NCBI GenBank assembly: GCA_009360885.1
Contig: SPEL01000002.1
Coordinates: 558,001-622,000 of the forward strand
Source: Sphingobium sp.
Lineage (GTDB): Bacteria > Pseudomonadota > Alphaproteobacteria > Sphingomonadales > Sphingomonadaceae
DNA: 64,000 nt
Direction of reading: 5' to 3'
The notes beneath the pieces were generated by a model. That model ran no database searches. It was not told the DNA's origin and was given only the letters and a program-made list of their open reading frames with translations. The position numbers were made by a program, and so were the translations under genes. Of this stretch, positions 1 through 64,000 are shown piece after piece (the first letter of the stretch is position 1; each line of letters starts with the position of its first letter).

Positions 1-1758
1 ACCGCGACCGGCGATTTCAAACGCCAGAGCCGACGAGTCGACATCGTGATAAGCACCGTCCGTCAGACGAATGTCAAAGTCGATAATCGGGAAGCCGATA
101 AGGCTGCCGGTTTCTGCGGTTTCGCGCATACCCTTTTCGATCGCCGGGATATATTCCTTAGGAATATTACCGCCCTTCACTTCGTCGGTGAAGGTGATGC
201 CGCTGCCACGCTCACCCGGAGTCACGGAAACCTTAACACGACCGAACTGACCAGAACCACCCGACTGCTTCTTGTGGGTGTAATCTACATCGACCGGCTT
301 CGCCAGCGATTCGCGATACGCCACCTGCGGCGCACCAACATTTGCTTCCACCTTAAATTCGCGCTTCATACGATCAACGAGAATGTCGAGGTGAAGCTCA
401 CCCATGCCCTTGATGATCGTCTGACCCGATTCATGATCGGTCGAAACACGGAAGGAAGGATCTTCAGCAGCCAGACGATTGAGGGCAATACCCATCTTTT
501 CCTGGTCAGCCTTAGTCTTCGGCTCAACCGACAACTCGATAACCGGCTCAGGGAATTCCATACGCTCCAGAATGATCGGCTTGCGTTCAGCGCAAAGCGT
601 ATCGCCCGTGGTGGTTTCCTTGAGGCCAGCAAGCGCAACGATATCGCCAGCATATGCTTCTTCGATGTCTTCGCGGCTGTTCGCATGCATCAGGAGCATA
701 CGACCGATCTTTTCCTTCTTACCCTTAACCGAGTTCAGATAGCTGCCCTTGGTCAGCGTACCGGAATAGATGCGGGCGAAGGTCAAAGAACCCACAAACG
801 GGTCATTCATGATCTTGAATGCCAACGCCGAGAAAGGAGCTTCGTCAGACGTTTCACGGGTATCCTGCTCATCCGTATCAGGGTTGATACCCTGAACCGC
901 CGGAATATCGAGCGGCGACGGCATGAAATCCACCACCGCGTCGAGCAGCGCCTGAACACCCTTATTCTTGAACGAGGAACCACAGAGAACCGGCACGAAG
1001 CTCTGATTCAGCGTACCCTTGCGCAGCAAAGCCTTGAGCTCAGCTGCATCCGGCAAATTACCTTCAAGATAAGCTTCCATCGCCGCATCGTCCTGCTCAA
1101 CAGCAAGCTCGATCAACTTTTCGCGATATTCAGCAGCCTTATCAACAAGATCAGCCGGAATTTCGCCATATTCGAATTCAGCGCCGAGGCTTTCATCTTT
1201 CCAGATGATGGAGCGTTCATTAATCAAGTCAACAAGACCGACAAATTCGCTTTCCGCGCCGATCGGCAGATACAGAACCGCAGGCTTCGCACCAAGGCGA
1301 TCAATGATCGTCTGAACGCAATAATAGAAATTCGCGCCGGTGCGATCAAGCTTGTTGATGTAGCACATACGAGGAACGTTATACTTGTCAGCCTGACGCC
1401 ATACGGTTTCAGACTGCGGCTCAACACCCGCAACGCCGTCAAATGCTGCAACCGCACCGTCAAGAACGCGCAGCGAACGCTCAACTTCAATCGTGAAGTC
1501 AACGTGGCCAGGCGTATCAATGATGTTCAGGCGGTGATCGTTCCAGAAACAAGTCGTCGCAGCAGACGTAATGGTGATGCCACGTTCCTGCTCCTGCTCC
1601 ATCCAGTCCATCGTGGCAGCACCTTCATGCACTTCGCCAATCTTATAGGACTTGCCGGTGTAATAGAGGATGCGCTCAGTCGTGGTCGTCTTGCCGGCGT
1701 CAATGTGCGCCATAATACCAAAATTGCGGTAGCGCTCAAGCGGATGGCTGCGGGCCAT
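1..1758 (-). CDS. fusA: Elongation factor G (partial, C-terminus outside window)
   Basis: EF-G is the GTPase that drives ribosomal translocation in the cytoplasm. The reading frame begins at the ATG at 1758 and runs open to base 1, giving the first 586 of about 690 residues. The G domain is clear: [19 protein letters not shown] (G1, near residue 20), the switch region [18 protein letters not shown] (G3) and NKLDRTG (G4). Domain II to IV sequence follows (GKGDTL-type region read as TTGDTL, then [17 protein letters not shown] and [18 protein letters not shown]). It is the last gene read here of the str operon, 114 bases after rpsG. Identification is secure; only the end is missing because of the window edge. 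Confidence 0.97.
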
Positions 1759-1872
1759 GGTTTTAACTCCGTTGCCGGGGCCGGCACCATGCCGGGCGGC
1801 GGTTGCATCTGTCGAAAGAAAGCAGCCGGGACATTCCTACCCCGGCCACCATGAATTGTACCAGCGCCAGCC

Positions 1873-2343
1873 TTACCAGCGATAGTGCGAGAATGCGCGG
1901 TTCGCTTCCGCCATGCGGTGCGTATCTTCGCGCTTCTTTACCGCGTTACCACGGTTGTTAGCAGCATCCAGCAACTCACCAGAAAGGCGGGCAGCCATGG
2001 TGGTTTCACTGCGGTTACGCGCAGCAGAAATCAGCCAGCGGATAGCAAGCGCCTGCGCCCGTTCCGGACGAACTTCAACCGGAACCTGATACGTAGCACC
2101 ACCAACGCGGCGGCTGCGCACTTCAATACCCGGCTTGACGTTGTTGAGGGCGTCATGGAACATCTGGATCGGGTCTTTCTTGGCCTTAACCTCGACCTGA
2201 TCGAGAGCACCATAGACGATCTGTTCCGCAACAGCCTTCTTACCGTCCAGCATGACGCTGTTCATGAACTTTGAAAGCACGATATCCTTGAACTTAGGAT
2301 CAGGCAGAATAACGCGCTTCTCGGGGCGACGACGACGTGACAT
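1873..2343 (-). CDS. rpsG: 30S ribosomal protein S7
   Basis: S7 nucleates assembly of the head of the 30S subunit and binds 16S rRNA. The protein is 156 residues, the usual bacterial length, starting [18 protein letters not shown] and containing the conserved [19 protein letters not shown] stretch (around residue 75) and [21 protein letters not shown] ribosome site lies about nine bases before the ATG. It sits 17 bases after rpsL and ahead of fusA, the standard str order, so it is co-transcribed with them. Confidence 0.98.
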
Positions 2344-2360
2344 ATCTTGATCTCCCCTTC

Positions 2361-2732
2361 TTACTTAGGACGCTTAGCGCCATATTTGGAACGGCTCTGC
2401 TTACGATCCTTGACACCCTGGGTATCGAGAACGCCGCGCAGAACGTGGTAACGCACACCGGGAAGATCGCGCACACGACCACCGCGGATCAGCACCACAC
2501 TATGCTCCTGAAGGTTATGACCTTCGCCAGGAATATAGCTGATGACTTCGCGCTGGTTGGTCAGACGAACCTTTGCAACCTTACGAAGAGCCGAGTTCGG
2601 CTTTTTCGGGGTTGTGGTGTAAACGCGGGTGCAAACGCCGCGCTTCTGCGGGTTCTGTTCCATCGCAGGGACCTTGCTCTTGGCCTTCTGCGGTTCACGG
2701 CCCTTGCGGACCAACTGGTTAATTGTTGGCAT
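2361..2732 (-). CDS. rpsL: 30S ribosomal protein S12
   Basis: S12 lies at the decoding centre of the 30S subunit. The start was placed at [12 protein letters not shown] (ATG at 2732), giving 123 residues, the family length; an in-frame ATG four codons earlier would add MKGF and is not needed. GAAGG lies just before the chosen ATG. Conserved segments include [18 protein letters not shown], the [29 protein letters not shown] loop, and the basic C-terminus. The lysine of the PKKPNS loop, where streptomycin resistance usually arises, is the ordinary lysine. First gene of the operon. Confidence 0.98.
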
Positions 2733-3258
2733 GAAGCCCTTCACCTTTACTAGTTACTTTACCGAGCCATCCCTTTTTCGTTACCATCACTACGACAGCA
2801 ACGGCCCCGGCGGCACAAGCCCCCCGGACCGGGACAGATATAGTCGGCAATGTTCAAGCTCTGTATCTAAGCATCCCCATAAAGCAGCATTTCGGCGACA
2901 ATATCGCACAACGGGCGACACCGACTCCTGACTACCGGCCATGGAGGACTGGCGCGCTATAGCGATGCGTAAGGCACTGGTCAAGCACAGCCCAAACAGG
3001 CCCATATCTCCACAGTTTCAGACCCTGAGTTTCGGGAAATATTTCATTACCTTATTTACAGACATTTACCGATTCGTAATATTTTCTCATAACGCACCCA
3101 CGCGCCGCAGCCACAATTTACTCATTTTAACGCTCGGTTCACTCGTTTCACCCCGGTTTCACCGGCTCGATTCGATTCATCGCACCCCTTCTGTTAGAGG
3201 CGGCCACCGGCTCTGTGGGGAGCCACGATAGTAAATTTATCGGGGCGCATTAACCATT
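2733..3258. other. Intergenic region between rpsL and the M23 gene
   Basis: About 525 bases with no convincing gene. It holds the leader and candidate promoter of the str operon on the minus strand (listed separately) and must contain the promoter of the rightward M23 peptidase, for which I see no clear -35/-10 pair. Short open frames on both strands have no family resemblance or ribosome site. Confidence 0.6.
2956..2984 (-). promoter_or_regulatory. Candidate sigma-70 promoter of the str operon
   Basis: On the minus strand TTGACC (2984-2979) and TATAGC (2961-2956) are separated by exactly 17 bases, close to the housekeeping consensus. Transcription would start near 2949, leaving an untranslated leader of about 215 nt before rpsL. 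Read from sequence only. Confidence 0.5.
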
Positions 3259-4491
3259 ATGGCAGGCACTATCCTCACCCGGCTCGCGGAACGATCAAAG
3301 CATATCTGCAACCAGACATTTGCAGACAAAGAACTCATTCTACGCAGCCAGGATAAAATCCGGTTTTTACGGATCAGCAAAACCGCGCAAATAGCCACCG
3401 TTTCGGCCATTACCCTGTTGGCAACTGGCTGGGTCGGTGCCACGTCAGCCTTATTCCGGCAGCAAGCCCATAATGAGCAGCAGCAGGCAGCTATCGCGGC
3501 TAATGCGCGCTCTGTTGCGGGCGAAGCCCGGAAAATTTCCGCTTATAAGCAGTCCATCGGTCAACTGAGCGAAGAACTGAACGATCGGCAGGATGCGCTC
3601 GACGAAATGGTGCGCAGTCAGTTCGGCAATGATATGAACGCGCAGCCAGTTATAGGGGCCGAAAATCCGGCCACCGCTGCCGCGCCAACCAATGCGCAGC
3701 ACCCCACCCCACCCCGCCCGCTTTCAAGCGCGAACATGCCGGAGCTGGAAAAACTGCGCGGGCTGGAAAAACGCCAGACCGAATTTGCGCTGGCCCTTAC
3801 CCGCCTCATCCGCCAGCGCGCGCAAACAACAGAAGCCGCCATTCGCAGCTTCGGGCTGAAACCAGAACAGGTCATGTCGCACAGAAATACGTCAGCCATG
3901 GGTGGCCCTTATATTCCATGGCAAGGCGCTGATCTGGCTGATGATGATGCACTGAACGGCCTCGCTCAAGCCATTGCCCGCCTGAATGCTCTGGAACAGG
4001 GGTTAATCGCCATTCCATCCGGCAGGCCCACAGCCAGCCCTATGCTCACCAGTTCTTACGGCTATCGCAAGGACCCTTTTAATGGTCATGCAGCCTTTCA
4101 TGCAGGGGTCGATTTCCCCGGAAATCACGGCCAATCCATATTAGCCGCAGCCAGTGGCCGCGTGATCTATGCTGGCCAGAAAGAAGGCTATGGCAACGTC
4201 ATCGACATCGAACATGGCCATGGCATCATGACCCGCTACGCCCATTTATCTGGCTTTGGTGTTCATGCCGGAGAACAGGTTGTGCGGGGCGAGACTATCG
4301 GGCGGATGGGGTCCACCGGTCGATCCACTGGCACGCATCTCCATTTCGAGGTGCGGGTAAAGGACGCCCCTATTAATCCGCGGCGTTTTCTGGAAGCGAG
4401 AGACGAGGCCCTGCGCATTCAAAGCGCCGCCAAGCAGCGTGTTTCGCAGACTAGAGCAATTTCCAGACAGATGACATCATCTGCTGGTTAA
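3259..4491 (+). CDS. M23 family metallopeptidase (LytM-type, membrane anchored)
   Basis: Probably a periplasmic zinc endopeptidase acting on peptidoglycan cross-links or an activator of amidases. The 410-residue protein has one membrane segment near residues 53-72 (TVSAITLLATGWVGATSALF), a charged, glutamine-rich coiled-coil stretch to about residue 130, a Pro/Ala linker, a second helical part and a C-terminal LytM domain. Zinc motifs are visible: HAGVDF (around residue 286), and HGIMTRYAHLS with THLHFEVR near 325-375. The upstream sequence offers no strong ribosome site; the ATG at 3259 is the first in frame. Resembles the divisome-linked M23 proteins of Alphaproteobacteria, but the exact role is not shown. 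Confidence 0.88.
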   Translation: MAGTILTRLAERSKHICNQTFADKELILRSQDKIRFLRISKTAQIATVSAITLLATGWVGATSALFRQQAHNEQQQAAIAANARSVAGEARKISAYKQSIGQLSEELNDRQDALDEMVRSQFGNDMNAQPVIGAENPATAAAPTNAQHPTPPRPLSSANMPELEKLRGLEKRQTEFALALTRLIRQRAQTTEAAIRSFGLKPEQVMSHRNTSAMGGPYIPWQGADLADDDALNGLAQAIARLNALEQGLIAIPSGRPTASPMLTSSYGYRKDPFNGHAAFHAGVDFPGNHGQSILAAASGRVIYAGQKEGYGNVIDIEHGHGIMTRYAHLSGFGVHAGEQVVRGETIGRMGSTGRSTGTHLHFEVRVKDAPINPRRFLEARDEALRIQSAAKQRVSQTRAISRQMTSSAG

Positions 4492-4500
4492 GAAATTGCG
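4452..4500. terminator. Large hairpin overlapping the end of the M23 gene
   Basis: GCAATTTC (from 4455) pairs with GAAATTGC (ending 4499), and inside it CCAGACAGATGA pairs with TCATCTGCTGG with one bulged base. The hairpin includes the last codons and stop of the M23 gene. No strong T-run follows, so it may be a 3' stabiliser or repeat rather than a simple terminator. Confidence 0.5.
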
Positions 4501-4515
4501 GTAAAACAAAGTCTT

Positions 4516-4555
4516 AGGGCGGTTCAGATGATTCAAAATAATCAAAAACCGCTCT
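4516..4555. repeat. Hairpin-forming intergenic repeat, copy 1
   Basis: AGGGCGGTT at the left pairs with AACCGCTCT at the right (one G-T wobble), with partial pairing inside (GATGATT against AATAATC). The inner text CGGTTCAGATGATTCAAA recurs in altered form at about 23655-23679. Lies between two convergent genes, so it may also end transcripts. Confidence 0.5.
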
Positions 4556-4670
4556 AAACTCGCCCTCCTCTCCCACAATAAATAGGGCCAGCGCCCTAAA
4601 ATATGCCCCCTTATAAAAAAGGCGCCCCATAAGCCGAGCCGCCTTTATCAATCGCATTTCAGCACGACGA

Positions 4671-5570
4671 TTATGCGCCCCGCACGCTCCTACGTGTTGC
4701 ACGGAAATTATCACGCCGCATCGTTTCAAAGCCGATGCGCTGGTCATATCCGGGATCTTGAGGATAATCGCGGAAATCCGCCAATATCTCATCAAATATC
4801 TCGCCTAGTTCTTCCTTAAATTCAGGATGAGCGAAAATATGAAACCGGTTTTCCTTCACCGCATCCAATGCGCGGCGAGCAATGACATCCGGCTCCATGC
4901 CATATTGATGCACCTGTTCCAGCCGAGCAACAAATTCGGCGTTAACCGGTTTAGCGCCCGCCTTCAAATCGTCCGGCCGTACATCATCGCTGGCGTAAAT
5001 ATGGCTCTTTACCAGACCGGGACATAAAACCGATACGCCTATCCCATGAGGGGCAAGACTGTAGCGTAGCGATTCGCTCATCCCGCGCACCGCAAATTTG
5101 GTGGTATTGTATATGCCCGGCGCACCATTGGAAATGAAGCTGGCCATCGACGCGGTATTCACAATATGGCCGCCCTGCCCATGAGCCTTCATCCGATTGG
5201 CGAAGGTCATCACGCCATTAATCACACCGTGAAGGTTAACCCCCAGCACCCAATCCCAGTCTTCATAAGACGAATCATCAATCGTCTGGAACAAGTTGAT
5301 CCCGGCATTATTGAACAGCAATGTCACCGGGCCGAGTTCCGCCTCTGCCCGATCCGCAGCGGCCGCAAAGCCTTCACGCGAAGCGACATCCAGCGGGATG
5401 CCGATAACATGCTGATTGTCGAGGGTTTTGAGCGCCGCCTCAATCGCATCTTCGCGGATATCAGCAATCGCAACCTTCGCACCTTCGGCCAGCAGCGTCC
5501 GGGCTAGCCCCAAACCGATCCCATTAGCACCGCCGGTTACAAAGGCGGTGCGGCCTGCAAAATCAATCAT
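4671..5570 (-). CDS. SDR-family C-alpha dehydrogenase, LigD/LigL/LigN-like
   Basis: A short-chain dehydrogenase of 299 residues, probably NAD-dependent and cytoplasmic. The cofactor motif TGGANGIGLGLA is at residue 11, NNAGIN near 90, and the catalytic YNTTK near 157. The stretch GVNLHGVINGVMTF matches the GVNLNGVINGMVTF region I remember from LigD of Sphingobium SYK-6, which oxidises the C-alpha hydroxyl of beta-O-4 dimers, and the length also fits. AAGGAAGGA precedes the ATG. It follows a second such gene by 26 bases and is probably co-transcribed. Which stereoisomer it accepts cannot be told from sequence. Confidence 0.75.
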   Translation of the reverse strand: MIDFAGRTAFVTGGANGIGLGLARTLLAEGAKVAIADIREDAIEAALKTLDNQHVIGIPLDVASREGFAAAADRAEAELGPVTLLFNNAGINLFQTIDDSSYEDWDWVLGVNLHGVINGVMTFANRMKAHGQGGHIVNTASMASFISNGAPGIYNTTKFAVRGMSESLRYSLAPHGIGVSVLCPGLVKSHIYASDDVRPDDLKAGAKPVNAEFVARLEQVHQYGMEPDVIARRALDAVKENRFHIFAHPEFKEELGEIFDEILADFRDYPQDPGYDQRIGFETMRRDNFRATRRSVRGA

Positions 5571-5596
5571 CGCCCATTCCTTCCTTACCGACCGGC

Positions 5597-6529
5597 TCAG
5601 GCCCGCGCGGCCTTCAACGCATTTTGACGAGCGATTTCGTCGGTAATGGCCGGGTTACGGAACAGACGTTCAAACGTAGCCTTATAGTCGGCATTTTCCG
5701 GCAAATGGGTCTGCACGGCTGCTGTAGTCGCCTCACCGCGTTCTCGCACACCATCCAGAAATTCGCTATGAGTCAGAATATACAGCTCATCATTCAAAAT
5801 GCCTTGCAATACGCGCTGTCCAACCTCTTCCTTTGTCTGATAAAGATGGGAGAACGAGCCGCCATTCTGGCGCGCTTTATCCGCCTCGGCATAGCCACTT
5901 TCAGAGAGATCAGCCGGACGGGTCGCGCCAGCATCCGCAATGTTCGATTGTACGGCACCGGGGCAAAACGCCGAACAGATAATACCGCGCGATTCGAGTT
6001 CAGGGCGCATGCACTCCATCATTGATGTGACAGCCGCCTTACCCGCGGAATAAATGGTTGTGCCGCCCACCGGAACCAACGCAGACATGGACGCCGTGTT
6101 GACGATATGCCCGCCTTCACCATGTTTCAGGATACGCGGCAGCAAAGTAACGATACCATTGATCGTACCGCCCACATTGACGCCCATCACCCAGTCCCAG
6201 TCACCAAAGGTCGCAAGGTCAGTAGGGCCGACAACTGCCACACCGGCATTGTTGCACAGCAGATGAATATTACCAAACCGGGCCTCCACCTCATCTGCGG
6301 CCTTGGCAAAAGCTGCGCGATCAGTAACATCCAGTTTCAGGGCGAGAATATGATCTGTATATTGAGGGCCAGCTTCGTTTAATTCAGCAACGGCCTCATC
6401 CAGATGGTCCTGCCGAATGTCAGCAATAGTGACATTCATACCTGCCCCCAACAGCGCCTTGGCAATGCCAAGACCAATGCCGCTGGCGCCCCCGGTAACA
6501 AAAGCCGTTTTGCCCGGTAAATTCTGCAT
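5597..6529 (-). CDS. SDR-family C-alpha dehydrogenase, second LigD/L/N-like paralogue
   Basis: A 310-residue short-chain dehydrogenase with TGGASGIGLGIAKAL near residue 11, NNAGVAV near 95 and the active site YSAGK near 162. ADIRQDHLDEA after the second strand is the same text I recall in LigL. GVNVGGTINGIVTLLP is the counterpart of the LigD-type GVNxxGxINGxVTF segment. AAGGAG lies seven bases before the ATG. It is upstream partner of the SDR at 4671-5570; in SYK-6 LigD is (alphaR)-selective while LigL/LigN are (alphaS)-selective, so the pair may cover both configurations. That assignment is inference. Confidence 0.75.
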   Translation of the reverse strand: MQNLPGKTAFVTGGASGIGLGIAKALLGAGMNVTIADIRQDHLDEAVAELNEAGPQYTDHILALKLDVTDRAAFAKAADEVEARFGNIHLLCNNAGVAVVGPTDLATFGDWDWVMGVNVGGTINGIVTLLPRILKHGEGGHIVNTASMSALVPVGGTTIYSAGKAAVTSMMECMRPELESRGIICSAFCPGAVQSNIADAGATRPADLSESGYAEADKARQNGGSFSHLYQTKEEVGQRVLQGILNDELYILTHSEFLDGVRERGEATTAAVQTHLPENADYKATFERLFRNPAITDEIARQNALKAARA

Positions 6530-6552
6530 ATCCGCTCCTTATTTATCATTTT

Positions 6553-6569
6553 CAGGGATTGTTTCCCTG
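6553..6569. promoter_or_regulatory. Palindrome in the divergent SDR/MFS promoter region
   Basis: CAGGGA-TTGTT-TCCCTG, a perfect 6-bp inverted repeat with a 5-bp centre, placed 24 bases upstream of the leftward SDR start. Its position in a divergent promoter makes it a candidate operator; it could equally be a hairpin in the leader. Confidence 0.4.
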
Positions 6570-6696
6570 CAAAATATCACGCTTGTCGAAGCTTTTATTG
6601 ACCAAGACGAAATTGTAAGCAAGATAAACAATATAACGCGCCACACCATCCCACATATAAGAGGATAGGGGCCACCAGTTTATTTAAGGAGAGAGT

Positions 6697-8100
6697 ATGG
6701 CAGGTCCACCCCCGGTCATGTCCGATTCAGTAACCGGCGAGGGCACCGCCACGATTGAACGCGAATGGCCATCTTCGTCCGCGGCTTATTGGGCATTATT
6801 CGTCATCATATTGGCGACGTTCATTACCTTTTTCGATCAGGTCATTTTCGGCATGCTGGCCGAAAGGATAAAGGGAGACTTCGGCCTCACCGACGCCGAA
6901 CTGGGCTTCCTCGCGGGGCCAGCCAGCATTATCTGCTATCTGTTCGTTGGCATCCCCCTCGCCCGTCTCGCCGATATATGCCCGCGTAAATATGTGCTGG
7001 CCGCAGGTGTAGCGGTCATTGGCGGGGTCACGGCTCTGGGCGGTATTGCGCAGAATTTTGTGCAGTTCATTGCCACCCGCGTCTTTCTGGCCGCCGGTGG
7101 CAGCGCCCATGCGCCAGCCTCTTATTCGCTGATCGCGGACGCTTTCCCGCCAAAAATCATCACACGGGCCTTCGCCTTGCTGCAACTGGGCTTTATCGGC
7201 GGCAATGCCCTTGGTCCGCTCGCCGGTGGGATGCTGATTGCGATGACCGCAGACTGGGCCCCCAGTTACATTGGCGGCCTGCGCATTCTGGGCTGGCAGT
7301 GGATATTGATCTGGACGGGCATGCCCGCCTTCCTCATCGCCATCTTGTTTCTGACCATCAAAGAACCAAAGCGCATGGCCCCTGCCCATGACGCGTTGCA
7401 ACCTCCGGCTGATGCCCCGCTGGGCCGCAAGATTCTGACCTTCACCGGGCTGGACGCGGCGAAGGCGATCCGCGCCAATCGTAAGGTCTATTATCCCTTG
7501 TTTGCGGGGCTGGCGCTAAGCGCGATCGAATCCTTCGGCCTGATGTTCTGGCGCGTTCCCTTCATGATTCGCACCCATGGCTGGAACGAAGCGCAAATTG
7601 GCGCAGCGCTCTCCGGCATGGTGCTGGTAGCATCCCTCTGCGGGCTGGTGATCGGCAGCGTAACGGTGGAGTGGTTGAATAAGCGCTATAAGGACGCCAA
7701 CGTCCGGGCGGCGGCGATCTTCTTCTGCTTCGTCACCACCTTTACCATATTGGCCCCTTTAATGCCCAATGGCTGGGCTGCACTAGGTTGCTTTGCCGTT
7801 GCCAATATGTTCGGTATCGCGGGGGCCGTTCCCCAAAATGCAGCTATTCAGCGCGTCGCCCCCAATGCGATGCGCGGTCAGGTAACCGCCATTTACCTGT
7901 TCATGTTCACCTTCTTCGGCGCATGCGGCAGCTTCATATTGGGACTGGTTGCGCAATATATCGTGGGTGATCCGCATAAATTGTGGATGGCAGTGCTGAT
8001 TACGGCGGGCACATTGCTGCCTCTGGCAACATTCTTCATCTTCCGCGCGATCAAACCGTATCGTGAGGAAGTCGAACGGCTGGAAGCTGAAGGCCTCTAA
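6697..8100 (+). CDS. MFS transporter (probable aromatic substrate permease)
   Basis: A 467-residue inner-membrane permease with about twelve hydrophobic segments beginning at YWALFVIILATFITFFDQVIFGML. The MFS motif A region reads GIPLARLADICPRKYVLA between helices 2 and 3, and SAHAPASYSLIADAFPP follows helix 4. It resembles spinster-like MFS proteins common in sphingomonads. AAGGAGAG lies six bases before the ATG. Divergent from the two C-alpha dehydrogenases, which suggests a lignin-derived aromatic as substrate, but direction and substrate are not shown by the sequence. Confidence 0.8.
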   Translation: MAGPPPVMSDSVTGEGTATIEREWPSSSAAYWALFVIILATFITFFDQVIFGMLAERIKGDFGLTDAELGFLAGPASIICYLFVGIPLARLADICPRKYVLAAGVAVIGGVTALGGIAQNFVQFIATRVFLAAGGSAHAPASYSLIADAFPPKIITRAFALLQLGFIGGNALGPLAGGMLIAMTADWAPSYIGGLRILGWQWILIWTGMPAFLIAILFLTIKEPKRMAPAHDALQPPADAPLGRKILTFTGLDAAKAIRANRKVYYPLFAGLALSAIESFGLMFWRVPFMIRTHGWNEAQIGAALSGMVLVASLCGLVIGSVTVEWLNKRYKDANVRAAAIFFCFVTTFTILAPLMPNGWAALGCFAVANMFGIAGAVPQNAAIQRVAPNAMRGQVTAIYLFMFTFFGACGSFILGLVAQYIVGDPHKLWMAVLITAGTLLPLATFFIFRAIKPYREEVERLEAEGL

Positions 8101-8113
8101 TCGCCTGACATAA

Positions 8114-8140
8114 AGGGGCGCAGATTTGTTCCGCGCCCCT
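8114..8140 (+). terminator. Hairpin after the MFS gene
   Basis: AGGGGCGC (8114-8121) and GCGCCCCT (8133-8140) form a perfect 8-bp stem 14 bases after the MFS stop. No long T-run follows, and the next gene starts 25 bases on, so it may only partly terminate. Confidence 0.5.
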
Positions 8141-8164
8141 CAATAGCATAAAAGGAGAGGAAAT

Positions 8165-8917
8165 ATGGCAGATACGGACCGCATATCCGCACTGGAAGAA
8201 CAGATTGCGAGCCTCAACCGCCGTCTGACTATCAGAGAAGATGAGCTGGATATTCGCAAGCTCCAGCATCTCTATGGCTACCTCATTGACAAATGCATGT
8301 ATGATGAGGTGGTTGAACTGTTCGCTGATGATGCGCAGGTGCATTTCTTTGGCGGTGTCTGGCGCGGCAAAGATAGCATTCGCCGCCTTTATGTAGACCG
8401 CTTTCGTAAGCGCTTCACCCATGACAATAACGGGCCGATTGACGGCTTTTTGCTCGATCATCCGCAGCTTCAGGACCTCATCACCATAAATGAGGATGGC
8501 ATCACCGCGCGCAATCGCTGCCGTTCCATGATGCAGGCCGGGCGGCATAAGGATTATTGTGACCCCGGCAACCCGGCGGCCGCCAACCCCCGCCAATGGT
8601 GGGAAGGCGGCGTTTACGAGAATCAGTATAAAAAGGTCGATGGCAAATGGCGTTTCCTCGTCCTTAATTATTTCCCGCACTGGCATGCCGATTTCAAAGA
8701 AGGCTGGGCCTATACAGAATCAGAATTCGTGCCTTTCTTCCGGGAAACCTACCCTACGGACCCGGAAGGCCCGGATGAACTGAGTGAAGGCCATTGGCTG
8801 TGGCCCACGCATAAGCTGGTCCCCTTCCACATGAAGCACCCCATTACCGGCAAGGAAATGAAGGCGGAGCGCTGGCAGGGCGATATTGACCGGGAAAGTG
8901 CCCATAAGGACGCCTGA
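8165..8917 (+). CDS. SnoaL/NTF2-like protein
   Basis: A 250-residue protein with an alpha+beta-barrel (NTF2/SnoaL-type) N-terminal half: DIRKLQHLYGYLIDKCMYDEVVELFADDAQVHFFGGVWRGKDSI is typical of the SnoaL_4 group. A short coiled coil precedes it. The fold serves as a hydratase, isomerase, lyase or dehydratase, or just a binding protein. The C-terminal 90 residues are rich in aromatic residues and Trp/His. AAAGGAGAGGAA lies before the ATG. Its place between the MFS transporter and the GMC oxidoreductase puts it in the aryl-ether island, with no established step assigned. Confidence 0.7.
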   Translation: MADTDRISALEEQIASLNRRLTIREDELDIRKLQHLYGYLIDKCMYDEVVELFADDAQVHFFGGVWRGKDSIRRLYVDRFRKRFTHDNNGPIDGFLLDHPQLQDLITINEDGITARNRCRSMMQAGRHKDYCDPGNPAAANPRQWWEGGVYENQYKKVDGKWRFLVLNYFPHWHADFKEGWAYTESEFVPFFRETYPTDPEGPDELSEGHWLWPTHKLVPFHMKHPITGKEMKAERWQGDIDRESAHKDA

Positions 8918-8931
8918 TACAATGAAATAAA

Positions 8932-8968
8932 GCGGGGGAGAAAACAGGCTCCATTGCCCTTCCCCCGC
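8932..8968 (+). terminator. Hairpin after the SnoaL-like gene
   Basis: GCGGGGGAG (8932-8940) pairs with CTTCCCCCGC (8959-8968). A strong GC stem 15 bases after the stop codon, without a T-run. Confidence 0.5.
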
Positions 8969-9140
8969 CTTGCGCCCGCCCTTTCGTCAAAAGGAGCGGG
9001 ACAGCAGTTATGCTATTACTATTTATCACGGTTTTCTTCCGCGAAATCATGGGTGAAAGTAAAGCATCGAACGAGCGAAAGCGCAGCACATCATAATAAG
9101 CGCGCCGCCCGTTTCCTGTAGGATGACTTGTTAGGAGAAT

Positions 9141-10805
9141 ATGATGGCTGCGGATCTATACGCGGATTATGTGATTGTAGGCGCGGGCAGTGCAGGGTGC
9201 GTTCTGGCGAACCGCCTGACTGAAAGTGGCGACTATAAGGTTGTGCTGCTGGAGGCTGGCGGCGATGACCGTCCGCATAAAGAACCCAGCCAGTTCCTGT
9301 CGAACGTCATGGTTCATACCCCCATTGGTTTTGGCAAGACGCTGAATGACCCGAAGGTCAACTGGCTCTATGAAACCGAAGTTGACGAAGGCTCTGGCGG
9401 GCGTAAGCATAAATGGCCCAAGGGCAAAGTCTTGGGCGGGTCCAGCTCGATCAACGGCCTCCTTTATATTCGTGGGCAATCCGCCGATTATGATGGCTGG
9501 GCGCAAATGGGCGCGCGCGGGTGGAGCTATGACGATGTGCTCCCCTATTTCCGCAAATCTGAAAATCAAGAACGCGGTGCGGACAAGGTGCATGGCGTAG
9601 GCGGCCCCCTTAATGTCTGCGATTTCCCGGAGAAGCATCCCGTCAGTGGTGCGCTGATTGACGCCTGCGTAGAGGCTGGCATTCCCCGCCGGGATGACAT
9701 CAACACCGGCGAACAGGAAGGGGTCACCTGGTTCCAGCTCACGATGAAAAATGGCCGCCGTCATTCGGCCGCCGTGGGGTATCTCCACCCGGCGATGAAG
9801 CGCCCGAACCTGACGGTGGAAACCCGCGCCATGACCACGCGCATCTTGTTTCAGGGCAAAAAGGCCGTGGGCGTTGAGTTCCGCCAAAACGGCCTGCTCC
9901 GCAAGGTGATGGTGGGCCGTGAGGTCATCATCGCTGCCGGTTCTGTCGAATCGCCCAAGCTGCTGGAAATTTCCGGCATTGGTCAGGGTGCATTGCTGCA
10001 AGATCTGGGCATAGCCGTTGTGCATGAATCGCCGCTGGTCGGCGAAAATATGCAGGACCATTTCATGATCGGTTGTCAGGCCCGCCTGCGCGAAGACTGG
10101 CAATCCATCAACTATCGTTCTTCTGGCCTCAATCTGGTCAAGGAAATTGCGAAATACGGCACACAGCGCAAGGGCCTGTTGTCTTATGCCGTTGCGCATG
10201 GCACTGCTTTTGCCCGGTCCCGCCCGGAATTAGAAGTGCCAGACATTCAGATTCACCTGATGGCGGCCAGCATGGACCTTGAATATCTGGGCATTCATCA
10301 GGGGCTGCGTCTGGAAAAAGAACCGGGCCTTGCCGCCAATCCGTGCCAGTTGCGCCCGGAATCCCGCGGCTCCATCCACGCACAATCGCCTGATGGCACC
10401 ATCCATCCGAAGATCGCGCCCAATTATCTGTCTGACCCGATTGACCGCGAAATGGCGGTCACCCAGTTGAAGCTGATCCGTAAAATCTGGCAGCAGCCCG
10501 CGCTGAAGCCCTATCTCAAAGAAACGGGCGATCCCTTTGGCGAGAGCGACGAGGAAATGCTGGGCTATGCCAAAATGGCAGGCGGCACGCTCTATCACCC
10601 GGTTGGCACCGTGCGCATGGGCGCGGACGAAGCCTCCCCCCTCACACCGGAACTCAAGGTGCGCGGTGTAGAAGGGTTGCGAGTGATCGACGCCTCCGTC
10701 ATGCCGAAAATTATTTCCGGCAACACCAATGCCCCCACCATCATGATTGGTGAAAAAGGCGCAGACCTGATCCTGCAGGATGCCAGACAGGCTGTTGCGG
10801 CCTGA
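9141..10805 (+). CDS. GMC-family FAD alcohol oxidoreductase, HpvZ-like candidate
   Basis: A 554-residue glucose-methanol-choline oxidoreductase. The FAD-binding motif DYVIVGAGSAGCVLANRL is at residue 8, the GMC signature GGSSSINGLLYIRG near 100, and the C-terminal catalytic region has YHPVGTVRMG and the NTNAPTIMIGEKGADLI helix. Choline-dehydrogenase-like in length. The ATG at 9141 is immediately followed by another; TTAGGAG precedes. In SYK-6 a GMC enzyme (HpvZ) oxidises beta-hydroxypropiovanillone to vanilloyl acetaldehyde; the context here, with ligEFG and an aldehyde dehydrogenase, makes that the best guess. Other primary alcohols cannot be excluded. Confidence 0.72.
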   Translation: MMAADLYADYVIVGAGSAGCVLANRLTESGDYKVVLLEAGGDDRPHKEPSQFLSNVMVHTPIGFGKTLNDPKVNWLYETEVDEGSGGRKHKWPKGKVLGGSSSINGLLYIRGQSADYDGWAQMGARGWSYDDVLPYFRKSENQERGADKVHGVGGPLNVCDFPEKHPVSGALIDACVEAGIPRRDDINTGEQEGVTWFQLTMKNGRRHSAAVGYLHPAMKRPNLTVETRAMTTRILFQGKKAVGVEFRQNGLLRKVMVGREVIIAAGSVESPKLLEISGIGQGALLQDLGIAVVHESPLVGENMQDHFMIGCQARLREDWQSINYRSSGLNLVKEIAKYGTQRKGLLSYAVAHGTAFARSRPELEVPDIQIHLMAASMDLEYLGIHQGLRLEKEPGLAANPCQLRPESRGSIHAQSPDGTIHPKIAPNYLSDPIDREMAVTQLKLIRKIWQQPALKPYLKETGDPFGESDEEMLGYAKMAGGTLYHPVGTVRMGADEASPLTPELKVRGVEGLRVIDASVMPKIISGNTNAPTIMIGEKGADLILQDARQAVAA

Positions 10806-10828
10806 TTTGGCTGGACTCCAAACTAAGG

Positions 10829-10862
10829 AAGGCGGGTATCCATCAGGACGCCCGCCTTTTTC
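10829..10862 (+). terminator. Rho-independent terminator after the GMC gene
   Basis: GGCGGG (10831-10836) pairs with CCCGCC (10851-10856), extended by AA/TT, followed directly by TTTTTCT. A good intrinsic terminator. Confidence 0.8.
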
Positions 10863-10994
10863 TATGCCCTTTAAGGGCTTATCTATTTTCGCCAGCGTGC
10901 TGAGGTTAAAACCGCATCAATTGCACGCCCCGGTAACAAACCATAGAAAAGAGGCGAACCCATCAGGAAACCGCCCCCCTCCTTTACCGGAAGG

Positions 10995-12482
10995 TCAGGC
11001 CGCGACAGGCTCCAGCCCGATTTTGTCCGCATCTACCCAGTTGCCATGCAGGCCAAAGCGCATACGGATGGGGATATGAATGGTCGCCACCGGCCCCTGT
11101 TCTATGTTCAGCGCCTCAAAAATCAGCAAATCACTGACATGATCTTCCAGCCGGTTGCATATCTGCACAATCCAGCCATCGCCTTCGGGCGCATCTGCTG
11201 AGCGTGGGATGAAGCATGGCTCCTGAAGGCTGCTGACCGGACCGCACCACCAATGCTGCTCCGCCCCGGTTTCAAGGTCCTTCAGGAACAGACAGTTCAT
11301 CAACAAGCCGCCTGCGCTACCCCCCTTTAGCTCTACCGGGCGCTTCATATCCATTTCAAGACCCCAGCCATAACGCGTTTTAACACCGGCAAAACGATCA
11401 TCAATGCGCGGAAATTCGCTCGCGGTTTGGGTGAGCGGAATGATCGCGTCAAACTCCTCACTGTTGGATTCCATATCCACCACCCAATCCGTGAGGTGGC
11501 TCATCGCCTCCCGCCCGTTAAACGGCGCACCATGGACATCGGGGAAGAAGGGGAACATATTATTCTTCGCCTCTGGCACGATGAAATGGATTTTGCTCCC
11601 CTCCTGCCAGGCATTGAGCACATGACTGGCGAAGCAATTATCCCGCTTGAACCAACGAATATCAGCATCCGTCACGCCATCCCGGCGCGGAATAATGCCG
11701 AGATAAACCGGCATCGTCGTATCAAAACCGAAATGCGGCAGGCCCTGTTCCAACCGTTCCCAGCTACCGATGGATGGCACGATATGCAGCACCAGATAAT
11801 CCTCGGTAATGCCGAAATCATGCATCATGCAATAATAAGGCACCTTGAACCAGATTTCCCGCACCAGTTCCCCTTCCGGGCTGATTTCATAATAAGTGAC
11901 GTCATCGGTGCAAAGACCAGATGCAGCATAGCCGATGGCCACCATATTGCCCGTTTTCGGGTCAATTTTCGGGTGTGCCGTAAAGGTTTCGCCTGTCATC
12001 TTACCGCCGAATTTTTCAAACCCGATGGTTTCCATCGTCACGGGGTCCATCAGCAAGGCCGGGCTGTCTTCCTTCATCGCCCACAGCTTGCCTGCAAAGG
12101 GGAAGGCATTGGTATTGGCGGTTGAGCGAATTTCGCCTTTCACGCTTTCATCATCGGTGAGGGGGTTACGATAGGCCCCGAACAGCCCTTTCCCGGCCTC
12201 TCTTTCCAATTTCCACTTATTGGTGTGCGCCCAGCGTTGGCGAAAATCGCACTGACCATCATGAATGTGAAAACGAGTAACCATCCCATCGCCGTTAAAG
12301 GCAATATCATCCCCCAGACGAGGCGGAAATTGCGGGTCAGGCTGTACTCGATAAAAGGCGCCATTTAACCCGGAAGGGATTTCCCCTTCATAATCCATAT
12401 CAACAATATCTGCTTCCACCCGCGAAGGCGTATTAAACCCGGTAAAGCTGGGCGTGTCTGGGAAATGGGCCATTGCTGTCAT
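10995..12482 (-). CDS. Carotenoid/lignostilbene-type cleavage dioxygenase
   Basis: A 495-residue member of the carotenoid oxygenase family (RPE65/CCD), a non-heme iron(II) seven-bladed propeller enzyme that splits conjugated double bonds. The four iron-binding histidines can be placed: TAHPKID, MMHDFGIT, FASHVLNAW and, near the C-terminus, FGLHGNWVD. FYRVQPDPQFPP near residue 43 is typical of the lignostilbene dioxygenase branch, and the island context favours a phenolic stilbene substrate over a carotenoid. GGAGAGGAT precedes the ATG. It stands alone on the minus strand, divergent from a MarR regulator. Confidence 0.8.
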   Translation of the reverse strand: MTAMAHFPDTPSFTGFNTPSRVEADIVDMDYEGEIPSGLNGAFYRVQPDPQFPPRLGDDIAFNGDGMVTRFHIHDGQCDFRQRWAHTNKWKLEREAGKGLFGAYRNPLTDDESVKGEIRSTANTNAFPFAGKLWAMKEDSPALLMDPVTMETIGFEKFGGKMTGETFTAHPKIDPKTGNMVAIGYAASGLCTDDVTYYEISPEGELVREIWFKVPYYCMMHDFGITEDYLVLHIVPSIGSWERLEQGLPHFGFDTTMPVYLGIIPRRDGVTDADIRWFKRDNCFASHVLNAWQEGSKIHFIVPEAKNNMFPFFPDVHGAPFNGREAMSHLTDWVVDMESNSEEFDAIIPLTQTASEFPRIDDRFAGVKTRYGWGLEMDMKRPVELKGGSAGGLLMNCLFLKDLETGAEQHWWCGPVSSLQEPCFIPRSADAPEGDGWIVQICNRLEDHVSDLLIFEALNIEQGPVATIHIPIRMRFGLHGNWVDADKIGLEPVAA

Positions 12483-12498
12483 CCTCTCCTGTTTGTCG

Positions 12499-12530
12499 AT
12501 TGTTCAACGATCGTATGTAACATCAACAAT
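12499..12530. promoter_or_regulatory. Candidate MarR operator
   Basis: ATTGTT (12499-12504) and AACAAT (12525-12530) are inverted, with GAT/ATC pairs further in, in the 100-bp region between the dioxygenase and the marR gene. The position fits autoregulation plus control of the dioxygenase. Inferred from symmetry and position only. Confidence 0.4.
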
Positions 12531-12582
12531 TTTTTCAAGCAGACAGATTGACCTGCCCCCCCAAATTGATCAAACTGTTACT

Positions 12583-13071
12583 ATGAATTACCTGAATGCA
12601 CACCACCGGCTGATGGAATCGGATTCGTCAGTGATGGATACGCCCGATATTGATGCTGTCGTGGATTTGCATCTGCGGCTCGCGCATGGCACGGTTTATC
12701 GTCATTTTACGGAAACCTTCAGCGATCTGGATCTCACTCAGAAACAAATGACCGTATTGTGGCTGATTGATGGTAATCCTGATATTGCACAGGCTGATAT
12801 TGGCCGCCGTCTGCACATGGACCGCACCACGGTCATGCTAATCGTTAATCGCCTGCAACAGCGCGGCTATGTGCTGCGGGGGTCGCATAAGGGGGATAAG
12901 CGCCGGCAGAGTCTGCATATCACCGAGGCGGGCTATGCAGCGCTGATTTCTGCCCGTGATTGCATTAGCGAGCATGAGAAATGGTTGAAGGGCCGCTTTA
13001 CGCCAGCAGAATCCGCGATGCTGGTGGAATTGCTACGCCGAATTCATGAGGAAGATGATGAGATGGCGTAA
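12583..13071 (+). CDS. MarR-family transcriptional regulator
   Basis: A winged-helix regulator of 162 residues from the ATG at 12583 (MNYLNAHHRLM). A longer in-frame version starting at 12454 would overlap the divergent dioxygenase start and is unlikely; 12613 is another possible start. The DNA-binding part reads LTQKQMTVLWLIDGNPDIAQADIGRRLHMDRTTVMLIVNRLQQRGYVLRGSHKGDKRRQSLHITEAG, a typical MarR recognition helix and beta wing. MarR proteins usually repress and release DNA on binding an aromatic ligand. Likely target: the neighbouring dioxygenase and perhaps the lig genes. Confidence 0.85.
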   Translation: MNYLNAHHRLMESDSSVMDTPDIDAVVDLHLRLAHGTVYRHFTETFSDLDLTQKQMTVLWLIDGNPDIAQADIGRRLHMDRTTVMLIVNRLQQRGYVLRGSHKGDKRRQSLHITEAGYAALISARDCISEHEKWLKGRFTPAESAMLVELLRRIHEEDDEMA

Positions 13072-13100
13072 ACAGCCCCATTCTTCACATATATCCATCA

Positions 13101-13133
13101 AAAAGGGCGGCCCATCGGACCGCCCTTCTCCTT
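13101..13133 (+). terminator. Terminator after marR
   Basis: AAGGGCGG (13103-13110) pairs with CCGCCCTT (13120-13127), followed by CTCCTTT. It lies between convergent genes. Confidence 0.65.
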
Positions 13134-13137
13134 TATA

Positions 13138-13168
13138 GGCCTGCCGCATCATCGGGTGCGGCAGGGCC
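13138..13168 (-). terminator. Hairpin at the end of the aldehyde dehydrogenase gene
   Basis: CCTGCCGCA pairs with TGCGGCAGG, extended by GGC/GCC with a bulge. Just beyond the stop of the leftward aldehyde dehydrogenase gene, so it probably ends that transcript. Confidence 0.55.
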
Positions 13169-13180
13169 ACCATTGCAGTA

Positions 13181-14608
13181 TCAGGCAGGCAGAGCGCCGA
13201 TAACTGACTTGATTTCAAGGAACTCTTCCAACCCGAATTTGCCGAATTCACGGCCATTGCCCGACTGCTTATAACCGCCAAAGGGCATGTCCATCACAAG
13301 ACCACCAGCGTTCACAAATACCGCGCCAGCGCGCAGACGACCGACAATTTTCTTGGCCTTGGCCGGATCACCAGCAACATAAGCACCCAGACCATAAGGC
13401 GTGTCATTGGCGATGCGCACGGCATCTTCTTCGTCATTATAAGGCATGACAACCAGAACCGGGCCGAAGATTTCTTCGCGGGCGATGGTCATATCCGGCG
13501 TCACATTGGCGAAAACGGTGGGCTTTACATAGAAACCCTGCTCCAACCCTTCGGGGCGGCCCAGACCGCCGGTTACCAGCGTCGCGCCTTCGTCGATGCC
13601 CTTCTGGATGAGGCCCTGAATCTTGTTCCACTGGGCTTCGTTCACAACCGGGCCGATATGGTCGCCTTCGGTCAGTGGCTCACCCACGGCCTTCGCCGCG
13701 AAGATCGCGCCAACTTTTTCGGCGGCTTCATCATGCTGAGATTTGTGAACCAGCATACGGGTCGGGGCAACGCAGCTCTGGCCAGAATTCAGCAACACGC
13801 CGCCTGCACCGCCGGGAAGAGCCACATCAAGCGGCGTGCCTTCGAGGATGATGTTAGGCGATTTGCCGCCCAGTTCCTGCGCTACGCGCTTCACGGTGTC
13901 GGCGGCGTTCTTGGCAACCTGAATACCTGCACGGGTGGAGCCAGTGAAACTAATCATGTCGATGTCGGGGTGCTGCGACAGGGCAGTGCCAACGCCGGGG
14001 CCATCGCCCTGCACCAGATTGAACACACCAGCAGGAACGCCAGCGGCTTCCAACACTTCCGCGAAAATAGCCGCCGAAGTCGGCGCTTCTTCGGAAGGCT
14101 TCAGGATCATGGTGCAGCCAGCCGCCAAAGCCGGGCCAACCTTAGCGACGATCTGGTTCATCGGCCAGTTCCACGGCGTGATGAGCGCAACTACGCCAAT
14201 GGGTTCACGCACCACAGTGTTATCGCCGATTTTTTCGTCGAACTCATAATCGAGCAAGGCCTTCAAGGCATGCCCCAGATGGCCAAGGCCAGAACCGGCC
14301 TGAGCCGTTTTCGCAACGGAAATCGGGCAACCCATTTCCACAGAAATCGCCTCAGCAATATCAGGAACGCGCTTTTCATATTCAGCGATAATCCGCTGTA
14401 ACAAAGCGATCCGTTCTTCCTTGCTGGTCTGCGAGAATGTTTCAAAGGCACGGCGCGCCGCTACAACGGCGTCATCGACATCTGCGGCAGTGCCCAGCAC
14501 GATTTCCGACGCCACACCGGCATTGGCCGGGTTGATAACCTGAATCTTGCGGCCGCCCTTAGAATCGACCCACTGACCGTTAATATAATGTTGGGTATAG
14601 CTTTTCAT
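13181..14608 (-). CDS. NAD(P)-dependent aldehyde dehydrogenase, ValA-like candidate
   Basis: A 475-residue ALDH-superfamily enzyme. The cofactor region WNWPMNQIVAKVGPALAAGCTMILKPSE is near residue 145, FTGSTRAG near 225, the catalytic glutamate in AQELGGKSPN near 248 and the nucleophile in NSGQSCVAPTRML near 282. It oxidises an aldehyde to the acid in the cytoplasm. It is upstream-strand neighbour of ligG and lies 54 bases beyond it in the same direction, so it may be in the ligF-ligE-ligG transcript. SYK-6 uses an ALDH (ValA) to turn vanilloyl acetaldehyde into vanilloyl acetate; that role is inferred here from context. Confidence 0.78.
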   Translation of the reverse strand: MKSYTQHYINGQWVDSKGGRKIQVINPANAGVASEIVLGTAADVDDAVVAARRAFETFSQTSKEERIALLQRIIAEYEKRVPDIAEAISVEMGCPISVAKTAQAGSGLGHLGHALKALLDYEFDEKIGDNTVVREPIGVVALITPWNWPMNQIVAKVGPALAAGCTMILKPSEEAPTSAAIFAEVLEAAGVPAGVFNLVQGDGPGVGTALSQHPDIDMISFTGSTRAGIQVAKNAADTVKRVAQELGGKSPNIILEGTPLDVALPGGAGGVLLNSGQSCVAPTRMLVHKSQHDEAAEKVGAIFAAKAVGEPLTEGDHIGPVVNEAQWNKIQGLIQKGIDEGATLVTGGLGRPEGLEQGFYVKPTVFANVTPDMTIAREEIFGPVLVVMPYNDEEDAVRIANDTPYGLGAYVAGDPAKAKKIVGRLRAGAVFVNAGGLVMDMPFGGYKQSGNGREFGKFGLEEFLEIKSVIGALPA

Positions 14609-14662
14609 CGTCTATCCTTATCCTTGGTCTTATCTTTGAGATGGTTAGGGTGAAGCACTATC

Positions 14663-15490
14663 TCAGGCCGGGATCAGCCCAAGCTCCGTATCTGTTGCCG
14701 GTGTCCCCCATTTATCACGCGGGGGCATGGGGCGTTTGCTCCAATGCGGGTCCAGCGTGAAGCTGGAAACCGTGCGCCCCTCTGGCAGGCGGCCATTGCC
14801 GCCCCCCTGCGAATAATCATAATAAAGCGTCATCAACTCCTGATGACCATGGCGTCGCTGCACCGCAGGATGGGCGAGGCATGCCTCACGCCAGCGCAGA
14901 ACCCGCGTCAAATTCTGTGGAATCTGATAATTTTCATAATATTCGAGGAACCACAGACGTTTGAACATCGGCGCAAAGGCTACCTCCGCCCAGCCAAATT
15001 CATCGAACAGATAATCGCCATTGGGTGCATAATAGCGCAGAAAATCATCCAGCCGCGCATATTGGGCCGTGATTTCGGTAACCATCGTATCGCGCTTATC
15101 CGCATCGCGGTTCAGCACCATACGATAGCCAGCACCGGTGAAGGCACCATCTGTTGCACACAGCATGGCCTCCACCGCATGTTCATAGGGGTCTTTGCGG
15201 GCGACGGGCCGGTCCGGAAAACGATCCTCGAAATAGCGCATGATGACCATGCTTTCTTTCAGAGTTTCGCCATTTTCCAGTTCCAGCGCTGGCAGGGACG
15301 TGGTGCCGCGTGTCTTACGCAGCAACCAGTCTGGCCGGGGCTTTGAGATGTCAATCTCATGGTCGATGAGCACATCGGCCAGCCCCTTCAGATCCAGCAG
15401 CAACTCCACCCTTTCAGAAAAAGGGCAACCGGGAATCTGATACATCCGTAACTGGCCGCCTTCCGGCTCGTCACTCCAGCTCATTCCCAT
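14663..15490 (-). CDS. ligG: Glutathione lyase LigG (thioether-removing GST)
   Basis: A 275-residue omega-like glutathione transferase. The N-terminal thioredoxin fold holds the catalytic cysteine in IPGCPFSERVELLLDLKG (Cys about residue 22). DISKPRPDWLLRKT, GAGYRMVLNR, FAPMFKRLWFLEYYE and the C-terminal YYDYSQGGGNGR and RPMPPRDKWG are the segments I recall from LigG of Sphingobium SYK-6. LigG removes glutathione from the alpha-glutathionyl adduct made by the etherase, giving beta-hydroxypropiovanillone and GSSG. Start at 15490 or two codons later are both possible. Between ligE and the aldehyde dehydrogenase, same strand. Confidence 0.88.
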   Translation of the reverse strand: MGMSWSDEPEGGQLRMYQIPGCPFSERVELLLDLKGLADVLIDHEIDISKPRPDWLLRKTRGTTSLPALELENGETLKESMVIMRYFEDRFPDRPVARKDPYEHAVEAMLCATDGAFTGAGYRMVLNRDADKRDTMVTEITAQYARLDDFLRYYAPNGDYLFDEFGWAEVAFAPMFKRLWFLEYYENYQIPQNLTRVLRWREACLAHPAVQRRHGHQELMTLYYDYSQGGGNGRLPEGRTVSSFTLDPHWSKRPMPPRDKWGTPATDTELGLIPA

Positions 15491-15511
15491 ATCCTTTCTG
15501 TTTCCGGCAGA

Positions 15512-16345
15512 TCAGGCCTGTTTTTTAATCTCTGGCATCGGCGTCGATCCCGCACCGCGATTAACCGGAGCCGGGGTTATGTCAGCGCCACCCTTCACAA
15601 AAGGCTCCGGGTCACCGGGGCGCAGTTGTAAACCGAAAAGGCTGTGCATGCCCGGATGACGGCCCAGACCATCATATAGGTCAAATCCGCGATCTAACCA
15701 GTCCCTGAGCGGATCATCATCCGTCAATGGAGGCGTTGATGCGACGGAGCCTGTCCACAGAAAAACGGCGAGCGCCGTATAATCGGCATAATTGGGGGTA
15801 TCCCCGCCCAGCCATGGCGTTTCTCGCAGTAGCTTACGCAGCGGTTCCAGCAAAGGCGGCACCAGCGGCAGGCGGTCTTCGCGCCCGGCCACCGTTTCTT
15901 CCAGCGTCTTACCACCAAGGAACCATTTTTCCCGCGTGGTGCGGACATATTCATGGTCCTGCGGCAAGGACAGATCATGATAATCAAGGATATAACAACG
16001 GAACCATGGCGCAATCGCTGTGGACCACAGCCATGAATCCAGAAACTTAGTGAGGTTCTTCATCGCCGGCCCTTCAAACAACATGGGCCGGTCAGGATAT
16101 TTCTCATCCAGATATTCAGCGATTACCCAGCTATCGAGTATCCACTCACCATCATCGACAATCGCGGGCAAGCGTTCAGACCGGCCCCCGGTGCGTTCCA
16201 TGATGCCGGTAAACCCGCCGGGCACAATATCAATATCAAAACCCTTATGGGCCAGCGCATATTTAGTGCGCCAGACAAAAGGGCTGATGGTGCAACCAGA
16301 AGCCAGTTGCAGATCATAAAGGGTGATACGGTTATTTTGCGCCAT
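15512..16345 (-). CDS. ligE: Beta-etherase LigE (glutathione S-transferase)
   Basis: A 277-residue GST. The start MAQNNRITLYDLQLASG (16345) is supported by GAGAGGA eight bases before it; an upstream in-frame start at 16363 has less support. SGCTISPFVWRTKYALAHKGFDIDIVPGGFTGIMERTGGRSERLP, LDSWVIAEYLDEKYPDRPMLFEGP, and WFRCYILDYHDLSLPQD are nearly the LigE/LigP text of SYK-6 as I remember it. LigE cleaves the beta(R) ether of C-alpha-oxidised beta-O-4 dimers with glutathione. Order ligF-ligE-ligG matches the SYK-6 ligDFEG operon, without ligD, whose counterparts lie 9 kb away. Confidence 0.92.
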   Translation of the reverse strand: MAQNNRITLYDLQLASGCTISPFVWRTKYALAHKGFDIDIVPGGFTGIMERTGGRSERLPAIVDDGEWILDSWVIAEYLDEKYPDRPMLFEGPAMKNLTKFLDSWLWSTAIAPWFRCYILDYHDLSLPQDHEYVRTTREKWFLGGKTLEETVAGREDRLPLVPPLLEPLRKLLRETPWLGGDTPNYADYTALAVFLWTGSVASTPPLTDDDPLRDWLDRGFDLYDGLGRHPGMHSLFGLQLRPGDPEPFVKGGADITPAPVNRGAGSTPMPEIKKQA

Positions 16346-16400
16346 AGGAAGTCCTCTCCCCATAATATAGTCAGGAATGGTTGCGATCAGGCTACAGCCT

Positions 16401-17141
16401 TCATTCGCCCCGTGGTGGCATTTCCGTTTTGGATTTTGCGAACATTTCTTTCACCGCCGGACGTTCATTGATCCGTTCAATCCATGCGACCAGATTGGGC
16501 GTCACGTCCTTATTCACAATATCGGAATAACCAAATTGCATGCCATTCGCGATGGCGAAGTTGCAAATATCGGCCAGCGTGTAGTTTTCACCCGCGAGCC
16601 ATGGGCTTTCAGACAGGCGCTTTTCAAGGCGATCAACCGACACGCCTACTTTGCGCATTTCCTCTTCCAGCACTTCCTTGGGGAAACCAGCGCGAGCGCT
16701 ACGCCATTTTGTGCGCTGTTCCGGCACAGGGATACGGGCGATTTTGGCTTCGAATTCCTCATCAGACAATTTGCGGGCCATCGGGCCGATCAACCGTTCC
16801 CAGCCAATGGTGGAAACGCACCAGCAGAAATATTCATCCACCCATTTGGTCCACACGCGCATTTCTGCGATTTCGACCGGATTGGTCGGCCGCAGGCGCG
16901 GCGCATCGGGGAAGGCATCTTCCAAATATTCGCAAATAACCGTGGACTCGGTGATGATATGGCCATCATGGTCGAGCGCAGGCACCTGCCCCCGTGGGTT
17001 CAACTTCTTGAACCAGTCTTCATGATGTTCAAACTTCGTAGGGTCAACAAAGCGCGGGGTAAATTCCAGCCCCTTTTCGTAAAGGGCCAGCAAAGGCTTA
17101 AGGGAATTCGCTGCCGGGCCAAAGCTATACAGTGTCAGCAT
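16401..17141 (-). CDS. ligF: Beta-etherase LigF (glutathione S-transferase)
   Basis: A 246-residue GST matching LigF: LTLYSFGPAANSLKPLLALYEKGLEF at the N-terminus with the Ser/Asn thiol-activating site, DWFKKLNPRGQVPAL, ESTVICEYLEDAFP, and RVWTKWVDEYFCWCVSTIGW. The C-terminal helices contain YTLADICNFAIANGMQ. LigF attacks the beta(S) ether, complementing LigE. It is the first gene of a leftward run ligF-ligE-ligG-aldehyde dehydrogenase, with 55 bases to ligE. It is divergent from the Nu-class GST at 17405, with 263 bases between. Confidence 0.9.
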   Translation of the reverse strand: MLTLYSFGPAANSLKPLLALYEKGLEFTPRFVDPTKFEHHEDWFKKLNPRGQVPALDHDGHIITESTVICEYLEDAFPDAPRLRPTNPVEIAEMRVWTKWVDEYFCWCVSTIGWERLIGPMARKLSDEEFEAKIARIPVPEQRTKWRSARAGFPKEVLEEEMRKVGVSVDRLEKRLSESPWLAGENYTLADICNFAIANGMQFGYSDIVNKDVTPNLVAWIERINERPAVKEMFAKSKTEMPPRGE

Positions 17142-17404
17142 ATTATTTTATCCATCCTCTCCGTCAGGCTATATCAGCTTTCGGATGACGGTTTGGTGCC
17201 TATGACCGCGCACATCAAGCCCGCTATATATACTATTACAAAAACCAATATTCATACCGCCAGCCATCCTGTCACCTGCACTAATAGCGCTGGTGATAGC
17301 CTTGTGCATCGGGGGATGCTTTGCTTCACTGGCGGAATAAAGGATTGGGGAGGCAGATAGAAATGCTACACCCAACATGGCACCATATCGGGAGACGCCT
17401 GAAC

Positions 17405-18073
17405 ATGCTTGAGTTGCTGACATCTGAAACGCCCAATGGCTGGAAAATCACCATCATGCTAGAGGAACTGGGCGTTCCCTACAGCGTGCGCCCCATTTCC
17501 CTGACGAACAGGGAGCAAAAGGAAGACTGGTATGTCGCGCTCAATCCCAATGGCCGCATCCCCACATTGGTTGACCATGATGAGGGTGATTTTGCCGTTT
17601 TCGAATCGGGTGCCATCCTCGTCTATCTGGCCGAGAAATATGGCCGCTTCCTCTCCACAGATGTGAAAGACCGCAGTCGCACCCTGCAATGGGTGATGTG
17701 GCAGATGTCCGGCCTCGGCCCGATGATGGGGCAAGCAACCGTGTTCAACCGCTATTTCCCGGAAAAGCTGCCTGCGGTGATTGACCGTTATGTGCGCGAA
17801 AGCCAACGCCTGTTCGGTGTGCTGGATGCGCATCTGGCGGACAAGGATTATATCGTGGGCGATTATTCCATTGCCGACATTGCCTGCTACCCATGGGTGC
17901 GGGGCCATGAATGGGCGCAGGTCGATATGGACGGCTTTGACAATCTCAAACGCTGGTATGACCGCGTAGGGGAACGCCCCGCCGTGCAGCGCGGCCTGCT
18001 GATCCCCAAGCCCCCGACGGCTGAGGAAATGGCCGAGAAGACCATCAATCAGGGCAAAAACATCCTATCATAA
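17405..18073 (+). CDS. Nu-class glutathione transferase (YfcG/YghU type)
   Basis: A 222-residue GST starting MLELLTSETPNGWKITIML (ATG at 17405); a longer frame upstream lacks the fold. The TPNGWKI motif is the Nu-class signature in place of a catalytic Tyr/Ser/Cys. NPNGRIPTLVDHD, ESGAILVYLAEKYGRF and YSIADIACYPWVRGHEW complete the fold. Nu-class enzymes bind two glutathiones and reduce disulfides; a Novosphingobium aromaticivorans member is known to act as a glutathione lyase on both epimers of the lignin thioether. Here it may back up or complement LigG. Followed after 13 bases by the thioesterase gene, so co-transcribed. Confidence 0.82.
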   Translation: MLELLTSETPNGWKITIMLEELGVPYSVRPISLTNREQKEDWYVALNPNGRIPTLVDHDEGDFAVFESGAILVYLAEKYGRFLSTDVKDRSRTLQWVMWQMSGLGPMMGQATVFNRYFPEKLPAVIDRYVRESQRLFGVLDAHLADKDYIVGDYSIADIACYPWVRGHEWAQVDMDGFDNLKRWYDRVGERPAVQRGLLIPKPPTAEEMAEKTINQGKNILS

Positions 18074-18086
18074 GGGGTAATTTGGA

Positions 18087-18509
18087 ATGACCGCTTTTCT
18101 GACCCGCACTGTCCGTATTGAATGGGGCCAGTGCGACCCAGCGGGGATCGTCTTTGCCCCCCGTTATTTCGACATTTTCACCGAAAGCACCATCTTGCTG
18201 TTTGAGCATGCCGGCCTTCCAAAAAAGCGCGACATGCTGAAGGAAATGAATGTCGTCGGCTTTCCGCTGGTGGATATGTCTGCCCGTTTCCTGATGCCGA
18301 CCTCTTATGGTGATGATGTGACGGTAGAGGCCGACGCCCCCATTTTCGGCAATAGCAGCTTCACCATCGCCCACCGGCTGTTGCTGGGTGATCGGCTGTG
18401 TGTCGAATGCACCGAAAAGCGCGTCTGGACGGTACCTGCCGCAGATCGCCCCGGCGGGCTGAAACCCGAACGCGTGCCCGATCATGTGCGGGAGCTGTTC
18501 ACACGGTAA
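18087..18509 (+). CDS. 4HBT-type acyl-CoA thioesterase, VceB-like candidate
   Basis: A 140-residue hotdog-fold thioesterase. VRIEWGQCDPAGIVFAPRYFDIF near residue 8 carries the DPAGIV active-site motif of the 4-hydroxybenzoyl-CoA thioesterase/YbgC group. It hydrolyses an acyl- or aroyl-CoA. A TAAGGGG site lies before the ATG. It is 13 bases after the Nu-class GST. The chemistry suits vanilloyl-CoA hydrolysis to vanillate, the step that in SYK-6 follows acetyl-CoA-dependent cleavage of vanilloyl acetate (I recall VceA/VceB for these). Substrate is inferred from the island. Confidence 0.75.
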   Translation: MTAFLTRTVRIEWGQCDPAGIVFAPRYFDIFTESTILLFEHAGLPKKRDMLKEMNVVGFPLVDMSARFLMPTSYGDDVTVEADAPIFGNSSFTIAHRLLLGDRLCVECTEKRVWTVPAADRPGGLKPERVPDHVRELFTR

Positions 18510-18523
18510 ACCCATAAAGTCAT

Positions 18524-18556
18524 CCCCCGGCAGCCATAAAATAACCGCACCGGGGG
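18524..18556 (+). terminator. Hairpin between the thioesterase and CmcJ-like genes
   Basis: CCCCCGG (18524-18530) pairs with CCGGGGG (18550-18556). No T-run; the next gene's ribosome site AAGGAGAGG follows directly, so it could be an internal stabiliser rather than a terminator. Confidence 0.45.
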
Positions 18557-18572
18557 CATCATAAAGGAGAGG

Positions 18573-19457
18573 ATGATGACTGAAACCTTGGCAAAGCCCG
18601 GCGGCCCTTCTGTGGCAGGAGAATCCGTTGCGACGACCATTGATTATCTGGTGCCAACGTCCCGCATTAACCGGCGTTTTTGGGCACCGGGGAAAGAATT
18701 CAACACCGGCACCTATGACAGCTACCCCGTCACCATTCACAATGCCCGGTTGGCGGAAAAGCCCTTCACGCTGGATGAGCATGGTTTCTGCATCGCCAGC
18801 CACAAAAGCAATATCCGCGACTTTCTCGACCCCGCCGAACTGGAACGCTATCCCGATGAGGTCGTAGAGGTCACAAAAGCCCTGACCGGCTGCGACCTCG
18901 TCCTGCCGATGAGCGGCCAGCTTCGTTCCCCCAAAGTGGGCGGCAAGGGCATTCAGCCCCCTGCCGCCGAGGCACATGTCGATTTCAACACCGCTACTGC
19001 GCAGCGCGTTGCGCAGATGATGTATGACAAGGCCAACCCGGAAGGGCCGGGCTATGATCGCTTCATCGCCTTCAGCCTTTGGCGCACCTTCTCTCCACCA
19101 CCGCAGGACTGGCCGCTGGCCCTTTGTGATTATCGTAGCGTCGGGGATGAAGATAGCGCCTCTAACGTCAAGGTAGATGTCGATGAAATTCCCGAAGGCG
19201 ATGCGCTCTATGCCCCGATAGAAAATGAGCATTTGCTGCCCGCCGCCACGCTTTTCCGGTTCAGCGAAAATCATCGTTGGTATTATTATCCGGATATGAC
19301 GGCGGATGAGGTCATCTTCATCAAATTCCATGACAGCGACCACAGCCGGGCATGGCGCTGCCCCCATACAGCCTTTCACGACACCAGCCGCCCGGATGCG
19401 AATATTCGGGAAAGCTATGAATTTCGCGCCATCGCTTATTTCAGCAAAGAGCGATAG
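18573..19457 (+). CDS. CmcJ/NvfI-family oxidoreductase
   Basis: A 294-residue protein of the CmcJ/NvfI/GA4-desaturase group, related to iron(II)/2-oxoglutarate oxygenases. Family marks are EAHVDFNTATA (a His-x-Asp pair near residue 131), FSLWRTFSPPPQDWPLALCD, RFSENHRWYYYPDMTADEVIFIKFHDSD and WRCPHTAFHD near 265. Known members act in fungal and bacterial secondary metabolism and some are isomerases or desaturases; none that I know is part of beta-aryl ether breakdown. AAAGGAGAGG precedes the ATG (a second ATG follows). Co-directional with the Nu-class GST and thioesterase. Confidence 0.72.
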   Translation: MMTETLAKPGGPSVAGESVATTIDYLVPTSRINRRFWAPGKEFNTGTYDSYPVTIHNARLAEKPFTLDEHGFCIASHKSNIRDFLDPAELERYPDEVVEVTKALTGCDLVLPMSGQLRSPKVGGKGIQPPAAEAHVDFNTATAQRVAQMMYDKANPEGPGYDRFIAFSLWRTFSPPPQDWPLALCDYRSVGDEDSASNVKVDVDEIPEGDALYAPIENEHLLPAATLFRFSENHRWYYYPDMTADEVIFIKFHDSDHSRAWRCPHTAFHDTSRPDANIRESYEFRAIAYFSKER

Positions 19458-19515
19458 CCTGATAACGCATCCCCACATGCGTTCAGTATCCACCGCATGC
19501 AATGGCGTACTTTCG

Positions 19516-19540
19516 GGGTCAGGGCATATGGTCCTGACCC
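19516..19540. repeat. Near-palindromic intergenic motif, copy A (double)
   Basis: GGGTCAGG (19516-19523) and CCTGACCC (19533-19540) form a perfect 8-bp inverted repeat. Each half equals the core of a motif, TTAGGGTCAGGACCCTAA, found in varied form at five other intergenic places in this window. Between the CmcJ-like and the EmrB-type genes; can also fold as a terminator-like hairpin. Confidence 0.6.
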
Positions 19541-19595
19541 TCGCTTCGGGTCACTCCCCATCCCCTTTTTATGACAGGCCCGGTAACGCACCCCC

Positions 19596-21020
19596 ATGAC
19601 ATCACAGCCACAACCCGCACCCCGCCTGATGGCAGTGGCGTTTACCATCGCCTTTGTGCAATTCATCGGTATGCTGGAAGGGACGATTATATCGACCGCC
19701 CTTCCCGACATGGCGCGTGATTTTGGCGTTATCCCATCCGAAATGGGAATCAGCATCACCGTTTATTTGCTGGTGGTCGCAGCCTTCCTTCCTGCGAGCG
19801 CATGGATAGCAGACCGGTTTGGCACCAGAAAAATCCTAATTCTGGCCATTACGGGCTTTGGCCTGTCTTCTCTGCTTTGCGCGATGAGCGATAGTCTGGG
19901 CTTTTTCGTGGCGGCCCGTGTGCTTCAGGCCTTTTGCTTCAGCCTGATGGCCCCCATTGGCAATCTAGTCCTGCTGCGCATTACGCCCAAAAATCAACTG
20001 GTGCAGATGATGGCGATCAGCACCACGCCCGCCCTTATCGCACCCGTCATCGGCCCGCCTATTGGTGGTTTTCTGACGGAAGCGGCAGGATGGCCTTCCA
20101 TTTTCTTTATCAACCTTCCCCTGTCGGTCCTCGGCGTCATCACCATCTGGAAACTCATCCCTGATTTCAGGAAAGAGACGGGGCGATTTGACATAGCCGG
20201 TTTCCTGCTGGTGGGCAGCGCTCTCTCATCGGTCGTTTATGCATTTGATCGGCTGGGTGCCCATCCCGAACACTGGCACGAACCCGCAGCACTCACCGTA
20301 TTGGGGCTGGCCATGGGCCTGCTCGCGTGGAAGCATCTACGCCGCGCCAGCGCACCTTTGTTTCCGCTCCATTCGCTGAACGTCCCCACATTCCGCAGCA
20401 TCACCTATGGCGCAGGCTTTTTAATGCGCCTGCCATTTGCGGGGCAAGCCCTGCTCTTGCCGCTCTATTTCCAGATTGGCTTTGGCCTCTCCCCCGCGAC
20501 GACCGGCATATTATTGCTCGCCAATAACCTGGGTGATCTAATGCTGAAACCCGTTGCCGGTAAGGCCGTGCGGGCATGGACATTCCGCAATGCGCTAACC
20601 TATGGTACAGCCGCGATGATGCTGGGCATGGGGGCGACGGCCCTTCTTTCCCCCAATATGCCTTTATGGCTGCTGGCCGGAGCAATGATAGCAATCGGCA
20701 TGTCGCGCTCCATCACCTTTACCGCGATGGTATCACTGGCGTTTGCGGATATAAAAAGCGAAAATCTAGCCGGGGCGACCGTCCTCAACACCATTGGCTA
20801 TGCATTATCCGCCGCCATTGGTATTTCTTTGGGGGCGATGCTGGTGAATGCCGCCCCCTTTGGCGCAGAAGTTCTGACCAATTATCGCTTTGCTATTTTG
20901 GGGCTGACGGCTCTGGGGGTGATATCCATCCCGCTCTTTGCCCTTATGCCCAGAAATGCAGGCGCGGAAGTCAGCGGCCACCGCCCAACAGAAGGCGGTG
21001 GCTTCAGCCAGATGCACTAA
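19596..21020 (+). CDS. DHA2-type MFS drug/aromatics transporter (EmrB/QacA-like)
   Basis: A 474-residue inner-membrane protein, with many hydrophobic helices. The N-terminal FVQFIGMLEGTIISTALPDMARDFG is the DHA2 motif D1-like segment, and SAWIADRFGTRKILILAITGFGLSSLLCA is motif A. APVIGPPIGGFLTEAAGWPSIFFINLPLSVLG is motif C, typical of drug/H+ antiporters. It would export a substrate using the proton gradient. It may relieve toxicity of phenolic intermediates, but context is the only reason to think so. The XRE regulator gene ends 7 bases after it on the other strand. Confidence 0.83.
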   Translation: MTSQPQPAPRLMAVAFTIAFVQFIGMLEGTIISTALPDMARDFGVIPSEMGISITVYLLVVAAFLPASAWIADRFGTRKILILAITGFGLSSLLCAMSDSLGFFVAARVLQAFCFSLMAPIGNLVLLRITPKNQLVQMMAISTTPALIAPVIGPPIGGFLTEAAGWPSIFFINLPLSVLGVITIWKLIPDFRKETGRFDIAGFLLVGSALSSVVYAFDRLGAHPEHWHEPAALTVLGLAMGLLAWKHLRRASAPLFPLHSLNVPTFRSITYGAGFLMRLPFAGQALLLPLYFQIGFGLSPATTGILLLANNLGDLMLKPVAGKAVRAWTFRNALTYGTAAMMLGMGATALLSPNMPLWLLAGAMIAIGMSRSITFTAMVSLAFADIKSENLAGATVLNTIGYALSAAIGISLGAMLVNAAPFGAEVLTNYRFAILGLTALGVISIPLFALMPRNAGAEVSGHRPTEGGGFSQMH

Positions 21021-21026
21021 TGCATT

Positions 21027-21848
21027 TTAACGATGACGCTCGTACAGCAATTTCAATCGCTCAGCGCTGACCTCATCATTAGGTGCAAAGAGGATCAGCC
21101 TCTGTCCCGGCACTTCCTCAATCGCATAAGAGGTGTGACGGAAAAAGATTTCGCCAATATCCGGCGGACACGCCACATTGGTGTCCTCGAAATGGGCGAG
21201 AATTTCGCTTTTCTCCCAATAGGTACGGAAAATCTCCGACTGCTCCTTCATTTCAGCAATGATGCCGTCAAAAACCTCCGGCTGTGATGTCCGGCTATAA
21301 TCCCATTTGAGGCGAGCCGTCAGCCGCTTGCCCATTTCAAGGAAACGCTCCGGGTCATTACGATACCGCTGGTTCAGCATCAAAATCCTGAACAGGTTCC
21401 GTTCCCCACGTGGTAAAGGCGCATAATCCCGAAAGGCCTGCGTCACCAGCCTGTTCCAGCCCACCACCGTCCAATCCTCAACAATCACCTGCGCGGGAAT
21501 GTTCAGGCTATCCAGCAAATGCTGGGTGCCGGGGCGAATCTCTTCATCCAGCACTGCGGCCAATGGCGGCGGGCGATGCTGGGCCAGCGCAAAGAGATAT
21601 TCGCGCTCCTTGGGGCTGAGGCGCAAGGTGCGACCGAGCCTTTCGATCATCGGCACGGAAAGCTGAATGTCCCGCCCTTGCTCAAACCATGTGTACCAGG
21701 TCACGCTCATACCCGCGAGCGCGGCCACTTCTTCGCGGCGGAGGCCACGGGTTCGCCGGCGTTCTCCCGCGGGCAGACCCACATCGGCAGGCGATAACCG
21801 CGCCCTGACCGACTTCATGAACCGCGAAAGCTCCTCCCTATGTGACAT
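21027..21848 (-). CDS. XRE-family regulator with MmyB-like ligand-binding domain
   Basis: A 273-residue regulator. The N-terminal helix-turn-helix reads TRGLRREEVAALAGMSVTWYTWFEQGRDIQLSVPMIERLGRTLRLSPKEREYLFALA. The rest resembles the MmyB-type (PAS-like) ligand-binding domain (DWTVVGWNRLVTQAFRDYAPLPRGERNLFRIL). Members often control an adjacent divergent gene; here that is the beta-keto acid cleavage enzyme starting 247 bases away. It also converges on the MFS gene at 19596. Confidence 0.82.
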   Translation of the reverse strand: MSHREELSRFMKSVRARLSPADVGLPAGERRRTRGLRREEVAALAGMSVTWYTWFEQGRDIQLSVPMIERLGRTLRLSPKEREYLFALAQHRPPPLAAVLDEEIRPGTQHLLDSLNIPAQVIVEDWTVVGWNRLVTQAFRDYAPLPRGERNLFRILMLNQRYRNDPERFLEMGKRLTARLKWDYSRTSQPEVFDGIIAEMKEQSEIFRTYWEKSEILAHFEDTNVACPPDIGEIFFRHTSYAIEEVPGQRLILFAPNDEVSAERLKLLYERHR

Positions 21849-22095
21849 CTTCTTATCCAGTTAGTTTAGCTAATGGTAGATTCTGCGTCCTATCTCACGC
21901 GGCCCGCATCTGCGAAATCTAGACCATCCGCCATAGGAAAGACAACCATAGAGCATTTTCAGGTCACAAGGGAATATCAGACAGCCCGGAAAATATGGCC
22001 AGACGATATAGAAAGCACAGAATTTAAATGTTTGTTCCAGCCAGATTGAACCAAAAGAAGCACCAACAGCATAATCGTTACGAAGGAGGACGAGC

Positions 22096-22971
22096 TTGAC
22101 AAGGAAAGTTTTCATCACCTGCGCCGTTACGGGCAGTTCCCCCATGCCTAAACATCCCAATTTTCCATTCCGGCCAGACCATGTCGCCAATGAGGCGCTC
22201 GCCGCAGCGGAAGCAGGCGCATCCATCATCCACCTGCATGTGCGTGACCCGGAAACCGGCGTCCCATCGCAGGCTCTGGAAGATTATCGTGAAGTCGTCG
22301 GCCTTATCCGCGCCAAGAATAACGAGGTCATCCTCAACGTCACCACCGGCCCCGGCTGTACATGGATGCAGAGCGATGAAGACCCCGCACAGCCCGGCCC
22401 CGGCACATTGATGTTCACGGCAGAGCGCCGCCTCGAACATATTCTGGACCTCAAGCCCGATATGTGCACGCTCGATATTTGCACCATGAACCTGTGGGGC
22501 GGCGTTGCGATCAATCTCGATCCGATGATTACCAAAATGGGGCATATGATTCAGGACGCTGGCGTTCTTCCTGAAATAGAATGTTTTGAAGCTGGTGATT
22601 TCGTATTCGCCGATGATCTGATGGCCAAGGGCGCAATCCCCAAACACGCGCCTTTCTCCTTCGTGCTGGGGACGAAATATGGCCTGCCAGCGACGACCGA
22701 GGCCATGTCTTATTCCAAAAACCAGATTCCGCGCGGCGCGCACTGGACCGGCTTTGGCGTCAGCCGCCATTCCTACCCCATGGCGGCGCAATCTATCCTG
22801 CTGGGCGGCAATGTCCGCGTAGGGTTTGAGGACACTATTTATCTACGTAAGGGCCGCATGGCCGCCAATAATCAGGAATTGGTGGAATGGGCGGTCAATA
22901 TGATCGAACTTATGGGGGCTGATGTCGCCAGCACAGGCGAAACCCGCGAAATGCTGGGCCTGAAAAACTAA
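22096..22971 (+). CDS. Beta-keto acid cleavage enzyme (BKACE, DUF849), VceA-like candidate
   Basis: A 291-residue zinc-dependent TIM-barrel enzyme. It starts with TTG at 22096, supported by a very strong AAGGAGGA site seven bases upstream. ITCAVTGSSPMPKHPNFPFRPDHVANEA and SIIHLHVRDPETGVPS (zinc histidines) are the family marks. BKACE enzymes swap a beta-keto acid and acetyl-CoA into an acyl-CoA plus acetoacetate. With vanilloyl acetate this would give vanilloyl-CoA, the substrate for the thioesterase at 18087. That reaction has been described in SYK-6 (VceA, from memory). Length and motifs make the family certain; the substrate is inferred. Confidence 0.8.
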   Translation: MTRKVFITCAVTGSSPMPKHPNFPFRPDHVANEALAAAEAGASIIHLHVRDPETGVPSQALEDYREVVGLIRAKNNEVILNVTTGPGCTWMQSDEDPAQPGPGTLMFTAERRLEHILDLKPDMCTLDICTMNLWGGVAINLDPMITKMGHMIQDAGVLPEIECFEAGDFVFADDLMAKGAIPKHAPFSFVLGTKYGLPATTEAMSYSKNQIPRGAHWTGFGVSRHSYPMAAQSILLGGNVRVGFEDTIYLRKGRMAANNQELVEWAVNMIELMGADVASTGETREMLGLKN

Positions 22972-22989
22972 GCCCGTTTTCGACGGGCC
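22972..22989 (+). terminator. Hairpin after the BKACE gene
   Basis: GCCCG (22972-22976) and CGGGC (22984-22988) with loop TTTTCGA, directly after the stop. A second stem, GGGGTG.../...CACCCC, follows at about 23008-23039. Together they probably end the transcript. Confidence 0.5.
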
Positions 22990-23162
22990 ATAATCATTTG
23001 GCCATTGGGGGTGTCCTCTGCCCGATCACGGGGCACCCCTTCGCTGCTAAAGCAGTTTCTGACCAATCAGCCGCGTGTAAATTGCCATGAATGGTATTTT
23101 ACCGGGACTTATTCCGCCGCAAATCAGGGCGTCTGTCTGAAAATCATTCTAAGGACCAGAAA

Positions 23163-23561
23163 ATGAGTGTTGAAGCACTGGAACATATCAACATCATCGC
23201 GACTGATCTGGACCATTCAGAAGCATTTTATTGCGGCTTGCTGTTGCTGCGCAGCATCGCAGCACCGCCGCCGCTCACCCCCGATAATGCGCGATGGCTG
23301 GTGGATGAAAGAGACGTTGCGATCATCCACCTCAACAGCATGGATGCCCCGCGTAAATTTGACCGTGATCTTCGCCCCGCCCCCACAGGCGCGCTGCATC
23401 ATGTGGCGCTACGATGCCGAGGATATGAGGCGATGTTGGGTCGTCTCAATCAAATGGGCGTCCGCTATCACCAGAATGAGCTGCCGACGATCAATCTGAA
23501 ACAGATATTCCTGTCTGACCCGCAGCAAATATTGCTGGAGCTAAATTTCTTTGGAAACTGA
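23163..23561 (+). CDS. VOC-family (glyoxalase/extradiol dioxygenase fold) protein
   Basis: A 132-residue single-unit VOC protein starting MSVEALEHINIIATDLDHSEAFYCGLLLL (ATG 23163, AAGGACC upstream). Metal-ligand positions of the fold are partly visible: EHIN at residue 6-9, GALHHVALRCRGYEAM near 81, and QQILLELNFFG at the end. VOC proteins can be glyoxalases, dioxygenases, isomerases or fosfomycin/bleomycin-type binders. A longer frame from 23091 lacks a ribosome site. It lies alone between the BKACE gene and the glutathione transferase pair; no function assigned. Confidence 0.72.
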   Translation: MSVEALEHINIIATDLDHSEAFYCGLLLLRSIAAPPPLTPDNARWLVDERDVAIIHLNSMDAPRKFDRDLRPAPTGALHHVALRCRGYEAMLGRLNQMGVRYHQNELPTINLKQIFLSDPQQILLELNFFGN

Positions 23562-23642
23562 TAGCGTTCAACCAGTCACCCGAATTTGAAGTTCATTTCA
23601 GTATCGCGGGAGACGATAAAATGGACTCTAAAGGCAGAGCCT

Positions 23643-23696
23643 AAAGCGGGTCAGCCGGTTCAGACTGATAGATTCAAACAGGTCGAAAATCGCTCT
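23643..23696. repeat. Hairpin-forming intergenic repeat, copy 2 (diverged)
   Basis: AAAGCGGGTCAGCCGGTTCA... at the left and ...GTCGAAAATCGCTCT at the right are imperfectly inverted. The middle CGGTTCAGACTGATAGATTCAAA resembles CGGTTCAGATGATTCAAA of the copy at 4519-4536, and both end in CGCTCT. The likeness was judged by eye. Confidence 0.4.
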
Positions 23697-23730
23697 GACT
23701 ATGAAACTATAACAGGCGGAAAACAAAGAA

Positions 23731-23759
23731 AACGGGGAAGCCTGCGTCGCTCCCCCGTT
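23731..23759 (+). terminator. Terminator-like hairpin after the VOC gene
   Basis: AACGGGG (23731-23737) pairs with CCCCGTT (23753-23759). First of a chain of stems in this region. Confidence 0.5.
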
Positions 23760-23764
23760 CATGC

Positions 23765-23870
23765 CCCGCCCCTGCACGGGCGGCCAGACTGTTTCTCGGC
23801 CATCGCTGCCACGGGCCGGACTGGAAAACAGTCTCATTCAGGCATATGGGTACTGCCCATGCCTCTGCCA
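23765..23870. ncRNA. Candidate structured RNA (strand unknown)
   Basis: Three further stems follow one another: CCGCCC/GGGCGG (from 23766), a long one in which AGACTGTTT pairs with AAACAGTCT and encloses CGGCC/GGCCG, and GCAT-GGG/CCC-ATGC (about 23846-23870). The density of perfect arms in about 105 bases is unusual. I do not recognise 6S RNA, 4.5S RNA, RNase P or tmRNA features. It may only be a set of terminators. Confidence 0.3.
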
Positions 23871-23925
23871 AGTCCCCCATCAGCGATGTGAAGCAGGGGA
23901 ATTGAAAACCACCCAGATGGTTACA

Positions 23926-24711
23926 TCAGCCCCAACGGTTGATCTCAGGACCGGGCGCCCAGCTTTCCAGCGGATCAGCCACTGTCGAGCGCGCAAGGGC
24001 CGCAACCACACTAGGGCGGGCCTTTACGCGGGCCAGCCAAGCCTTGGTTTTAGGCGCATCGCCAAAGGCATCAGGGCAAATCAGTTGCATACCTGCCAGC
24101 CATGCATAGGTTTCCAGATCGGCAATGGAGAAATCCCCCATCAGCCAGTCACGACCATCCGCCAGCTTATTTTCGCACCGTTCAACCGACTGCACCACCT
24201 TGGCGCGGCTATCGGCCAGTTGTGCCTCTTCGGTAGTGCCAGAACGAACGAGGCCCCAGCGTCCCCGTAGGTCATCACTGACAATATTCTTACCGATAAC
24301 GGCAAAATCAGCATCACTGGTTTCGGCAAGGCGTGGGGTAGAATATTTCAGATTACCCAGCAACGCCGCTGCAGGGGAGAGGCGTTCCGTAATCTGACGA
24401 CACCACATCATCATTTCCCAGTGGGCATAAGGGTCGCTGGGCTGAAGCCCCACCCCGCCAGCCTTCTCATCGAGATATTGCGCGAGGAACACGGATTCGG
24501 TCATGGCTTCGCCATCAACAACCAGAACCGGACCTTCACCCTCAATCCCCATATCGCGTGCTATGGTTTCACCAAGGCCGGGCAGGCTGTGCCGCTCTCC
24601 CGCCAGCAGATCTATGGAGCGACATTCAATATCCAGACCCGTTTCCGCCAGCGCCGCCAGCACAGAGAGGGAAGGACCATTGGGTTCGCCATGATAAAGC
24701 ACTGTCGCCAT
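23926..24711 (-). CDS. Glutathione S-transferase, BaeB-like etherase subunit candidate
   Basis: A 261-residue GST. VLYHGEPNGPSLSVLAALAETGLDIECRSIDLLAGERHSLPG is a divergent thioredoxin-fold start; the segment after it lacks the usual NPxGxVP loop and reads MGIEGEGPVLVVDGEAMTESVFLAQYLDEKAGG. YAHWEMMMWCRQITERLSPAAALLGNL and FSIADLETYAWLAGMQ form the helical domain. This recalls BaeB of Novosphingobium, the partner of BaeA in a heterodimeric beta(R)-etherase. Its stop-start junction with the upstream GST is TGATG (one shared base), implying tight translational coupling and equal amounts. Assignment from memory and context. Confidence 0.68.
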   Translation of the reverse strand: MATVLYHGEPNGPSLSVLAALAETGLDIECRSIDLLAGERHSLPGLGETIARDMGIEGEGPVLVVDGEAMTESVFLAQYLDEKAGGVGLQPSDPYAHWEMMMWCRQITERLSPAAALLGNLKYSTPRLAETSDADFAVIGKNIVSDDLRGRWGLVRSGTTEEAQLADSRAKVVQSVERCENKLADGRDWLMGDFSIADLETYAWLAGMQLICPDAFGDAPKTKAWLARVKARPSVVAALARSTVADPLESWAPGPEINRWG

Positions 24712-25478
24712 CAGATATGCTCCTTCTCAAGGATAGAGACACGTTTCGCCATGTCAGTGCGGCCCAGCGCCCAGCATTTCTTTACCGCAGGGCGCGCGTA
24801 AATGGCGCGCAACCAGCGTAATATATTAGGGGTCAGTTCATCATTTGACAGATGCGGCTGCGACAAAGGCAACGCATAGGCAAGGTTGAACCCGTTAATA
24901 TCAGCAAGGCTATATTCGTCACTGGCCAGCCATTCCCGCTTGCCCAGTTCTTCTTCCAGCAGGCGAACCCCCAAGGCAACACGGCGCTGCGATTCCGCCA
25001 TCTCTGCCTCGGAAAATGTACCATATATCGCCTTGCGCCATGAAATGCGGCGCTCCGGCATTGGGATACGGTCAATCGCGGCCTCCAGTTCGGCCAGATC
25101 GCGCTTGCGCACCATCGGGCCAACAGACACACTCCAGCCAATCATGGAAAAGCTGGGAGCCAGCCACTGATCCATGAATTTCATCCACCAGCGCACGCGC
25201 CAGCGATCCTCAACATTGGCGGGCATCAGTTCTGGCCCGGCAAATTCCTCATTCACATATTCCATGATCGCCGTGCTTTCGACCAGCACGCGTGTCCCAT
25301 GGGTCATCGCCGGAATGGTGCCTTGCGGATTAATCGCCAGATATTCAGGCTTATGCTGATCGAATTGCAGCATATCAATGTAATGGCTGTTAAAAACGAC
25401 GCCTTTTTCCATCAGCGCCAGCATGGGCTTGCCGGAATTCGCATTCGGTTCCCAATGATATAAAGTGATGTCAGACAT
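24711..25478 (-). CDS. Glutathione S-transferase, BaeA-like etherase subunit candidate
   Basis: A 255-residue GST. ITLYHWEPNANSGKPMLALMEKGVVFNSHYIDMLQFDQHKPEYLAINPQGTIPAMTHG begins it, related to LigF but with the WEPNANSGKPML site. ESTAIMEYVNEEFAGPELMPA and WWMKFMDQWLAPSFSMIGWSVSVGPMVRKRDLAELEAAIDRIPMPERR follow. I recall BaeA of Novosphingobium aromaticivorans as having this kind of text. AAGGAGAAACG precedes the ATG. It overlaps the next GST by one base. The pair would give a second beta(R)-specific etherase besides LigE. Confidence 0.7.
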   Translation of the reverse strand: MSDITLYHWEPNANSGKPMLALMEKGVVFNSHYIDMLQFDQHKPEYLAINPQGTIPAMTHGTRVLVESTAIMEYVNEEFAGPELMPANVEDRWRVRWWMKFMDQWLAPSFSMIGWSVSVGPMVRKRDLAELEAAIDRIPMPERRISWRKAIYGTFSEAEMAESQRRVALGVRLLEEELGKREWLASDEYSLADINGFNLAYALPLSQPHLSNDELTPNILRWLRAIYARPAVKKCWALGRTDMAKRVSILEKEHI

Positions 25479-25611
25479 CGTTTCTCCTTTTCCGGGCCTA
25501 TCCTTTTTCGGATGTTGCCCAGACCCATTTCCGCTCGTTCATGTAAACCTTACGAGCCGGCCCCCTGCCGCTGCTGTATAGAACATCGCTCAGGCGGCCC
25601 ATGAACAAGAA

Positions 25612-25635
25612 AAGGGGCATCAAAAGATGCCCCTT
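25612..25635 (-). terminator. Terminator of the TonB receptor gene
   Basis: AAGGGGCATC and GATGCCCCTT form a perfect 10-bp stem with loop AAAA, 13 bases beyond the stop; on the minus strand it is followed by TTTCTTG. Confidence 0.8.
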
Positions 25636-25648
25636 CCCTCCCCTTTTA

Positions 25649-27976
25649 TCAGAATTGCTTCTTAACAGAGACAGCCCATTCACGCGGGCGACCAATGGAG
25701 CTATATCCCGTGCCAGACAGTGCATAAACCGACGTAAACCGGTAGCCTTCATAATATTTATCAAAAATATTCTGCACTTCGAGGGATACAGACAAGTCCT
25801 CATTCGCATTGCGCCACGTCAGGCGCGCATTCCCCAAGATGTATGAGTCATAATAGTCCAGCACAGGCGGGTTAATTACACGATCAGCACGACGCTTGCC
25901 GGTATAGGCCAGGTCAAACCTGGGGGTAATAGAACCGGATTCACCCATATCAGCGCGATATTGGATACCTACGCTCCATTTCCATTTCGGTGTAACGATC
26001 GGATCATTGAGCGTATAGTTACCACCCACTGCGGGGGAAATCTTTTTCCACTCACCGTCAAGGAAGCTGACAGAAGCATCAATATCCAGCCCTTCAACCG
26101 GGTAAGCATTCACTTCCAGTTCGACACCGCGAATCTGACCATCGCCAGCATTTTTCATGACAGCACAAGGATCCGACGAAGGCGGCGTAACTGCCGAACA
26201 ATCAGCCAAAGGAAGCTGAATGTCCTTATAATCATTGATGAAGCCAGAGAGATTAAGCCGCAGCTTACGATCCAGCAAATCTGTCTTCAGGCCAATTTCA
26301 TAGGCCGTCAGTGTTTCCGGCTCAAACGCACCATTAATCGCCTGCGCAGCGTTAAAGGGACGGGCACTAACCCCACCGCCCTTAAAGCCGGTCGAAACGG
26401 TCACATAGGCAAGGACTTCTGGCGAGAAACGATAGTCAGCTGATAAACGCCAGTCGACACGGTTCCCCTTATAGTTTGCCGTCAAACCATCTAACTGACC
26501 AAGAAAGCTGCTGACGGTTCCATCCAGATTTTTACGAACGAACGTATAGTCTTTGCTTTCTTCGGTATAACGAATGCCGCCGGTCAGAGTCAGGTTTTCA
26601 ACCGGGCGGACAAAGACGGTCCCGAATACTGCCTTGGAATCGGCGTTAACCGGGTCATTACCCATGAACTGCAGATTATACCCCGGAGCGATGTAACGCA
26701 CATCCTGCATAGTATAATAAGTAGACCGCTGGTCAGAATAGAAACCGCCGACGGTGAAATCGACATTATCGCCAATCTTGCCATTCAGGCGCAGTTCCTG
26801 ACTGACAAACCAGAACTTCAGATCATTAAAGCCCTGTCCGATTTCCACCAAATCAGGCGTAAAGTCATCATCCGTGCCCCATTTCTGGCGATATTGACGG
26901 TAAGCCGTAATCGACTGGATGTTGAGGCTATCTGACAGGCCGATGGTCATATTACCAGCCACACCCCAGCCCTCGAACTTCAGGCGATTGGGCATTGTAT
27001 AAGCCTGATTCAACTGCCCTGCTGCCGGGGCGTAGAAATTGGCATAGGTACAGAAACGACCGCAAATATATTGCTGCATATCGGGCCGGGCATAAGTCAG
27101 CACGTCAGCGGCGTTGGTACGATCTTCTTTTGTATAATCGCCAGTGATAGTGATATCAAAATTATCACTCGGATTATAGCGGACAGAGGCCTTTACGCCT
27201 GCGTAGTTACGCTCACCCAGCTTATCGATAACACAATTTGCCGATGTATTAGGAAGGCGGGATATACCCTGTGCATTGCCGGGGTTAGCGCATCCATAAT
27301 CGACCTGATCGACATAGCCTTTCTGGCTCTTATACACGCCGGAAATACGACCATAAAGATCTTCTGCCAGCACGAAATTAGCAGCACCGCGCAAATCAAT
27401 ACGGTTACGGCTGCCATAAGCGGCCTCGAACCAGCCGCTATTCTCGTTAGATGGCTTTTTCGAGAACAGCTTGATCGCGCCACCGATGGAGTTACGACCC
27501 GTCAGCGTTCCCTGCGGACCACGCAAAACCTCGACACGGTCAAGGTCAAGAAGATCGAAAATACCGCCGGTCAGCGTCGCATAATAAACATCGTCAATAT
27601 ACATGCCAACGCCCGGTTCATAGGCCGGGTTAAAGTCATATTGTCCAACGCCGCGAATGGACGCAGCCATGGACGAACCAAAGGAACCACTCATCGTTGT
27701 CAATGTTACGTTAGGGGCCTGCGCCGCCACCTGAGACAAATCCGTCTGGTTGCGCGATTCTAGCAAACCGGCGTCCATCGCTGTGATCGCCAGAGGCGTA
27801 TCCTGCAAGCGCTGTTCACGGAACTGTGCGGTCACCACGATATCTGCATGACCACCGGATGCCGCGCCTTCTGCCTGTGCATGTGCAACGCCCAGAGACG
27901 CAACCAGCACTGTGGAAGTTGAAACGGAATATAAGAACGCACGCCGCAAGGCTGCAGCCGAAATAGTTCGCATCAT
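25649..27976 (-). CDS. TonB-dependent outer-membrane receptor
   Basis: A 775-residue protein with signal peptide MMRTISAAALRRAFLYSVSTSTVLVASLGVAHAQ, a plug domain (DIVVTAQFREQRLQDTPLAITAM, DLDRVEVLRGPQGTLTGRNSIGGAIKLFSKKP) and a 22-strand-type barrel ending in VSVKKQF with C-terminal Phe. The start at 27976 (ATGATG) has GGAGAGGA directly before it; an ATG at 27997 is less likely. Such receptors take up siderophores or, in sphingomonads, aromatic dimers (for example DdvT in SYK-6). Its place beside the etherase genes suggests the latter. It is followed by a terminator and faces the ADH gene with a long divergent region. Confidence 0.88.
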   Translation of the reverse strand: MMRTISAAALRRAFLYSVSTSTVLVASLGVAHAQAEGAASGGHADIVVTAQFREQRLQDTPLAITAMDAGLLESRNQTDLSQVAAQAPNVTLTTMSGSFGSSMAASIRGVGQYDFNPAYEPGVGMYIDDVYYATLTGGIFDLLDLDRVEVLRGPQGTLTGRNSIGGAIKLFSKKPSNENSGWFEAAYGSRNRIDLRGAANFVLAEDLYGRISGVYKSQKGYVDQVDYGCANPGNAQGISRLPNTSANCVIDKLGERNYAGVKASVRYNPSDNFDITITGDYTKEDRTNAADVLTYARPDMQQYICGRFCTYANFYAPAAGQLNQAYTMPNRLKFEGWGVAGNMTIGLSDSLNIQSITAYRQYRQKWGTDDDFTPDLVEIGQGFNDLKFWFVSQELRLNGKIGDNVDFTVGGFYSDQRSTYYTMQDVRYIAPGYNLQFMGNDPVNADSKAVFGTVFVRPVENLTLTGGIRYTEESKDYTFVRKNLDGTVSSFLGQLDGLTANYKGNRVDWRLSADYRFSPEVLAYVTVSTGFKGGGVSARPFNAAQAINGAFEPETLTAYEIGLKTDLLDRKLRLNLSGFINDYKDIQLPLADCSAVTPPSSDPCAVMKNAGDGQIRGVELEVNAYPVEGLDIDASVSFLDGEWKKISPAVGGNYTLNDPIVTPKWKWSVGIQYRADMGESGSITPRFDLAYTGKRRADRVINPPVLDYYDSYILGNARLTWRNANEDLSVSLEVQNIFDKYYEGYRFTSVYALSGTGYSSIGRPREWAVSVKKQF

Positions 27977-28107
27977 ATCCTCTCCTGATTCAGACATAGC
28001 GACATTCCTTCATGGAACACCTACATGTCAGAACGCCTTCTAAACGAGACGTATCATCAGTAGCGCATACTAATTATTGCCTTGCAAGCGGCTTTTTTGA
28101 AAATGAG

Positions 28108-28134
28108 TTAATTATTTGATTTTAAAATAATTAA
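28108..28134. promoter_or_regulatory. AT-rich palindrome upstream of the TonB receptor
   Basis: TTAATTATTT (28108-28117) and AAATAATTAA (28125-28134) are perfect inverted arms around GATTTTA. About 130 bases upstream of the receptor start. Confidence 0.4.
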
Positions 28135-28177
28135 TTAACAAATCAGCCTTTGTATCAGCTATAAGTAATTGTTATAT

Positions 28178-28194
28178 TGATAAACATATTATCA
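28178..28194. promoter_or_regulatory. Second palindrome in the same region
   Basis: TGATAA-ACATA-TTATCA, perfect 6-bp arms with a 5-bp centre. Candidate regulator site; protein unknown. Confidence 0.35.
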
Positions 28195-28330
28195 GAACTA
28201 ATATCATAGCCAGATCGGGGTTTCATCATAACATCCCAGCCTGCTTCATCCCGGTGGGCGCGGTGCTGCATTCATCAGAAAATCGTCCCCCGTTCTGTTT
28301 ATCAAAAAGGAATGCTCATCCCTCTGAATA

Positions 28331-28345
28331 GGGCCCTGACCCTAG
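28331..28345. repeat. Near-palindromic intergenic motif, copy B
   Basis: GGGCCCTGACCCTAG; its complement CTAGGGTCAGGGCCC matches the left half of the TTAGGGTCAGGACCCTAA consensus. Confidence 0.5.
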
Positions 28346-28457
28346 ATAGCACCATCATTCTCACACCCATCTTCTTCATTATTCATTTGCCCTTATTTCT
28401 CCGCTATGCTCCATGTTCATCCCGGTTCTTCCCCCTAAGCTGGTATGAGAAACAAGC

Positions 28458-29576
28458 ATGACAACCCAAGCTAAAGCCGCCATCTGCCGTGGCCATGACC
28501 ACCCCTTCACCATTGAAAATGTCGAGCTGGATGATCTGCGCCCCGACGAATTACTGGTGCGCATCGTCGCCACCGGCATCTGCCACACCGACCTTGCGGT
28601 AAGGGATGAACAGCTTCCTGTTCCCCTGCCTGTTGTGCTGGGGCACGAAGGCGCAGGCATTGTCGAACGCGTGGGCAGCGCCGTTACCCGCGCCAAACCG
28701 GGCGATAAGGTCATCATGAGCTTCAATAGCTGCGGCACCTGCCCTAGCTGCGAGATTAAAGCGCCGACCTATTGCTATAATTTCTTCCCTTATAACTGGT
28801 CCGGCACGCGCCCTGATGGCAGCCCGGTGATGTTCCAATCTGGCGAGAAGATGAACGCCCATTTCTTTGGTCAATCCTCTTTCGCCACCCATAGCATCGC
28901 GCATGAACTGAACGTGGTGCGTGTGCCCGATGATGCCGCCGACCTGCCGCTGGAACGGCTCGCCCCGCTGGGTTGCGGGCTGATGACAGGTGCGGGCGCG
29001 GTGCTGCGTTCAATGGAAGTACGCGCGGGACTTCCCCTCGTCGTCGTAGGTGCAGGCACCGTTGGTATCGCGGCAATCATGGCCGGGAAAATCGCAGGCG
29101 CAAACCCCATCATCGCCGTGGATATGCATGACAGCCGCCTTGACCTTGCCAGAGAATTGGGCGCGACCCACGCCTTCAACGCCAGAGATGATGCGATGGG
29201 CAAGATCAAAGCCCTCTGCCCATTGGGCGTCGCTTATGCATTCGACACCACCGGCATCAGCAGCGTTATTGAGGGGCTGTTTGAAATCCTCTCCTCCAAG
29301 GGGAAGCTGGGCCTTGTTGGCGCATCCGCCCCGGACGCGATGTTGGAATTTAATGAAAGCTCGCTCATGGGCGGCGGCAAAACCATCATGGGCATATTGG
29401 GCGGAGACAGCGATGTGAACGATTTCATCGTTGAATTGATTCGCTATCATCAGGATGGCCGCTTCCCCTTTGACCGGCTCATCAGCTATTTTGAATTTGA
29501 CCAAATCAACGAAGCTATTGCCGCCAGTGAAAGCGGCGAAGTGGTTAAACCCGTATTGCGGGTGAACGCAGCCTAA
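28458..29576 (+). CDS. Zinc-dependent alcohol dehydrogenase (aryl-alcohol type)
   Basis: A 372-residue class III-like medium-chain dehydrogenase. Catalytic zinc ligands are GICHTDL near residue 38 and GHEGAG near 60; the structural zinc site is SCGTCPSCEIKAPTYC near 94-109; the Rossmann motif is VVVGAGTVGIAAIMAG near 195. It resembles benzyl-alcohol dehydrogenases (XylB/AreB group). NAD-dependent, cytoplasmic, oxidising aryl alcohols to aldehydes. It converges with the flavocytochrome operon and is a plausible next step after alkylphenol hydroxylation. Ends in a clear terminator. Confidence 0.82.
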   Translation: MTTQAKAAICRGHDHPFTIENVELDDLRPDELLVRIVATGICHTDLAVRDEQLPVPLPVVLGHEGAGIVERVGSAVTRAKPGDKVIMSFNSCGTCPSCEIKAPTYCYNFFPYNWSGTRPDGSPVMFQSGEKMNAHFFGQSSFATHSIAHELNVVRVPDDAADLPLERLAPLGCGLMTGAGAVLRSMEVRAGLPLVVVGAGTVGIAAIMAGKIAGANPIIAVDMHDSRLDLARELGATHAFNARDDAMGKIKALCPLGVAYAFDTTGISSVIEGLFEILSSKGKLGLVGASAPDAMLEFNESSLMGGGKTIMGILGGDSDVNDFIVELIRYHQDGRFPFDRLISYFEFDQINEAIAASESGEVVKPVLRVNAA

Positions 29577-29593
29577 CGCGAGCAATAAAAATC

Positions 29594-29625
29594 AGGCGGC
29601 CCGGTTGGTATTGACCGAGCCGCCT
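29594..29625. terminator. Bidirectional terminator between the ADH gene and the flavocytochrome operon
   Basis: AGGCGGC (29594-29600) pairs with GCCGCCT (29619-29625); inside it CGGT pairs with ACCG. Flanked by AAAA on the left and TTCATC on the right. Confidence 0.65.
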
Positions 29626-29647
29626 TCATCACGAACATCTCTCATCC

Positions 29648-29665
29648 TTAGGGTCAAGCTCCTAA
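29648..29665. repeat. Near-palindromic intergenic motif, copy C
   Basis: TTAGGGTCAAGCTCCTAA matches TTAGGGTCAGGACCCTAA at 15 of 18 positions. Its right end overlaps the stop codon of the cytochrome c gene. Confidence 0.45.
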
Positions 29666-30084
29666 CGCTTACGCCCTGCGTTTTTCTTTGCGTTTTGCGC
29701 TATCCAAACGGCCATGGCGTCAATATCTGCATCGCTAATCTCCGCCTTGCGGAACATGGGCATACCGCCCGCCCCCTGCCGCACAAACAGGCGCAGCACA
29801 TCGGCGGTCAGGTCCGTCCTTAGTTCCAGCGCACCGGGCATTTGCCCTTCATAACGCTGCGCCAATATGGCGGTGGCAGGCAGCGTCGGTGAACCATCAA
29901 TACCCGGTCCGGTGCCATGACACGGCGCGCAATTACGTTCAAACACCATATGCCCGCGCTGCGCGACGGACGGCCCCTTGGCAGCAGGCGCAGAGGCAGC
30001 CTTTGCTCCCCAAGGCTGCCCTGACACAGCCGGAATGATGATCGCCAGCGCCAAAGCGGTGGCCCCATAAGCTATCGCCTTCAT
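29662..30084 (-). CDS. Cytochrome c subunit of second flavocytochrome pair (PchC-like)
   Basis: A 140-residue exported monoheme cytochrome c. Start at 30084 (MKAIAYGATALALAIIIPAVSG) overlaps the preceding flavoprotein stop as ATGA; an earlier ATG at 30105 is inside that gene. A signal peptide of about 25 residues is followed by RNCAPCHGTG (CxxCH heme site) and GGMPMFRKAEI with the methionine ligand. Likely electron acceptor of the flavoprotein encoded just upstream, as in p-cresol methylhydroxylase. Last gene of a five-gene overlapping operon. Confidence 0.85.
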   Translation of the reverse strand: MKAIAYGATALALAIIIPAVSGQPWGAKAASAPAAKGPSVAQRGHMVFERNCAPCHGTGPGIDGSPTLPATAILAQRYEGQMPGALELRTDLTADVLRLFVRQGAGGMPMFRKAEISDADIDAMAVWIAQNAKKNAGRKR

Positions 30085-31691
30085 TTGCGGAACCTCTTCG
30101 GCCAAATGCCACCCCGCCCCGGCGCAATAATGCCATTGGGATCGATGGCATCCTTCATCTGTTCATGGAAACGCCGCAGCGCATGATCGCCAAAGGAATA
30201 GCTTGCCGACACAGCATCCTGATAAATAGGCGCAGCACGATAATCCCCCCAGCCATGTTTCGCGGCGACCTCTATCGCCTTACGCATGGACCGATCGACC
30301 ATTGCGTTATGGTCCGGATCTTCCTTCTTCACCGAAGGCGCGAATACCATTTGGAACGCAAATTGAGGCCAGTAAAGCGGCGCTGTCACCGCGCTGAAGA
30401 AGGGCGGCAAGGGGAATTCCCGCAGTGCGTCACACATCACTCGCTGCATTTCATACACCGCCTCACCGCTGCGCGGCAGCACCGGGAAAAAGCCCACATG
30501 GCCGCTATCCCGCACAATTTTCCATATGCCGAGACTGGGGATACCCAGCGCCCCATTGCGGCGAATATGCGTTTTATAGGGCTGACCGGTGTTGAGAAGC
30601 TGTTCCGGCGTGGCGGGCAATGGAAATGCTTCCCCATCCACCGCCTTCGCACCGGGAATGGCGGAAAGAATACGATCTTTCGCATAGGCCCAGTTGGCGG
30701 CGCAGGCAGCCTCTGGCCCATAAAACTGCAATTCCACCTGCCAGCTCGGCAGGCCAGCGGCAGCAGCGGCAGCATCCATCTCGCTTTCCGGCGCGCCCCC
30801 CTGTTTCGTCGCCAGCGCCATGAAATCAGGCTTGGCCAGCAGAGCAGCGAGCGGGTTACTATACACCGCCTCCCCCACGATCATCGCGTCGGAGAGGTAA
30901 TTCACATGCTCCACCAGCGCGATATAGTCCCGCCGTTTCGCCACCGTTATCATACCCGTGCGATAATGTTCCGGCTGCGGATAGAGGCGAAAGCCCATTT
31001 TCGTGACGATGCCAAAATTACCTTGCGCAAACAGGCCCGCCGGGTCCGGCCCGAAGCCGTGGCGATATTCCTGCCATGTTTTGGAATCAGGGAGCGCCCC
31101 CATGCCGGTGCGCATCACCTCGCCATTGGGGAGGACCGCCTCCAGCCCGCAACTCGCGCCAATATGGTCACGATAATAGCCCATGGTATAGCCCACGCCC
31201 CGGTCCAGCGCATTACCCAGTGGACTGCCCCAGCCGGGGTCCGGCACGTCGAGCCAGACCTTCAGGCCGCGTTCCTGTATGTGCCGATACAGATCGAAAT
31301 AGGAAACACCCGGCTCCACCAGCGCGAAATGGCGCTTATCATCGATCTCCAGCACGCGGTTCATGCGCTTTAGGTCAACGACGATGCTGCCCGACACATT
31401 GGGCGACGGCCCGCCATAGCCGAAATTCTTACCCGTTGAGATGGGAAAGAGCGGGATCAAATACCGGTTGGCAATGCGCACAATCGCCTGCACCTGCTCT
31501 ACATCCGCAGGGGCGACGGCGGCACCGGCGCGGCGTTCTTCCTCGGTATCCCAAATGGGGGAGAAGCTATCCCGATAAGGGCCAAGATCATCATCGCTGG
31601 AGAAAACCCAATCCGCACCGATGGCGGCGCGCAACTCGGTAAGGGCCTTATCAAAATCCGCCGCCGATACATTAGGGGGTAGCACCGCCAT
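30081..31691 (-). CDS. FAD-linked oxidase, PchF/vanillyl-alcohol-oxidase family (second copy)
   Basis: A 536-residue flavoprotein. FPISTGKNFGYGGPSPNVSGSIVVDLKRMNRVLEID (around residue 100) is the FAD_binding_4 phosphate loop, LKVWLDVPDPGWGSPLGNALDRGVGYT follows, and GNFGIVTKMGFRLYPQPE ends the domain. Members hydroxylate or oxidise the benzylic carbon of 4-alkylphenols: p-cresol methylhydroxylase, eugenol hydroxylase, vanillyl-alcohol oxidase. A cytochrome c gene overlapping by 4 bases favours the dehydrogenase type over an oxygen-using oxidase. No signal peptide is seen, as in PchF. One base separates it from the Tat protein gene before it. Confidence 0.85.
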   Translation of the reverse strand: MAVLPPNVSAADFDKALTELRAAIGADWVFSSDDDLGPYRDSFSPIWDTEEERRAGAAVAPADVEQVQAIVRIANRYLIPLFPISTGKNFGYGGPSPNVSGSIVVDLKRMNRVLEIDDKRHFALVEPGVSYFDLYRHIQERGLKVWLDVPDPGWGSPLGNALDRGVGYTMGYYRDHIGASCGLEAVLPNGEVMRTGMGALPDSKTWQEYRHGFGPDPAGLFAQGNFGIVTKMGFRLYPQPEHYRTGMITVAKRRDYIALVEHVNYLSDAMIVGEAVYSNPLAALLAKPDFMALATKQGGAPESEMDAAAAAAGLPSWQVELQFYGPEAACAANWAYAKDRILSAIPGAKAVDGEAFPLPATPEQLLNTGQPYKTHIRRNGALGIPSLGIWKIVRDSGHVGFFPVLPRSGEAVYEMQRVMCDALREFPLPPFFSAVTAPLYWPQFAFQMVFAPSVKKEDPDHNAMVDRSMRKAIEVAAKHGWGDYRAAPIYQDAVSASYSFGDHALRRFHEQMKDAIDPNGIIAPGRGGIWPKRFRK

Positions 31692-31692
31692 A

Positions 31693-32142
31693 TCAGCCCC
31701 CCACGCTGGGGTGGGCGGGCGCGATCACCCATTGAATAGCGTCTGTCGCCTGACCATCGTCATCCAGCAGCGGGCGACGCTCAATCACCTTATAGCGATT
31801 GTCCCATGCCAGATGCTCCAGCACAAAGAGCGCATCCGCTTTTGTCACGCCTGCCACCACAAAGCCGGGCTTTTTCCATGCCTGATAGAGCGTATCATAC
31901 CATAAATGCGTGACATCGCCGTCAATCAGATGAAGCGGGGCGCCCTGTGGCATATCCGCGGCGCGCGGCCAGACACGCTGGTCGATCACCCGCAAGTCAA
32001 TGGCAGGAACGGACGCAGCCCATGCCTTCGCAGACATGGATGCGCCGGAAACGCCAAGGGCAGCAGAAGCCAGCCCGCCAGCCTTTAACAGCCCGCGACG
32101 ATTAAGAGAGGGATTGGCAAGAACCGGATTTACCTTCATCAT
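31693..32142 (-). CDS. Small Tat-exported protein of unknown function
   Basis: A 149-residue protein with a twin-arginine signal: NPSLNRRGLLKAGGLASAALGVSGASMSAKAWA. The mature part of about 110 residues (IDLRVIDQRVWPRAADMPQGAPLHLIDGDVTHLWYDTLYQAWKKPGFVVAGVTKADALFVLEHLAWDNRYKVIERR) has no family I recognise. It overlaps the cytochrome gene before it by ATGA and is one base from the flavoprotein after it, so it must be made with both. Tat export implies folding or cofactor loading in the cytoplasm. Perhaps an accessory or maturation factor for the flavocytochromes. Confidence 0.75.
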   Translation of the reverse strand: MMKVNPVLANPSLNRRGLLKAGGLASAALGVSGASMSAKAWAASVPAIDLRVIDQRVWPRAADMPQGAPLHLIDGDVTHLWYDTLYQAWKKPGFVVAGVTKADALFVLEHLAWDNRYKVIERRPLLDDDGQATDAIQWVIAPAHPSVGG

Positions 32143-32600
32143 TTGCGCGCTCCTGATGGCTTGGCCTTTGGCCGCATGGCGTTACGTTTGCCGATGGGGG
32201 CGGAAAGATAGGCCGACAAATCGCCAAGCTGCGCATCGGTGATTTCCGTCTTGCGGAAGGGTGCCATGATGCTGATGCCGCTGCGCACAAACATGCTGAC
32301 GACTTCGGGGGTGAGGTCCGTCCGATCCTCCAGCACGCCGGGCATTTCTCCCTCATATTTCGCGGCCAGCGCGATGGTGCCGGGGCTGGATGGCGCAGAA
32401 CTGTGGCAAGTGGCGCACCATTTATCGAACACCTGCTTACCCGCGATTAGGCGCGCATCCCCCTTTGCCACTCCTTTCGCGGGCGCAGGCGTGGATGTAG
32501 ACTGGGCCGCCGCCCCCGACCTCACCGTCAATGGAACCGTTAGCGCAACGGCCGCCACCGCGACCACAGCGCCGGACAAATAAGAAAAGCGGGCTTTCAT
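32139..32600 (-). CDS. Cytochrome c subunit of first flavocytochrome pair
   Basis: A 153-residue cytochrome c. The N-terminus ARFSYLSGAVVAVAAVALTVPLTVRSGAAAQ is a signal peptide; WCATCHSSAP is the heme-binding CxxCH; a methionine ligand lies in GISIMAPFRKTEI. The ATG overlaps the upstream flavoprotein stop as ATGA. It is related to the cytochrome at 29662 (both share the LAAKYEGEMPGVLEDRTDLTPEVV-like segment), so the two pairs look like a duplication. Acts in the periplasm, passing electrons onward to the respiratory chain. Confidence 0.86.
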   Translation of the reverse strand: MKARFSYLSGAVVAVAAVALTVPLTVRSGAAAQSTSTPAPAKGVAKGDARLIAGKQVFDKWCATCHSSAPSSPGTIALAAKYEGEMPGVLEDRTDLTPEVVSMFVRSGISIMAPFRKTEITDAQLGDLSAYLSAPIGKRNAMRPKAKPSGARK

Positions 32601-34180
32601 GCCTTTTTCTCCCGCAGATGTTTGGGCCAGATGCCATATCGTCCGGCGGACAATATTCCATTAGGGTCCAGCGCGTCCTTGATCGCCTCATTCACCCGAC
32701 GCAGCTTGTGGTTGTTGAAGCTGTAGGTATCCATCACTGCATCCTGAAATGCCGAGGCTGTGCGATATTCACCCCATCCATGGTCGGCGCAGATACGGAT
32801 CAGCTCCTTTACCGCCGCGCGCAGATGGGCGTTCTTTTCCTTATCCTTGTGGATGGGAATGGCCATCACGAGGATGAAGGCACGATACCAGCTCGACACC
32901 GGCGGACTGAATAAGATGACCGGAATATCGAGCTTTTTGCAGGTCTGGCGAATAACCCTGTTCGCCTCCAGAAACCCTTCCGCCGTGCGCGGGATGATAG
33001 GCGAGAACCAGAAATGCCCGTCGGTCGGATCCATATTGGCCTTGTTGCGTGCGCCCATGGCGAACATTTCAAGGCCCGGTATGCCGAAGCTGGGCTTGTG
33101 AATGCGTTCCATATCGTCGGGAGAAAGGGGCAGTTTCACAAAGGCGTTTTCGGTGAAGGTCGCCTCCGGAAAGCGGCTCTTTACATAATCCCACTGGGCG
33201 CGAATCACATTTTCCGGGCCATAGAAGGTCAGGCGGCCAGACCAGCACGGCAGGCCGCTTTCACGCGCCATGCGGTCCATCTCCGCCCCCTCAGGAATTT
33301 CAGGGAAATCAATCGCGGCGCGCCCGCCCTGCATCAGCACCGGCGAACTTAGCCCCGGCATACCGTTGAAGATATTCGCGTTTTCCATCTCACCAAAACG
33401 ATCGAGCAACGGCACCAGATCATCATAGCGCGCCATATGGACGCTGGCGTTCAGATAAGCCTCTGGCTGAGGGAACAACCAGAAGCCCATTTTCGTCACC
33501 ACGCCAAGGCTGGATTGCTTGAACAAGCCATCCAGATTCGGGCCGAAACCATAGCGATATTGTTGCCATGTCTTGGAACCGGGCAAGCCGCCCATGCCGG
33601 TGCGCAGCAATTCCCCATCGGCCATCACCACTTCCATGCCGCAATGGGCCTCAAAATGATTACGATAGCGCGCCGTGGTATAGCCGCCGCCAAAATCTAG
33701 CGCATTACCGACAAGGCTGCCCCAGCCGGGGTCCGGCACGTCAATCCACAGTTTCGAGCCGATATTCTGCAAATGGCGATACATATCGAAATAAGAAACG
33801 CCCGGCTCCACCAGCGCGGATGCGTTGCGTTCATCCACCTCCAGCACCTTATCCATGCGCTTCAAATCCAGCACGACACTGCCGGAATAGACAGGCGCAC
33901 TACCGCCATAGCCGAGGTTCCGACCGGTTGAGATCGGGTAAAGCGGGATAGACCGTTCATTGCAGATACGGACGATTTTCTGCACTTCCTCGGTCGAAGA
34001 AGGCGCAACTGCGGCGGAAGCAACCAGTTCACCCGGCTCTTCCCAGAACAGGGAATAGGCATCCTTATAGAGGTCTACATCGGTATCCTGCGTAAACACC
34101 CAATCCGCGCCAACGGCTGCCTGAAACTCCCCTACCGCGTCGGCAAAAGCCTTCGCCGTCACATTAGACGGTGTACGCAT
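32597..34180 (-). CDS. FAD-linked oxidase, PchF/vanillyl-alcohol-oxidase family (first copy)
   Basis: A 527-residue flavoprotein, clear paralogue of the one at 30081. LYPISTGRNLGYGGSAPVYSGSVVLDLKRMDKVLEVD is the FAD loop, followed by LWIDVPDPGWGSLVGNALDFGGGYT and SSLGVVTKMGFWLFPQPE. It is the first gene of the operon and is preceded by a GGATGA site and, 26 bases upstream, by a perfect palindrome. Probable action: benzylic hydroxylation of a 4-alkylphenol or 4-alkylguaiacol. The two copies may differ in substrate. Confidence 0.86.
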   Translation of the reverse strand: MRTPSNVTAKAFADAVGEFQAAVGADWVFTQDTDVDLYKDAYSLFWEEPGELVASAAVAPSSTEEVQKIVRICNERSIPLYPISTGRNLGYGGSAPVYSGSVVLDLKRMDKVLEVDERNASALVEPGVSYFDMYRHLQNIGSKLWIDVPDPGWGSLVGNALDFGGGYTTARYRNHFEAHCGMEVVMADGELLRTGMGGLPGSKTWQQYRYGFGPNLDGLFKQSSLGVVTKMGFWLFPQPEAYLNASVHMARYDDLVPLLDRFGEMENANIFNGMPGLSSPVLMQGGRAAIDFPEIPEGAEMDRMARESGLPCWSGRLTFYGPENVIRAQWDYVKSRFPEATFTENAFVKLPLSPDDMERIHKPSFGIPGLEMFAMGARNKANMDPTDGHFWFSPIIPRTAEGFLEANRVIRQTCKKLDIPVILFSPPVSSWYRAFILVMAIPIHKDKEKNAHLRAAVKELIRICADHGWGEYRTASAFQDAVMDTYSFNNHKLRRVNEAIKDALDPNGILSAGRYGIWPKHLREKKA

Positions 34181-34205
34181 CCGGTCATCCTCATTTAATT
34201 TTTAT

Positions 34206-34221
34206 TTACACAAACGTGTAA
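34206..34221. promoter_or_regulatory. Candidate TetR operator in the flavocytochrome promoter
   Basis: TTACAC-AAAC-GTGTAA, perfect 6-bp arms with a 4-bp centre, the size and type of many TetR-family operators. It is 26 bases upstream of the leftward flavoprotein start and in the divergent region shared with the tetR gene. Confidence 0.55.
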
Positions 34222-34451
34222 TATGGATTATAGGATGGGGTCAAGCCTGCTGATGTGGATTTGAAATACGCCCCATCATGAAGGTGGGGACAAAGCGTGT
34301 TCCAGGTTTGTAAACTGCATTAGAACCATACTACTATTAGCACTCCTCCTGAATCTGACATTTGTTACGGGCGTCCCCCTCTTATTAAGACGAGCTTCAG
34401 ATTCTGGTCACTAGCTTCGCCCCTTGCAGTATTTTTGGTAGAGTGTCCGTC

Positions 34452-35090
34452 ATGAACCGGGAAAATGATAATGATACACCCGCTCAAACCCGCCAGAAGC
34501 TGCTGCGGGCAACTGAAATATTGCTGGTGCGCGAGGGTGTCCATGCGCTGACCGTTCGGCGCATCGCCGGTGAGGCTGACGTTAATTCCGCGCTAGTGCG
34601 ATATCATTTTGGCGGCACTGATGGCCTGCTGGATGAACTGGCATTGCGTAATGCGGCCTGCATGGCTGATGCGCGCGACGCTTTGCTGGAGGGCTTGTCT
34701 GAAACCGGCCCCCCTCATGATTTTGACGAAATAGTCGATGCGCTGGTCCTGCCCTTATGGGCTGAAGCGGCAATGGCGCCAGAACATCGCGCCATCATTG
34801 TGCTGGATGAAATATTCGCTCGTTCGGTGCCGGAACTACATGAAAAAATATGGGCCCTTTTTGCTGAGGGCGTAAACCGCGTCACCACCGAACTGGGCCG
34901 GTGCCTGCCGGATACCGACCCAACAATATTGGCTTGGCGCATTCGGTTTGTAACCGCAGCGGCGCTGGATGTGCCGCCCCGCGCCACACGTTCCCGCAGC
35001 AATGATGCCCGATCCGTTTACCGCAAGGATGATCGGGAAGAACGGCTCCATCAGTTTCAGCTCTTTGCTCGCCATGCATTGCGCCCCTGA
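34452..35090 (+). CDS. TetR-family transcriptional regulator
   Basis: A 212-residue regulator from the ATG at 34452; a GTG at 34443 would add three residues. The DNA-binding domain reads QTRQKLLRATEILLVREGVHALTVRRIAGEADVNSALVRYHFGGTDGLLDELALRN, a typical TetR HTH. The C-terminal half resembles TetR_C ligand-binding domains loosely. Divergent from the flavocytochrome operon, with a palindrome (34206-34221) between, so probably the local repressor responding to an alkylphenol or its product. Confidence 0.86.
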   Translation: MNRENDNDTPAQTRQKLLRATEILLVREGVHALTVRRIAGEADVNSALVRYHFGGTDGLLDELALRNAACMADARDALLEGLSETGPPHDFDEIVDALVLPLWAEAAMAPEHRAIIVLDEIFARSVPELHEKIWALFAEGVNRVTTELGRCLPDTDPTILAWRIRFVTAAALDVPPRATRSRSNDARSVYRKDDREERLHQFQLFARHALRP

Positions 35091-35115
35091 CGGAGCAGCT
35101 TAAGGCCAATCGGGA

Positions 35116-35131
35116 TTTAGGGTCAGGGGCC
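35116..35131. repeat. Near-palindromic intergenic motif, copy D
   Basis: TTTAGGGTCAGGGGCC, matching the left half of TTAGGGTCAGGACCCTAA. Just downstream of the tetR stop. Confidence 0.5.
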
Positions 35132-35338
35132 GGACTGTCTCAAGTCAGGGCCACAAAACTAATCGCCCTAACCCTATAAGACATAGTAGCGAAGCCAGAG
35201 GCGTCCGTAAGCCAAGATGGTGATTGTGCGCACTCTGGTCTGCGAGCTACTGTGAAGTATATGAACAGCGAAAGCGCGAAAAACTATCACTTACAGATTG
35301 CCTGAACTCAAACTGTCTGAACTCAATGTCACGCGCCC

Positions 35339-36844
35339 CTAAACCGGCTCCACCTGGCGATAGCTCAGCGCCTCAGCAATATGGGGCCGCCCGATAGTTT
35401 TCTCCCCCGCCAGGTCAGCGATGGTCCGCGCAACCCGCAATACCCGGCTATAGCCACGGGCAGACATCTTCATCATCGCGGCAGCCTGCGCCAGAAGCTG
35501 CCGCCCCGCCTCATCCGGGGTCGCCACATCCTCCAGCACCGCGCCATCGGCTTCGGCATTGGTGCGCACGCTGGTTCCTTCATAGCGCCGGGTTTGAATG
35601 GCGCGCGCTTTGGCCACCCGCACCGCCACTTCTGCTGATCCTTCGGACGCGGCAGGCAGCATTAAATCCTCCGCCATGACCGGCTGCACCTCTATATGAA
35701 GGTCGATTCTATCGAGCAGCGGACCAGACAGCTTCCTCTGATAATCCGCCCCGCATTTCGGCGCACGAGAACAAGCCCGCGCTGCATCCGCCAGATGACC
35801 GCAACGACAAGGGTTCATCGCCCCAATCAGTTGCACCCGCGCTGGGAAAGTCAGGTGCGCATTGGCCCGCGCAACCGTAACCTCTCCCGTTTCCAATGGC
35901 TGGCGCAAACTATCCAGCACCGTGCGCGCAAATTCCGGCAGTTCATCAAGGAACAGCACCCCGCGATGGGCAAGGCTGATCTCCCCCGGCTTTACCCGAA
36001 GACCGCCGCCGGTCAGCGCCGCCATAGAGGCATTGTGATGCGGCGCACGAAAGGGCCGCTGGCGCGTCATCCGTCCACCTTGCAATGTCCCCGCGACGCT
36101 CGCTACCATGGAAACTTCCAATGCCTCAGATGGGGTCAGCGGCGGCAAGATACCGGGAAGGCAGGATGCCATCAGCGATTTGCCTGCCCCCGGCGGCCCA
36201 ACCAGCAGCATATTATGCGCCCCGGCGGCGGCCACTTCCAGCGCACGTTTCGCGGCTTCCTGCCCCTTTACCTGACGCAAATCCGGTCCAGACACAGCCT
36301 CCTCCACACCGCCCGGCTGCGGAAGGGCCAATACACCCTTGCCCTTTAAGTGGTTAAGCAGGCCCAATATGTCTGGCGCAGCTATCACCTCAATATTACC
36401 CGCCCACGCGGCCTCTCCCCCCTGCGCGGCAGGGCATATCAACCCCATATCCCGTCCGCTGGCATGGAGGGCGGCCAGCAGCACGCCGGGGCTGGCCGCT
36501 ACCCGGCCATCCAGCCCCAGCTCACCAACGACAACATAATGGGCCAGTGCCTCCGCATCAATCAGCCCCATCGCACCCAGTAAAGCAAGGGCAATGGGAA
36601 GGTCATAATGCGACCCTTCCTTGGGCAAATCCGCAGGGGACAGGTTAACGGTGATTCGTTTAGGCGGCAGCGCCAGACCAATAGCCGCCAGCGCATTTCT
36701 CACACGCTCTCTGCTTTCTGTAACCGCCTTGTCCGCCAGACCAACGATGATGAAATTGGGAAGGCCCGCGACAAGTTGACACTGCACCTCAACAGCGCGG
36801 GCCTCCAACCCCAAATAGGCAACCGTCGCCACGCTCGCCCTCAT
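35339..36844 (-). CDS. comM: ComM/YifB-type Mg-chelatase-like AAA+ ATPase
   Basis: A 501-residue protein. ARAVEVQCQLVAGLPNFIIVGLADKAVTESRERVRNAL is the N-terminal ChlI-like domain; the Walker A motif is LVGPPGAGKSLMASCLPGIL near residue 213 and Walker B is GVLFLDELPEF. The C-terminal Mg_chelatase_C domain follows (RGYSRVLRVARTIADLAG). In Gram-negative bacteria ComM is a branch-migration helicase that aids integration of DNA during natural transformation; many species keep it without known competence. Stands alone on the minus strand. Confidence 0.92.
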   Translation of the reverse strand: MRASVATVAYLGLEARAVEVQCQLVAGLPNFIIVGLADKAVTESRERVRNALAAIGLALPPKRITVNLSPADLPKEGSHYDLPIALALLGAMGLIDAEALAHYVVVGELGLDGRVAASPGVLLAALHASGRDMGLICPAAQGGEAAWAGNIEVIAAPDILGLLNHLKGKGVLALPQPGGVEEAVSGPDLRQVKGQEAAKRALEVAAAGAHNMLLVGPPGAGKSLMASCLPGILPPLTPSEALEVSMVASVAGTLQGGRMTRQRPFRAPHHNASMAALTGGGLRVKPGEISLAHRGVLFLDELPEFARTVLDSLRQPLETGEVTVARANAHLTFPARVQLIGAMNPCRCGHLADAARACSRAPKCGADYQRKLSGPLLDRIDLHIEVQPVMAEDLMLPAASEGSAEVAVRVAKARAIQTRRYEGTSVRTNAEADGAVLEDVATPDEAGRQLLAQAAAMMKMSARGYSRVLRVARTIADLAGEKTIGRPHIAEALSYRQVEPV

Positions 36845-36957
36845 AGGATGCTATCCTGTATCAGCCCGCGCACTGTCATGCCCCCAATACTCCGTCCACC
36901 TTTTGTTCCCATGGCAGGCGCACGGTTAGCTGTCGAGAGGGAAAGCTGCGTGCAGCC

Positions 36958-38139
36958 TTATTTAAGAGCAGAGAGCGCCGGAGATCCGGCCTTACAATCC
37001 GCCATTGCCTGCGGGCTGATCGCTTCACCGGCATGGGGCGCAGCGGGCTGAACCGGCGCCATAAACGCCTCGCCAATGCGCCGGGCACGGAAACTATCGG
37101 GCTTCACCCCATGGCAGCGCATAAAAATATCCAGCATTTTGGGCGGCGTATCCCACGCCTCATTCGACAGACGAATCGTCCCCCAATGGATCGGCAAGCC
37201 CTGCGCCGCGCCCAATGCCGTGAACATTTCCACGGCCTGTTCCGGCCCGATGTGCGAATCCGTCACCATCTGCCCAGGATAGAAACGGAACGCCCCAATA
37301 GGAATGATCGCAAGACGTATCGGGCCAAATGCCTTCGCCGCCAAAGGCCACTGCGCGTCACCTTTGCCCGTATCCCCGGCAAAGAAGATATTGCCAGCCT
37401 TTGTTTCAATCAGAAAGGCAGACCAGAGCGCCCGGTTGCGGTCCCGCCCCCAGCGGCTAGACCAATGATGGTTACGCAAAACATGAACTGTCGCGCCCCG
37501 CGCCTCAACCTTCTGCCCCCAATCCAGTGCAATGGCCTTCGCCCCGGAACCGGCGATGACCGTGTCATTGCCAAGGCTGGTGACGATGACAGGACGGTCG
37601 CGCTGCCACAGGCGCTTCAATGTCGCCAAATCCATATGGTCATAATGATTATGGCTGACGACGATGATGTCGACAGGCGGCAGATCGTCAAAGGCAATGC
37701 CCGGTTGCGCCACACGCTTCGGCCCCAATGGCGGGAAAGGCGACGCATAAGGGGACCAAAAAGGATCGGTGAGGATATTGAGGCCAGCCGTCTGCACCAG
37801 CACAGTTGCATGGCCCACCCAGTTGACGCGCATATCATTGCCCATCACACGCACTGGCGGCTTATCCTGCTTTACGTCGATCTTATCGGGCCATTCAGGT
37901 CGATCAGAACGCCCCAGCAGAAAACGAGTAATCAGATTTCCGCGTACCGCACCGGGCGGCACCGGGAAATTCACAGCCCCCGCAAAATTTTCAAAGCGCG
38001 CGCCATTATAATGGTCGCTATGCGGCCCATGATAATAAACACGGTCCAGAAAGGCCGGAACGAATGTCACCGCCAGCATCAGGATGATCGCAGCCCATAA
38101 CAGGACACCCCCAGACCACCGCGCAACCCGACCGACCAT
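36958..38139 (-). CDS. MBL-fold metal-dependent hydrolase (NAPE-PLD/UlaG-like)
   Basis: A 393-residue protein starting at the ATG at 38139, which has AAGGAGAGGAT directly before it; an in-frame ATG at 38157 lacks such a site. One membrane segment (VLLWAAIILMLAVTFVPAFL) anchors it. The metallo-beta-lactamase metal motif VVSHNHYDHMD is near residue 170, with FFAGDTGKG and the later HWGTIRL. Resembles N-acyl-phosphatidylethanolamine phospholipase D-like hydrolases, found widely in bacteria with unknown natural substrate. Between comM and fumC on the same strand. Confidence 0.85.
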   Translation of the reverse strand: MVGRVARWSGGVLLWAAIILMLAVTFVPAFLDRVYYHGPHSDHYNGARFENFAGAVNFPVPPGAVRGNLITRFLLGRSDRPEWPDKIDVKQDKPPVRVMGNDMRVNWVGHATVLVQTAGLNILTDPFWSPYASPFPPLGPKRVAQPGIAFDDLPPVDIIVVSHNHYDHMDLATLKRLWQRDRPVIVTSLGNDTVIAGSGAKAIALDWGQKVEARGATVHVLRNHHWSSRWGRDRNRALWSAFLIETKAGNIFFAGDTGKGDAQWPLAAKAFGPIRLAIIPIGAFRFYPGQMVTDSHIGPEQAVEMFTALGAAQGLPIHWGTIRLSNEAWDTPPKMLDIFMRCHGVKPDSFRARRIGEAFMAPVQPAAPHAGEAISPQAMADCKAGSPALSALK

Positions 38140-38211
38140 ATCCTCTCCTTCCGGCACGTCATGGCGCAGGGAAAGCCCCGCGCCATGCTCTATTCATCAT
38201 ATCAGAACCAA

Positions 38212-39603
38212 TCAGCCCGGCTGAGTCATCAGTTCCGGGCGGACGATTTCATCATATTCCGCATCGGTAACAAGACCCGTCGCCAGCGCTTCTTCCTTCA
38301 GCGTGGTGCCGTTTTTATGAGCGGTTTTGGCGATTTTCGCGGCATTATCATAACCGATTTTCGGCGCGAGGGCCGTTACCAGCATCAGCGAACGTTCTAC
38401 GCCAGCACGGATATTGTCCTCACGCGGTTCAATGCCGACAACGCAATGATCGGTGAACGAAATAGCCGCATCAGCAATCAGCCGCACCGATTGCAGGAAA
38501 TTATAGGCCATGACCGGGTTATAGACGTTAAGTTCAAAATGCCCCTGGCTGCCCGCAAAGGTCAGCGCGGCATTATTACCGAACACCTGCACGCACACCT
38601 GCGTCATCGCCTCGCACTGGGTAGGGTTGACCTTGCCTGGCATGATCGAAGAACCCGGCTCATTTTCCGGAAGCGCCAGTTCACCAAGGCCTGCACGCGG
38701 ACCGGAACCCAGCAGACGAATGTCATTGGCGATTTTGAACAGTGACGCGGCGACCGTGTTGATCGCGCCGTGCGAGAACACCATCGCATCATGGGCTGCC
38801 AGCGCCTCAAACTTATTAGGTGCGGTGGTGAAAGGAAGGCCCGTGATCTGGGCAATCTGCGCCGCGACCTTTTCCGCAAAGCCAATGGGCGCGTTCAGGC
38901 CCGTGCCGACAGCCGTGCCGCCCTGTGCCAATTCCATCAGTGCGGGCAAGGTGCTTTCAATACGGGCAATGCCGTTTTCGACCTGCTTGGCATAGCCGGA
39001 AAATTCCTGCCCCAGTGTCAGCGGCGTCGCATCCTGCGTATGGGTGCGACCGATTTTGATGATGTGATCCCACGCCTTCGCCTTGGCATCCAGCGCAGCG
39101 TGAAGCTGTTTTAGCGCAGGCAGCAAGCGGTGGGTAATTTCTTCGGCGCAAGCAACATGCATCGCCGTGGGGTAGGTGTCGTTGGACGACTGACTCATGT
39201 TCACATGATCATTGGGATGAACCGGCTTTTTGCTGCCCATTTCCCCGCCCAGCATCTCAATCGCGCGGTTAGAGATCACCTCATTGCTGTTCATGTTAGA
39301 CTGAGTGCCGGACCCGGTCTGCCACACGACCAGCGGGAAATGATCGTCCAGCTTGCCGTCGATCACTTCCTGCGCGGCGGCGACAATCGCCTTGCCGACT
39401 TCAGGATCGAGACGGCCAAGGCCAAGATTCACCTCAGCAGCGGCGCGCTTTACAATGCCCAGCGCCCGGACGATCGGCAAAGGCTGCTTTTCCCAACCGA
39501 TTTTGAAATTCCCGCGGGATCTTTCTGCCTGTGCGCCCCAATAACGGTCAGAGGCGACCTCAATCGGCCCGAAAGTATCTGTTTCTGTACGCGTATTCGT
39601 CAT
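38212..39603 (-). CDS. fumC: Class II fumarate hydratase
   Basis: Fumarase of 463 residues, the usual class II length; converts fumarate and malate in the citric acid cycle. [21 protein letters not shown] near residue 98, [15 protein letters not shown] near 129, [21 protein letters not shown] near 187 and the signature [13 protein letters not shown] near 317 are all present. Oxygen-stable and cytoplasmic. The start [16 protein letters not shown] is standard. Long divergent region to the nrd operon. Confidence 0.97.
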
Positions 39604-39937
39604 GAAATGCGGCTCCCTTACGATAACGGCATGTCCTATGCACCCGAACGAGCCATGACGAAAGGGTTACGGGTAAAAAAAGCGGGCATCCTTCTGCCAT
39701 CTAAATAAGGCAGTGTACCATCGGCCCTACCCCAAACCGGCAAGGCCATTCCAATGCCATGATGGTAAAATTTTACCGCCTTTATTTTTTATTTTTTTTT
39801 GATCCCGGCTCTTGCATTTTCACGGGGCGAGGAGTTCCCATGCGTCGCCACACAGACACCCTGCCTCCACCCTCCCCGCAAGGGGCATTAACCATCTTTG
39901 GGTTAATTTATCCTCTTGCGTCTCCCGGGCAGCAGAT

Positions 39938-39953
39938 GCACTATAACTTGTGT
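39938..39953. promoter_or_regulatory. NrdR box 1
   Basis: GCACTATAACTTGTGT agrees with the NrdR consensus ACACwATATATwGTGT at 13 of 16 positions, including CAC and GTGT ends. TATAAC inside it could be the -10 element, so NrdR binding would block RNA polymerase. Confidence 0.8.
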
Positions 39954-39968
39954 CAGCAATGACGGGGG

Positions 39969-39984
39969 ACACCACAGATTGTGT
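39969..39984. promoter_or_regulatory. NrdR box 2
   Basis: ACACCACAGATTGTGT, second 16-bp box; ACAC and GTGT ends are perfect. Separated by 15 bases from box 1, giving 31 bases centre to centre (three helical turns), the typical tandem arrangement upstream of nrd operons. Confidence 0.8.
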
Positions 39985-40148
39985 TTGATAGCCTTTCCAC
40001 CGAAAGGCTCCGGGGGCGATGAGCCGCCGGTTTCGACATGAACATGGTGCCATGAAATACTCTTCCTGATGCGCCGGAAAAGGGGTAAAATGCCCCTTCT
40101 GCCGCGCCGCGCCGGGATGGCGTTATGAAACAATTTTGAGGGCAGCAG

Positions 40149-42086
40149 ATGGACTTCAGGGACGCGCAGGCAGGCGGAGCAGATGATGTGTCAACGATGA
40201 CCGAAACACAGGCAACAACGAGTGCAGCAACCAGCACCGCACCCGCGCCAGCAGCGGCTCCCGTGGTCGTAGATTCCAAAACGGTGATTGCGCGCCGCTT
40301 TGATGTGCAGACGGATAGCACCCGTGATGCGCTGCTCACCGAATTTGGCAAGGAAACGCTGAAGGATCGCTATTTGCTGCCCGGCGAATCCTATCAGGAT
40401 TTGTTCGCCCGCGTTGCCTGTGCTTATTCCGATAATCAGGACCACGCCCAGCGCGTCTATGATTATATCAGCCGCCTGTGGTTCATGCCCGCAACGCCGG
40501 TTCTGTCCAATGGTGGCACCGGGCGCGGTCTGCCGATCAGCTGCTATTTGAACAGCGTCGATGACAGCCTCGAAGGCATCGTCAACACATGGAACGAAAA
40601 TGTGTGGCTGGCCTCTCGCGGTGGCGGCATTGGCACCTATTGGGGAAATGTGCGCGGCATTGGCGAACCAGTCGGCCTCAATGGCAAAACATCGGGCATT
40701 ATCCCATTCGTGCGCGTGATGGACAGCCTGACGCTGGCGATTTCGCAGGGGTCTTTGCGCCGTGGTTCTGCGGCTTGCTACATCGACGTGCACCACCCGG
40801 AGATTGAGGAATTCCTCGAAATCCGTAACACCACGGGGGATTTCAACCGTAAGGCGCTGAACCTCCACCATGGCGTTCTCGTCACCGACGAATTTATGGA
40901 AGCGGTGCGCGATGGTTCTGATTTCAACCTGAAATCACCCAAGGACGGCTCTATTCGTGGCACATTGAACGCCCGCGCCCTGTTCCAGAAGCTGGTGGAA
41001 ACCCGCCTGCGCACTGGTGAGCCTTATATCGTCTTCTCTGACACCGTGAACCGCATGATGCCCAAGCATCACCGTGATCTGGGGCTAAAGGTTTCTACAT
41101 CGAACCTGTGCAGCGAAATCACCCTGCCCACCGGCGTTGACCATCTGGGCAATGACCGCACCGCTGTGTGCTGCCTCTCGTCCCTCAATATCGAGACATG
41201 GGACCAGTGGAACGGCGATAAGCAGTTTATCGAGGACGTGATGCGCTTCCTCGACAATGTGTTGCAGGATTATATCGACCGCGCCGAACCCTCCATGGCC
41301 CGCGCCGCTTATTCGGCAGGGCGAGAGCGTTCCGTGGGCCTTGGCGTGATGGGCTATCACAGCTTCCTTCAGGCGCGCCTCATCCCGTTTGAAAGCGCGA
41401 TGGCGAAGAGCTGGAACCTCAAAATCTTCAAGCATATCAGCAGCAAGGTGAATGAGGCGTCGATGATGCTGGCGCAGGAACGTGGCCCCTGCCCCGATGC
41501 AGCCGATATGGGCGTGATGGAGCGCTTCTCTTGCAAGATGGCGATTGCGCCTACCGCGTCGATCTCGATCATCTGCGGCGGCACATCGGCCTGTATCGAG
41601 CCAATCCCCGCCAATATCTATACCCATAAGACGCTGTCTGGCAGCTTTGTGGTCAAGAACCCCTATCTCGAAAAGCTGTTGCAGAATAAATCCAAGGACA
41701 GCACCGCCATATGGGATAGCATCCTTGAAAAAGGCGGATCGGTTCAGCATTTTGACTTCCTCTCTCAGGAAGAAAAAGATGCGTTCAAGACCAGCTTTGA
41801 AATTGACCAACGCTGGCTGCTGGAACTCGCCGCTGACCGCACGCCTTATATCGATCAGGCCCAGTCCCTGAACCTCTTCATCCCGGCGGATGTTGAGAAA
41901 TGGGACCTCCTCATGCTGCATTTCCGCGCATGGGAACTGGGCATTAAATCGCTTTATTATCTACGGTCTAAATCCATTCAGCGCGCCGGTTTTGCTGGCG
42001 GCGTTGAGGCGGACAACACCACCGAGGCACCCAAGTTCGAAATCGGTGAAACCACCGATTATGATGAATGTCTCGCCTGCCAGTAA
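40149..42086 (+). CDS. nrdA: Class I ribonucleoside-diphosphate reductase, alpha subunit
   Basis: Catalytic subunit making deoxyribonucleotides. 645 residues with PATPVLSNGGTGRGLPISCYL near residue 117, the SNLCSEI segment near 318, AIAPTASISIICGG near 474 and the C-terminal redox pair DYDECLACQ. About 60 residues precede the catalytic barrel and there is no room for the roughly 90-residue ATP-cone, so allosteric shut-down by dATP through that domain is absent. Start at 40149 (AGGGCAGCAG upstream); a later ATG at 40197 is possible. Followed by a small membrane-protein gene and nrdB. Confidence 0.95.
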   Translation: MDFRDAQAGGADDVSTMTETQATTSAATSTAPAPAAAPVVVDSKTVIARRFDVQTDSTRDALLTEFGKETLKDRYLLPGESYQDLFARVACAYSDNQDHAQRVYDYISRLWFMPATPVLSNGGTGRGLPISCYLNSVDDSLEGIVNTWNENVWLASRGGGIGTYWGNVRGIGEPVGLNGKTSGIIPFVRVMDSLTLAISQGSLRRGSAACYIDVHHPEIEEFLEIRNTTGDFNRKALNLHHGVLVTDEFMEAVRDGSDFNLKSPKDGSIRGTLNARALFQKLVETRLRTGEPYIVFSDTVNRMMPKHHRDLGLKVSTSNLCSEITLPTGVDHLGNDRTAVCCLSSLNIETWDQWNGDKQFIEDVMRFLDNVLQDYIDRAEPSMARAAYSAGRERSVGLGVMGYHSFLQARLIPFESAMAKSWNLKIFKHISSKVNEASMMLAQERGPCPDAADMGVMERFSCKMAIAPTASISIICGGTSACIEPIPANIYTHKTLSGSFVVKNPYLEKLLQNKSKDSTAIWDSILEKGGSVQHFDFLSQEEKDAFKTSFEIDQRWLLELAADRTPYIDQAQSLNLFIPADVEKWDLLMLHFRAWELGIKSLYYLRSKSIQRAGFAGGVEADNTTEAPKFEIGETTDYDECLACQ

Positions 42087-42103
42087 ATTAAGGGAGAGGA
42101 CAC

Positions 42104-42370
42104 ATGAAAGATATTTTAGGTGTCCTCGTCCTTTTAATAAGCGGTCCTTTCTTTTTATGGATCGGCGTGCAGTCGCTTCGTCATCGCAGATGGCGCGATA
42201 GTGTCCCGTTGCTGGAGGCCATGATAGACCACGCAGCAGGCCTCGAACCGCCACCGCGTAATATATGGGATCGTCGCTTCGCTTTTGCACAGGCGATCTT
42301 GTTCACTATTTTCGGCGCCTTCTTCACATTGTGTCTGGCTGCCATCCTCATTTCGACTTTCGCGGAGTAA
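42104..42370 (+). CDS. Small two-helix membrane protein in the nrd operon
   Basis: An 88-residue protein. Two hydrophobic segments, ILGVLVLLISGPFFLWIGVQ (residues 4-23) and FAQAILFTIFGAFFTLCLAAILIS (about 60-84), flank a basic loop. AGGGAGAGG lies eight bases before the ATG, so it is translated. It lies 17 bases after nrdA and ends 5 bases before nrdB, so it is certainly in the operon. No family recognised. Confidence 0.75.
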   Translation: MKDILGVLVLLISGPFFLWIGVQSLRHRRWRDSVPLLEAMIDHAAGLEPPPRNIWDRRFAFAQAILFTIFGAFFTLCLAAILISTFAE

Positions 42371-42375
42371 CCTCA

Positions 42376-43434
42376 ATGCCCCTTCTTCAAGCCTCCAAGG
42401 TTTACAAGCCCTTTGAATATCCATGGGCCTATGAGTTCTGGAAGCGTCAGCAGCAGCTTCACTGGCTGCCCGAAGAAGTGCCATTGGGCGAAGATTGCCG
42501 CGACTGGGCCCAGAAACTCTCTGACCATGAACGCAATTTGCTGACGCAGATTTTCCGCTTCTTCACGCAGGCGGATGTCGAGGTGCAGGATTGCTATCAC
42601 GAAAAATATGGCCGTGTGTTCAAGCCCACCGAAATCAAGATGATGCTGACCGCGTTCAGCAACATGGAGACGGTGCATATCGCGGCCTATTCGCATCTTC
42701 TCGACACCATCGGTATGCCCGAAAGCGAATATTCGGCCTTCCTTCAATATAAGGAAATGAAGGATAAGCATGATTATCTGGCGACCTTCGGCGTTGATAG
42801 CGACGAAGATATTGCCCGCACCCTCGCCATGTTCGGTGGCTTTACCGAGGGGTTACAGCTTTTCGCCAGCTTCGCGATGCTGATGAACTTCCCGCGCTTC
42901 AACAAGATGAAGGGCATGGGACAGATCGTCACATGGTCCGTGCGCGATGAAACCCTGCACTGCGAAGGCATTATCAAGCTGTTCCACACCTTCGCGGCGG
43001 AACGCCAGTGCCTGACGAATGCGGTCAAAGATGACATCATGGATATGTGCCAGAAAACGGTGCGCATTGAGGACGCATTTGTCGATCTGGTGTTCGAAAT
43101 GGGGCCAGTGCCAGGCATGACCCCCAAGGACATTAAGAAATATGTCCGCTATATTGCCGACTGGCGTCTGGGACAGCTTGGCCTAAAGCCGATTTACATG
43201 ATTGATGAGCATCCCCTGCCATGGCTCACCCCGCTGCTCAACGGCGTGGAGCATGCGAACTTCTTTGAAACCCGCGCAACCGAATATAGCAAGGGCGCAA
43301 CCCGTGGTAACTGGAACGACGTGTGGGATAGCTTTGACCGCCGTCAGAATCTGCGGGCCAATGATGCAGAGGCCGATGGCAGCGATACCGCAGAGGATAT
43401 GTTCAGCCGCGCGGGCGTGGCCGCCGCAGAATAA
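42376..43434 (+). CDS. nrdB: Class I ribonucleoside-diphosphate reductase, beta subunit
   Basis: Radical-bearing subunit of 352 residues. Start MPLLQASKVYKPFEYPWAYEFWKRQQQLHWLPEEV at 42376; a longer frame from 42265 overlaps the small gene and has no homology. Iron ligands and radical tyrosine appear in order: QADVEVQDCYHEKYG, METVHIAAYSHLL (Glu, His, Tyr) and later EGLQLFASFAMLMNF and DETLHCEG. Classified as class Ia-like from the intact tyrosine. Ends the operon with a strong terminator. Confidence 0.95.
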   Translation: MPLLQASKVYKPFEYPWAYEFWKRQQQLHWLPEEVPLGEDCRDWAQKLSDHERNLLTQIFRFFTQADVEVQDCYHEKYGRVFKPTEIKMMLTAFSNMETVHIAAYSHLLDTIGMPESEYSAFLQYKEMKDKHDYLATFGVDSDEDIARTLAMFGGFTEGLQLFASFAMLMNFPRFNKMKGMGQIVTWSVRDETLHCEGIIKLFHTFAAERQCLTNAVKDDIMDMCQKTVRIEDAFVDLVFEMGPVPGMTPKDIKKYVRYIADWRLGQLGLKPIYMIDEHPLPWLTPLLNGVEHANFFETRATEYSKGATRGNWNDVWDSFDRRQNLRANDAEADGSDTAEDMFSRAGVAAAE

Positions 43435-43512
43435 GGAAAGTAAGCTCTGCCCCGGAATCGAACAAACCGGGGCAGCGCGCGGCATAGAGAAGCCGATACC
43501 CAACGGCTTATC

Positions 43513-43538
43513 AAAGGGAAGGAACGCTCCTTCCCTTT
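43513..43538. terminator. Bidirectional terminator of nrdB and the entericidin gene
   Basis: AAAGGGAAGGA (43513-43523) and TCCTTCCCTTT (43528-43538) form a perfect 11-bp stem with loop ACGC, followed by T-rich TCTTATTT on the plus strand. Confidence 0.85.
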
Positions 43539-43540
43539 TC

Positions 43541-43666
43541 TTATTTCATCACCCGTTCACCGGCGCTGCCGACGGATTCAATATCCCGGCCCACACCCTT
43601 TACCGTGTTGCAGGCTGACAAGGTGAGCGCCGCGCCCATCAGCAGGGCAATTGTCAATTTATGCAT
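43541..43666 (-). CDS. Entericidin A/B-family small lipoprotein
   Basis: A 41-residue peptide, MHKLTIALLMGAALTLSACN then TVKGVGRDIESVGSAGERVMK. A signal sequence with the lipobox LSAC is followed by the entericidin-type NTVKGVGRDIESVG core. AAAGGAT lies eight bases before the ATG. Entericidins are small outer-envelope lipoproteins of uncertain role, in E. coli linked to a programmed-death pair. It lies convergent with nrdB, sharing the terminator. Confidence 0.8.
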   Translation of the reverse strand: MHKLTIALLMGAALTLSACNTVKGVGRDIESVGSAGERVMK

Positions 43667-43836
43667 GAAGCAATCCTTTTTCCAAATTACCGGCCTTTAT
43701 AGATCAGCCTGATAGCCGGGAACAAGCCGCTATCCACTCTCTGCACTCCATCTGATTAACCATTAATTATCCATTTTCATTCACTCTGTCGCCATCCCTG
43801 ACATGTGCCGGGGCCAATGACTGTGGGGAATGACAG

Positions 43837-45453
43837 GTGGGAAATCATAAGACGGATGTTGCGATAATCGGCGCGGGACCAGCAGGCCTCACCGCCGCCT
43901 ATCTGCTATCCAAAAGCGGCTATAACGTCACCGTCATTGAAAAAGACCCTCATTATGTGGGTGGTATCAGCCGCACGGTTGAACATGATGGCTTTCGCTT
44001 TGACATTGGCGGGCACCGTTTCTTTTCCAAATCAAAGGAAGTCGTGGACCTGTGGAATGAAATATTACCCGATGATTTCATCCAGCGCCCGCGCATGAGC
44101 CGCATCTATTATGAGGGAAAATTCTACAGCTATCCCCTGCGCGCCTTTGAAGCCTTGCGCAATCTGGGCATTTGGCGCTCCACCCTCTGTATGGCGAGCT
44201 ATTTGCGCTGGAAGATCAGCCCGAAAAAAGCGGTCAAAAGCTTTGAAGATTGGGTCGTTAACCAATTCGGGCATAAGCTCTATTCCATCTTCTTCAAAAC
44301 CTATACCGAAAAGGTATGGGGTATGCCATGCGATGAAATGTCGGCAGATTGGGCCGCACAGCGCATCAAAGGCCTCAGCCTCGGCAAGGCTGTGCTGGAT
44401 GGCGTGAAACGCAGCCTCGGCCTCAACAAACGCCCCAATGATGGCATGGCGACCAAGACCTTGCTGGAAAGCTTCCGCTATCCGCGCCTTGGCCCCGGCA
44501 TGATGTGGGAAGCCGCGCGCGATTATGTCCGCGCCGCAGGCAACAAGGTGCTGATGGGCCACGCCCTCAAGCAACTGACACAAGATCAGCTTTCCGGCGA
44601 CTGGCGCGTCATCGCCACACAGGAAGATGGCAGTGAGATCATCATCAATGCAGGTCATGTCATCAGTTCCGCCCCAATGCGCGAACTGGCCGGACGCATT
44701 CACCCACTCCCGCAAACGCTCAATCAGGCGCTGAACCTTAAATATCGCGATTTTCTAACGGTCGCGCTAATGATCGATTCGGATGACCTTTTTCCCGACA
44801 ACTGGATTTATATCCATGACAGCAAGGTACAGGTAGGCCGGGTGCAGAATTTCCGCAGTTGGTCACCAGAAATGGTGCCTAACCCCGATATTGCCTGTGT
44901 GGGCCTCGAATATTTCTGCTTTGAAAATGATGGCCTCTGGTCATCATCCGACGCGGACCTCATCGAACTGGCCAAAAAGGAAATGACCATTCTTGGCCTG
45001 TGCGATGCCAATGATGTCGTGGGCGGCGCGGTCGTTCGGCAGGAAAAGGCCTATCCGGTTTATGATGACAGCTATGCCGCCAATGTCGCGGAAATGCGCG
45101 CTGAACTAGATGCAAAATATCCGACGCTGCACCTCGTTGGCCGCAACGGCATGCACCGCTACAATAATCAGGACCATGCAATGATGACCGCGATGCTGAC
45201 CGTCCGCAACATTGAGGCGGGGGAACGCATTTACGACATATGGCAGGTCAATGAGGACGCCGAATATCATGAAGCCGGCGATGAAGGCGCCCATAGCGAT
45301 GAAGCGCTGAAGGCTGCGGGAAAGACCCACGGCAAAGCAGGTACACCGCTCAGCGATGGTCAGCGTGCCGCCCTTAATAGCCTGCGGGATGTCCCCTCAT
45401 GCCTGCCCGCCACAGGCGCTGCAACAGACATTACAACAGACAAAGCCGCCTGA
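43837..45453 (+). CDS. NAD(P)/FAD-dependent oxidoreductase (UDP-galactopyranose-mutase-like)
   Basis: A 538-residue flavoprotein with GTG start at 43837, supported by GTGGGGA upstream. [30 protein letters not shown] is the Rossmann FAD motif; [36 protein letters not shown] resembles UDP-galactopyranose mutase and protoporphyrinogen-oxidase-like amine oxidases. [14 protein letters not shown] near the C-terminus is a conserved FAD contact in this group. The group often sits with glycan genes; the next gene encodes a GT-C-like membrane protein. Substrate unknown. Confidence 0.8.
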
Positions 45454-45534
45454 TAGCAACATCATGGGTCAGCACAGCCCACATCCCCTGCTGACCTCCG
45501 CCTTATCCCGTTATTTCTCGCGGCCAGCAGCAGT

Positions 45535-47352
45535 ATGACATTATCCGCCCCCACCCTTCCTCCTGAACCGCAGGATGATGCCTTCATCCGCTGGCTGCGC
45601 CGGGGGTGGAATGCCCCCCTCATGGTCGCGCTTTTGTGGCTGGGGCTCTGTGCGATCATGCTGGTTTCCCATTGGCCCAACATTATTGCACTTGATTTTC
45701 GGGACCCGGATGATGCCATGCGCATGGTACAGGTGCGGGATTTTCTGGCCGGGCAAAGCTGGTTTGACGTCAGCCAGCATAGGGTCAATCCGCCTTATGG
45801 CGGGCCGATGCACTGGTCCCGCCTGCTGGATCTGCCCATTGCCGCCCTGATCCTGCTATTCCGCCCTATCGTCGGCATGGACATTGCCGAGCGGATTGCA
45901 GCGGCGCTGGTGCCGTTACTGATATTAGGCGCGATCTGCTTTACTATTTATGCTTCCGCCCGGCGGCTAATGTCGCGCCCGGTTGCCGTGCTGACGGTGG
46001 CACTCCTCCTCAGCAACATCACCTTACTGGCCCAGACAACACCACTACGAATAGACCATCATGACTGGCAAATATTGATGATGGCGGTGATGGTTTATGG
46101 CCTGCTCCATCCTTCCCCCTTACGGGGCGGCCTCATCATAGGCGGTGCCATCGCACTGTGGCTCCATATCTCAACCGAAGGGCTGCCTTATGCGGCCATC
46201 ATCGGGGCCATACTCGCGCTGCGCTATGCGGTGAAGGCGCAGGAAGGCCCCCGCCTGATGGCCTATGTCATGATAATGTCTGTGGGCTCTGCGCTGCTCT
46301 TGTGGCTGACCCATGGCTGGAAGGGCAGCCTCATCAGCTATTGTGATGCGATGTCGCCGCTTTACCTGACGCCCCTTATTCTGCTCTGCGCGATAACCGC
46401 CCTAGGCCAGCGCTTCATTGGGAATGAGAGCTGGCTGCGCCGTCTGCTCCCCGTAACCATAGGGGCTGGCGCTGCAGCCGCTCTTTATATGATGATTGCT
46501 GGCCCCTGCATCAACGGGCCATTCCGCACGCTGGACCCGCTGGTTTATAACCTATGGTATCTCGCCGTCATGGAAGGCCTGCCCATCACCCGGCAGAGTT
46601 TAGCGATGACCGGCATCATCATTGCTCCGTCTCTGGTAGGAATGGTGGGCCTGTTCATGGCAGGACGCGCCGAAACCGACCCTGACCGCGCGCTGGAATG
46701 GCATAGCCTGCTGATAGCATTGCTGGGATGTTTTCTGGTGTCGCTGATGGTGATGCGCACTATGGCAACGGCCCATGTGGTCGCAGTGCTGGGCACAGGC
46801 TGGCTTCTGGCCCGCCTCCATGCATCAGTGGCGCGGCATCCCGTCATGCCGGTGCGCGCCTTATTAACCAGCCTGCTGATCCTGCTGACCCCTCTTGGCT
46901 CCGCGATGGTAACGAGCAGCGCGATCAAGCTCTTTTCCTCACAGCCGCATCAACAGGATGAGGGAAATCAGCCAGTGCCATTTGATACCAAAGCTCTGCG
47001 CACCCTGCCACCTGTAACAATTTTAGCCCCGATTGATCTGGGGCCAGCTATATTGCTGTACACGCATCATAATGTCATTGGCACTGCGCATCATAGAAAT
47101 ATTGCGGGCCTCAAAATAGTCATACAGGCTTTCACGGCTCCCCCTGCAGAAGCGCGCAGAATAATCGCAGCAACCAAGGCAGATTATTTATTACTACCAG
47201 CCCATTTGCCGGAAACAGACCGGTATGACATTTTTGCGCCCAAGGGCCTCGCCGCGCAAATGAGCAAAGGCCACAGGCCAGACTGGCTCATCCCCGTCCA
47301 TCTTCCGGGCAACGAGACAGGACTTTACCGCATCATACGTACAGCAAAATAA
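45535..47352 (+). CDS. GT-C-like polytopic membrane protein
   Basis: A 605-residue protein with around eleven hydrophobic segments and a soluble C-terminal region of about 150 residues. The first periplasmic loop holds DFRDPDDAMRMVQVRDFL, an acidic DPDD motif like the metal-binding motif of GT-C glycosyltransferases, and HRVNPPYGGPMHWSRLLDLP; RIDHHDWQILM follows a few helices later. This pattern resembles oligosaccharyl- and mannosyl-transferases but no exact family can be named. It follows the FAD oxidoreductase by 81 bases. No ribosome site stronger than GCAG. Confidence 0.7.
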   Translation: MTLSAPTLPPEPQDDAFIRWLRRGWNAPLMVALLWLGLCAIMLVSHWPNIIALDFRDPDDAMRMVQVRDFLAGQSWFDVSQHRVNPPYGGPMHWSRLLDLPIAALILLFRPIVGMDIAERIAAALVPLLILGAICFTIYASARRLMSRPVAVLTVALLLSNITLLAQTTPLRIDHHDWQILMMAVMVYGLLHPSPLRGGLIIGGAIALWLHISTEGLPYAAIIGAILALRYAVKAQEGPRLMAYVMIMSVGSALLLWLTHGWKGSLISYCDAMSPLYLTPLILLCAITALGQRFIGNESWLRRLLPVTIGAGAAAALYMMIAGPCINGPFRTLDPLVYNLWYLAVMEGLPITRQSLAMTGIIIAPSLVGMVGLFMAGRAETDPDRALEWHSLLIALLGCFLVSLMVMRTMATAHVVAVLGTGWLLARLHASVARHPVMPVRALLTSLLILLTPLGSAMVTSSAIKLFSSQPHQQDEGNQPVPFDTKALRTLPPVTILAPIDLGPAILLYTHHNVIGTAHHRNIAGLKIVIQAFTAPPAEARRIIAATKADYLLLPAHLPETDRYDIFAPKGLAAQMSKGHRPDWLIPVHLPGNETGLYRIIRTAK

Positions 47353-47360
47353 GCAGCAAT

Positions 47361-47377
47361 TAAGTCCTGACCCTAAG
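47361..47377. repeat. Near-palindromic intergenic motif, copy E
   Basis: TAAGTCCTGACCCTAAG; its complement CTTAGGGTCAGGACTTA matches TTAGGGTCAGGACCCTAA at most positions. Directly after the membrane protein stop. Confidence 0.5.
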
Positions 47378-47428
47378 CCATGAACTGACCGGAATCTCTG
47401 CCGAGCATATCAGGTTATCAGTATCCGA

Positions 47429-47812
47429 TTATCGGATACCGCAGCTCGCCGGGTCTACGTCCCGTCCATCTGTCAGGCGGGTTTCCATATGGGTGACAAC
47501 GGGTTCCCGTCCGCGCGCCGCGGCATAGAGATAGGTATCCAGCACACAGCGCCCGCCCGCCGTCATAAATTGCAGCTTGCGCACGGTACGATCATGAATA
47601 TCCAGCCGTGGCGTGCCAAAACGTGCGATCAGGTCTTTCGCATCCAGCCCGGTAAGCGCCTGCGGCTTGCTATATTGCATCGCAGGTGGTGGCGGAAGCG
47701 GCCCGGCCCGGCCCGGTCCCTTCCCAGGCCCCTGTCCCGCTGGCGCAGATACGCATGCCGAAAGCCCCAGCGCCAGTGCGCCCACCCCAAACAGCCTGAT
47801 ATGATTTTTCAT
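47429..47812 (-). CDS. Small lipoprotein
   Basis: A 127-residue protein with a lipoprotein signal: MKNHIRLFGVGALALGLSACVSAPAG, lipobox LSAC. A Pro/Gly-rich linker (GPGKGPGRAGPLPPPPAMQYSK) leads to a small domain with LTGLDAKDLIARFGTPRLDIHDRTVRKLQFMTAGGRCVLDTYLY. The ligand-like region resembles the SmpA/BamE-like domains in sphingomonads, but I cannot name it. Alone on the minus strand. Confidence 0.75.
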   Translation of the reverse strand: MKNHIRLFGVGALALGLSACVSAPAGQGPGKGPGRAGPLPPPPAMQYSKPQALTGLDAKDLIARFGTPRLDIHDRTVRKLQFMTAGGRCVLDTYLYAAARGREPVVTHMETRLTDGRDVDPASCGIR

Positions 47813-47990
47813 GATTGCTCTAGTAAGATGCGCGGCCCCAATGCGTCAATGCAGATGCCATGCTCGCGCTCGCCTTCTGCGACCACAGGCCCGATAGCTG
47901 CGCCAGAGTTGCGCCTGTCCATCAGGGAAGCTAGGAGGAGGCAATAGTTCCTTTTTATCTCTTCCTTCGAACCAGACAGGATTACCTCCC

Positions 47991-48986
47991 TTGAACCAGC
48001 CCACACTTGATGTTGTTGCCATCGGCAATGCCATTGTTGACGTTATTGCACAGGCCGACGATGCATTCCTTGCCGAACATGCGCTGACCAAAGGCGCGAT
48101 GCAGCTTGTCGATGCCGATACAGCCGATCTGCTATATGATAATATGGGTGCCGGGCTGGAGGTGAGCGGAGGTTCTGCCGCTAACACATTGGCGGGGCTG
48201 GCGGCTCTGGGCCTGAAATGTGGCTTTATAGGGCAGGTCGCTGACGATCAGCTTGGGCAGGTGTTCGCCCATGATATCCGCGCACTGGGCGTAACCTACA
48301 CCACAGATATGGCGAATGATGGTCCGCCGACCGCACGTTGCCTCATCATGGTGACGCCGGATGCACAGCGCACGATGAACACCTTCCTTGGCGCATCGCA
48401 AAATCTGCCGGCTGCCGCGCTGGACCCGGACGTGATTCGTTCCGCCAATATTCTCTACCTCGAAGGCTATCTCTGGGACCCGGATGAACCCCGCGCCGCC
48501 ATGCGCAGTGCTATCGCCATTGCACGGGAAGCAGGCCGCAAGGTTGCCTTCACCCTCTCTGATGGTTTCGTGATTGCCCGCCATGGTGATGATTTCATGG
48601 ACCTCATCAATCAGGGACAGATCGACATTCTCTTCTCTAACGAGGCAGAAATTCAGGCGCTCGCCAAGGTTGATGGTTTTGAAGAAGCCATCGCCGCCAT
48701 CGCGCCCAAGGTGCCGCTGCTTATTTCCACACGCAGTGAAAAAGGCGCGGTTGCCGTTGTTAACGGCGTTCGTCATGAAGTCGCCGCAGCGCCCGTCACG
48801 CAGGTGGTGGATACAACCGGCGCGGGCGATTTATTTGCCGCAGGTTTCCTCGCCGCCCATGTCGAAGGCAAGCCGGTCGAGGAGTGCCTGAAGCTCGGTT
48901 CCATCGCCGCTGCCGAAGTGATTTCCCATTATGGTGCCCGGCCAGAAGCAGACCTTAAGGCCCTGCGCGCACAGGCTGGCCTGTAA
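47991..48986 (+). CDS. Adenosine kinase (PfkB family)
   Basis: A 331-residue ribokinase-family sugar/nucleoside kinase. The TTG at 47991 is the only start that keeps the conserved LDVVAIGNAIVDVI beginning; AGGATTA lies upstream. GGSAANTLAGLAALGLKCGFIGQV is the substrate motif, and DTTGAGDLFAAGFL near residue 280 is the PfkB signature 2 with the catalytic Asp. Phosphorylates adenosine to AMP in purine salvage. Ends with a clear terminator. Confidence 0.9.
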   Translation: MNQPTLDVVAIGNAIVDVIAQADDAFLAEHALTKGAMQLVDADTADLLYDNMGAGLEVSGGSAANTLAGLAALGLKCGFIGQVADDQLGQVFAHDIRALGVTYTTDMANDGPPTARCLIMVTPDAQRTMNTFLGASQNLPAAALDPDVIRSANILYLEGYLWDPDEPRAAMRSAIAIAREAGRKVAFTLSDGFVIARHGDDFMDLINQGQIDILFSNEAEIQALAKVDGFEEAIAAIAPKVPLLISTRSEKGAVAVVNGVRHEVAAAPVTQVVDTTGAGDLFAAGFLAAHVEGKPVEECLKLGSIAAAEVISHYGARPEADLKALRAQAGL

Positions 48987-49000
48987 GCCAATGACAGAGG

Positions 49001-49030
49001 AAAGGGGGAAGCAATCGCTTTCCCCCTTTT
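49001..49030 (+). terminator. Terminator after adenosine kinase
   Basis: AAAGGGGGAA-GC pairs with GC-TTTCCCCCTTT (one bulged base), with TTTT following. Confidence 0.75.
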
Positions 49031-49054
49031 CCCCTCTTCCCCATCTGCGCGGAC

Positions 49055-49837
49055 ATGGTTATTCCTGCGCTCATGTCCGTTACCGAACCATCAGATACGC
49101 CCGCCCGCTCCCCCCAAAAGGGCAAGCAGAAAAGCAAAGCCTCTCCCGCACGTAAGGGAATGAGAGGTAGCTCTGGCCGCTGGTGGCGATGGCCGGTGCG
49201 CATTGTTGTCGGGGCCTTCGCCCTCTCTGTCTTTATGGTGGTGGTCTATCGGTTCGTGCCGCCCCCGGTCACGCTGACGATGGTATTTGACAAAAATGGC
49301 ATCACGAAAGACTGGATGAGCCTTGATGATATGTCCCCCAATATGGCCCGCGCGGCCATAGCGGCGGAGGACAGCAAGTTCTGCACCCATCATGGATTTG
49401 ATTCAGAGGCGATCCGCAAGGCGATGGATTATAATGAACGCGGCGGGCGTATCCGGGGCGGTTCTACCATCAGCCAGCAAACCGCGAAAAACGTGTTTTT
49501 GTGGCAAGGCGGGGGCTATGTGCGCAAGGGGATGGAGGCCTATTTCACCATCCTTATAGAGGCGATCTGGGGCAAAAGACGCATTATGGAGGTTTATTTG
49601 AATGTCGCGGAAACCGGCATCGGCACTTATGGGGCCAATGCGGGCGCGATGCGCTATTTCAACCATGACGCCAGCAAGTTAAGCCCGGCAGAGGCTGCGC
49701 GCATCGCGGCTGTTCTCCCCCTTCCCAAAAAGCGTGAGGCAGTTACGCCATCTGGCTTTACCCGGCGCTATGGCAACACCATCGCCCGGCGTATTGCCAT
49801 CGTACGCAATCAGGGCCTCTCTGCCTGCCTGAAATGA
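49055..49837 (+). CDS. mtgA: Monofunctional peptidoglycan glycosyltransferase
   Basis: A 260-residue GT51 enzyme that polymerises lipid II in the periplasm. One membrane segment (WPVRIVVGAFALSVFMVVVYRFV, about residues 47-69) precedes the domain. Catalytic glutamate is in AIAAEDSKFCTHHGFD near residue 110; GGSTISQQTAKNVFLWQG near 145 and KRRIMEVYLNVAETG near 178 complete the signature. An alternative ATG at 49073 is possible; neither has a strong ribosome site. Confidence 0.93.
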   Translation: MVIPALMSVTEPSDTPARSPQKGKQKSKASPARKGMRGSSGRWWRWPVRIVVGAFALSVFMVVVYRFVPPPVTLTMVFDKNGITKDWMSLDDMSPNMARAAIAAEDSKFCTHHGFDSEAIRKAMDYNERGGRIRGGSTISQQTAKNVFLWQGGGYVRKGMEAYFTILIEAIWGKRRIMEVYLNVAETGIGTYGANAGAMRYFNHDASKLSPAEAARIAAVLPLPKKREAVTPSGFTRRYGNTIARRIAIVRNQGLSACLK

Positions 49838-49946
49838 GACTGCCTTACAATTGAGCCTCCCCTACAATAAGGTGACCTCAATTCATGGCACCCTGCATAA
49901 GGCAACCCGGAATATGCCCCTGTGACATAAGGACTACAGCCCCTCT

Positions 49947-50660
49947 ATGCCGGATTCCCCCCAAATATCCGCCCCGCTTGCTAGCGCCGCGCCTTCCTCC
50001 ACGCTCGACCATGTCGATTGCTGGGTGTTTGACCTCGACAACACGCTCTACCCAGCGGAAACAGACCTTTTCGGCCTCATCGACATGCGCATGGGCGATT
50101 ATATCAGCCGCCTGCTGGATGTTGACGCAGCGCAGGCCCGCATCGTGCAAAAACGCTATTTCATCGACCATGGCACCACCCTTTCCGGGCTGATGCGCTA
50201 TCATGGGGTAGACCCTCATCATTTCCTCGATTTCGTGCATGATATCGACCTTGACCGGCTACAGGCTGACCCGGCCCTGATCGGCCATATAGAGGCACTA
50301 CCGGGGCGAAAGTTGATTTTCACCAATGGCGACGCCCCTTATGCTCGACGTGTGCTGGATCGCCTTGGACTTTCTCATATTTTTGAGCTGATCCACGATA
50401 TTCATACAACAGGCTATCGTCCAAAGCCGGACCCGCACGGCTATGCCCTGCTGCGCGACGAATATGGAGTAAACCTCAACCACGCCGCCTTTTTTGAGGA
50501 TATGGCCCGTAATCTTAAGCCGGCCAAGGCGCTGGGCATGACGACAATCTGGCTTAACAATGGGTCAGAAAGCGGGCATGTGGACGCCCACGAAGATTTC
50601 ATCGACTTTGAGACTCATCATCTGACGCCCTTCCTGCAAAATATACTCTGCGGTGAATGA
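49947..50660 (+). CDS. HAD-family pyrimidine 5'-nucleotidase
   Basis: A 237-residue haloacid-dehalogenase phosphatase. The catalytic motif I is [10 protein letters not shown] at residue 27, motif II is [18 protein letters not shown], and motif III/IV lie in [11 protein letters not shown] and [17 protein letters not shown]. It resembles the pyrimidine 5'-nucleotidase (SDT1/YjjG-like) group. Followed after 40 bases by dapD, as in other sphingomonads. Confidence 0.87.
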
Positions 50661-50700
50661 TTTGCAGGACACTGCCTGCGGGCATAAATGGAGAAAAAAT

Positions 50701-51561
50701 ATGACGACCGACCATAGCAGCCTGATCGCCACCATTGATGCCGCGTGGGAAAGCCGCGCTGATATAGGCATTTCCACACAAGGCGAAGTGCGTGACGGCG
50801 TGAATGAGGCCCTCGCCCTGCTCGATAGCGGCGCCGCCCGTGTCGCCCAACCCATTGGTGAGGGCGAAGGCCGTGACTGGCAGGTCAACCAATGGCTGAA
50901 AAAAGCCGTTCTCCTGTCCTTCCGCCTGAATGACAATGGGCTGATCGCGGGCGCGCCAGCCGGTGGCCAGTGGTGGGACAAGGTGCCCAGCAAGTTTGAA
51001 GGGCGCGATGCTGACTGGTTCCGCAATGCCGGTTTTCGCGCCGTTCCGGGGGCCTTTGCCCGCGCAGGCTCCTATGTTGCCAAAAATGTCGTCCTGATGC
51101 CCAGCTTCATTAACATCGGTGCCTTTGTGGACGAAGGCAGTATGGTCGATACATGGGCCACCGTGGGTAGCTGTGCGCAAATCGGTAAGAATGTGCATCT
51201 GTCGGGCGGCGTAGGCATTGGCGGCGTTCTGGAACCGCTTCAGGCGGACCCAGTCATTATCGAGGATGATTGCTTCATCGGTGCGCGATCCGAAGTGGTT
51301 GAGGGCGTCCGCATCGGCAAAGGCGCTGTCCTCTCCATGGGCGTGTTCATCTCCAAAACATCGAAGATAATCGACCGCACCACCGGCGAAATTTTCACCG
51401 GCGAAGTGCCGCCTTATTCGGTTGTTGTTCCCGGCACTCTGCCTGGCAAACCGCTTCCCGATGGCACCCCCGGCCCGAATCTGGGCTGCGCCGTTATCGT
51501 AAAACGTGTCGATGCACAAACCCGTGCCAAGACCGCCATTAACGATTTACTACGCGATTAA
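50701..51561 (+). CDS. dapD: 2,3,4,5-tetrahydropyridine-2,6-dicarboxylate N-succinyltransferase
   Basis: A 286-residue trimeric hexapeptide-repeat transferase of lysine/diaminopimelate biosynthesis. Start at 50701 ([16 protein letters not shown]), with GGAGAAAA before it. EAL-rich helical start, then left-handed beta-helix hexads: [89 protein letters not shown] continues the helix. Cytoplasmic, uses succinyl-CoA. Ends at a terminator. Confidence 0.96.
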
Positions 51562-51612
51562 ACAAAAACATCGCATTGTTGTCGCCCCTGTAGGGGTGTG
51601 AATTTATTATAT

Positions 51613-51649
51613 AGTGGCGGGCTATTTATATGGCTCGCCACTTCTTTTA
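51613..51649 (+). terminator. Terminator after dapD
   Basis: AGTGGCG (51613-51619) pairs with CGCCACT (51636-51642), followed by TCTTTTAT. Confidence 0.75.
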
Positions 51650-51772
51650 TGTACCCCATTAAAATCAGCAATGGTCATATCCAAAAAAAAGCAACTCTTT
51701 TTTTATTAATAACCCGTTAACCAAAATCTCGTCTCTTTTTATATGATTATCGCTTGAAACCAAGTGCAGGAC

Positions 51773-51908
51773 ATGACAACCATTCGCCCGCGGCATGACG
51801 GTCCGGCCCCACTCGGACCGCGAGTCGCATGGCTATTCCTTCTATGAATGAGTATGCCTGCCCGGGCCGAATATGGTGAACCCCACAGCAGCCATGTCCG
51901 GTCCGGGC
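51773..51908 (+). promoter_or_regulatory. Candidate structured leader of the ABC exporter
   Basis: GGTCCG (51801) pairs with CGGACC (about 51815-51820). A ten-base stem, GCCCGGGCCG (51860-51869) with CGGTCCGGGC (51899-51908), follows with one mismatch. A 24-codon frame MTTIRPRHDGPAPLGPRVAW... overlaps the first stem. It could be a leader-peptide or ligand-responsive element; no known riboswitch class was recognised. Confidence 0.3.
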
Positions 51909-52089
51909 GAATGAATTTCGGCCCCGATGGCCACCCCCTTCACTCCTCTTACATCTGCGGCGCAGGCTCTATTAATTCAGACCTGCATTAACTCAGCCTC
52001 TGCTGGCAGCAGCATCAGGGGCACGATATGGATGTGCGCCCATACGCTTTCCCTTGGCATTGGCCCTCGCCATCCCTACATCAGCGACC

Positions 52090-53922
52090 ATGCCTCCTTC
52101 CGCCCCCTCAGACGATCAGCCCACACTCTCTTTTTCCATGACGATGCGGCGGTTCCTGCCCTATTTATGGCCCGCCGATGCCCCTGCGCTGCGTGCCAGA
52201 GTGGTCGGCGCGATGCTACTCGTCCTGCTCGCCAAGGCTATCACCCTCGTCATGCCCTTTGCCTATAAGGGTGCGGTTGATCGCATGGCACCGGGGCTGG
52301 AGGCGCAGGCTGGCCTCGCCATTGCGCTGATCGTCGCTTATGCAGGCGCGCGCTTCGGCGGGGTCTTGTTCGATAATCTTCGCAACATGATCTTTGAACG
52401 GGTCGGGCAAGAGGCCGCCTATCGTCTGTCGGAACATGTATTCGTCCATTTGCACCGGCTTTCGCTGCGCTTCCACCTCAACCGCAAGACCGGCGGCGTC
52501 ACCAAGGTCATTGAACGCGGCACCAAGAGCATCGACACCATGCTCTATTTCCTGCTGTTCAATATCGCGCCGACGATCATCGAACTACTGGCCGTTTGCA
52601 TCATTTTCTATGTCAAATTCGGCTTTGGCATGGTGGCCGTAACGCTGTTGATGGTAGTTCTCTATATATGGTTCACCCGCACCATCACCCAATGGCGCGA
52701 TCAGCTCCGCCGCGATATGGTGGACCTTGATACCCATGCTACGGCGCAAGCAGTCGATAGCCTGCTCAATTTCGAAACCGTCAAATATTTCGGTGCAGAG
52801 GACCGCGAGGCCCGTCGGTTCAGCAAAGCCACCAATGCTTATGCGCAGGCGGCGATAAAATCGGAAAACAGCCTTGGCCTCCTCAATATCGGGCAGGCGC
52901 TCATCACCAATGCGATGATGGCCGGCGCGATGGGCTATACCGTGTGGGGATGGAGCAAGGGCAGCTTCACCACGGGCGACGTTGTGCTGGTCAACACCTT
53001 GCTTGCACAGCTTTTCCGTCCTCTCGATCTGCTCGGCATGGTGTATCGCACCATCCGCCAGGGCATTATCGACATGGAGGCCATGTTCCGCCTGATTGAT
53101 ACCGAAACCGAGGTAAAAGACGCGGACAACGCCCCTGCCCTGCATGTCAGCGCAGGCGAAGTGAAGTTTAAAGATGTCCACTTCGGCTATGATGCTGATC
53201 GGGAAATATTGCACGGCATCAGCTTTACGATACCAACGGGACGAACGCTGGCGATTGTTGGCCCGACCGGTGCGGGGAAATCCACCATCGCGCGGCTGAT
53301 GTTCCGTTTTTACGATGTGAATAGCGGCCATATCCTCATCGACGGGCAAGATTGCGCACAAGTGACGCAGGATAGCCTGCGCGCGGCCATGGGCATTGTG
53401 CCGCAGGATATGGTGCTGTTTAACGACACCATTGGCTATAACATCGCTTATGGCCGTGAAGGCGCAGCACAGGCAGAGATAGAAGCCGCCGCCAAGGCCG
53501 CCTCCATCCATGATTTCATCATGTCGCTTCCTCTGGGATATGAGACACGAGTGGGCGAACGCGGCCTCAAATTATCGGGCGGAGAAAAACAGCGCGTCGC
53601 GATTGCCCGCACCCTCCTTAAAAATCCGCCAATACTGATATTGGATGAAGCCACTTCTGCGCTTGATAGCCGAACAGAAGCCTCCATTCAGTCTGTTCTC
53701 AATGAAATGACACAGCGCCGCACCACTATTATCGTCGCGCATCGTCTCTCAACTGTAGTAGATGCCGATGAGATTATCGTGCTGGAAGCAGGGCGCATTG
53801 CCGAGCAAGGCAGCCATAGCGTCTTGCTGGCGAAAGAGGGTCTCTATGCCCATATGTGGGCACAACAGGTTGCCGACACCGATGAAAATGCAGTTATGCA
53901 GCCCCTGTTGGTGGAAGGGTAA
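52090..53922 (+). CDS. ABC exporter, Atm1/heavy-metal type (ABCB)
   Basis: A 610-residue half transporter with six membrane helices then a nucleotide-binding domain. The helix region has FERVGQEAAYRLSEHVFVHLHRLSLRFHLNRKTGGVTKVIERGTKSI, characteristic of the Atm1/HMT1 branch. Walker A is GPTGAGKST near residue 393, the ABC signature is LSGGEKQRVAIARTLL, and Walker B is ILILDEATSALD. Substrates in this branch are glutathione conjugates or persulfides, fitting a glutathione-rich metabolism. Start 52090 is chosen; ATG at 52138 is an alternative, and a GTG before 52090 seems unlikely. Confidence 0.85.
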   Translation: MPPSAPSDDQPTLSFSMTMRRFLPYLWPADAPALRARVVGAMLLVLLAKAITLVMPFAYKGAVDRMAPGLEAQAGLAIALIVAYAGARFGGVLFDNLRNMIFERVGQEAAYRLSEHVFVHLHRLSLRFHLNRKTGGVTKVIERGTKSIDTMLYFLLFNIAPTIIELLAVCIIFYVKFGFGMVAVTLLMVVLYIWFTRTITQWRDQLRRDMVDLDTHATAQAVDSLLNFETVKYFGAEDREARRFSKATNAYAQAAIKSENSLGLLNIGQALITNAMMAGAMGYTVWGWSKGSFTTGDVVLVNTLLAQLFRPLDLLGMVYRTIRQGIIDMEAMFRLIDTETEVKDADNAPALHVSAGEVKFKDVHFGYDADREILHGISFTIPTGRTLAIVGPTGAGKSTIARLMFRFYDVNSGHILIDGQDCAQVTQDSLRAAMGIVPQDMVLFNDTIGYNIAYGREGAAQAEIEAAAKAASIHDFIMSLPLGYETRVGERGLKLSGGEKQRVAIARTLLKNPPILILDEATSALDSRTEASIQSVLNEMTQRRTTIIVAHRLSTVVDADEIIVLEAGRIAEQGSHSVLLAKEGLYAHMWAQQVADTDENAVMQPLLVEG

Positions 53923-54000
53923 TCTCGCTCTCTCTTGCGCCTGACTGATACACAGGTCTATGCAAAGCTCATTTGATACCTCATCCGAAGGACATGGCCC

Positions 54001-54438
54001 ATGTTTCGTCCCCTGACCGACACCCTGCTGGCTTCACCGCAGATCAGCCTCGCCGATGTCGCTGATGCAAAAGCACAAGGCGTCACCTTCATCATCAACA
54101 ATCGCCCGGATGACGAAGAACCGGGCCAGCTCAATGGTGCAGAGGTAGAAGCCGCTGCACAGGCCGCAGGCATAGGCTATGCGGCAGTACCCGTATCCCA
54201 TGGAGGCTTCGCGCCATGGCAGCTTGACGGCATGGATCAGGCGCTGGAGGCCGCAAAAGGCGGCAAGCTGCTCGCTTATTGCCGCTCCGGCACGCGTTCC
54301 ACTTTGCTCTGGGCATTATCGCGGTCACGGGCGGGGGATGCACCCGATGCCCTTGCCGAAAAGGCCGCCGCCGCCGGATATGATCTTAGCCCGATACGAC
54401 AGATCATGGACGCATTGGCGTCTGAACAGCAGGGCTGA
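54001..54438 (+). CDS. TIGR01244/DUF442 phosphatase-like protein
   Basis: A 145-residue protein with a protein-tyrosine-phosphatase-like fold. VTFIINNRPDDEEPGQ near residue 30 and the P-loop LLAYCRSGTRSTLLWAL near 90 (Cys-x5-Arg) are the family marks. Family members stand alone or are fused to beta-lactamase-fold sulfur dioxygenase-like enzymes (Blh) and are linked to sulfide oxidation. It lies 78 bases after the Atm1-type exporter. Confidence 0.82.
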   Translation: MFRPLTDTLLASPQISLADVADAKAQGVTFIINNRPDDEEPGQLNGAEVEAAAQAAGIGYAAVPVSHGGFAPWQLDGMDQALEAAKGGKLLAYCRSGTRSTLLWALSRSRAGDAPDALAEKAAAAGYDLSPIRQIMDALASEQQG

Positions 54439-54455
54439 TCCAGCCACCAGCCTGA

Positions 54456-54474
54456 CCTAAGATCAGGACCCTAG
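54456..54474. repeat. Near-palindromic intergenic motif, copy F
   Basis: CCTAAGATCAGGACCCTAG, matching the right half TCAGGACCCTA of the consensus. Confidence 0.5.
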
Positions 54475-54486
54475 CGAAAAACCACG

Positions 54487-54511
54487 CAGGCGCTTTCGGG
54501 CGCCTGTTTTT
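54487..54511 (+). terminator. Terminator after the DUF442 gene
   Basis: CAGGCGC (54487-54493) and GCGCCTG (54500-54506) with loop TTTCGG, followed by TTTTTA. Good intrinsic terminator. Confidence 0.85.
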
Positions 54512-54646
54512 ATGCCTGCCTTCCACCCAACAAAAAAGGGCCAGCACATTTCTGTGCCGGCCTTAGGTGCGTTCGCAGGAGGAACATCGGATGGGAGGGG
54601 GCCGTGTGCTGAACTCTTTGCCAGCCGGGCGGCCCCGCCCCGAAAC

Positions 54647-55960
54647 TCAGTTGTTATAGGCGCGCTCACCATGCTCGCCGAGGTCAAGCCCAGACTGTTC
54701 CACCTCTGGGGTGACACGCAGGCCGGTGAGTGCCTTGGCAACAAAGATCGCAACAGCCGTGCCAATGCTGGCCCAGATGATCGTCGTTACCGTCGCCGAA
54801 ATCTGGGTGATAAGCTGCGGCAGGATCACATAATCAGCAGCGCCCGGACCACCCAGCGAAGGCGAGTAGACAATGGCAGTACCGATCGCGCCAACCATGC
54901 CGCCTACACCGTGAATACCAAAGGCATCGAGCGAGTCATCATAACCCAGCGCAGGCTTGATCTTGGCAACCGCGATGAAGCAAACCAGAGAGGTTACAGC
55001 GCCCAGAACAATCGCACCAAACGGTCCGCTATTGCCCGCTGCCGGGGTGATCGCAACCAGACCCGCAATCACGCCAGAGCAGTAACCGAGGGAAGATGGC
55101 TTGTGCCCGGAGATTTTCTCGACAACCATCCATGCCAGCGCACCAGCAGCCGTCGCAACAAAGGTGTTAATCATCGCCAGAGCCGCAGTGCCATTGGCCG
55201 CAAGAGCCGAGCCTGCGTTGAAGCCGAACCAACCAACCCACAGCAGGCCAGTGCCCACCATTGTCAGCGTCAGGCTGTGCGGCGGCATGGGTTCCTTGGG
55301 ATAGCCAAGACGCTTACCGAGCAGAATGCAGGCAACCAGCGCAGATACACCCGCATTGATATGCACAACCGTACCACCGGCGAAGTCCAGCGCGCCCATG
55401 TCAAAGAACAGGCCGCCCGATGCCCAGACCATATGAGCGATGGGGAAATAAACGATCGTCAACCAGACGGCGGTAAATACCATCATTGCCGAAAATTTGA
55501 GGCGTTCTACCACCCCGCCCAATACCAGCGCAGCGGTAATGGCGGCGAAGGTCATCTGGAAGCAAACGAACACATATTCGGAAATACTGCCAGAAACACT
55601 GTCAGGCGTGATACCGGAAAGGAAGTAGTTGCCCCATGCAAAGAAGCTATTGCCTTGCGGACCGAAGGTTGTGCTGTATCCCCACATTACCCAGATCAGC
55701 ATCGCAAGCGCCGCTGCTGCACCGACCTGCGTCATGGTAGACAACATGTTTTTCGACCGGGTAAGACCACCGTAAAACAACGCCAGACCGGGCAGGATCA
55801 TCAGAAATACTAAAATGGTGGAGGTCATCATCCACGCATTATCGCCCGAATTGACAGTCGGCACCTCAGCGGCGGCCTCCTGTGCCCAAGCCGGAACAGA
55901 GGCCATTAACGCCCCGCCAAAGGCCCCGGCTGCCCCCAATATCTTTCTGGAAACGCTCAT
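54647..55960 (-). CDS. amtB: Ammonium transporter
   Basis: A 437-residue polytopic ammonium channel. Start at 55960 (MSVSRKILGAAGAFGGALMASVPAWAQE, a signal-like start) is preceded by AAGGGGAGC; earlier in-frame ATGs up to 56005 lack such a site. DNAWMMTSTILVFLMILPGLALFYGGLTRSKNML begins helix 1, with GALDFAGGTVVHINAGVSALV and the pore histidine in YDDSLDAFGIHGVGG and earlier segments. Transcribed after glnK, 60 bases apart. Regulated by P-II binding and by sigma-54/NtrC when nitrogen is short. Confidence 0.95.
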   Translation of the reverse strand: MSVSRKILGAAGAFGGALMASVPAWAQEAAAEVPTVNSGDNAWMMTSTILVFLMILPGLALFYGGLTRSKNMLSTMTQVGAAAALAMLIWVMWGYSTTFGPQGNSFFAWGNYFLSGITPDSVSGSISEYVFVCFQMTFAAITAALVLGGVVERLKFSAMMVFTAVWLTIVYFPIAHMVWASGGLFFDMGALDFAGGTVVHINAGVSALVACILLGKRLGYPKEPMPPHSLTLTMVGTGLLWVGWFGFNAGSALAANGTAALAMINTFVATAAGALAWMVVEKISGHKPSSLGYCSGVIAGLVAITPAAGNSGPFGAIVLGAVTSLVCFIAVAKIKPALGYDDSLDAFGIHGVGGMVGAIGTAIVYSPSLGGPGAADYVILPQLITQISATVTTIIWASIGTAVAIFVAKALTGLRVTPEVEQSGLDLGEHGERAYNN

Positions 55961-56020
55961 GCTGCTCCCCTTCATCATGCTCATCTTCATCACGCCCATT
56001 TCCATAACAGGGCCCTTTCG

Positions 56021-56359
56021 TTACAGAGCGGTTTCGCCGGTTTCGCCGGTGCGGATACGCACAGCCTGACCGACATCGAGAACGAAGATTTTGCCATCGC
56101 CAATGGCACCGCTATTGGCGGCCTGTTGCACGGCTTCCACCACGCGGGGGGCAAGATCATCATCGCAGACGACCTCAATCTTCAGCTTTGGGACCATGTT
56201 GGTGCTATATTCGGCACCACGGTAGATTTCGGTCTGCCCCTTTTGACGGCCAAAGCCCTTGACCTCACTAACGGTCAGACCAGCCACCCCGGTAGCGGAC
56301 AAAGCCTCGCGCACATCGTCCAGCTTGAACGGCTTTATGATTGCCATGATTAGTTTCAT
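56021..56359 (-). CDS. glnK: P-II nitrogen regulatory protein
   Basis: A 112-residue P-II protein from MKLIMAIIKPFKLDDVREAL (56359), the usual length. EVKGFGRQKGQTEIYRGAEYSTNMVPKLKIEVV is the T-loop with the uridylylated Tyr (residue 51) kept. The C-terminal GDGKIFVLDVGQAVRIRTGETGETAL is complete. Being coupled to amtB it is GlnK rather than GlnB. A near-perfect sigma-54 promoter lies upstream. Confidence 0.95.
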   Translation of the reverse strand: MKLIMAIIKPFKLDDVREALSATGVAGLTVSEVKGFGRQKGQTEIYRGAEYSTNMVPKLKIEVVCDDDLAPRVVEAVQQAANSGAIGDGKIFVLDVGQAVRIRTGETGETAL

Positions 56360-56709
56360 GCTGCTCTCTTTCCTGCCCTTTGCGGTATGCAAGGATAGAT
56401 AAGCAAACAGCGTGCCAGTTTTAAAAATGGCGGAGATTATATGGTTTGAGCGAGCAATAATATCGTGTCTCGCCGCAAAATCAGGCAGGAATAGTGGCGT
56501 TGCTTATTTTTTAGGCAACTATCAGAAGCGCTGATGACCAAAAAACAAGCAGGCGCAACTCCCCTGCCCGTTAACTATATTGAGGGCCTCCGCACCAACG
56601 CGCATAACCCCCTCATAGATTCTTTAATGTGTCACTATTTTGGAAAACGGAGCTATGCTTCAAGGATGCGGAAAATCAGCCTTTTACCCAAGGTTCGGGC
56701 CACAACAGA
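56360..56709. other. Region upstream of glnK
   Basis: About 350 bases without a gene, holding the sigma-54 promoter. GCGAG/CTCGC arms at about 56450-56473 form an inverted repeat upstream of it; I see no TGCACCA-type NtrC consensus. Short plus-strand frames are not supported. Confidence 0.5.
56402..56417 (-). promoter_or_regulatory. Sigma-54 promoter of glnK-amtB
   Basis: On the minus strand TGGCAC-GCTGT-TTGCT, exactly the sigma-54 consensus TGGCAC-N5-TTGCw with the GG and GC dinucleotides at -24 and -12. Transcription would start near 56390, about 30 bases before the glnK ATG. Confidence 0.85.
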
Positions 56710-56952
56710 TCAGCGGGCAACCTCATTGGCATTCTGATTAGCGCTGTCATCCCCCTGCAACGCAGCCGCAGCATTATCGGCTCGCGCATCCAGCATTGCG
56801 GCCGCTTCATTAAGCGCTTTCGCTTCACCCGCTGTCACACCGCCAACGCCCGCACCTTCATCTGATGCGCCGCAAGCTGACAAAGCAGACACCAACGTAA
56901 TCGCAGTCAGCGGAGCGAGAAGAGCATAAACACTGGAGGAACAAATTTTCAT
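56710..56952 (-). CDS. Small lipoprotein, Ala-rich
   Basis: An 80-residue protein: MKICSSSVYALLAPLTAITLVSALSACGASDE is a lipoprotein signal with lipobox LSAC. The mature part (about 53 residues, AGEAKALNEAAAMLDARADNAAAALQGDDSANQN) is a short alpha-helical, Ala/Asp/Asn-rich segment. No family recognised. Confidence 0.65.
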   Translation of the reverse strand: MKICSSSVYALLAPLTAITLVSALSACGASDEGAGVGGVTAGEAKALNEAAAMLDARADNAAAALQGDDSANQNANEVAR

Positions 56953-57101
56953 GCCGCACCTGTTTTACGCCCTCCGACAAAGAGTGAAGAGCATAACGAA
57001 AAAGGGGAACAGCCATTATGGCACATCCCCCTTCATCCTACAATCTCAGCCTGCTTCATCCGCCCCGGCAGGAACAGGCTGGAAATAGAAAACGCGAAAA
57101 A

Positions 57102-57320
57102 TCAGAGCGCGTTTGCAGCGTTATCAACCACGTTATCAACGTGATTAGCAACGTTGCTGCTGGCATTTACGGCAGCGTTCATAGCGTTATCAGCAGCATT
57201 AGCGGCGTTGTCTGCTGCGTTATCAACAGCATTGACGGCGTTGTGCGCTTCTTCCTTGGAGCAAGCAGCAAGGCCGAGCGAAGCGGCGAGAACGAGCGAA
57301 AGAGCGATAGTCTTGGTCAT
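57102..57320 (-). CDS. Small lipoprotein with Asn-Ala repeats
   Basis: A 72-residue protein. MTKTIALSLVLAASLGLAACSKEEA carries the lipobox LAAC. The mature part is made of repeated NAVDNAADNAANAADNAMNAAVNA units with V/A at regular spacing, suggesting a long amphipathic helix. CAGGGGATACCC lies before the ATG. Similar tiny Asn/Ala lipoproteins are common in sphingomonads. Function unknown. Confidence 0.75.
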   Translation of the reverse strand: MTKTIALSLVLAASLGLAACSKEEAHNAVNAVDNAADNAANAADNAMNAAVNASSNVANHVDNVVDNAANAL

Positions 57321-57479
57321 TGGGTATCCCCTGTCTCTGAGATATAATCAGCGCAGGCTTAATCCCGGAGAAACGCTGACCCCATCTAAGCCTGCAAGGC
57401 GGGTATCTACTGCGTTGCGAGTGCGAACGCAAGCTGATGTTGACCATCAGACCCCATGCCCCCATAGAGTTTTCACATA

Positions 57480-58436
57480 ATGACAGATCTTCTTGATATT
57501 TTCCGGGCGCTGGCTGACCCTACGCGCATCCGCATCATGCACCTTTTGGGCGCAATGGAGCTGGCTGTCGGCGAACTGGCGCAGGTGGTGGCGCAGAGCC
57601 AGCCGCGCGTATCCAGACATGTAAAAATTCTTAGCGAAGCCGGGCTGATCGACCGCCGCAAGGAAGGGAACCGCGTATTTCTGCGCACAACGACGATAGC
57701 TGCCAGCCAGACCATTCTCGCCCTGTTCGATACCATTTCTGATACAGAGAGCGAAGGCCTGTGGCTGAAGGCGGATCTCGCCCGCCTTGCCGCTGTGCGC
57801 GCAGACCGTGTCCGCGCGGCTGATGAATATTTCGCCCGCCATGCTGAACATTGGGACGCCCTTCGGTCACTTCATGTGCCAGAGGCAGAGGTGGAACAGG
57901 CGATGGCCGATATTCTGGGCACCGATCAGCCCGCCCCATCCGCAATCGGCCATTTGCTTGATCTGGGCACCGGCACCGGGCGGATGATCGAATTATTCGC
58001 CCCTTATGCCGCACAAACCAGCGCTATAGACCGCAGCCCTGACATGCTCCGTTTCGCCCGCGCCAAAGTGCCGGAAGGAAAAGAGGATAGTGTCACCCTC
58101 ATATTAGGGGATTTTGGCGCATTACCGCTGGAAGATGCCAGTGTAGACCTCATCACCGCACACCAGATATTGCATTACAGCCCTGCTCCCGAACAAATTA
58201 TTCGCGAGGCCGCCCGCGTTCTGGCCCCTGATGGCCGCATTCTGCTGGTGGATTTCGCCCCGCATGACCGTGAAGAACTGCGCACGCGGGATCAGCATGA
58301 GAGGCTGGGCTTTTCCAATGAACAGATAGAGAGCTGGTTCCGCGCGGCCAACCTCTTGCCTGAAACCACGCGCACCCTGCCCGGCACAGAACTAACCGTG
58401 CAATTATGGCTAGGCCGCAAAACAGCAAAAAGTTAA
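57480..58436 (+). CDS. ArsR-family regulator fused to SAM-methyltransferase domain
   Basis: A 318-residue fusion. Residues 1-90 are an ArsR winged helix (DIFRALADPTRIRIMHLLGAMELAVGELAQVVAQSQPRVSRHVKILSEAGLIDRR). Residues 130-310 are a class I methyltransferase: LLDLGTGTGRMIELFAPYA is the SAM motif, then LPLEDASVDLITAHQILHYSP. In Alphaproteobacteria such proteins usually sit next to metF/metH and sense S-adenosyl compounds. Here metF/metH are not adjacent. No metal-binding cysteines are visible. Confidence 0.88.
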   Translation: MTDLLDIFRALADPTRIRIMHLLGAMELAVGELAQVVAQSQPRVSRHVKILSEAGLIDRRKEGNRVFLRTTTIAASQTILALFDTISDTESEGLWLKADLARLAAVRADRVRAADEYFARHAEHWDALRSLHVPEAEVEQAMADILGTDQPAPSAIGHLLDLGTGTGRMIELFAPYAAQTSAIDRSPDMLRFARAKVPEGKEDSVTLILGDFGALPLEDASVDLITAHQILHYSPAPEQIIREAARVLAPDGRILLVDFAPHDREELRTRDQHERLGFSNEQIESWFRAANLLPETTRTLPGTELTVQLWLGRKTAKS

Positions 58437-58477
58437 TCTGCTCGCCTGCTCGGAAAAATCAGGATAAAAGGTCGCTT

Positions 58478-59437
58478 ATGAAACAGACCCGCCTCATCCT
58501 CTCCGCGCTGCTGACCGGCGGCATAATGATCGCCCATAGCATGACACCACAAGGGGCCTCGGCACAGAGCGGCTCTGCATCCTTTGTAGCAGATGGCCGA
58601 GGCTATGCGACATTAAGCGCAGCCGTTGACGCCATTGGCGACAGGGACGGAGCCATCACCATCGCCCCCGGTACTTATCGTCAGTGCGCAGTGCAGGAAC
58701 GGGGTGCCATCGTCTATCGCGCAGCCACGCCCGGCACGGTCATCTTCGACGCCGAAACATGCGAGGGCAAAGCCTCACTGGTATTACGCGGACGTGCCGC
58801 CATTGTAGAGGGGTTAATATTCCAGAACCTCCGCGTACCCGATGGTAATGGTGCAGGGATCAGGCTGGAAAAGGGCGACCTCAGCGTTACCAACAGCATT
58901 TTCCGCAATAGCGAAGAAGGCATATTAACGGCCAGCGACCCGCAAGGAACCATCACGGTTGACCGCTCGACGTTTAGCCGTCTGGGCCGGTGTGATCGGG
59001 GTCTTTCGTGCGCGCATAGCATTTATGTAGGCGATTATGGGCGGCTCATCGTCACCCGTTCCCGCTTCGAGGCAGGGAGCGGCGGCCATTATATCAAGGT
59101 TCGCGCGCCGCAGGTGGAAATAACCGATAATAGCTTTGATGACAGTCAGGGCCACACCACCAACTATACGATCGACCTTCCCAATGGCTCCGCTGGGTTA
59201 ATCGCCGGGAATATCATGGTGCAGGGGAAAGATAAGGAAAATCACAGCGCTTTCATCACCATCGCCCCGGAAGGCCGTGAGTTTGACAGCAGCGGCCTCG
59301 TCATCCGCAATAATCGCGCCAGTTTCGCTCCCGGCGTTTCATGGGGCAGCACCTTTGTCGCCAACTGGACGGATGACAAAGTAACGATCAGCAATAATCA
59401 GTTGGCAGGTGGCATCAAACTAACCGACCGGCGATGA
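58478..59437 (+). CDS. Right-handed beta-helix repeat protein, exported
   Basis: A 319-residue protein starting MKQTRLILSALLTGGIMIAHSMTPQGASAQS (58478), a signal peptide; a longer frame overlaps the gene before it. It continues GRGYATLSAAVDAIGDRDGAITIAPGTYRQC, a pectin-lyase-like N-cap, then beta-helix coils (IFQNLRVPDGNGAGIRLEKGDLSVTNSIFRNSEEGILTASDPQGTITVDRSTFSRLG). Possibly a polysaccharide lyase or binding protein; catalytic residues could not be assigned. 41 bases after the ArsR-methyltransferase gene. Confidence 0.78.
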   Translation: MKQTRLILSALLTGGIMIAHSMTPQGASAQSGSASFVADGRGYATLSAAVDAIGDRDGAITIAPGTYRQCAVQERGAIVYRAATPGTVIFDAETCEGKASLVLRGRAAIVEGLIFQNLRVPDGNGAGIRLEKGDLSVTNSIFRNSEEGILTASDPQGTITVDRSTFSRLGRCDRGLSCAHSIYVGDYGRLIVTRSRFEAGSGGHYIKVRAPQVEITDNSFDDSQGHTTNYTIDLPNGSAGLIAGNIMVQGKDKENHSAFITIAPEGREFDSSGLVIRNNRASFAPGVSWGSTFVANWTDDKVTISNNQLAGGIKLTDRR

Positions 59438-59534
59438 AAGCTGAAATTACTAAAAACAGCCCCGACAATGTGGTAAAGATATTCCACATCAGCCGGTTTT
59501 GTGACTTTTCCTTTACAGCCTGACACCCTGCGCA

Positions 59535-59563
59535 TTGACTTTTCCTGCCCGAATCCGTATCGG
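59535..59563 (+). promoter_or_regulatory. Candidate promoter of rpmH
   Basis: TTGACT (59535-59540) and TATCGG (59558-59563) are 17 bases apart. -35 is good, -10 is weak. About 90 bases before rpmH. Confidence 0.35.
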
Positions 59564-59652
59564 CCTGTTCGTGATTGGCGGCTGCTGGCGGGAAAACCCG
59601 GCTTGGCGGCCCCTTTTTGTCATGAATGATTCGATTTTTTAAGGAATGAGCG

Positions 59653-59787
59653 ATGAAGCGCACCTTTCAGCCGAGCAACCTCGTCCGCAAGCGGCGTCAC
59701 GGTTTCCGCACCCGTAGCGCAACTCCGGGTGGCCGTAACATCCTGCGTGCCCGCCGCGCGCGTGGCCGCAAGAGCCTGAGCGCCTGA
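59653..59787 (+). CDS. rpmH: 50S ribosomal protein L34
   Basis: A 44-residue protein: [20 protein letters not shown] followed by [24 protein letters not shown], complete L34. AAGGAATGAG lies before the ATG. First gene of the rpmH-rnpA-yidD-yidC-engB group. Confidence 0.98.
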
Positions 59788-59828
59788 GCGCAGGCCGATC
59801 AGGCGACTGGTCGGGCACAAAGTTGACC

Positions 59829-59850
59829 GAGGCGGAACCGCTTCCGCCTC
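59829..59850 (+). promoter_or_regulatory. Perfect hairpin between rpmH and rnpA
   Basis: GAGGCGGAA (59829-59837) and TTCCGCCTC (59842-59850) with loop CCGC, a perfect 9-bp stem ending eight bases before the rnpA ATG. No T-run, so it may set relative expression of rpmH and rnpA by RNA processing or hindered initiation. Confidence 0.55.
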
Positions 59851-59858
59851 CACCGGCT

Positions 59859-60395
59859 ATGATGTTAGAAACCTTGCGCAAGCGCGCTGATTTTCTGGCC
59901 TGCAACCGGGGGCGTCGTCAGCCTATGCCTGGCTTCGTTCTACTGATGCGGGAGCGCAAGGATGATAATCCTGCGACTCGATTAGGTATTACGGTAACCA
60001 AGAAGATTGGCGGCGCTGTCGTCCGTAACCGGATGAAGCGCCGTTTTCGTGCGCTTGCACGGGCGATATTACCGCATCAGGGCATCAGCGGCACAGATTA
60101 TGTGCTGATCGGTCGTGCCGGTGGGGTGGAGCGCGAATATTCCAGTCTGGTAAAGGAGCTAGAAAAAGCGCTCCGTCGGCTACAAGCACCCGAGACAGGC
60201 GAGAATCATACCAGCTCTGGCGCAAAACGCAGCCATCGCCCCCCATCCGGCGACCAGCCCCCCCCGCGTAAAAGCCACGCCCACAAAGGCAGAGGCAAGG
60301 GACGCGGAGCCGGCTTTCAGGCTGGCCAGCCAGCGAAACCACATTCGGCAGACAATGCCACGCTTTCCCCCGACAACAAGACTAGCCAACCATGA
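59859..60395 (+). CDS. rnpA: Ribonuclease P protein component
   Basis: Protein cofactor of RNase P, maturing tRNA 5' ends. From the ATG at 59859 (another follows at once) 178 residues; a TTG at 59823 would read through the hairpin and is less likely. LETLRKRADFLACNRGRR opens the domain; VVRNRMKRRFRALAR near residue 60 is the RNR signature. After about residue 120 the protein has a 55-residue tail rich in Pro, Ser, Lys, His and Gly not found in usual RnpA (about 120 residues). Its stop overlaps yidD by ATGA. Confidence 0.93.
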   Translation: MMLETLRKRADFLACNRGRRQPMPGFVLLMRERKDDNPATRLGITVTKKIGGAVVRNRMKRRFRALARAILPHQGISGTDYVLIGRAGGVEREYSSLVKELEKALRRLQAPETGENHTSSGAKRSHRPPSGDQPPPRKSHAHKGRGKGRGAGFQAGQPAKPHSADNATLSPDNKTSQP

Positions 60396-60604
60396 TAGCG
60401 CGCCTGCTCATTCTGCTGGCGCGGGGCTGGCAATGGGGGCCATCGCGTATATTACCGCCCAGTTGCCGTTATCACCCCAGTTGCTCTCAATATGGAATTG
60501 AAGCGCTTAAAAAATATGGCGCACTTCGGGGTAGCTGGCTAACGCTGAAACGGCTATTGCGCTGTCACCCATGGGGAGGATCAGGCCATGATCCGGTTCC
60601 ATGA
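60392..60604 (+). CDS. yidD: Membrane protein insertion efficiency factor YidD
   Basis: A 70-residue protein: LLARGWQWGPSRILPPSCRYHPSCSQYGIEALKKYGALRGSWLTLKRLLRCHPWGGSGHDPVP, with the three conserved cysteines and the HPWGGSGHDPVP end. Overlaps rnpA by 4 bases. Assists YidC-dependent insertion at the inner membrane. Confidence 0.96.
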   Translation: MIARLLILLARGWQWGPSRILPPSCRYHPSCSQYGIEALKKYGALRGSWLTLKRLLRCHPWGGSGHDPVP

Positions 60605-60622
60605 TGAACGATATTGAGAATA

Positions 60623-60659
60623 GCCCGGCCCGACATATGGTCCCCACCATGGACCGGGC
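60623..60659 (+). promoter_or_regulatory. Hairpin between yidD and yidC
   Basis: GCCCGG (60623-60628) pairs with CCGGGC (60654-60659), with an inner stem ATGGT/ACCAT around CCCC. Lies 18 bases after yidD and 28 before yidC. Possible attenuator or RNA processing site. Confidence 0.45.
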
Positions 60660-60687
60660 GTTATGAATTTTAGGGAGCATTTCCACA

Positions 60688-62415
60688 GTGGACGATAAGC
60701 GGAATATCCTGTTGGCAATGGTGCTGACCGCAGCAATATTGTTCGGTTGGCCTTATATTGCCGAGACTCTGTTCCCCGGCTCCACCACGGCAGCCAGCAA
60801 GCAAGAGGCGCAATCACAAAGCGGAACGAACACCGTCAATGTCGCCCCCGGCGCACCCGCTGCACCAACAGCGACCGTGATTCGGTCTCGTGATATTGTA
60901 TTGCAGGACAGTGCCCGCATCGCCATTGAAACCCCAAAATTGCGTGGTTCCATTGCCCTGAAAGGCGCGCGGATCGATGATATCGTACTCGCGACCTATA
61001 AGGAAACGCTGGACAAGAAATCTCCCGACGTCACGCTTTTCTCGCCCGCTGGCACAACCAATGCCCAGTTTGCGGGCTTTGGCTGGTCTGGCGAGGGCCT
61101 GAAAGCCCCCGATGCCAACACCATCTGGCAGGCAAGCGGTAACAAGCTCACCCCCGCTACCCCGGTGACACTCCGTTGGAATAACGGACAGGGCCAGCTC
61201 TTTGAAATCGCGCTGCGTATTGATGATAATTACATGATTAGCGCGACGCAGAAGGTGTCCAACATCGGGCAAGCCACAGTAGGCGTTCAGCCTTATGGGT
61301 TTATCAGCCGTGCCAAGCGCCCGACAGAGCCGGATACATGGACCATCCATATCGGCCCGATGGGAGTGTTTAACGGCGCTGCCAATTATGACATTGATTA
61401 TAACGACATTGATGATGGCAGCGCGCCTGCCGCCATCACCAGCACCGGCGGGTGGATCGGCTTTACCGATAAATACTGGCTCTCTGCCCTCATTCCCGAT
61501 CAGGCTTCCCGTTTCGACGGCCAGTTCCGCAAGGGCGCCGGGCAAGGCTATCAGGCCGATTTCAGCGCCAGCCCGACTTTGCTGGCCACTGGCAAATCCG
61601 TCACGCAGACGAGCCGCTTGTTTGTCGGCGCGAAGGAAGTGAAGACGCTGGAAGCCTATCAGGATGGCGTTAGTGGCCAGCAGGCCGTTCCGCTATTTGA
61701 TCGGGCGATCGACTGGGGTTGGTTCTACTGGTTTGAAAAGCCGATTTTTGCGCTGCTGGACTGGTTGTTCCGCATGGTCGGCAATTTCGGCGTCGCCATC
61801 ATTTTGCTCACCTTCGTTGTGCGCGCTGTGATGTTCCCGATTGCGCAAAAGCAATTTGCCTCGATGGCCGCAATGCGTGCCATTCAGCCCAAGATGAAGA
61901 CGCTGCAGGAGCGGTATAAAGACGACAAGCCCAAGATGCAGGCCGAGTTAATGGCCCTCTATAAAACGGAAAAGGTTAATCCGTTTGCGGGCTGTATGCC
62001 GATCTTCCTGCAAATCCCGATCTTCTTCGCGCTTTATAAAGTGCTGATGCTGACTATCGAAATGCGTCATCAGCCTTTCATTCTGTGGATTAAGGATTTG
62101 TCCGCGCCAGATCCGCTGCACGTGCTGAATCTGTTTGGCCTGCTGCCTTTCACTCCTCCATCATTCCTCGGCATTGGTATACTCGCCATCATATTGGGCA
62201 TCACCATGTGGTTGCAGTTCCGCCTGAACCCGGCGCCGATGGACGACATGCAGAAGCAGATCTTCGCTATCATGCCGTGGATGATGATGTTCGTCATGGC
62301 ACCTTTTGCGGCAGGCCTGCTCATTTACTGGATCACGTCCAATATCCTCACTATCGCACAGCAAAGCTGGCTCTATAGCCGCCATCCGCAGCTAAAACAG
62401 GCAGTCGCAAAGTGA
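60688..62415 (+). CDS. yidC: Membrane protein insertase YidC
   Basis: A 575-residue insertase with a GTG start at 60688 (AGGGAG eleven bases upstream). N-terminal membrane anchor [24 protein letters not shown], a large periplasmic domain (residues about 60-350), and a C-terminal five-helix core: [54 protein letters not shown], then [21 protein letters not shown]. Cooperates with SecYEG. Overlaps engB by GTGA. Confidence 0.97.
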
Positions 62416-63104
62416 GTGATGTGCCAGTGCCTGCGCAGGGGCAGGAACAGGAAGAAGCGGGCTTTTCCGTAGAACAGCTAGAGGCAGCCCGACGTGTTTT
62501 CGCCGGGCCGGTTGCCTTTTTACGCTCTGCCCCGTCGCTCAAGTTCCTGCCTGACCCGATTGTAAAGGAGGTGGCCTTTGCGGGCCGATCCAATGTTGGT
62601 AAGTCGTCGCTGCTCAATGCGCTCACCAACCGCAATGGTCTGGCGCGTACATCCAACACACCGGGGCGTACACAGGAACTCAATTTCTTCGATATTGGCG
62701 CGGTTGATGAAACACCGCCGATTTTCCGTCTCGTGGATATGCCCGGCTATGGCTATGCCAAAGCACCCAAGGATATGGTGCGCCAGTGGCGGTTTCTGGT
62801 GAATGATTATCTGCGGGGACGCGCCGTTCTGAAACGCACATTGGTGCTGATTGATAGCCGCCATGGCATCAAAGACGTTGACTATGAAATGATGAAAATG
62901 CTGGATGAGGCGGCGGTCAGCTATCGCCTTGTCCTCACCAAGGCAGATAAGATAAAGGCCAGCGAACTGGAAGCCGTTACCCAACGAACCATCGCAGAGG
63001 CCCGCAAGCATCCTGCCGCCCATCCGGAAATTATCGCCACATCCTCGGAAAAGGGCATGGGCATAGCCGAATTACGCGCGGCGGTTATAGAAGCGCTAAA
63101 CTGA
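62412..63104 (+). CDS. engB: Ribosome biogenesis GTP-binding protein YihA/YsxC (EngB)
   Basis: A 230-residue GTPase with a GTG start overlapping the yidC stop by 4 bases. G1 is [17 protein letters not shown] near residue 56, G3 is [11 protein letters not shown] near 108, G4 is [12 protein letters not shown] near 178. Needed for 50S subunit assembly. Last gene of the rpmH group. Confidence 0.96.
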
Positions 63105-63158
63105 GCAACCGCCCATTCTGTTCCCGATGGGATGGGCCTTTGGATTAAAGGATCGCCC

Positions 63159-63827
63159 ATGCTGACCATCATCATCGGTAACAAGGCTTATTCTAGCTGG
63201 TCAATACGGGGCTGGCTGGCGGTGCGTCAGTCCGGCCTGCCTTATGAAGAACGTGTCGTCCCGATGTATGACGATGCGTGGCCAGAGCGGAAACAGCAAA
63301 GCGATCTCGCTGTTTCGGCGGGCAAAATCCCGACTTTATGGGATGGTGATATTGCGGTGTGGGACAGCATCGCCATAGTCGATTATCTCAATGATAGTAC
63401 TGGTGATCGCCTCTTTTGGCCGCAGGATAAAGCTGCCCGCGCCCTCGCCCGCTCTATGGCCGCAGAAATGCACAGCAGCTATGTGCCACTGCGCAAGTCC
63501 TGCTCAATGAATGTACGCCGCGTGTTTACTGACACCCCCAGCGAAGCGGTTCTGGACAATCTCAGCCGTATCACTTCCCTTTGGGAACAGGCCCGCACCC
63601 GGTTCGGGGCGGATGGCCCTTATTTATTTGGCGCATTTGGCGCGGCAGACATCATGTTCGCGCCCGTCATTTTCCGCATCGCTGGCTATAGTCTGCCGGT
63701 ATCGGGTATCAGCAAAGACTATGTCGAAGCCATGCTCGCCCACCCATGGATGATGGAATGGGTGGAAGGCGCGAAAGAAGAAAGCTGGGTTCTGGACCAA
63801 TATGAAGGCGGCCCGGATTATAGCTGA
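63159..63827 (+). CDS. Glutathione S-transferase
   Basis: A 222-residue GST from MLTIIIGNKAYSSWSIRGWLAVRQSGLPYEE (63159, AAAGGA seven bases before). The N-terminal NKAYSSWS motif places it near the maleylacetoacetate-isomerase/zeta-like bacterial group; GKIPTLWDGDIAVWDSIAIVDYLND is the glutathione-binding loop. An earlier ATG (63132) lacks a site. Unlinked to the lig island and probably a general GST. Confidence 0.82.
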   Translation: MLTIIIGNKAYSSWSIRGWLAVRQSGLPYEERVVPMYDDAWPERKQQSDLAVSAGKIPTLWDGDIAVWDSIAIVDYLNDSTGDRLFWPQDKAARALARSMAAEMHSSYVPLRKSCSMNVRRVFTDTPSEAVLDNLSRITSLWEQARTRFGADGPYLFGAFGAADIMFAPVIFRIAGYSLPVSGISKDYVEAMLAHPWMMEWVEGAKEESWVLDQYEGGPDYS

Positions 63828-63883
63828 ATATGGTGCCAGCCCGCCGCCAGCCGAGGGAAGCAGCGGCGGGATAGCCTTATAGT

Positions 63884-64000
63884 TTAATAAGCTGCCGTGA
63901 AACGGCTGCGGATATGTTTGCCCTGTTCCAGTTCATCCACCATCGCAATGGCGAAATCGGCAAAGCTGATCTTGCTATCACCGGCATCATCGGAAATGAG
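63884..64000 (-). CDS. C-terminal end of an NAD(P)-binding oxidoreductase (partial)
   Basis: The minus strand from 64000 reads LISDDAGDSKISFADFAIAM then VDELEQGKHIRSRFTAAY and stops at 63884. This is the C-terminus typical of NAD(P)H-binding SDR-like (NmrA/YwnB-type) proteins, where ISFADFAIAMVDELE is conserved. The rest lies outside the window. Confidence 0.7.
   Translation of the reverse strand, partial: LISDDAGDSKISFADFAIAMVDELEQGKHIRSRFTAAY

Follow-up and report, generated by a model that had tools for sequence, protein, structure and literature searches.

Does this stretch of Sphingobium sp. DNA hold one working unit for the breakdown of lignin dimers, or genes of separate pathways that merely lie side by side? 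The window, i.e. the whole analyzed stretch of 64,000 nt (GCA_009360885.1, contig SPEL01000002.1, 558,001–622,000 of the forward strand), contains an island of ~23 kb with likely genes for cleaving two lignin bond types and for converting the pieces to vanillate. As outlined in Table 1, all named genes were found in the window as long open reading frames; together with the family matches and a gene order and orientation recurring in six genomes of the genus Novosphingobium, this confirms the genes at 4671–25478 as real. Since order and orientation recur there, with some genes added or missing, the grouping is more than chance. Furthermore, the island extends beyond the end of BaeA at 25478, where the TonB receptor adjoins BaeA in all six Novosphingobium genomes. 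In our reading, which we regard as probable, this is a single sphingomonad island for lignin dimers in which a beta-O-4 and a beta-5 pathway are joined.

Table 1 Features of the island: position in the window, strand and main match.
Feature	Position	Strand	Match or score
SDR_A, LigO-type C-alpha dehydrogenase	4671..5570	-	PDB 3ioy 440 bits, then C alpha-dehydrogenases 4ya6, 4y98, 4yae
SDR_B, LigN-type C-alpha dehydrogenase	5597..6529	-	82% to F199 gene at place of Saro_0794
Predicted DesR/Saro_0803-like operator, LigN-type SDR/MFS1 interval	6610..6633	-	PWM 24.7 bits
MFS1, MFS transporter, proposed uptake	6697..8100	+	MFS_1
PcfL-type gamma-formaldehyde lyase (SnoaL_4)	8165..8917	+	69% to F199 gene at place of PcfL Saro_0796
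HpvZ-type GMC oxidoreductase, proposed beta-HPV oxidase	9141..10805	+	72% over 546 aa to SYK-6 gene at 1398148
LsdD/NOV1-type lignostilbene dioxygenase	10995..12482	-	NCBIfam cut-off passed, 872 vs 800 bits
DesR/Saro_0803-like MarR regulator	12454..13071	+	MarR_2
Possible operator, lsdD/marR interval	12508..12531	-	PWM 17.2 bits, under highest null value; not significant alone
Aldehyde dehydrogenase (ALDH), proposed vanilloyl acetaldehyde dehydrogenase	13181..14608	-	Aldedh
LigG glutathione lyase	14663..15490	-	PDB 4g10, which we take to be LigG, 386 bits; 64% to SYK-6 ligG in ligDFEG
LigE beta(R)-etherase	15512..16363	-	solved Beta-etherase 4yam 511 bits; 79% to SYK-6 ligE
LigF beta(S)-etherase	16401..17141	-	PDB Protein LigF 4xt0 360 bits; 67% to SYK-6
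Nu-class GST, proposed glutathione lyase (GST3-like)	about 17405-18073	+	GST domains
4HBT thioesterase, proposed vanilloyl-CoA thioesterase (VceB-like)	18087..18509	+	4HBT_2
CmcJ/NvfI family oxidoreductase	18573..19457	+	NCBIfam cut-off passed, 260 vs 80 bits
MFS2, MFS transporter	19596..21020	+	MFS_1
HTH_31/MLTR_LBD regulator, proposed local regulator	21027..21848	-	Pfam
BKACE, proposed vanilloyl acetate cleavage enzyme (VceA-like)	22096..22971	+	BKACE 295 bits; 76% to SYK-6
VOC/glyoxalase-fold protein	23091..23561	+	Glyoxalase 21 bits vs cut-off 20.6
BaeB subunit	23926..24711	-	70%, 373 bits to F199 BaeB; Ser14 present
BaeA subunit	24711..25478	-	74%, 402 bits to F199 BaeA; Asn14-Ser15 present
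TonB-dependent receptor, proposed dimer uptake	25649..27997	-	Pfam
Possible operator, 55 bases upstream of receptor gene	28052..28075	+	PWM 14.3 bits, not significant alone

An earlier note on this DNA had claimed a beta-aryl ether catabolic island, and this holds: LigF, LigE, LigG, the Nu-class GST, BaeA/BaeB and the two LigN/LigO-type dehydrogenases match known proteins. LigE exceeds the NCBIfam beta-etherase equivalog cut-off (488.4 vs 440 bits), and by analogy LigE and LigF are predicted to cleave MPHPV in a glutathione-dependent manner. The Nu-class GST, oriented opposite to ligFEG like GST3 in MBES04, matches the solved GSTs 6tum and 4eci at 280 bits and YfcG at 181 bits, its counterparts in the six Novosphingobium islands at 73–78% and a SYK-6 GST near 421.8 kb at 41%. 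BaeAB proteins are recognized by more than 50% identity and more than 200 bits for both subunits, by baeA directly upstream of and almost always overlapping baeB, and by Asn14 and Ser15 of BaeA (PMC6369299); the identities and bit scores found here lie above these values, both BaeA residues are present, and baeA and baeB have base 24711 in common. SDR_A matches the F199 gene at the place of Saro_0793 at 66% and its counterparts across the six Novosphingobium islands at 72–77% (SDR_B, 82–84%). The transporters recur as well: MFS1 at 63–76% in F199, SYK-6 and the six islands, MFS2 at 55–58% in five of them, and the receptor beside BaeA at 61–64% in all six, where the VOC protein is found at 48–53%.

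The SnoaL and dioxygenase genes had been put forward as possible undescribed steps, but their matches, PcfL and LsdD, belong to a beta-5 pathway already in the literature. The SnoaL-type lyase (solved SnoaL-like matches 8abv and 8abt) is nearer to PcfL than to LdpA, with 69–70% vs 42% in F199, whose genes are named by place, and 38–42% to LdpA-type copies; the same separation of the two types was seen among 195 genomes. LsdD is 85% identical to its F199 and 80% to its SYK-6 counterpart, and H170, H221, H287, H479, Y104 and K137 are unchanged in 9 sequences, the four histidines of which we take to be iron-binding, as in NOV1. FerD and LigW, which are required after LsdD, are not in the island.

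The MarR gene, whose true start is probably at about 12583 or later, is divergent from lsdD and matches the SYK-6 gene at the DesR place SLG_12870 at 63% over 134 aa (53% to F199). By family, lsdD neighbour and operator match it is DesR/Saro_0803-like, and DNA binding is predicted. An operator PWM built from 13 sites of other genomes (null maximum with a mean of 13.8 and a highest value, of 60, of 20.0 bits) also picks out IR-M, the published DesR operator ahead of SYK-6 ligM, at 23.7 bits, although this was not a training site. The model marks the ligN/MFS promoter clearly and the lsdD/marR and receptor-baeAB promoters weakly, binding being predicted at each; the lsdD/marR site is in the promoter where F199 has its mapped Saro_0803 site, and in G125 and RL4 sites ahead of the receptor, outside the training set, reach 29.1 bits. 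The HTH_31/MLTR_LBD gene is divergent to BKACE in all six Novosphingobium and 7/9 same-genus stretches. At ligF/GSTNu a second promoter motif was found which is not MarR-type. Such a motif would fit a beta-O-4 part that alone forms a functional unit, the left part (SDRs, MFS1, PcfL, LsdD, MarR) being a beta-5 locus adjacent by chance and regulated apart. We consider this possible, if unlikely. F199 has the left part by itself at about 842–854 kb, far from BaeAB at about 3.10 Mb, and PcfL was not found in nine same-genus 40 kb stretches; however, both parts are colinear in 6/6 Novosphingobium islands, pieces of the left block follow the receptor in two same-genus stretches, G031 and G318 (MarR with LsdD; MarR with MFS1 and SDR_A), and the receptor sites in G125 and RL4 are MarR-type.

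For the conversion of beta-hydroxypropiovanillone (HPV) to vanillate, SYK-6 was searched over its whole genome for BKACE, ALDH, thioesterase and GMC, and over selected stretches for the other genes. The SYK-6 counterpart of the GMC gene lies at the place of hpvZ SLG_12830 (tag by position, not annotation), ranks first among the six GMC matches that SYK-6 gives at E 1e-60 and has the same neighbours, MFS before and lsdD and desR after. Judged from sequence, the GMC gene is the SLG_12830 orthologue, and HPV oxidation is proposed by analogy. ALDH adjoins ligG in 6/6 Novosphingobium and 9/9 same-genus loci and matches the SYK-6 gene at 1303682 at 73%. The best PDB match of the thioesterase is the 4-hydroxybenzoyl-CoA thioesterase 1bvq (53 bits, Asp17 aligned). 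Among the 14 genomes searched for both BKACE and thioesterase, 12 hold both (at least 74% and at least 62%, respectively) and two neither, namely a Hyphomonadaceae genome and F199, in which BKACE was missing at E 1e-20 and the thioesterase in a genome search. The available part of PMC11837543 likewise reports VceA and VceB as missing in F199; the pattern of presence in SYK-6 and absence from F199 agrees with published VceA/VceB, as does the published thioesterase role of VceB, and VceA would then be a BKACE. A route to vanillate is suggested by ALDH and BKACE together with a thioesterase of the 4-hydroxybenzoyl-CoA type. The matches of the dehydrogenases, GMC and BKACE lie at lignin-pathway places and not in unrelated pathways, which would have refuted the earlier assignment; for ALDH the one argument is its conserved place beside ligG.

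These three genes could nevertheless serve another aromatic beta-keto acid pathway, HPV being only partly used as in MBES04, where, according to the accessible part of PMC10866074, a related GST cluster occurs yet the phenylpropanone product is not used. The HpvZ orthologue, whose presence in place sets this island apart, is absent from all six Novosphingobium islands, which keep ALDH, BKACE and thioesterase, and four of them carry a GMC gene at 38–40% farther along; the gene set may therefore work with another oxidase or substrate. Still, we consider a different pathway improbable: all three genes accompany ligF/ligG in 6/6 Novosphingobium islands, ALDH and thioesterase do so in 9/9 and BKACE in 7/9 same-genus loci, and here the hpvZ-type gene lies inside the island.

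A recent acquisition of the island from Novosphingobium appears just as improbable, for although the LigF+LigE+LigG tree places the window with Novosphingobium (0.998) rather than with the SYK-6 group, and rpoB places it with Sphingobium, the SYK-6 ligDFEG lineage is the wrong comparison, the window forming a separate deep branch once nine same-genus loci are added; support for its joining Novosphingobium is 0.22 in the LigF+LigG tree, the ALDH+BKACE+TE+GSTNu tree (root not fixed) sets it apart from both groups, and island GC is near genome GC.

Under the preferred reading of two joined pathways, dimers would be taken up by the TonB receptor and MFS proteins. By analogy with relatives, the two SDRs would oxidize the alcohol at C-alpha, glutathione would take the place of the aryl ether through the action of LigF (beta-S) and of LigE or BaeAB (beta-R), LigG and the Nu-class GST would strip glutathione to give HPV, and the HpvZ-type GMC would convert HPV to vanilloyl acetaldehyde. 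Phenylcoumarans would be opened by the PcfL-type lyase to a stilbene, followed by LsdD cleavage. From family membership, as for the transporters, ALDH may form vanilloyl acetate, BKACE may convert this with acetyl-CoA to vanilloyl-CoA, and the thioesterase may release vanillate. The DesR-like MarR repressor would control the SDR, MFS1-pcfL-hpvZ and lsdD-marR units and perhaps receptor-baeAB, all of these transcription units being predicted.

The CmcJ/NvfI protein scores above the cut-off of its family and is a predicted iron/2-oxoglutarate oxygenase; H135, D137 and a distal His are unchanged in 5 sequences, and this HxD...H is presumably the corresponding triad. Its gene adjoins the thioesterase in SYK-6, S. 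canadensis and 5/6 Novosphingobium islands and in 0/9 same-genus loci, where in 7/9 a 44–47% relative adjoins ALDH. It is speculative, and in our estimate rather unlikely, that all of this forms one regulon, in which the repressor senses stilbene or vanillate/syringate so that products of dimer cleavage induce uptake and, at the same time, the cleavage of two linkages, with BKACE/thioesterase as VceA/VceB and CmcJ/NvfI acting at a step not yet described, perhaps as the 'unidentified enzyme' of SYK-6 from vanilloyl acetate to vanillate, or in ring or methoxyl oxidation.

The locus brings a nearly complete candidate set from beta-O-4 dimers to vanillate and the core of a beta-5 route to one place, offers candidates for steps of N. 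aromaticivorans F199 that are yet to be assigned and connects dimer cleavage, in a way open to testing, with a known family of repressors that respond to vanillate or stilbenes. It would aid the construction of lignin-using strains and the search for a CmcJ oxygenase role.

The earlier idea that the genes were newly collected here is not supported: the island is colinear in six Novosphingobium genomes, its core without ligE occurs in 9/9 same-genus genomes examined, and MBES04 and PP1Y have a related GST cluster, published in 2015. With most of the gene set common to related bacteria, the island varies a theme that is already known in part. The MBES04/PP1Y cluster (Ohta 2015, PMC4609964) likewise has LigF, LigE and LigG types in one direction and an upstream, opposite Nu-class GST, with SDR3 and SDR5 24 accession numbers apart around it; the available part of that account covers the GST cluster and synteny and does not name BKACE, thioesterase, PcfL, LsdD or HpvZ. 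SYK-6 has the same enzyme families in ligDFEG, hpvZ-lsdD-desR and ldpAB and shares the order of MFS1, GMC, LsdD and MarR, but, in agreement with the earlier note, its counterparts are scattered over the chromosome (near 0.42, 0.92, 1.30, 1.36, 1.39–1.40, 2.69 and 3.87 Mb), and its ligF, ligE and ligG are of another lineage. The left part is colinear, at 53–85%, with ligO-ligN-pcfL-ferD-lsdD of F199 (Saro_0793 to 0802, PMC11323797), whose BaeAB (PMC6369299) also resembles the window's; F199 differs in a ferD-type ALDH in place and BaeAB far off, and LigG was not found there at E 1e-60. DesR of SYK-6 (PMC6888825) and Saro_0803 of F199 (PMC10046596) share the MarR family, the lsdD neighbour and a matching operator with the regulator described here, whose predicted targets, the ligN-type SDR, MFS1-pcfL-hpvZ and perhaps baeAB, differ from those named in the available parts of both reports, desB, ligM and desR, and nov1.

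Gene calls together with family searches recovered every gene of the lignin-dimer island that the earlier note had described, each where it had been placed. The island is preceded by a peptidase M23 gene, and from ~35 kb housekeeping genes (Mg-chelatase-like, fumarase, ribonucleotide reductase) follow downstream. Regarding the beta-O-4 enzymes, LigE exceeded the NCBIfam beta-etherase cut-off and matched the solved beta-etherase 4yam with 511 bits, LigF matched PDB 4xt0 ('Protein LigF') with 360 bits and LigG gave 386 bits with PDB 4g10, a LigG structure. Identities to the ligDFEG locus of SYK-6 amounted to 79% (LigE), 64% (LigG) and 67% (LigF). The window's genome carries a second LigE-like gene (contig 2, 160896-161636, locus L116), which is 64–65% identical to the island LigE. 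The Nu-class GST is 41% identical to a SYK-6 GST near 421.8 kb and 73–78% to its counterparts in Novosphingobium islands. Furthermore, the SDRs show 66% and 82% identity to the F199 genes that correspond by place to Saro_0793 and Saro_0794 (ligO and ligN, respectively, in PMC12997858). BaeA and BaeB are 74% and 70% identical to the F199 pair and qualify as BaeAB by the definition in PMC6369299 (more than 50% identity, more than 200 bits, baeA upstream, nearly always overlapping); Asn14 and Ser15 are retained in BaeA.

Further along, two FAD_binding_4 genes (30081-34180), PchF-like by comparison, enclose two further genes, one for a cytochrome c and a small one whose product has a weak TAT signal. 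The second FAD_binding_4 gene is 36–38% identical to PchF-like genes that lie close to the Novosphingobium islands and, in F199, close to BaeAB. With 36% identity to a gene in the F199 BaeAB stretch, where tag order places PinW, these flavocytochrome genes were not taken as PinVW orthologues.

For the step from beta-hydroxypropiovanillone (HPV) the GMC protein is the candidate. It is 72% identical to a SYK-6 gene at 1398148, which follows an MFS gene and precedes lsdD and a MarR gene. As lsdD and desR are SLG_12860 and SLG_12870, the place of this gene fits hpvZ, and we infer from it the tag SLG_12830. An assignment to PhcC/PhcD or HpvY was rejected (39–44% versus 72% for the hpvZ place). Of the ten other genomes searched, two, SYK-6 and S. 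xanthum, hold an orthologue above 70%.

The BKACE is 76% identical to that of SYK-6 and 79–86% to those of four of five other genomes, and no match was obtained in F199 at E 1e-20. Its gene (22096) apparently starts with TTG after a good ribosome site, and TTG stands at the same place in the aligned Novosphingobium copies. The best solved match of the thioesterase is 4-hydroxybenzoyl-CoA thioesterase, with the catalytic Asp17 aligned. Among the 14 genomes searched for both proteins, 12 have the thioesterase, and these are the same 12 that hold a BKACE; F199 and one Hyphomonadaceae genome lack both. According to PMC11837543, F199 has no VceA or VceB homologues, VceB is a vanilloyl-CoA/syringoyl-CoA thioesterase, and SYK-6 also requires a further enzyme that is not yet identified. 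We infer that VceA is a BKACE. The BKACE and thioesterase genes are separated by ~12–19 kb in three Sphingobium-group genomes and by 1.3 Mb in SYK-6. The substrates assigned to the ALDH, BKACE, thioesterase and transporters are putative. With three LigB-family (ring-cleavage type) genes in the genome, one of them ~28 kb before the window, a route onward from vanillate is plausible. A zinc alcohol dehydrogenase gene (28458-29576) matches, at 67% identity, a gene that SYK-6 has 4 kb ahead of its BKACE; as a class III formaldehyde dehydrogenase it scored far below the cut-off (186 versus 544 bits).

The SnoaL protein was assigned by comparison with the genus of N. mathurense, in which 71 of 195 genomes gave matches at E 1e-40. 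These form two classes of 67–76% and 39–44% identity to the window protein, and ~15 genomes, whose sole best match is intermediate (46–51%), were placed in neither. In F199 the members of these two classes occupy the places of PcfL (Saro_0796) and LdpA (Saro_2805), respectively, so that a beta-1 (LdpA) assignment was dismissed. On contig 6 of the window's genome, near 27 kb (locus L002), a separate LdpA-like SnoaL (38%) adjoins an SDR (38%), the same layout as ldpA-ldpB of SYK-6. The dioxygenase is 85% and 80% identical to lsdD of F199 and SYK-6, and four His, Tyr104 and Lys137, residues with roles described for NOV1, are kept in all nine aligned sequences. For F199, beta-5 dimer catabolism through PcfL and LsdD has been published (PMC11323797). 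LsdD is followed in the published route by FerD and LigW, neither of which lies within the island. An ALDH named FerD-like by its F199 place (33–34% to the window ALDH) adjoins PcfL in F199 and in all six Novosphingobium islands, whereas in the window the GMC gene occupies its place.

These six islands stem from N. mathurense, RL4 and the genomes G091, G125, G133 and G269, the last five being a non-random choice from the best SnoaL matches. Gene order and relative orientation match the window in all of them, with some other genes interspersed, and SDR_A, SDR_B, MFS1, PcfL, LsdD, MarR, ALDH, LigG, LigF, GSTNu, thioesterase, an XRE-type regulator, BKACE, VOC, BaeB, BaeA and the receptor are common to all six. 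LigE is missing only from G269, CmcJ (67–74%) and MFS2 only from N. mathurense, and five islands carry a second, LdpA-like SnoaL. A third SDR (44–46%) adjoins BKACE in all six and is lacking in the window. None of the six has an HpvZ-type GMC in place, the best GMC match in these genomes reaching at most 44%. Four (RL4, G125, G269, G091) have a 38–40% GMC gene some 10–14 kb past the receptor, which could do the HpvZ-type job instead; F199 employs HpvY, a 39% relative (PMC11837543).

In the Novosphingobium genus, 18 of 195 genomes hold a LigG of 77% identity or more; among 93 other genomes of the window's own genus, 19 hold one of 78% or more and nine further genomes one of 64–67%. Nine of those 19 were fetched as 40-kb stretches (within L167–L184). 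All nine contain ALDH-LigG-LigF and GSTNu-thioesterase, seven contain BKACE and the XRE-type regulator, and none contains LigE or PcfL. CmcJ never adjoins the thioesterase there, and a 44–47% relative adjoins the ALDH in seven. Three of these ligE-free stretches (G031, G303, G318) have BaeAB downstream, which may perform the beta(R) step there. With its core genes common to both comparison sets, the island core is widespread. What sets the window apart is the combination of an HpvZ-type gene in place with a core that, unusually for this genus, includes LigE.

The window (bases 558001-622000 of contig 4) belongs to a 2.93 Mb genome that is 79.6% complete. Its RpoB shares 90–92% identity with five Sphingobium-group genomes (Sphingobium sp. 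66-54, Sphingomonas sp. 65-26, S. nicotianae, SYK-6 and S. xanthum), 87% with S. canadensis and 84–86% with six more genomes, two of Novosphingobium and four related ones, and the rpoB tree joins it to the Sphingobium group (split support 0.997). A recent transfer of the island from Novosphingobium was suggested by the first trees, which were built without the nine same-genus loci; once these were included, however, the LigF+LigG tree placed the window on a separate deep branch of its own. This weakens the transfer, which, given the poor support of that branch, is not claimed. The GC content is 53–57% over 4001-26000 and 51% in the receptor gene, compared with 54–56% in three 20-kb stretches elsewhere in the genome. 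Nothing among 86 plasmid records matching LigE pointed to a plasmid origin: a single close one (81%) belongs to Novosphingobium sp. RL4, on a replicon of 1.8 Mb, and the other 85 lay below 60%.

A palindrome is common to the upstream regions of lsdD and the LigN-type SDR. A weight matrix trained on 13 palindromes of this type from other genomes, one being the SYK-6 lsdD promoter, marked three candidate operators in the window.

Candidate operators in the window, scored with the palindrome matrix
Feature	Position	Location	Matrix score
candidate operator	6610-6633	SDR/MFS1 promoter	24.7
candidate operator	12508-12531	lsdD/marR	17.2
candidate operator	28052-28075	55 bases before receptor gene	14.3

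The best scores in 60 random 64-kb sequences averaged 13.8 (SD 2.4) with a highest value of 20.0, and consequently only the SDR/MFS1 site is significant by itself. This site and the lsdD/marR site are homologous to training sites, reflecting conservation rather than independent discovery. Independent support comes from sites outside the training set: those upstream of the receptor in G125 and RL4 scored 29.1 (a divergent CmcJ-like gene also follows each of them), and a SYK-6 site at 1385348 (23.7 bits) contains IR-M, the published ligM operator of DesR. The MarR protein is 63% identical to DesR over 134 residues and is predicted to repress the SDR, MFS1-pcfL-hpvZ and lsdD units and perhaps receptor-baeAB. 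The published effectors of DesR are vanillate and syringate (PMC6888825), and Saro_0803 binds the nov1 promoter and is released by resveratrol (PMC10046596); no report of DesR-type operators before ligN or baeAB was found in the open-licence literature searched. A matrix trained on ligF promoters (four Novosphingobium islands) marked the ligF/GSTNu promoter of the window at 17217-17238 with 20.5 bits, the highest of 30 null maxima being 17.2. This conserved motif is similar to one that Novosphingobium islands have in their XRE/BKACE promoter. A matrix from the BKACE promoters of these islands did not pick up the window BKACE promoter, and the combined matrix gave 21.2 there and 20.5 inside the gene 47991-48986, with a null maximum of 24.2; the motif is not claimed as an operator.

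No description of the whole island was found in the open-licence literature searched. For comparison, strain MBES04 has four clustered GST genes in synteny with PP1Y, and its SDR3 and SDR5 (GAM05523, GAM05547) flank GAM05529-05532 (PMC4609964, 2015), from which MBES04 probably holds the same island. The strain builds up phenylpropanone monomers without using them (PMC10866074), the guaiacyl product being taken as HPV. An island of this kind without hpvZ would account for the unused phenylpropanones in MBES04.
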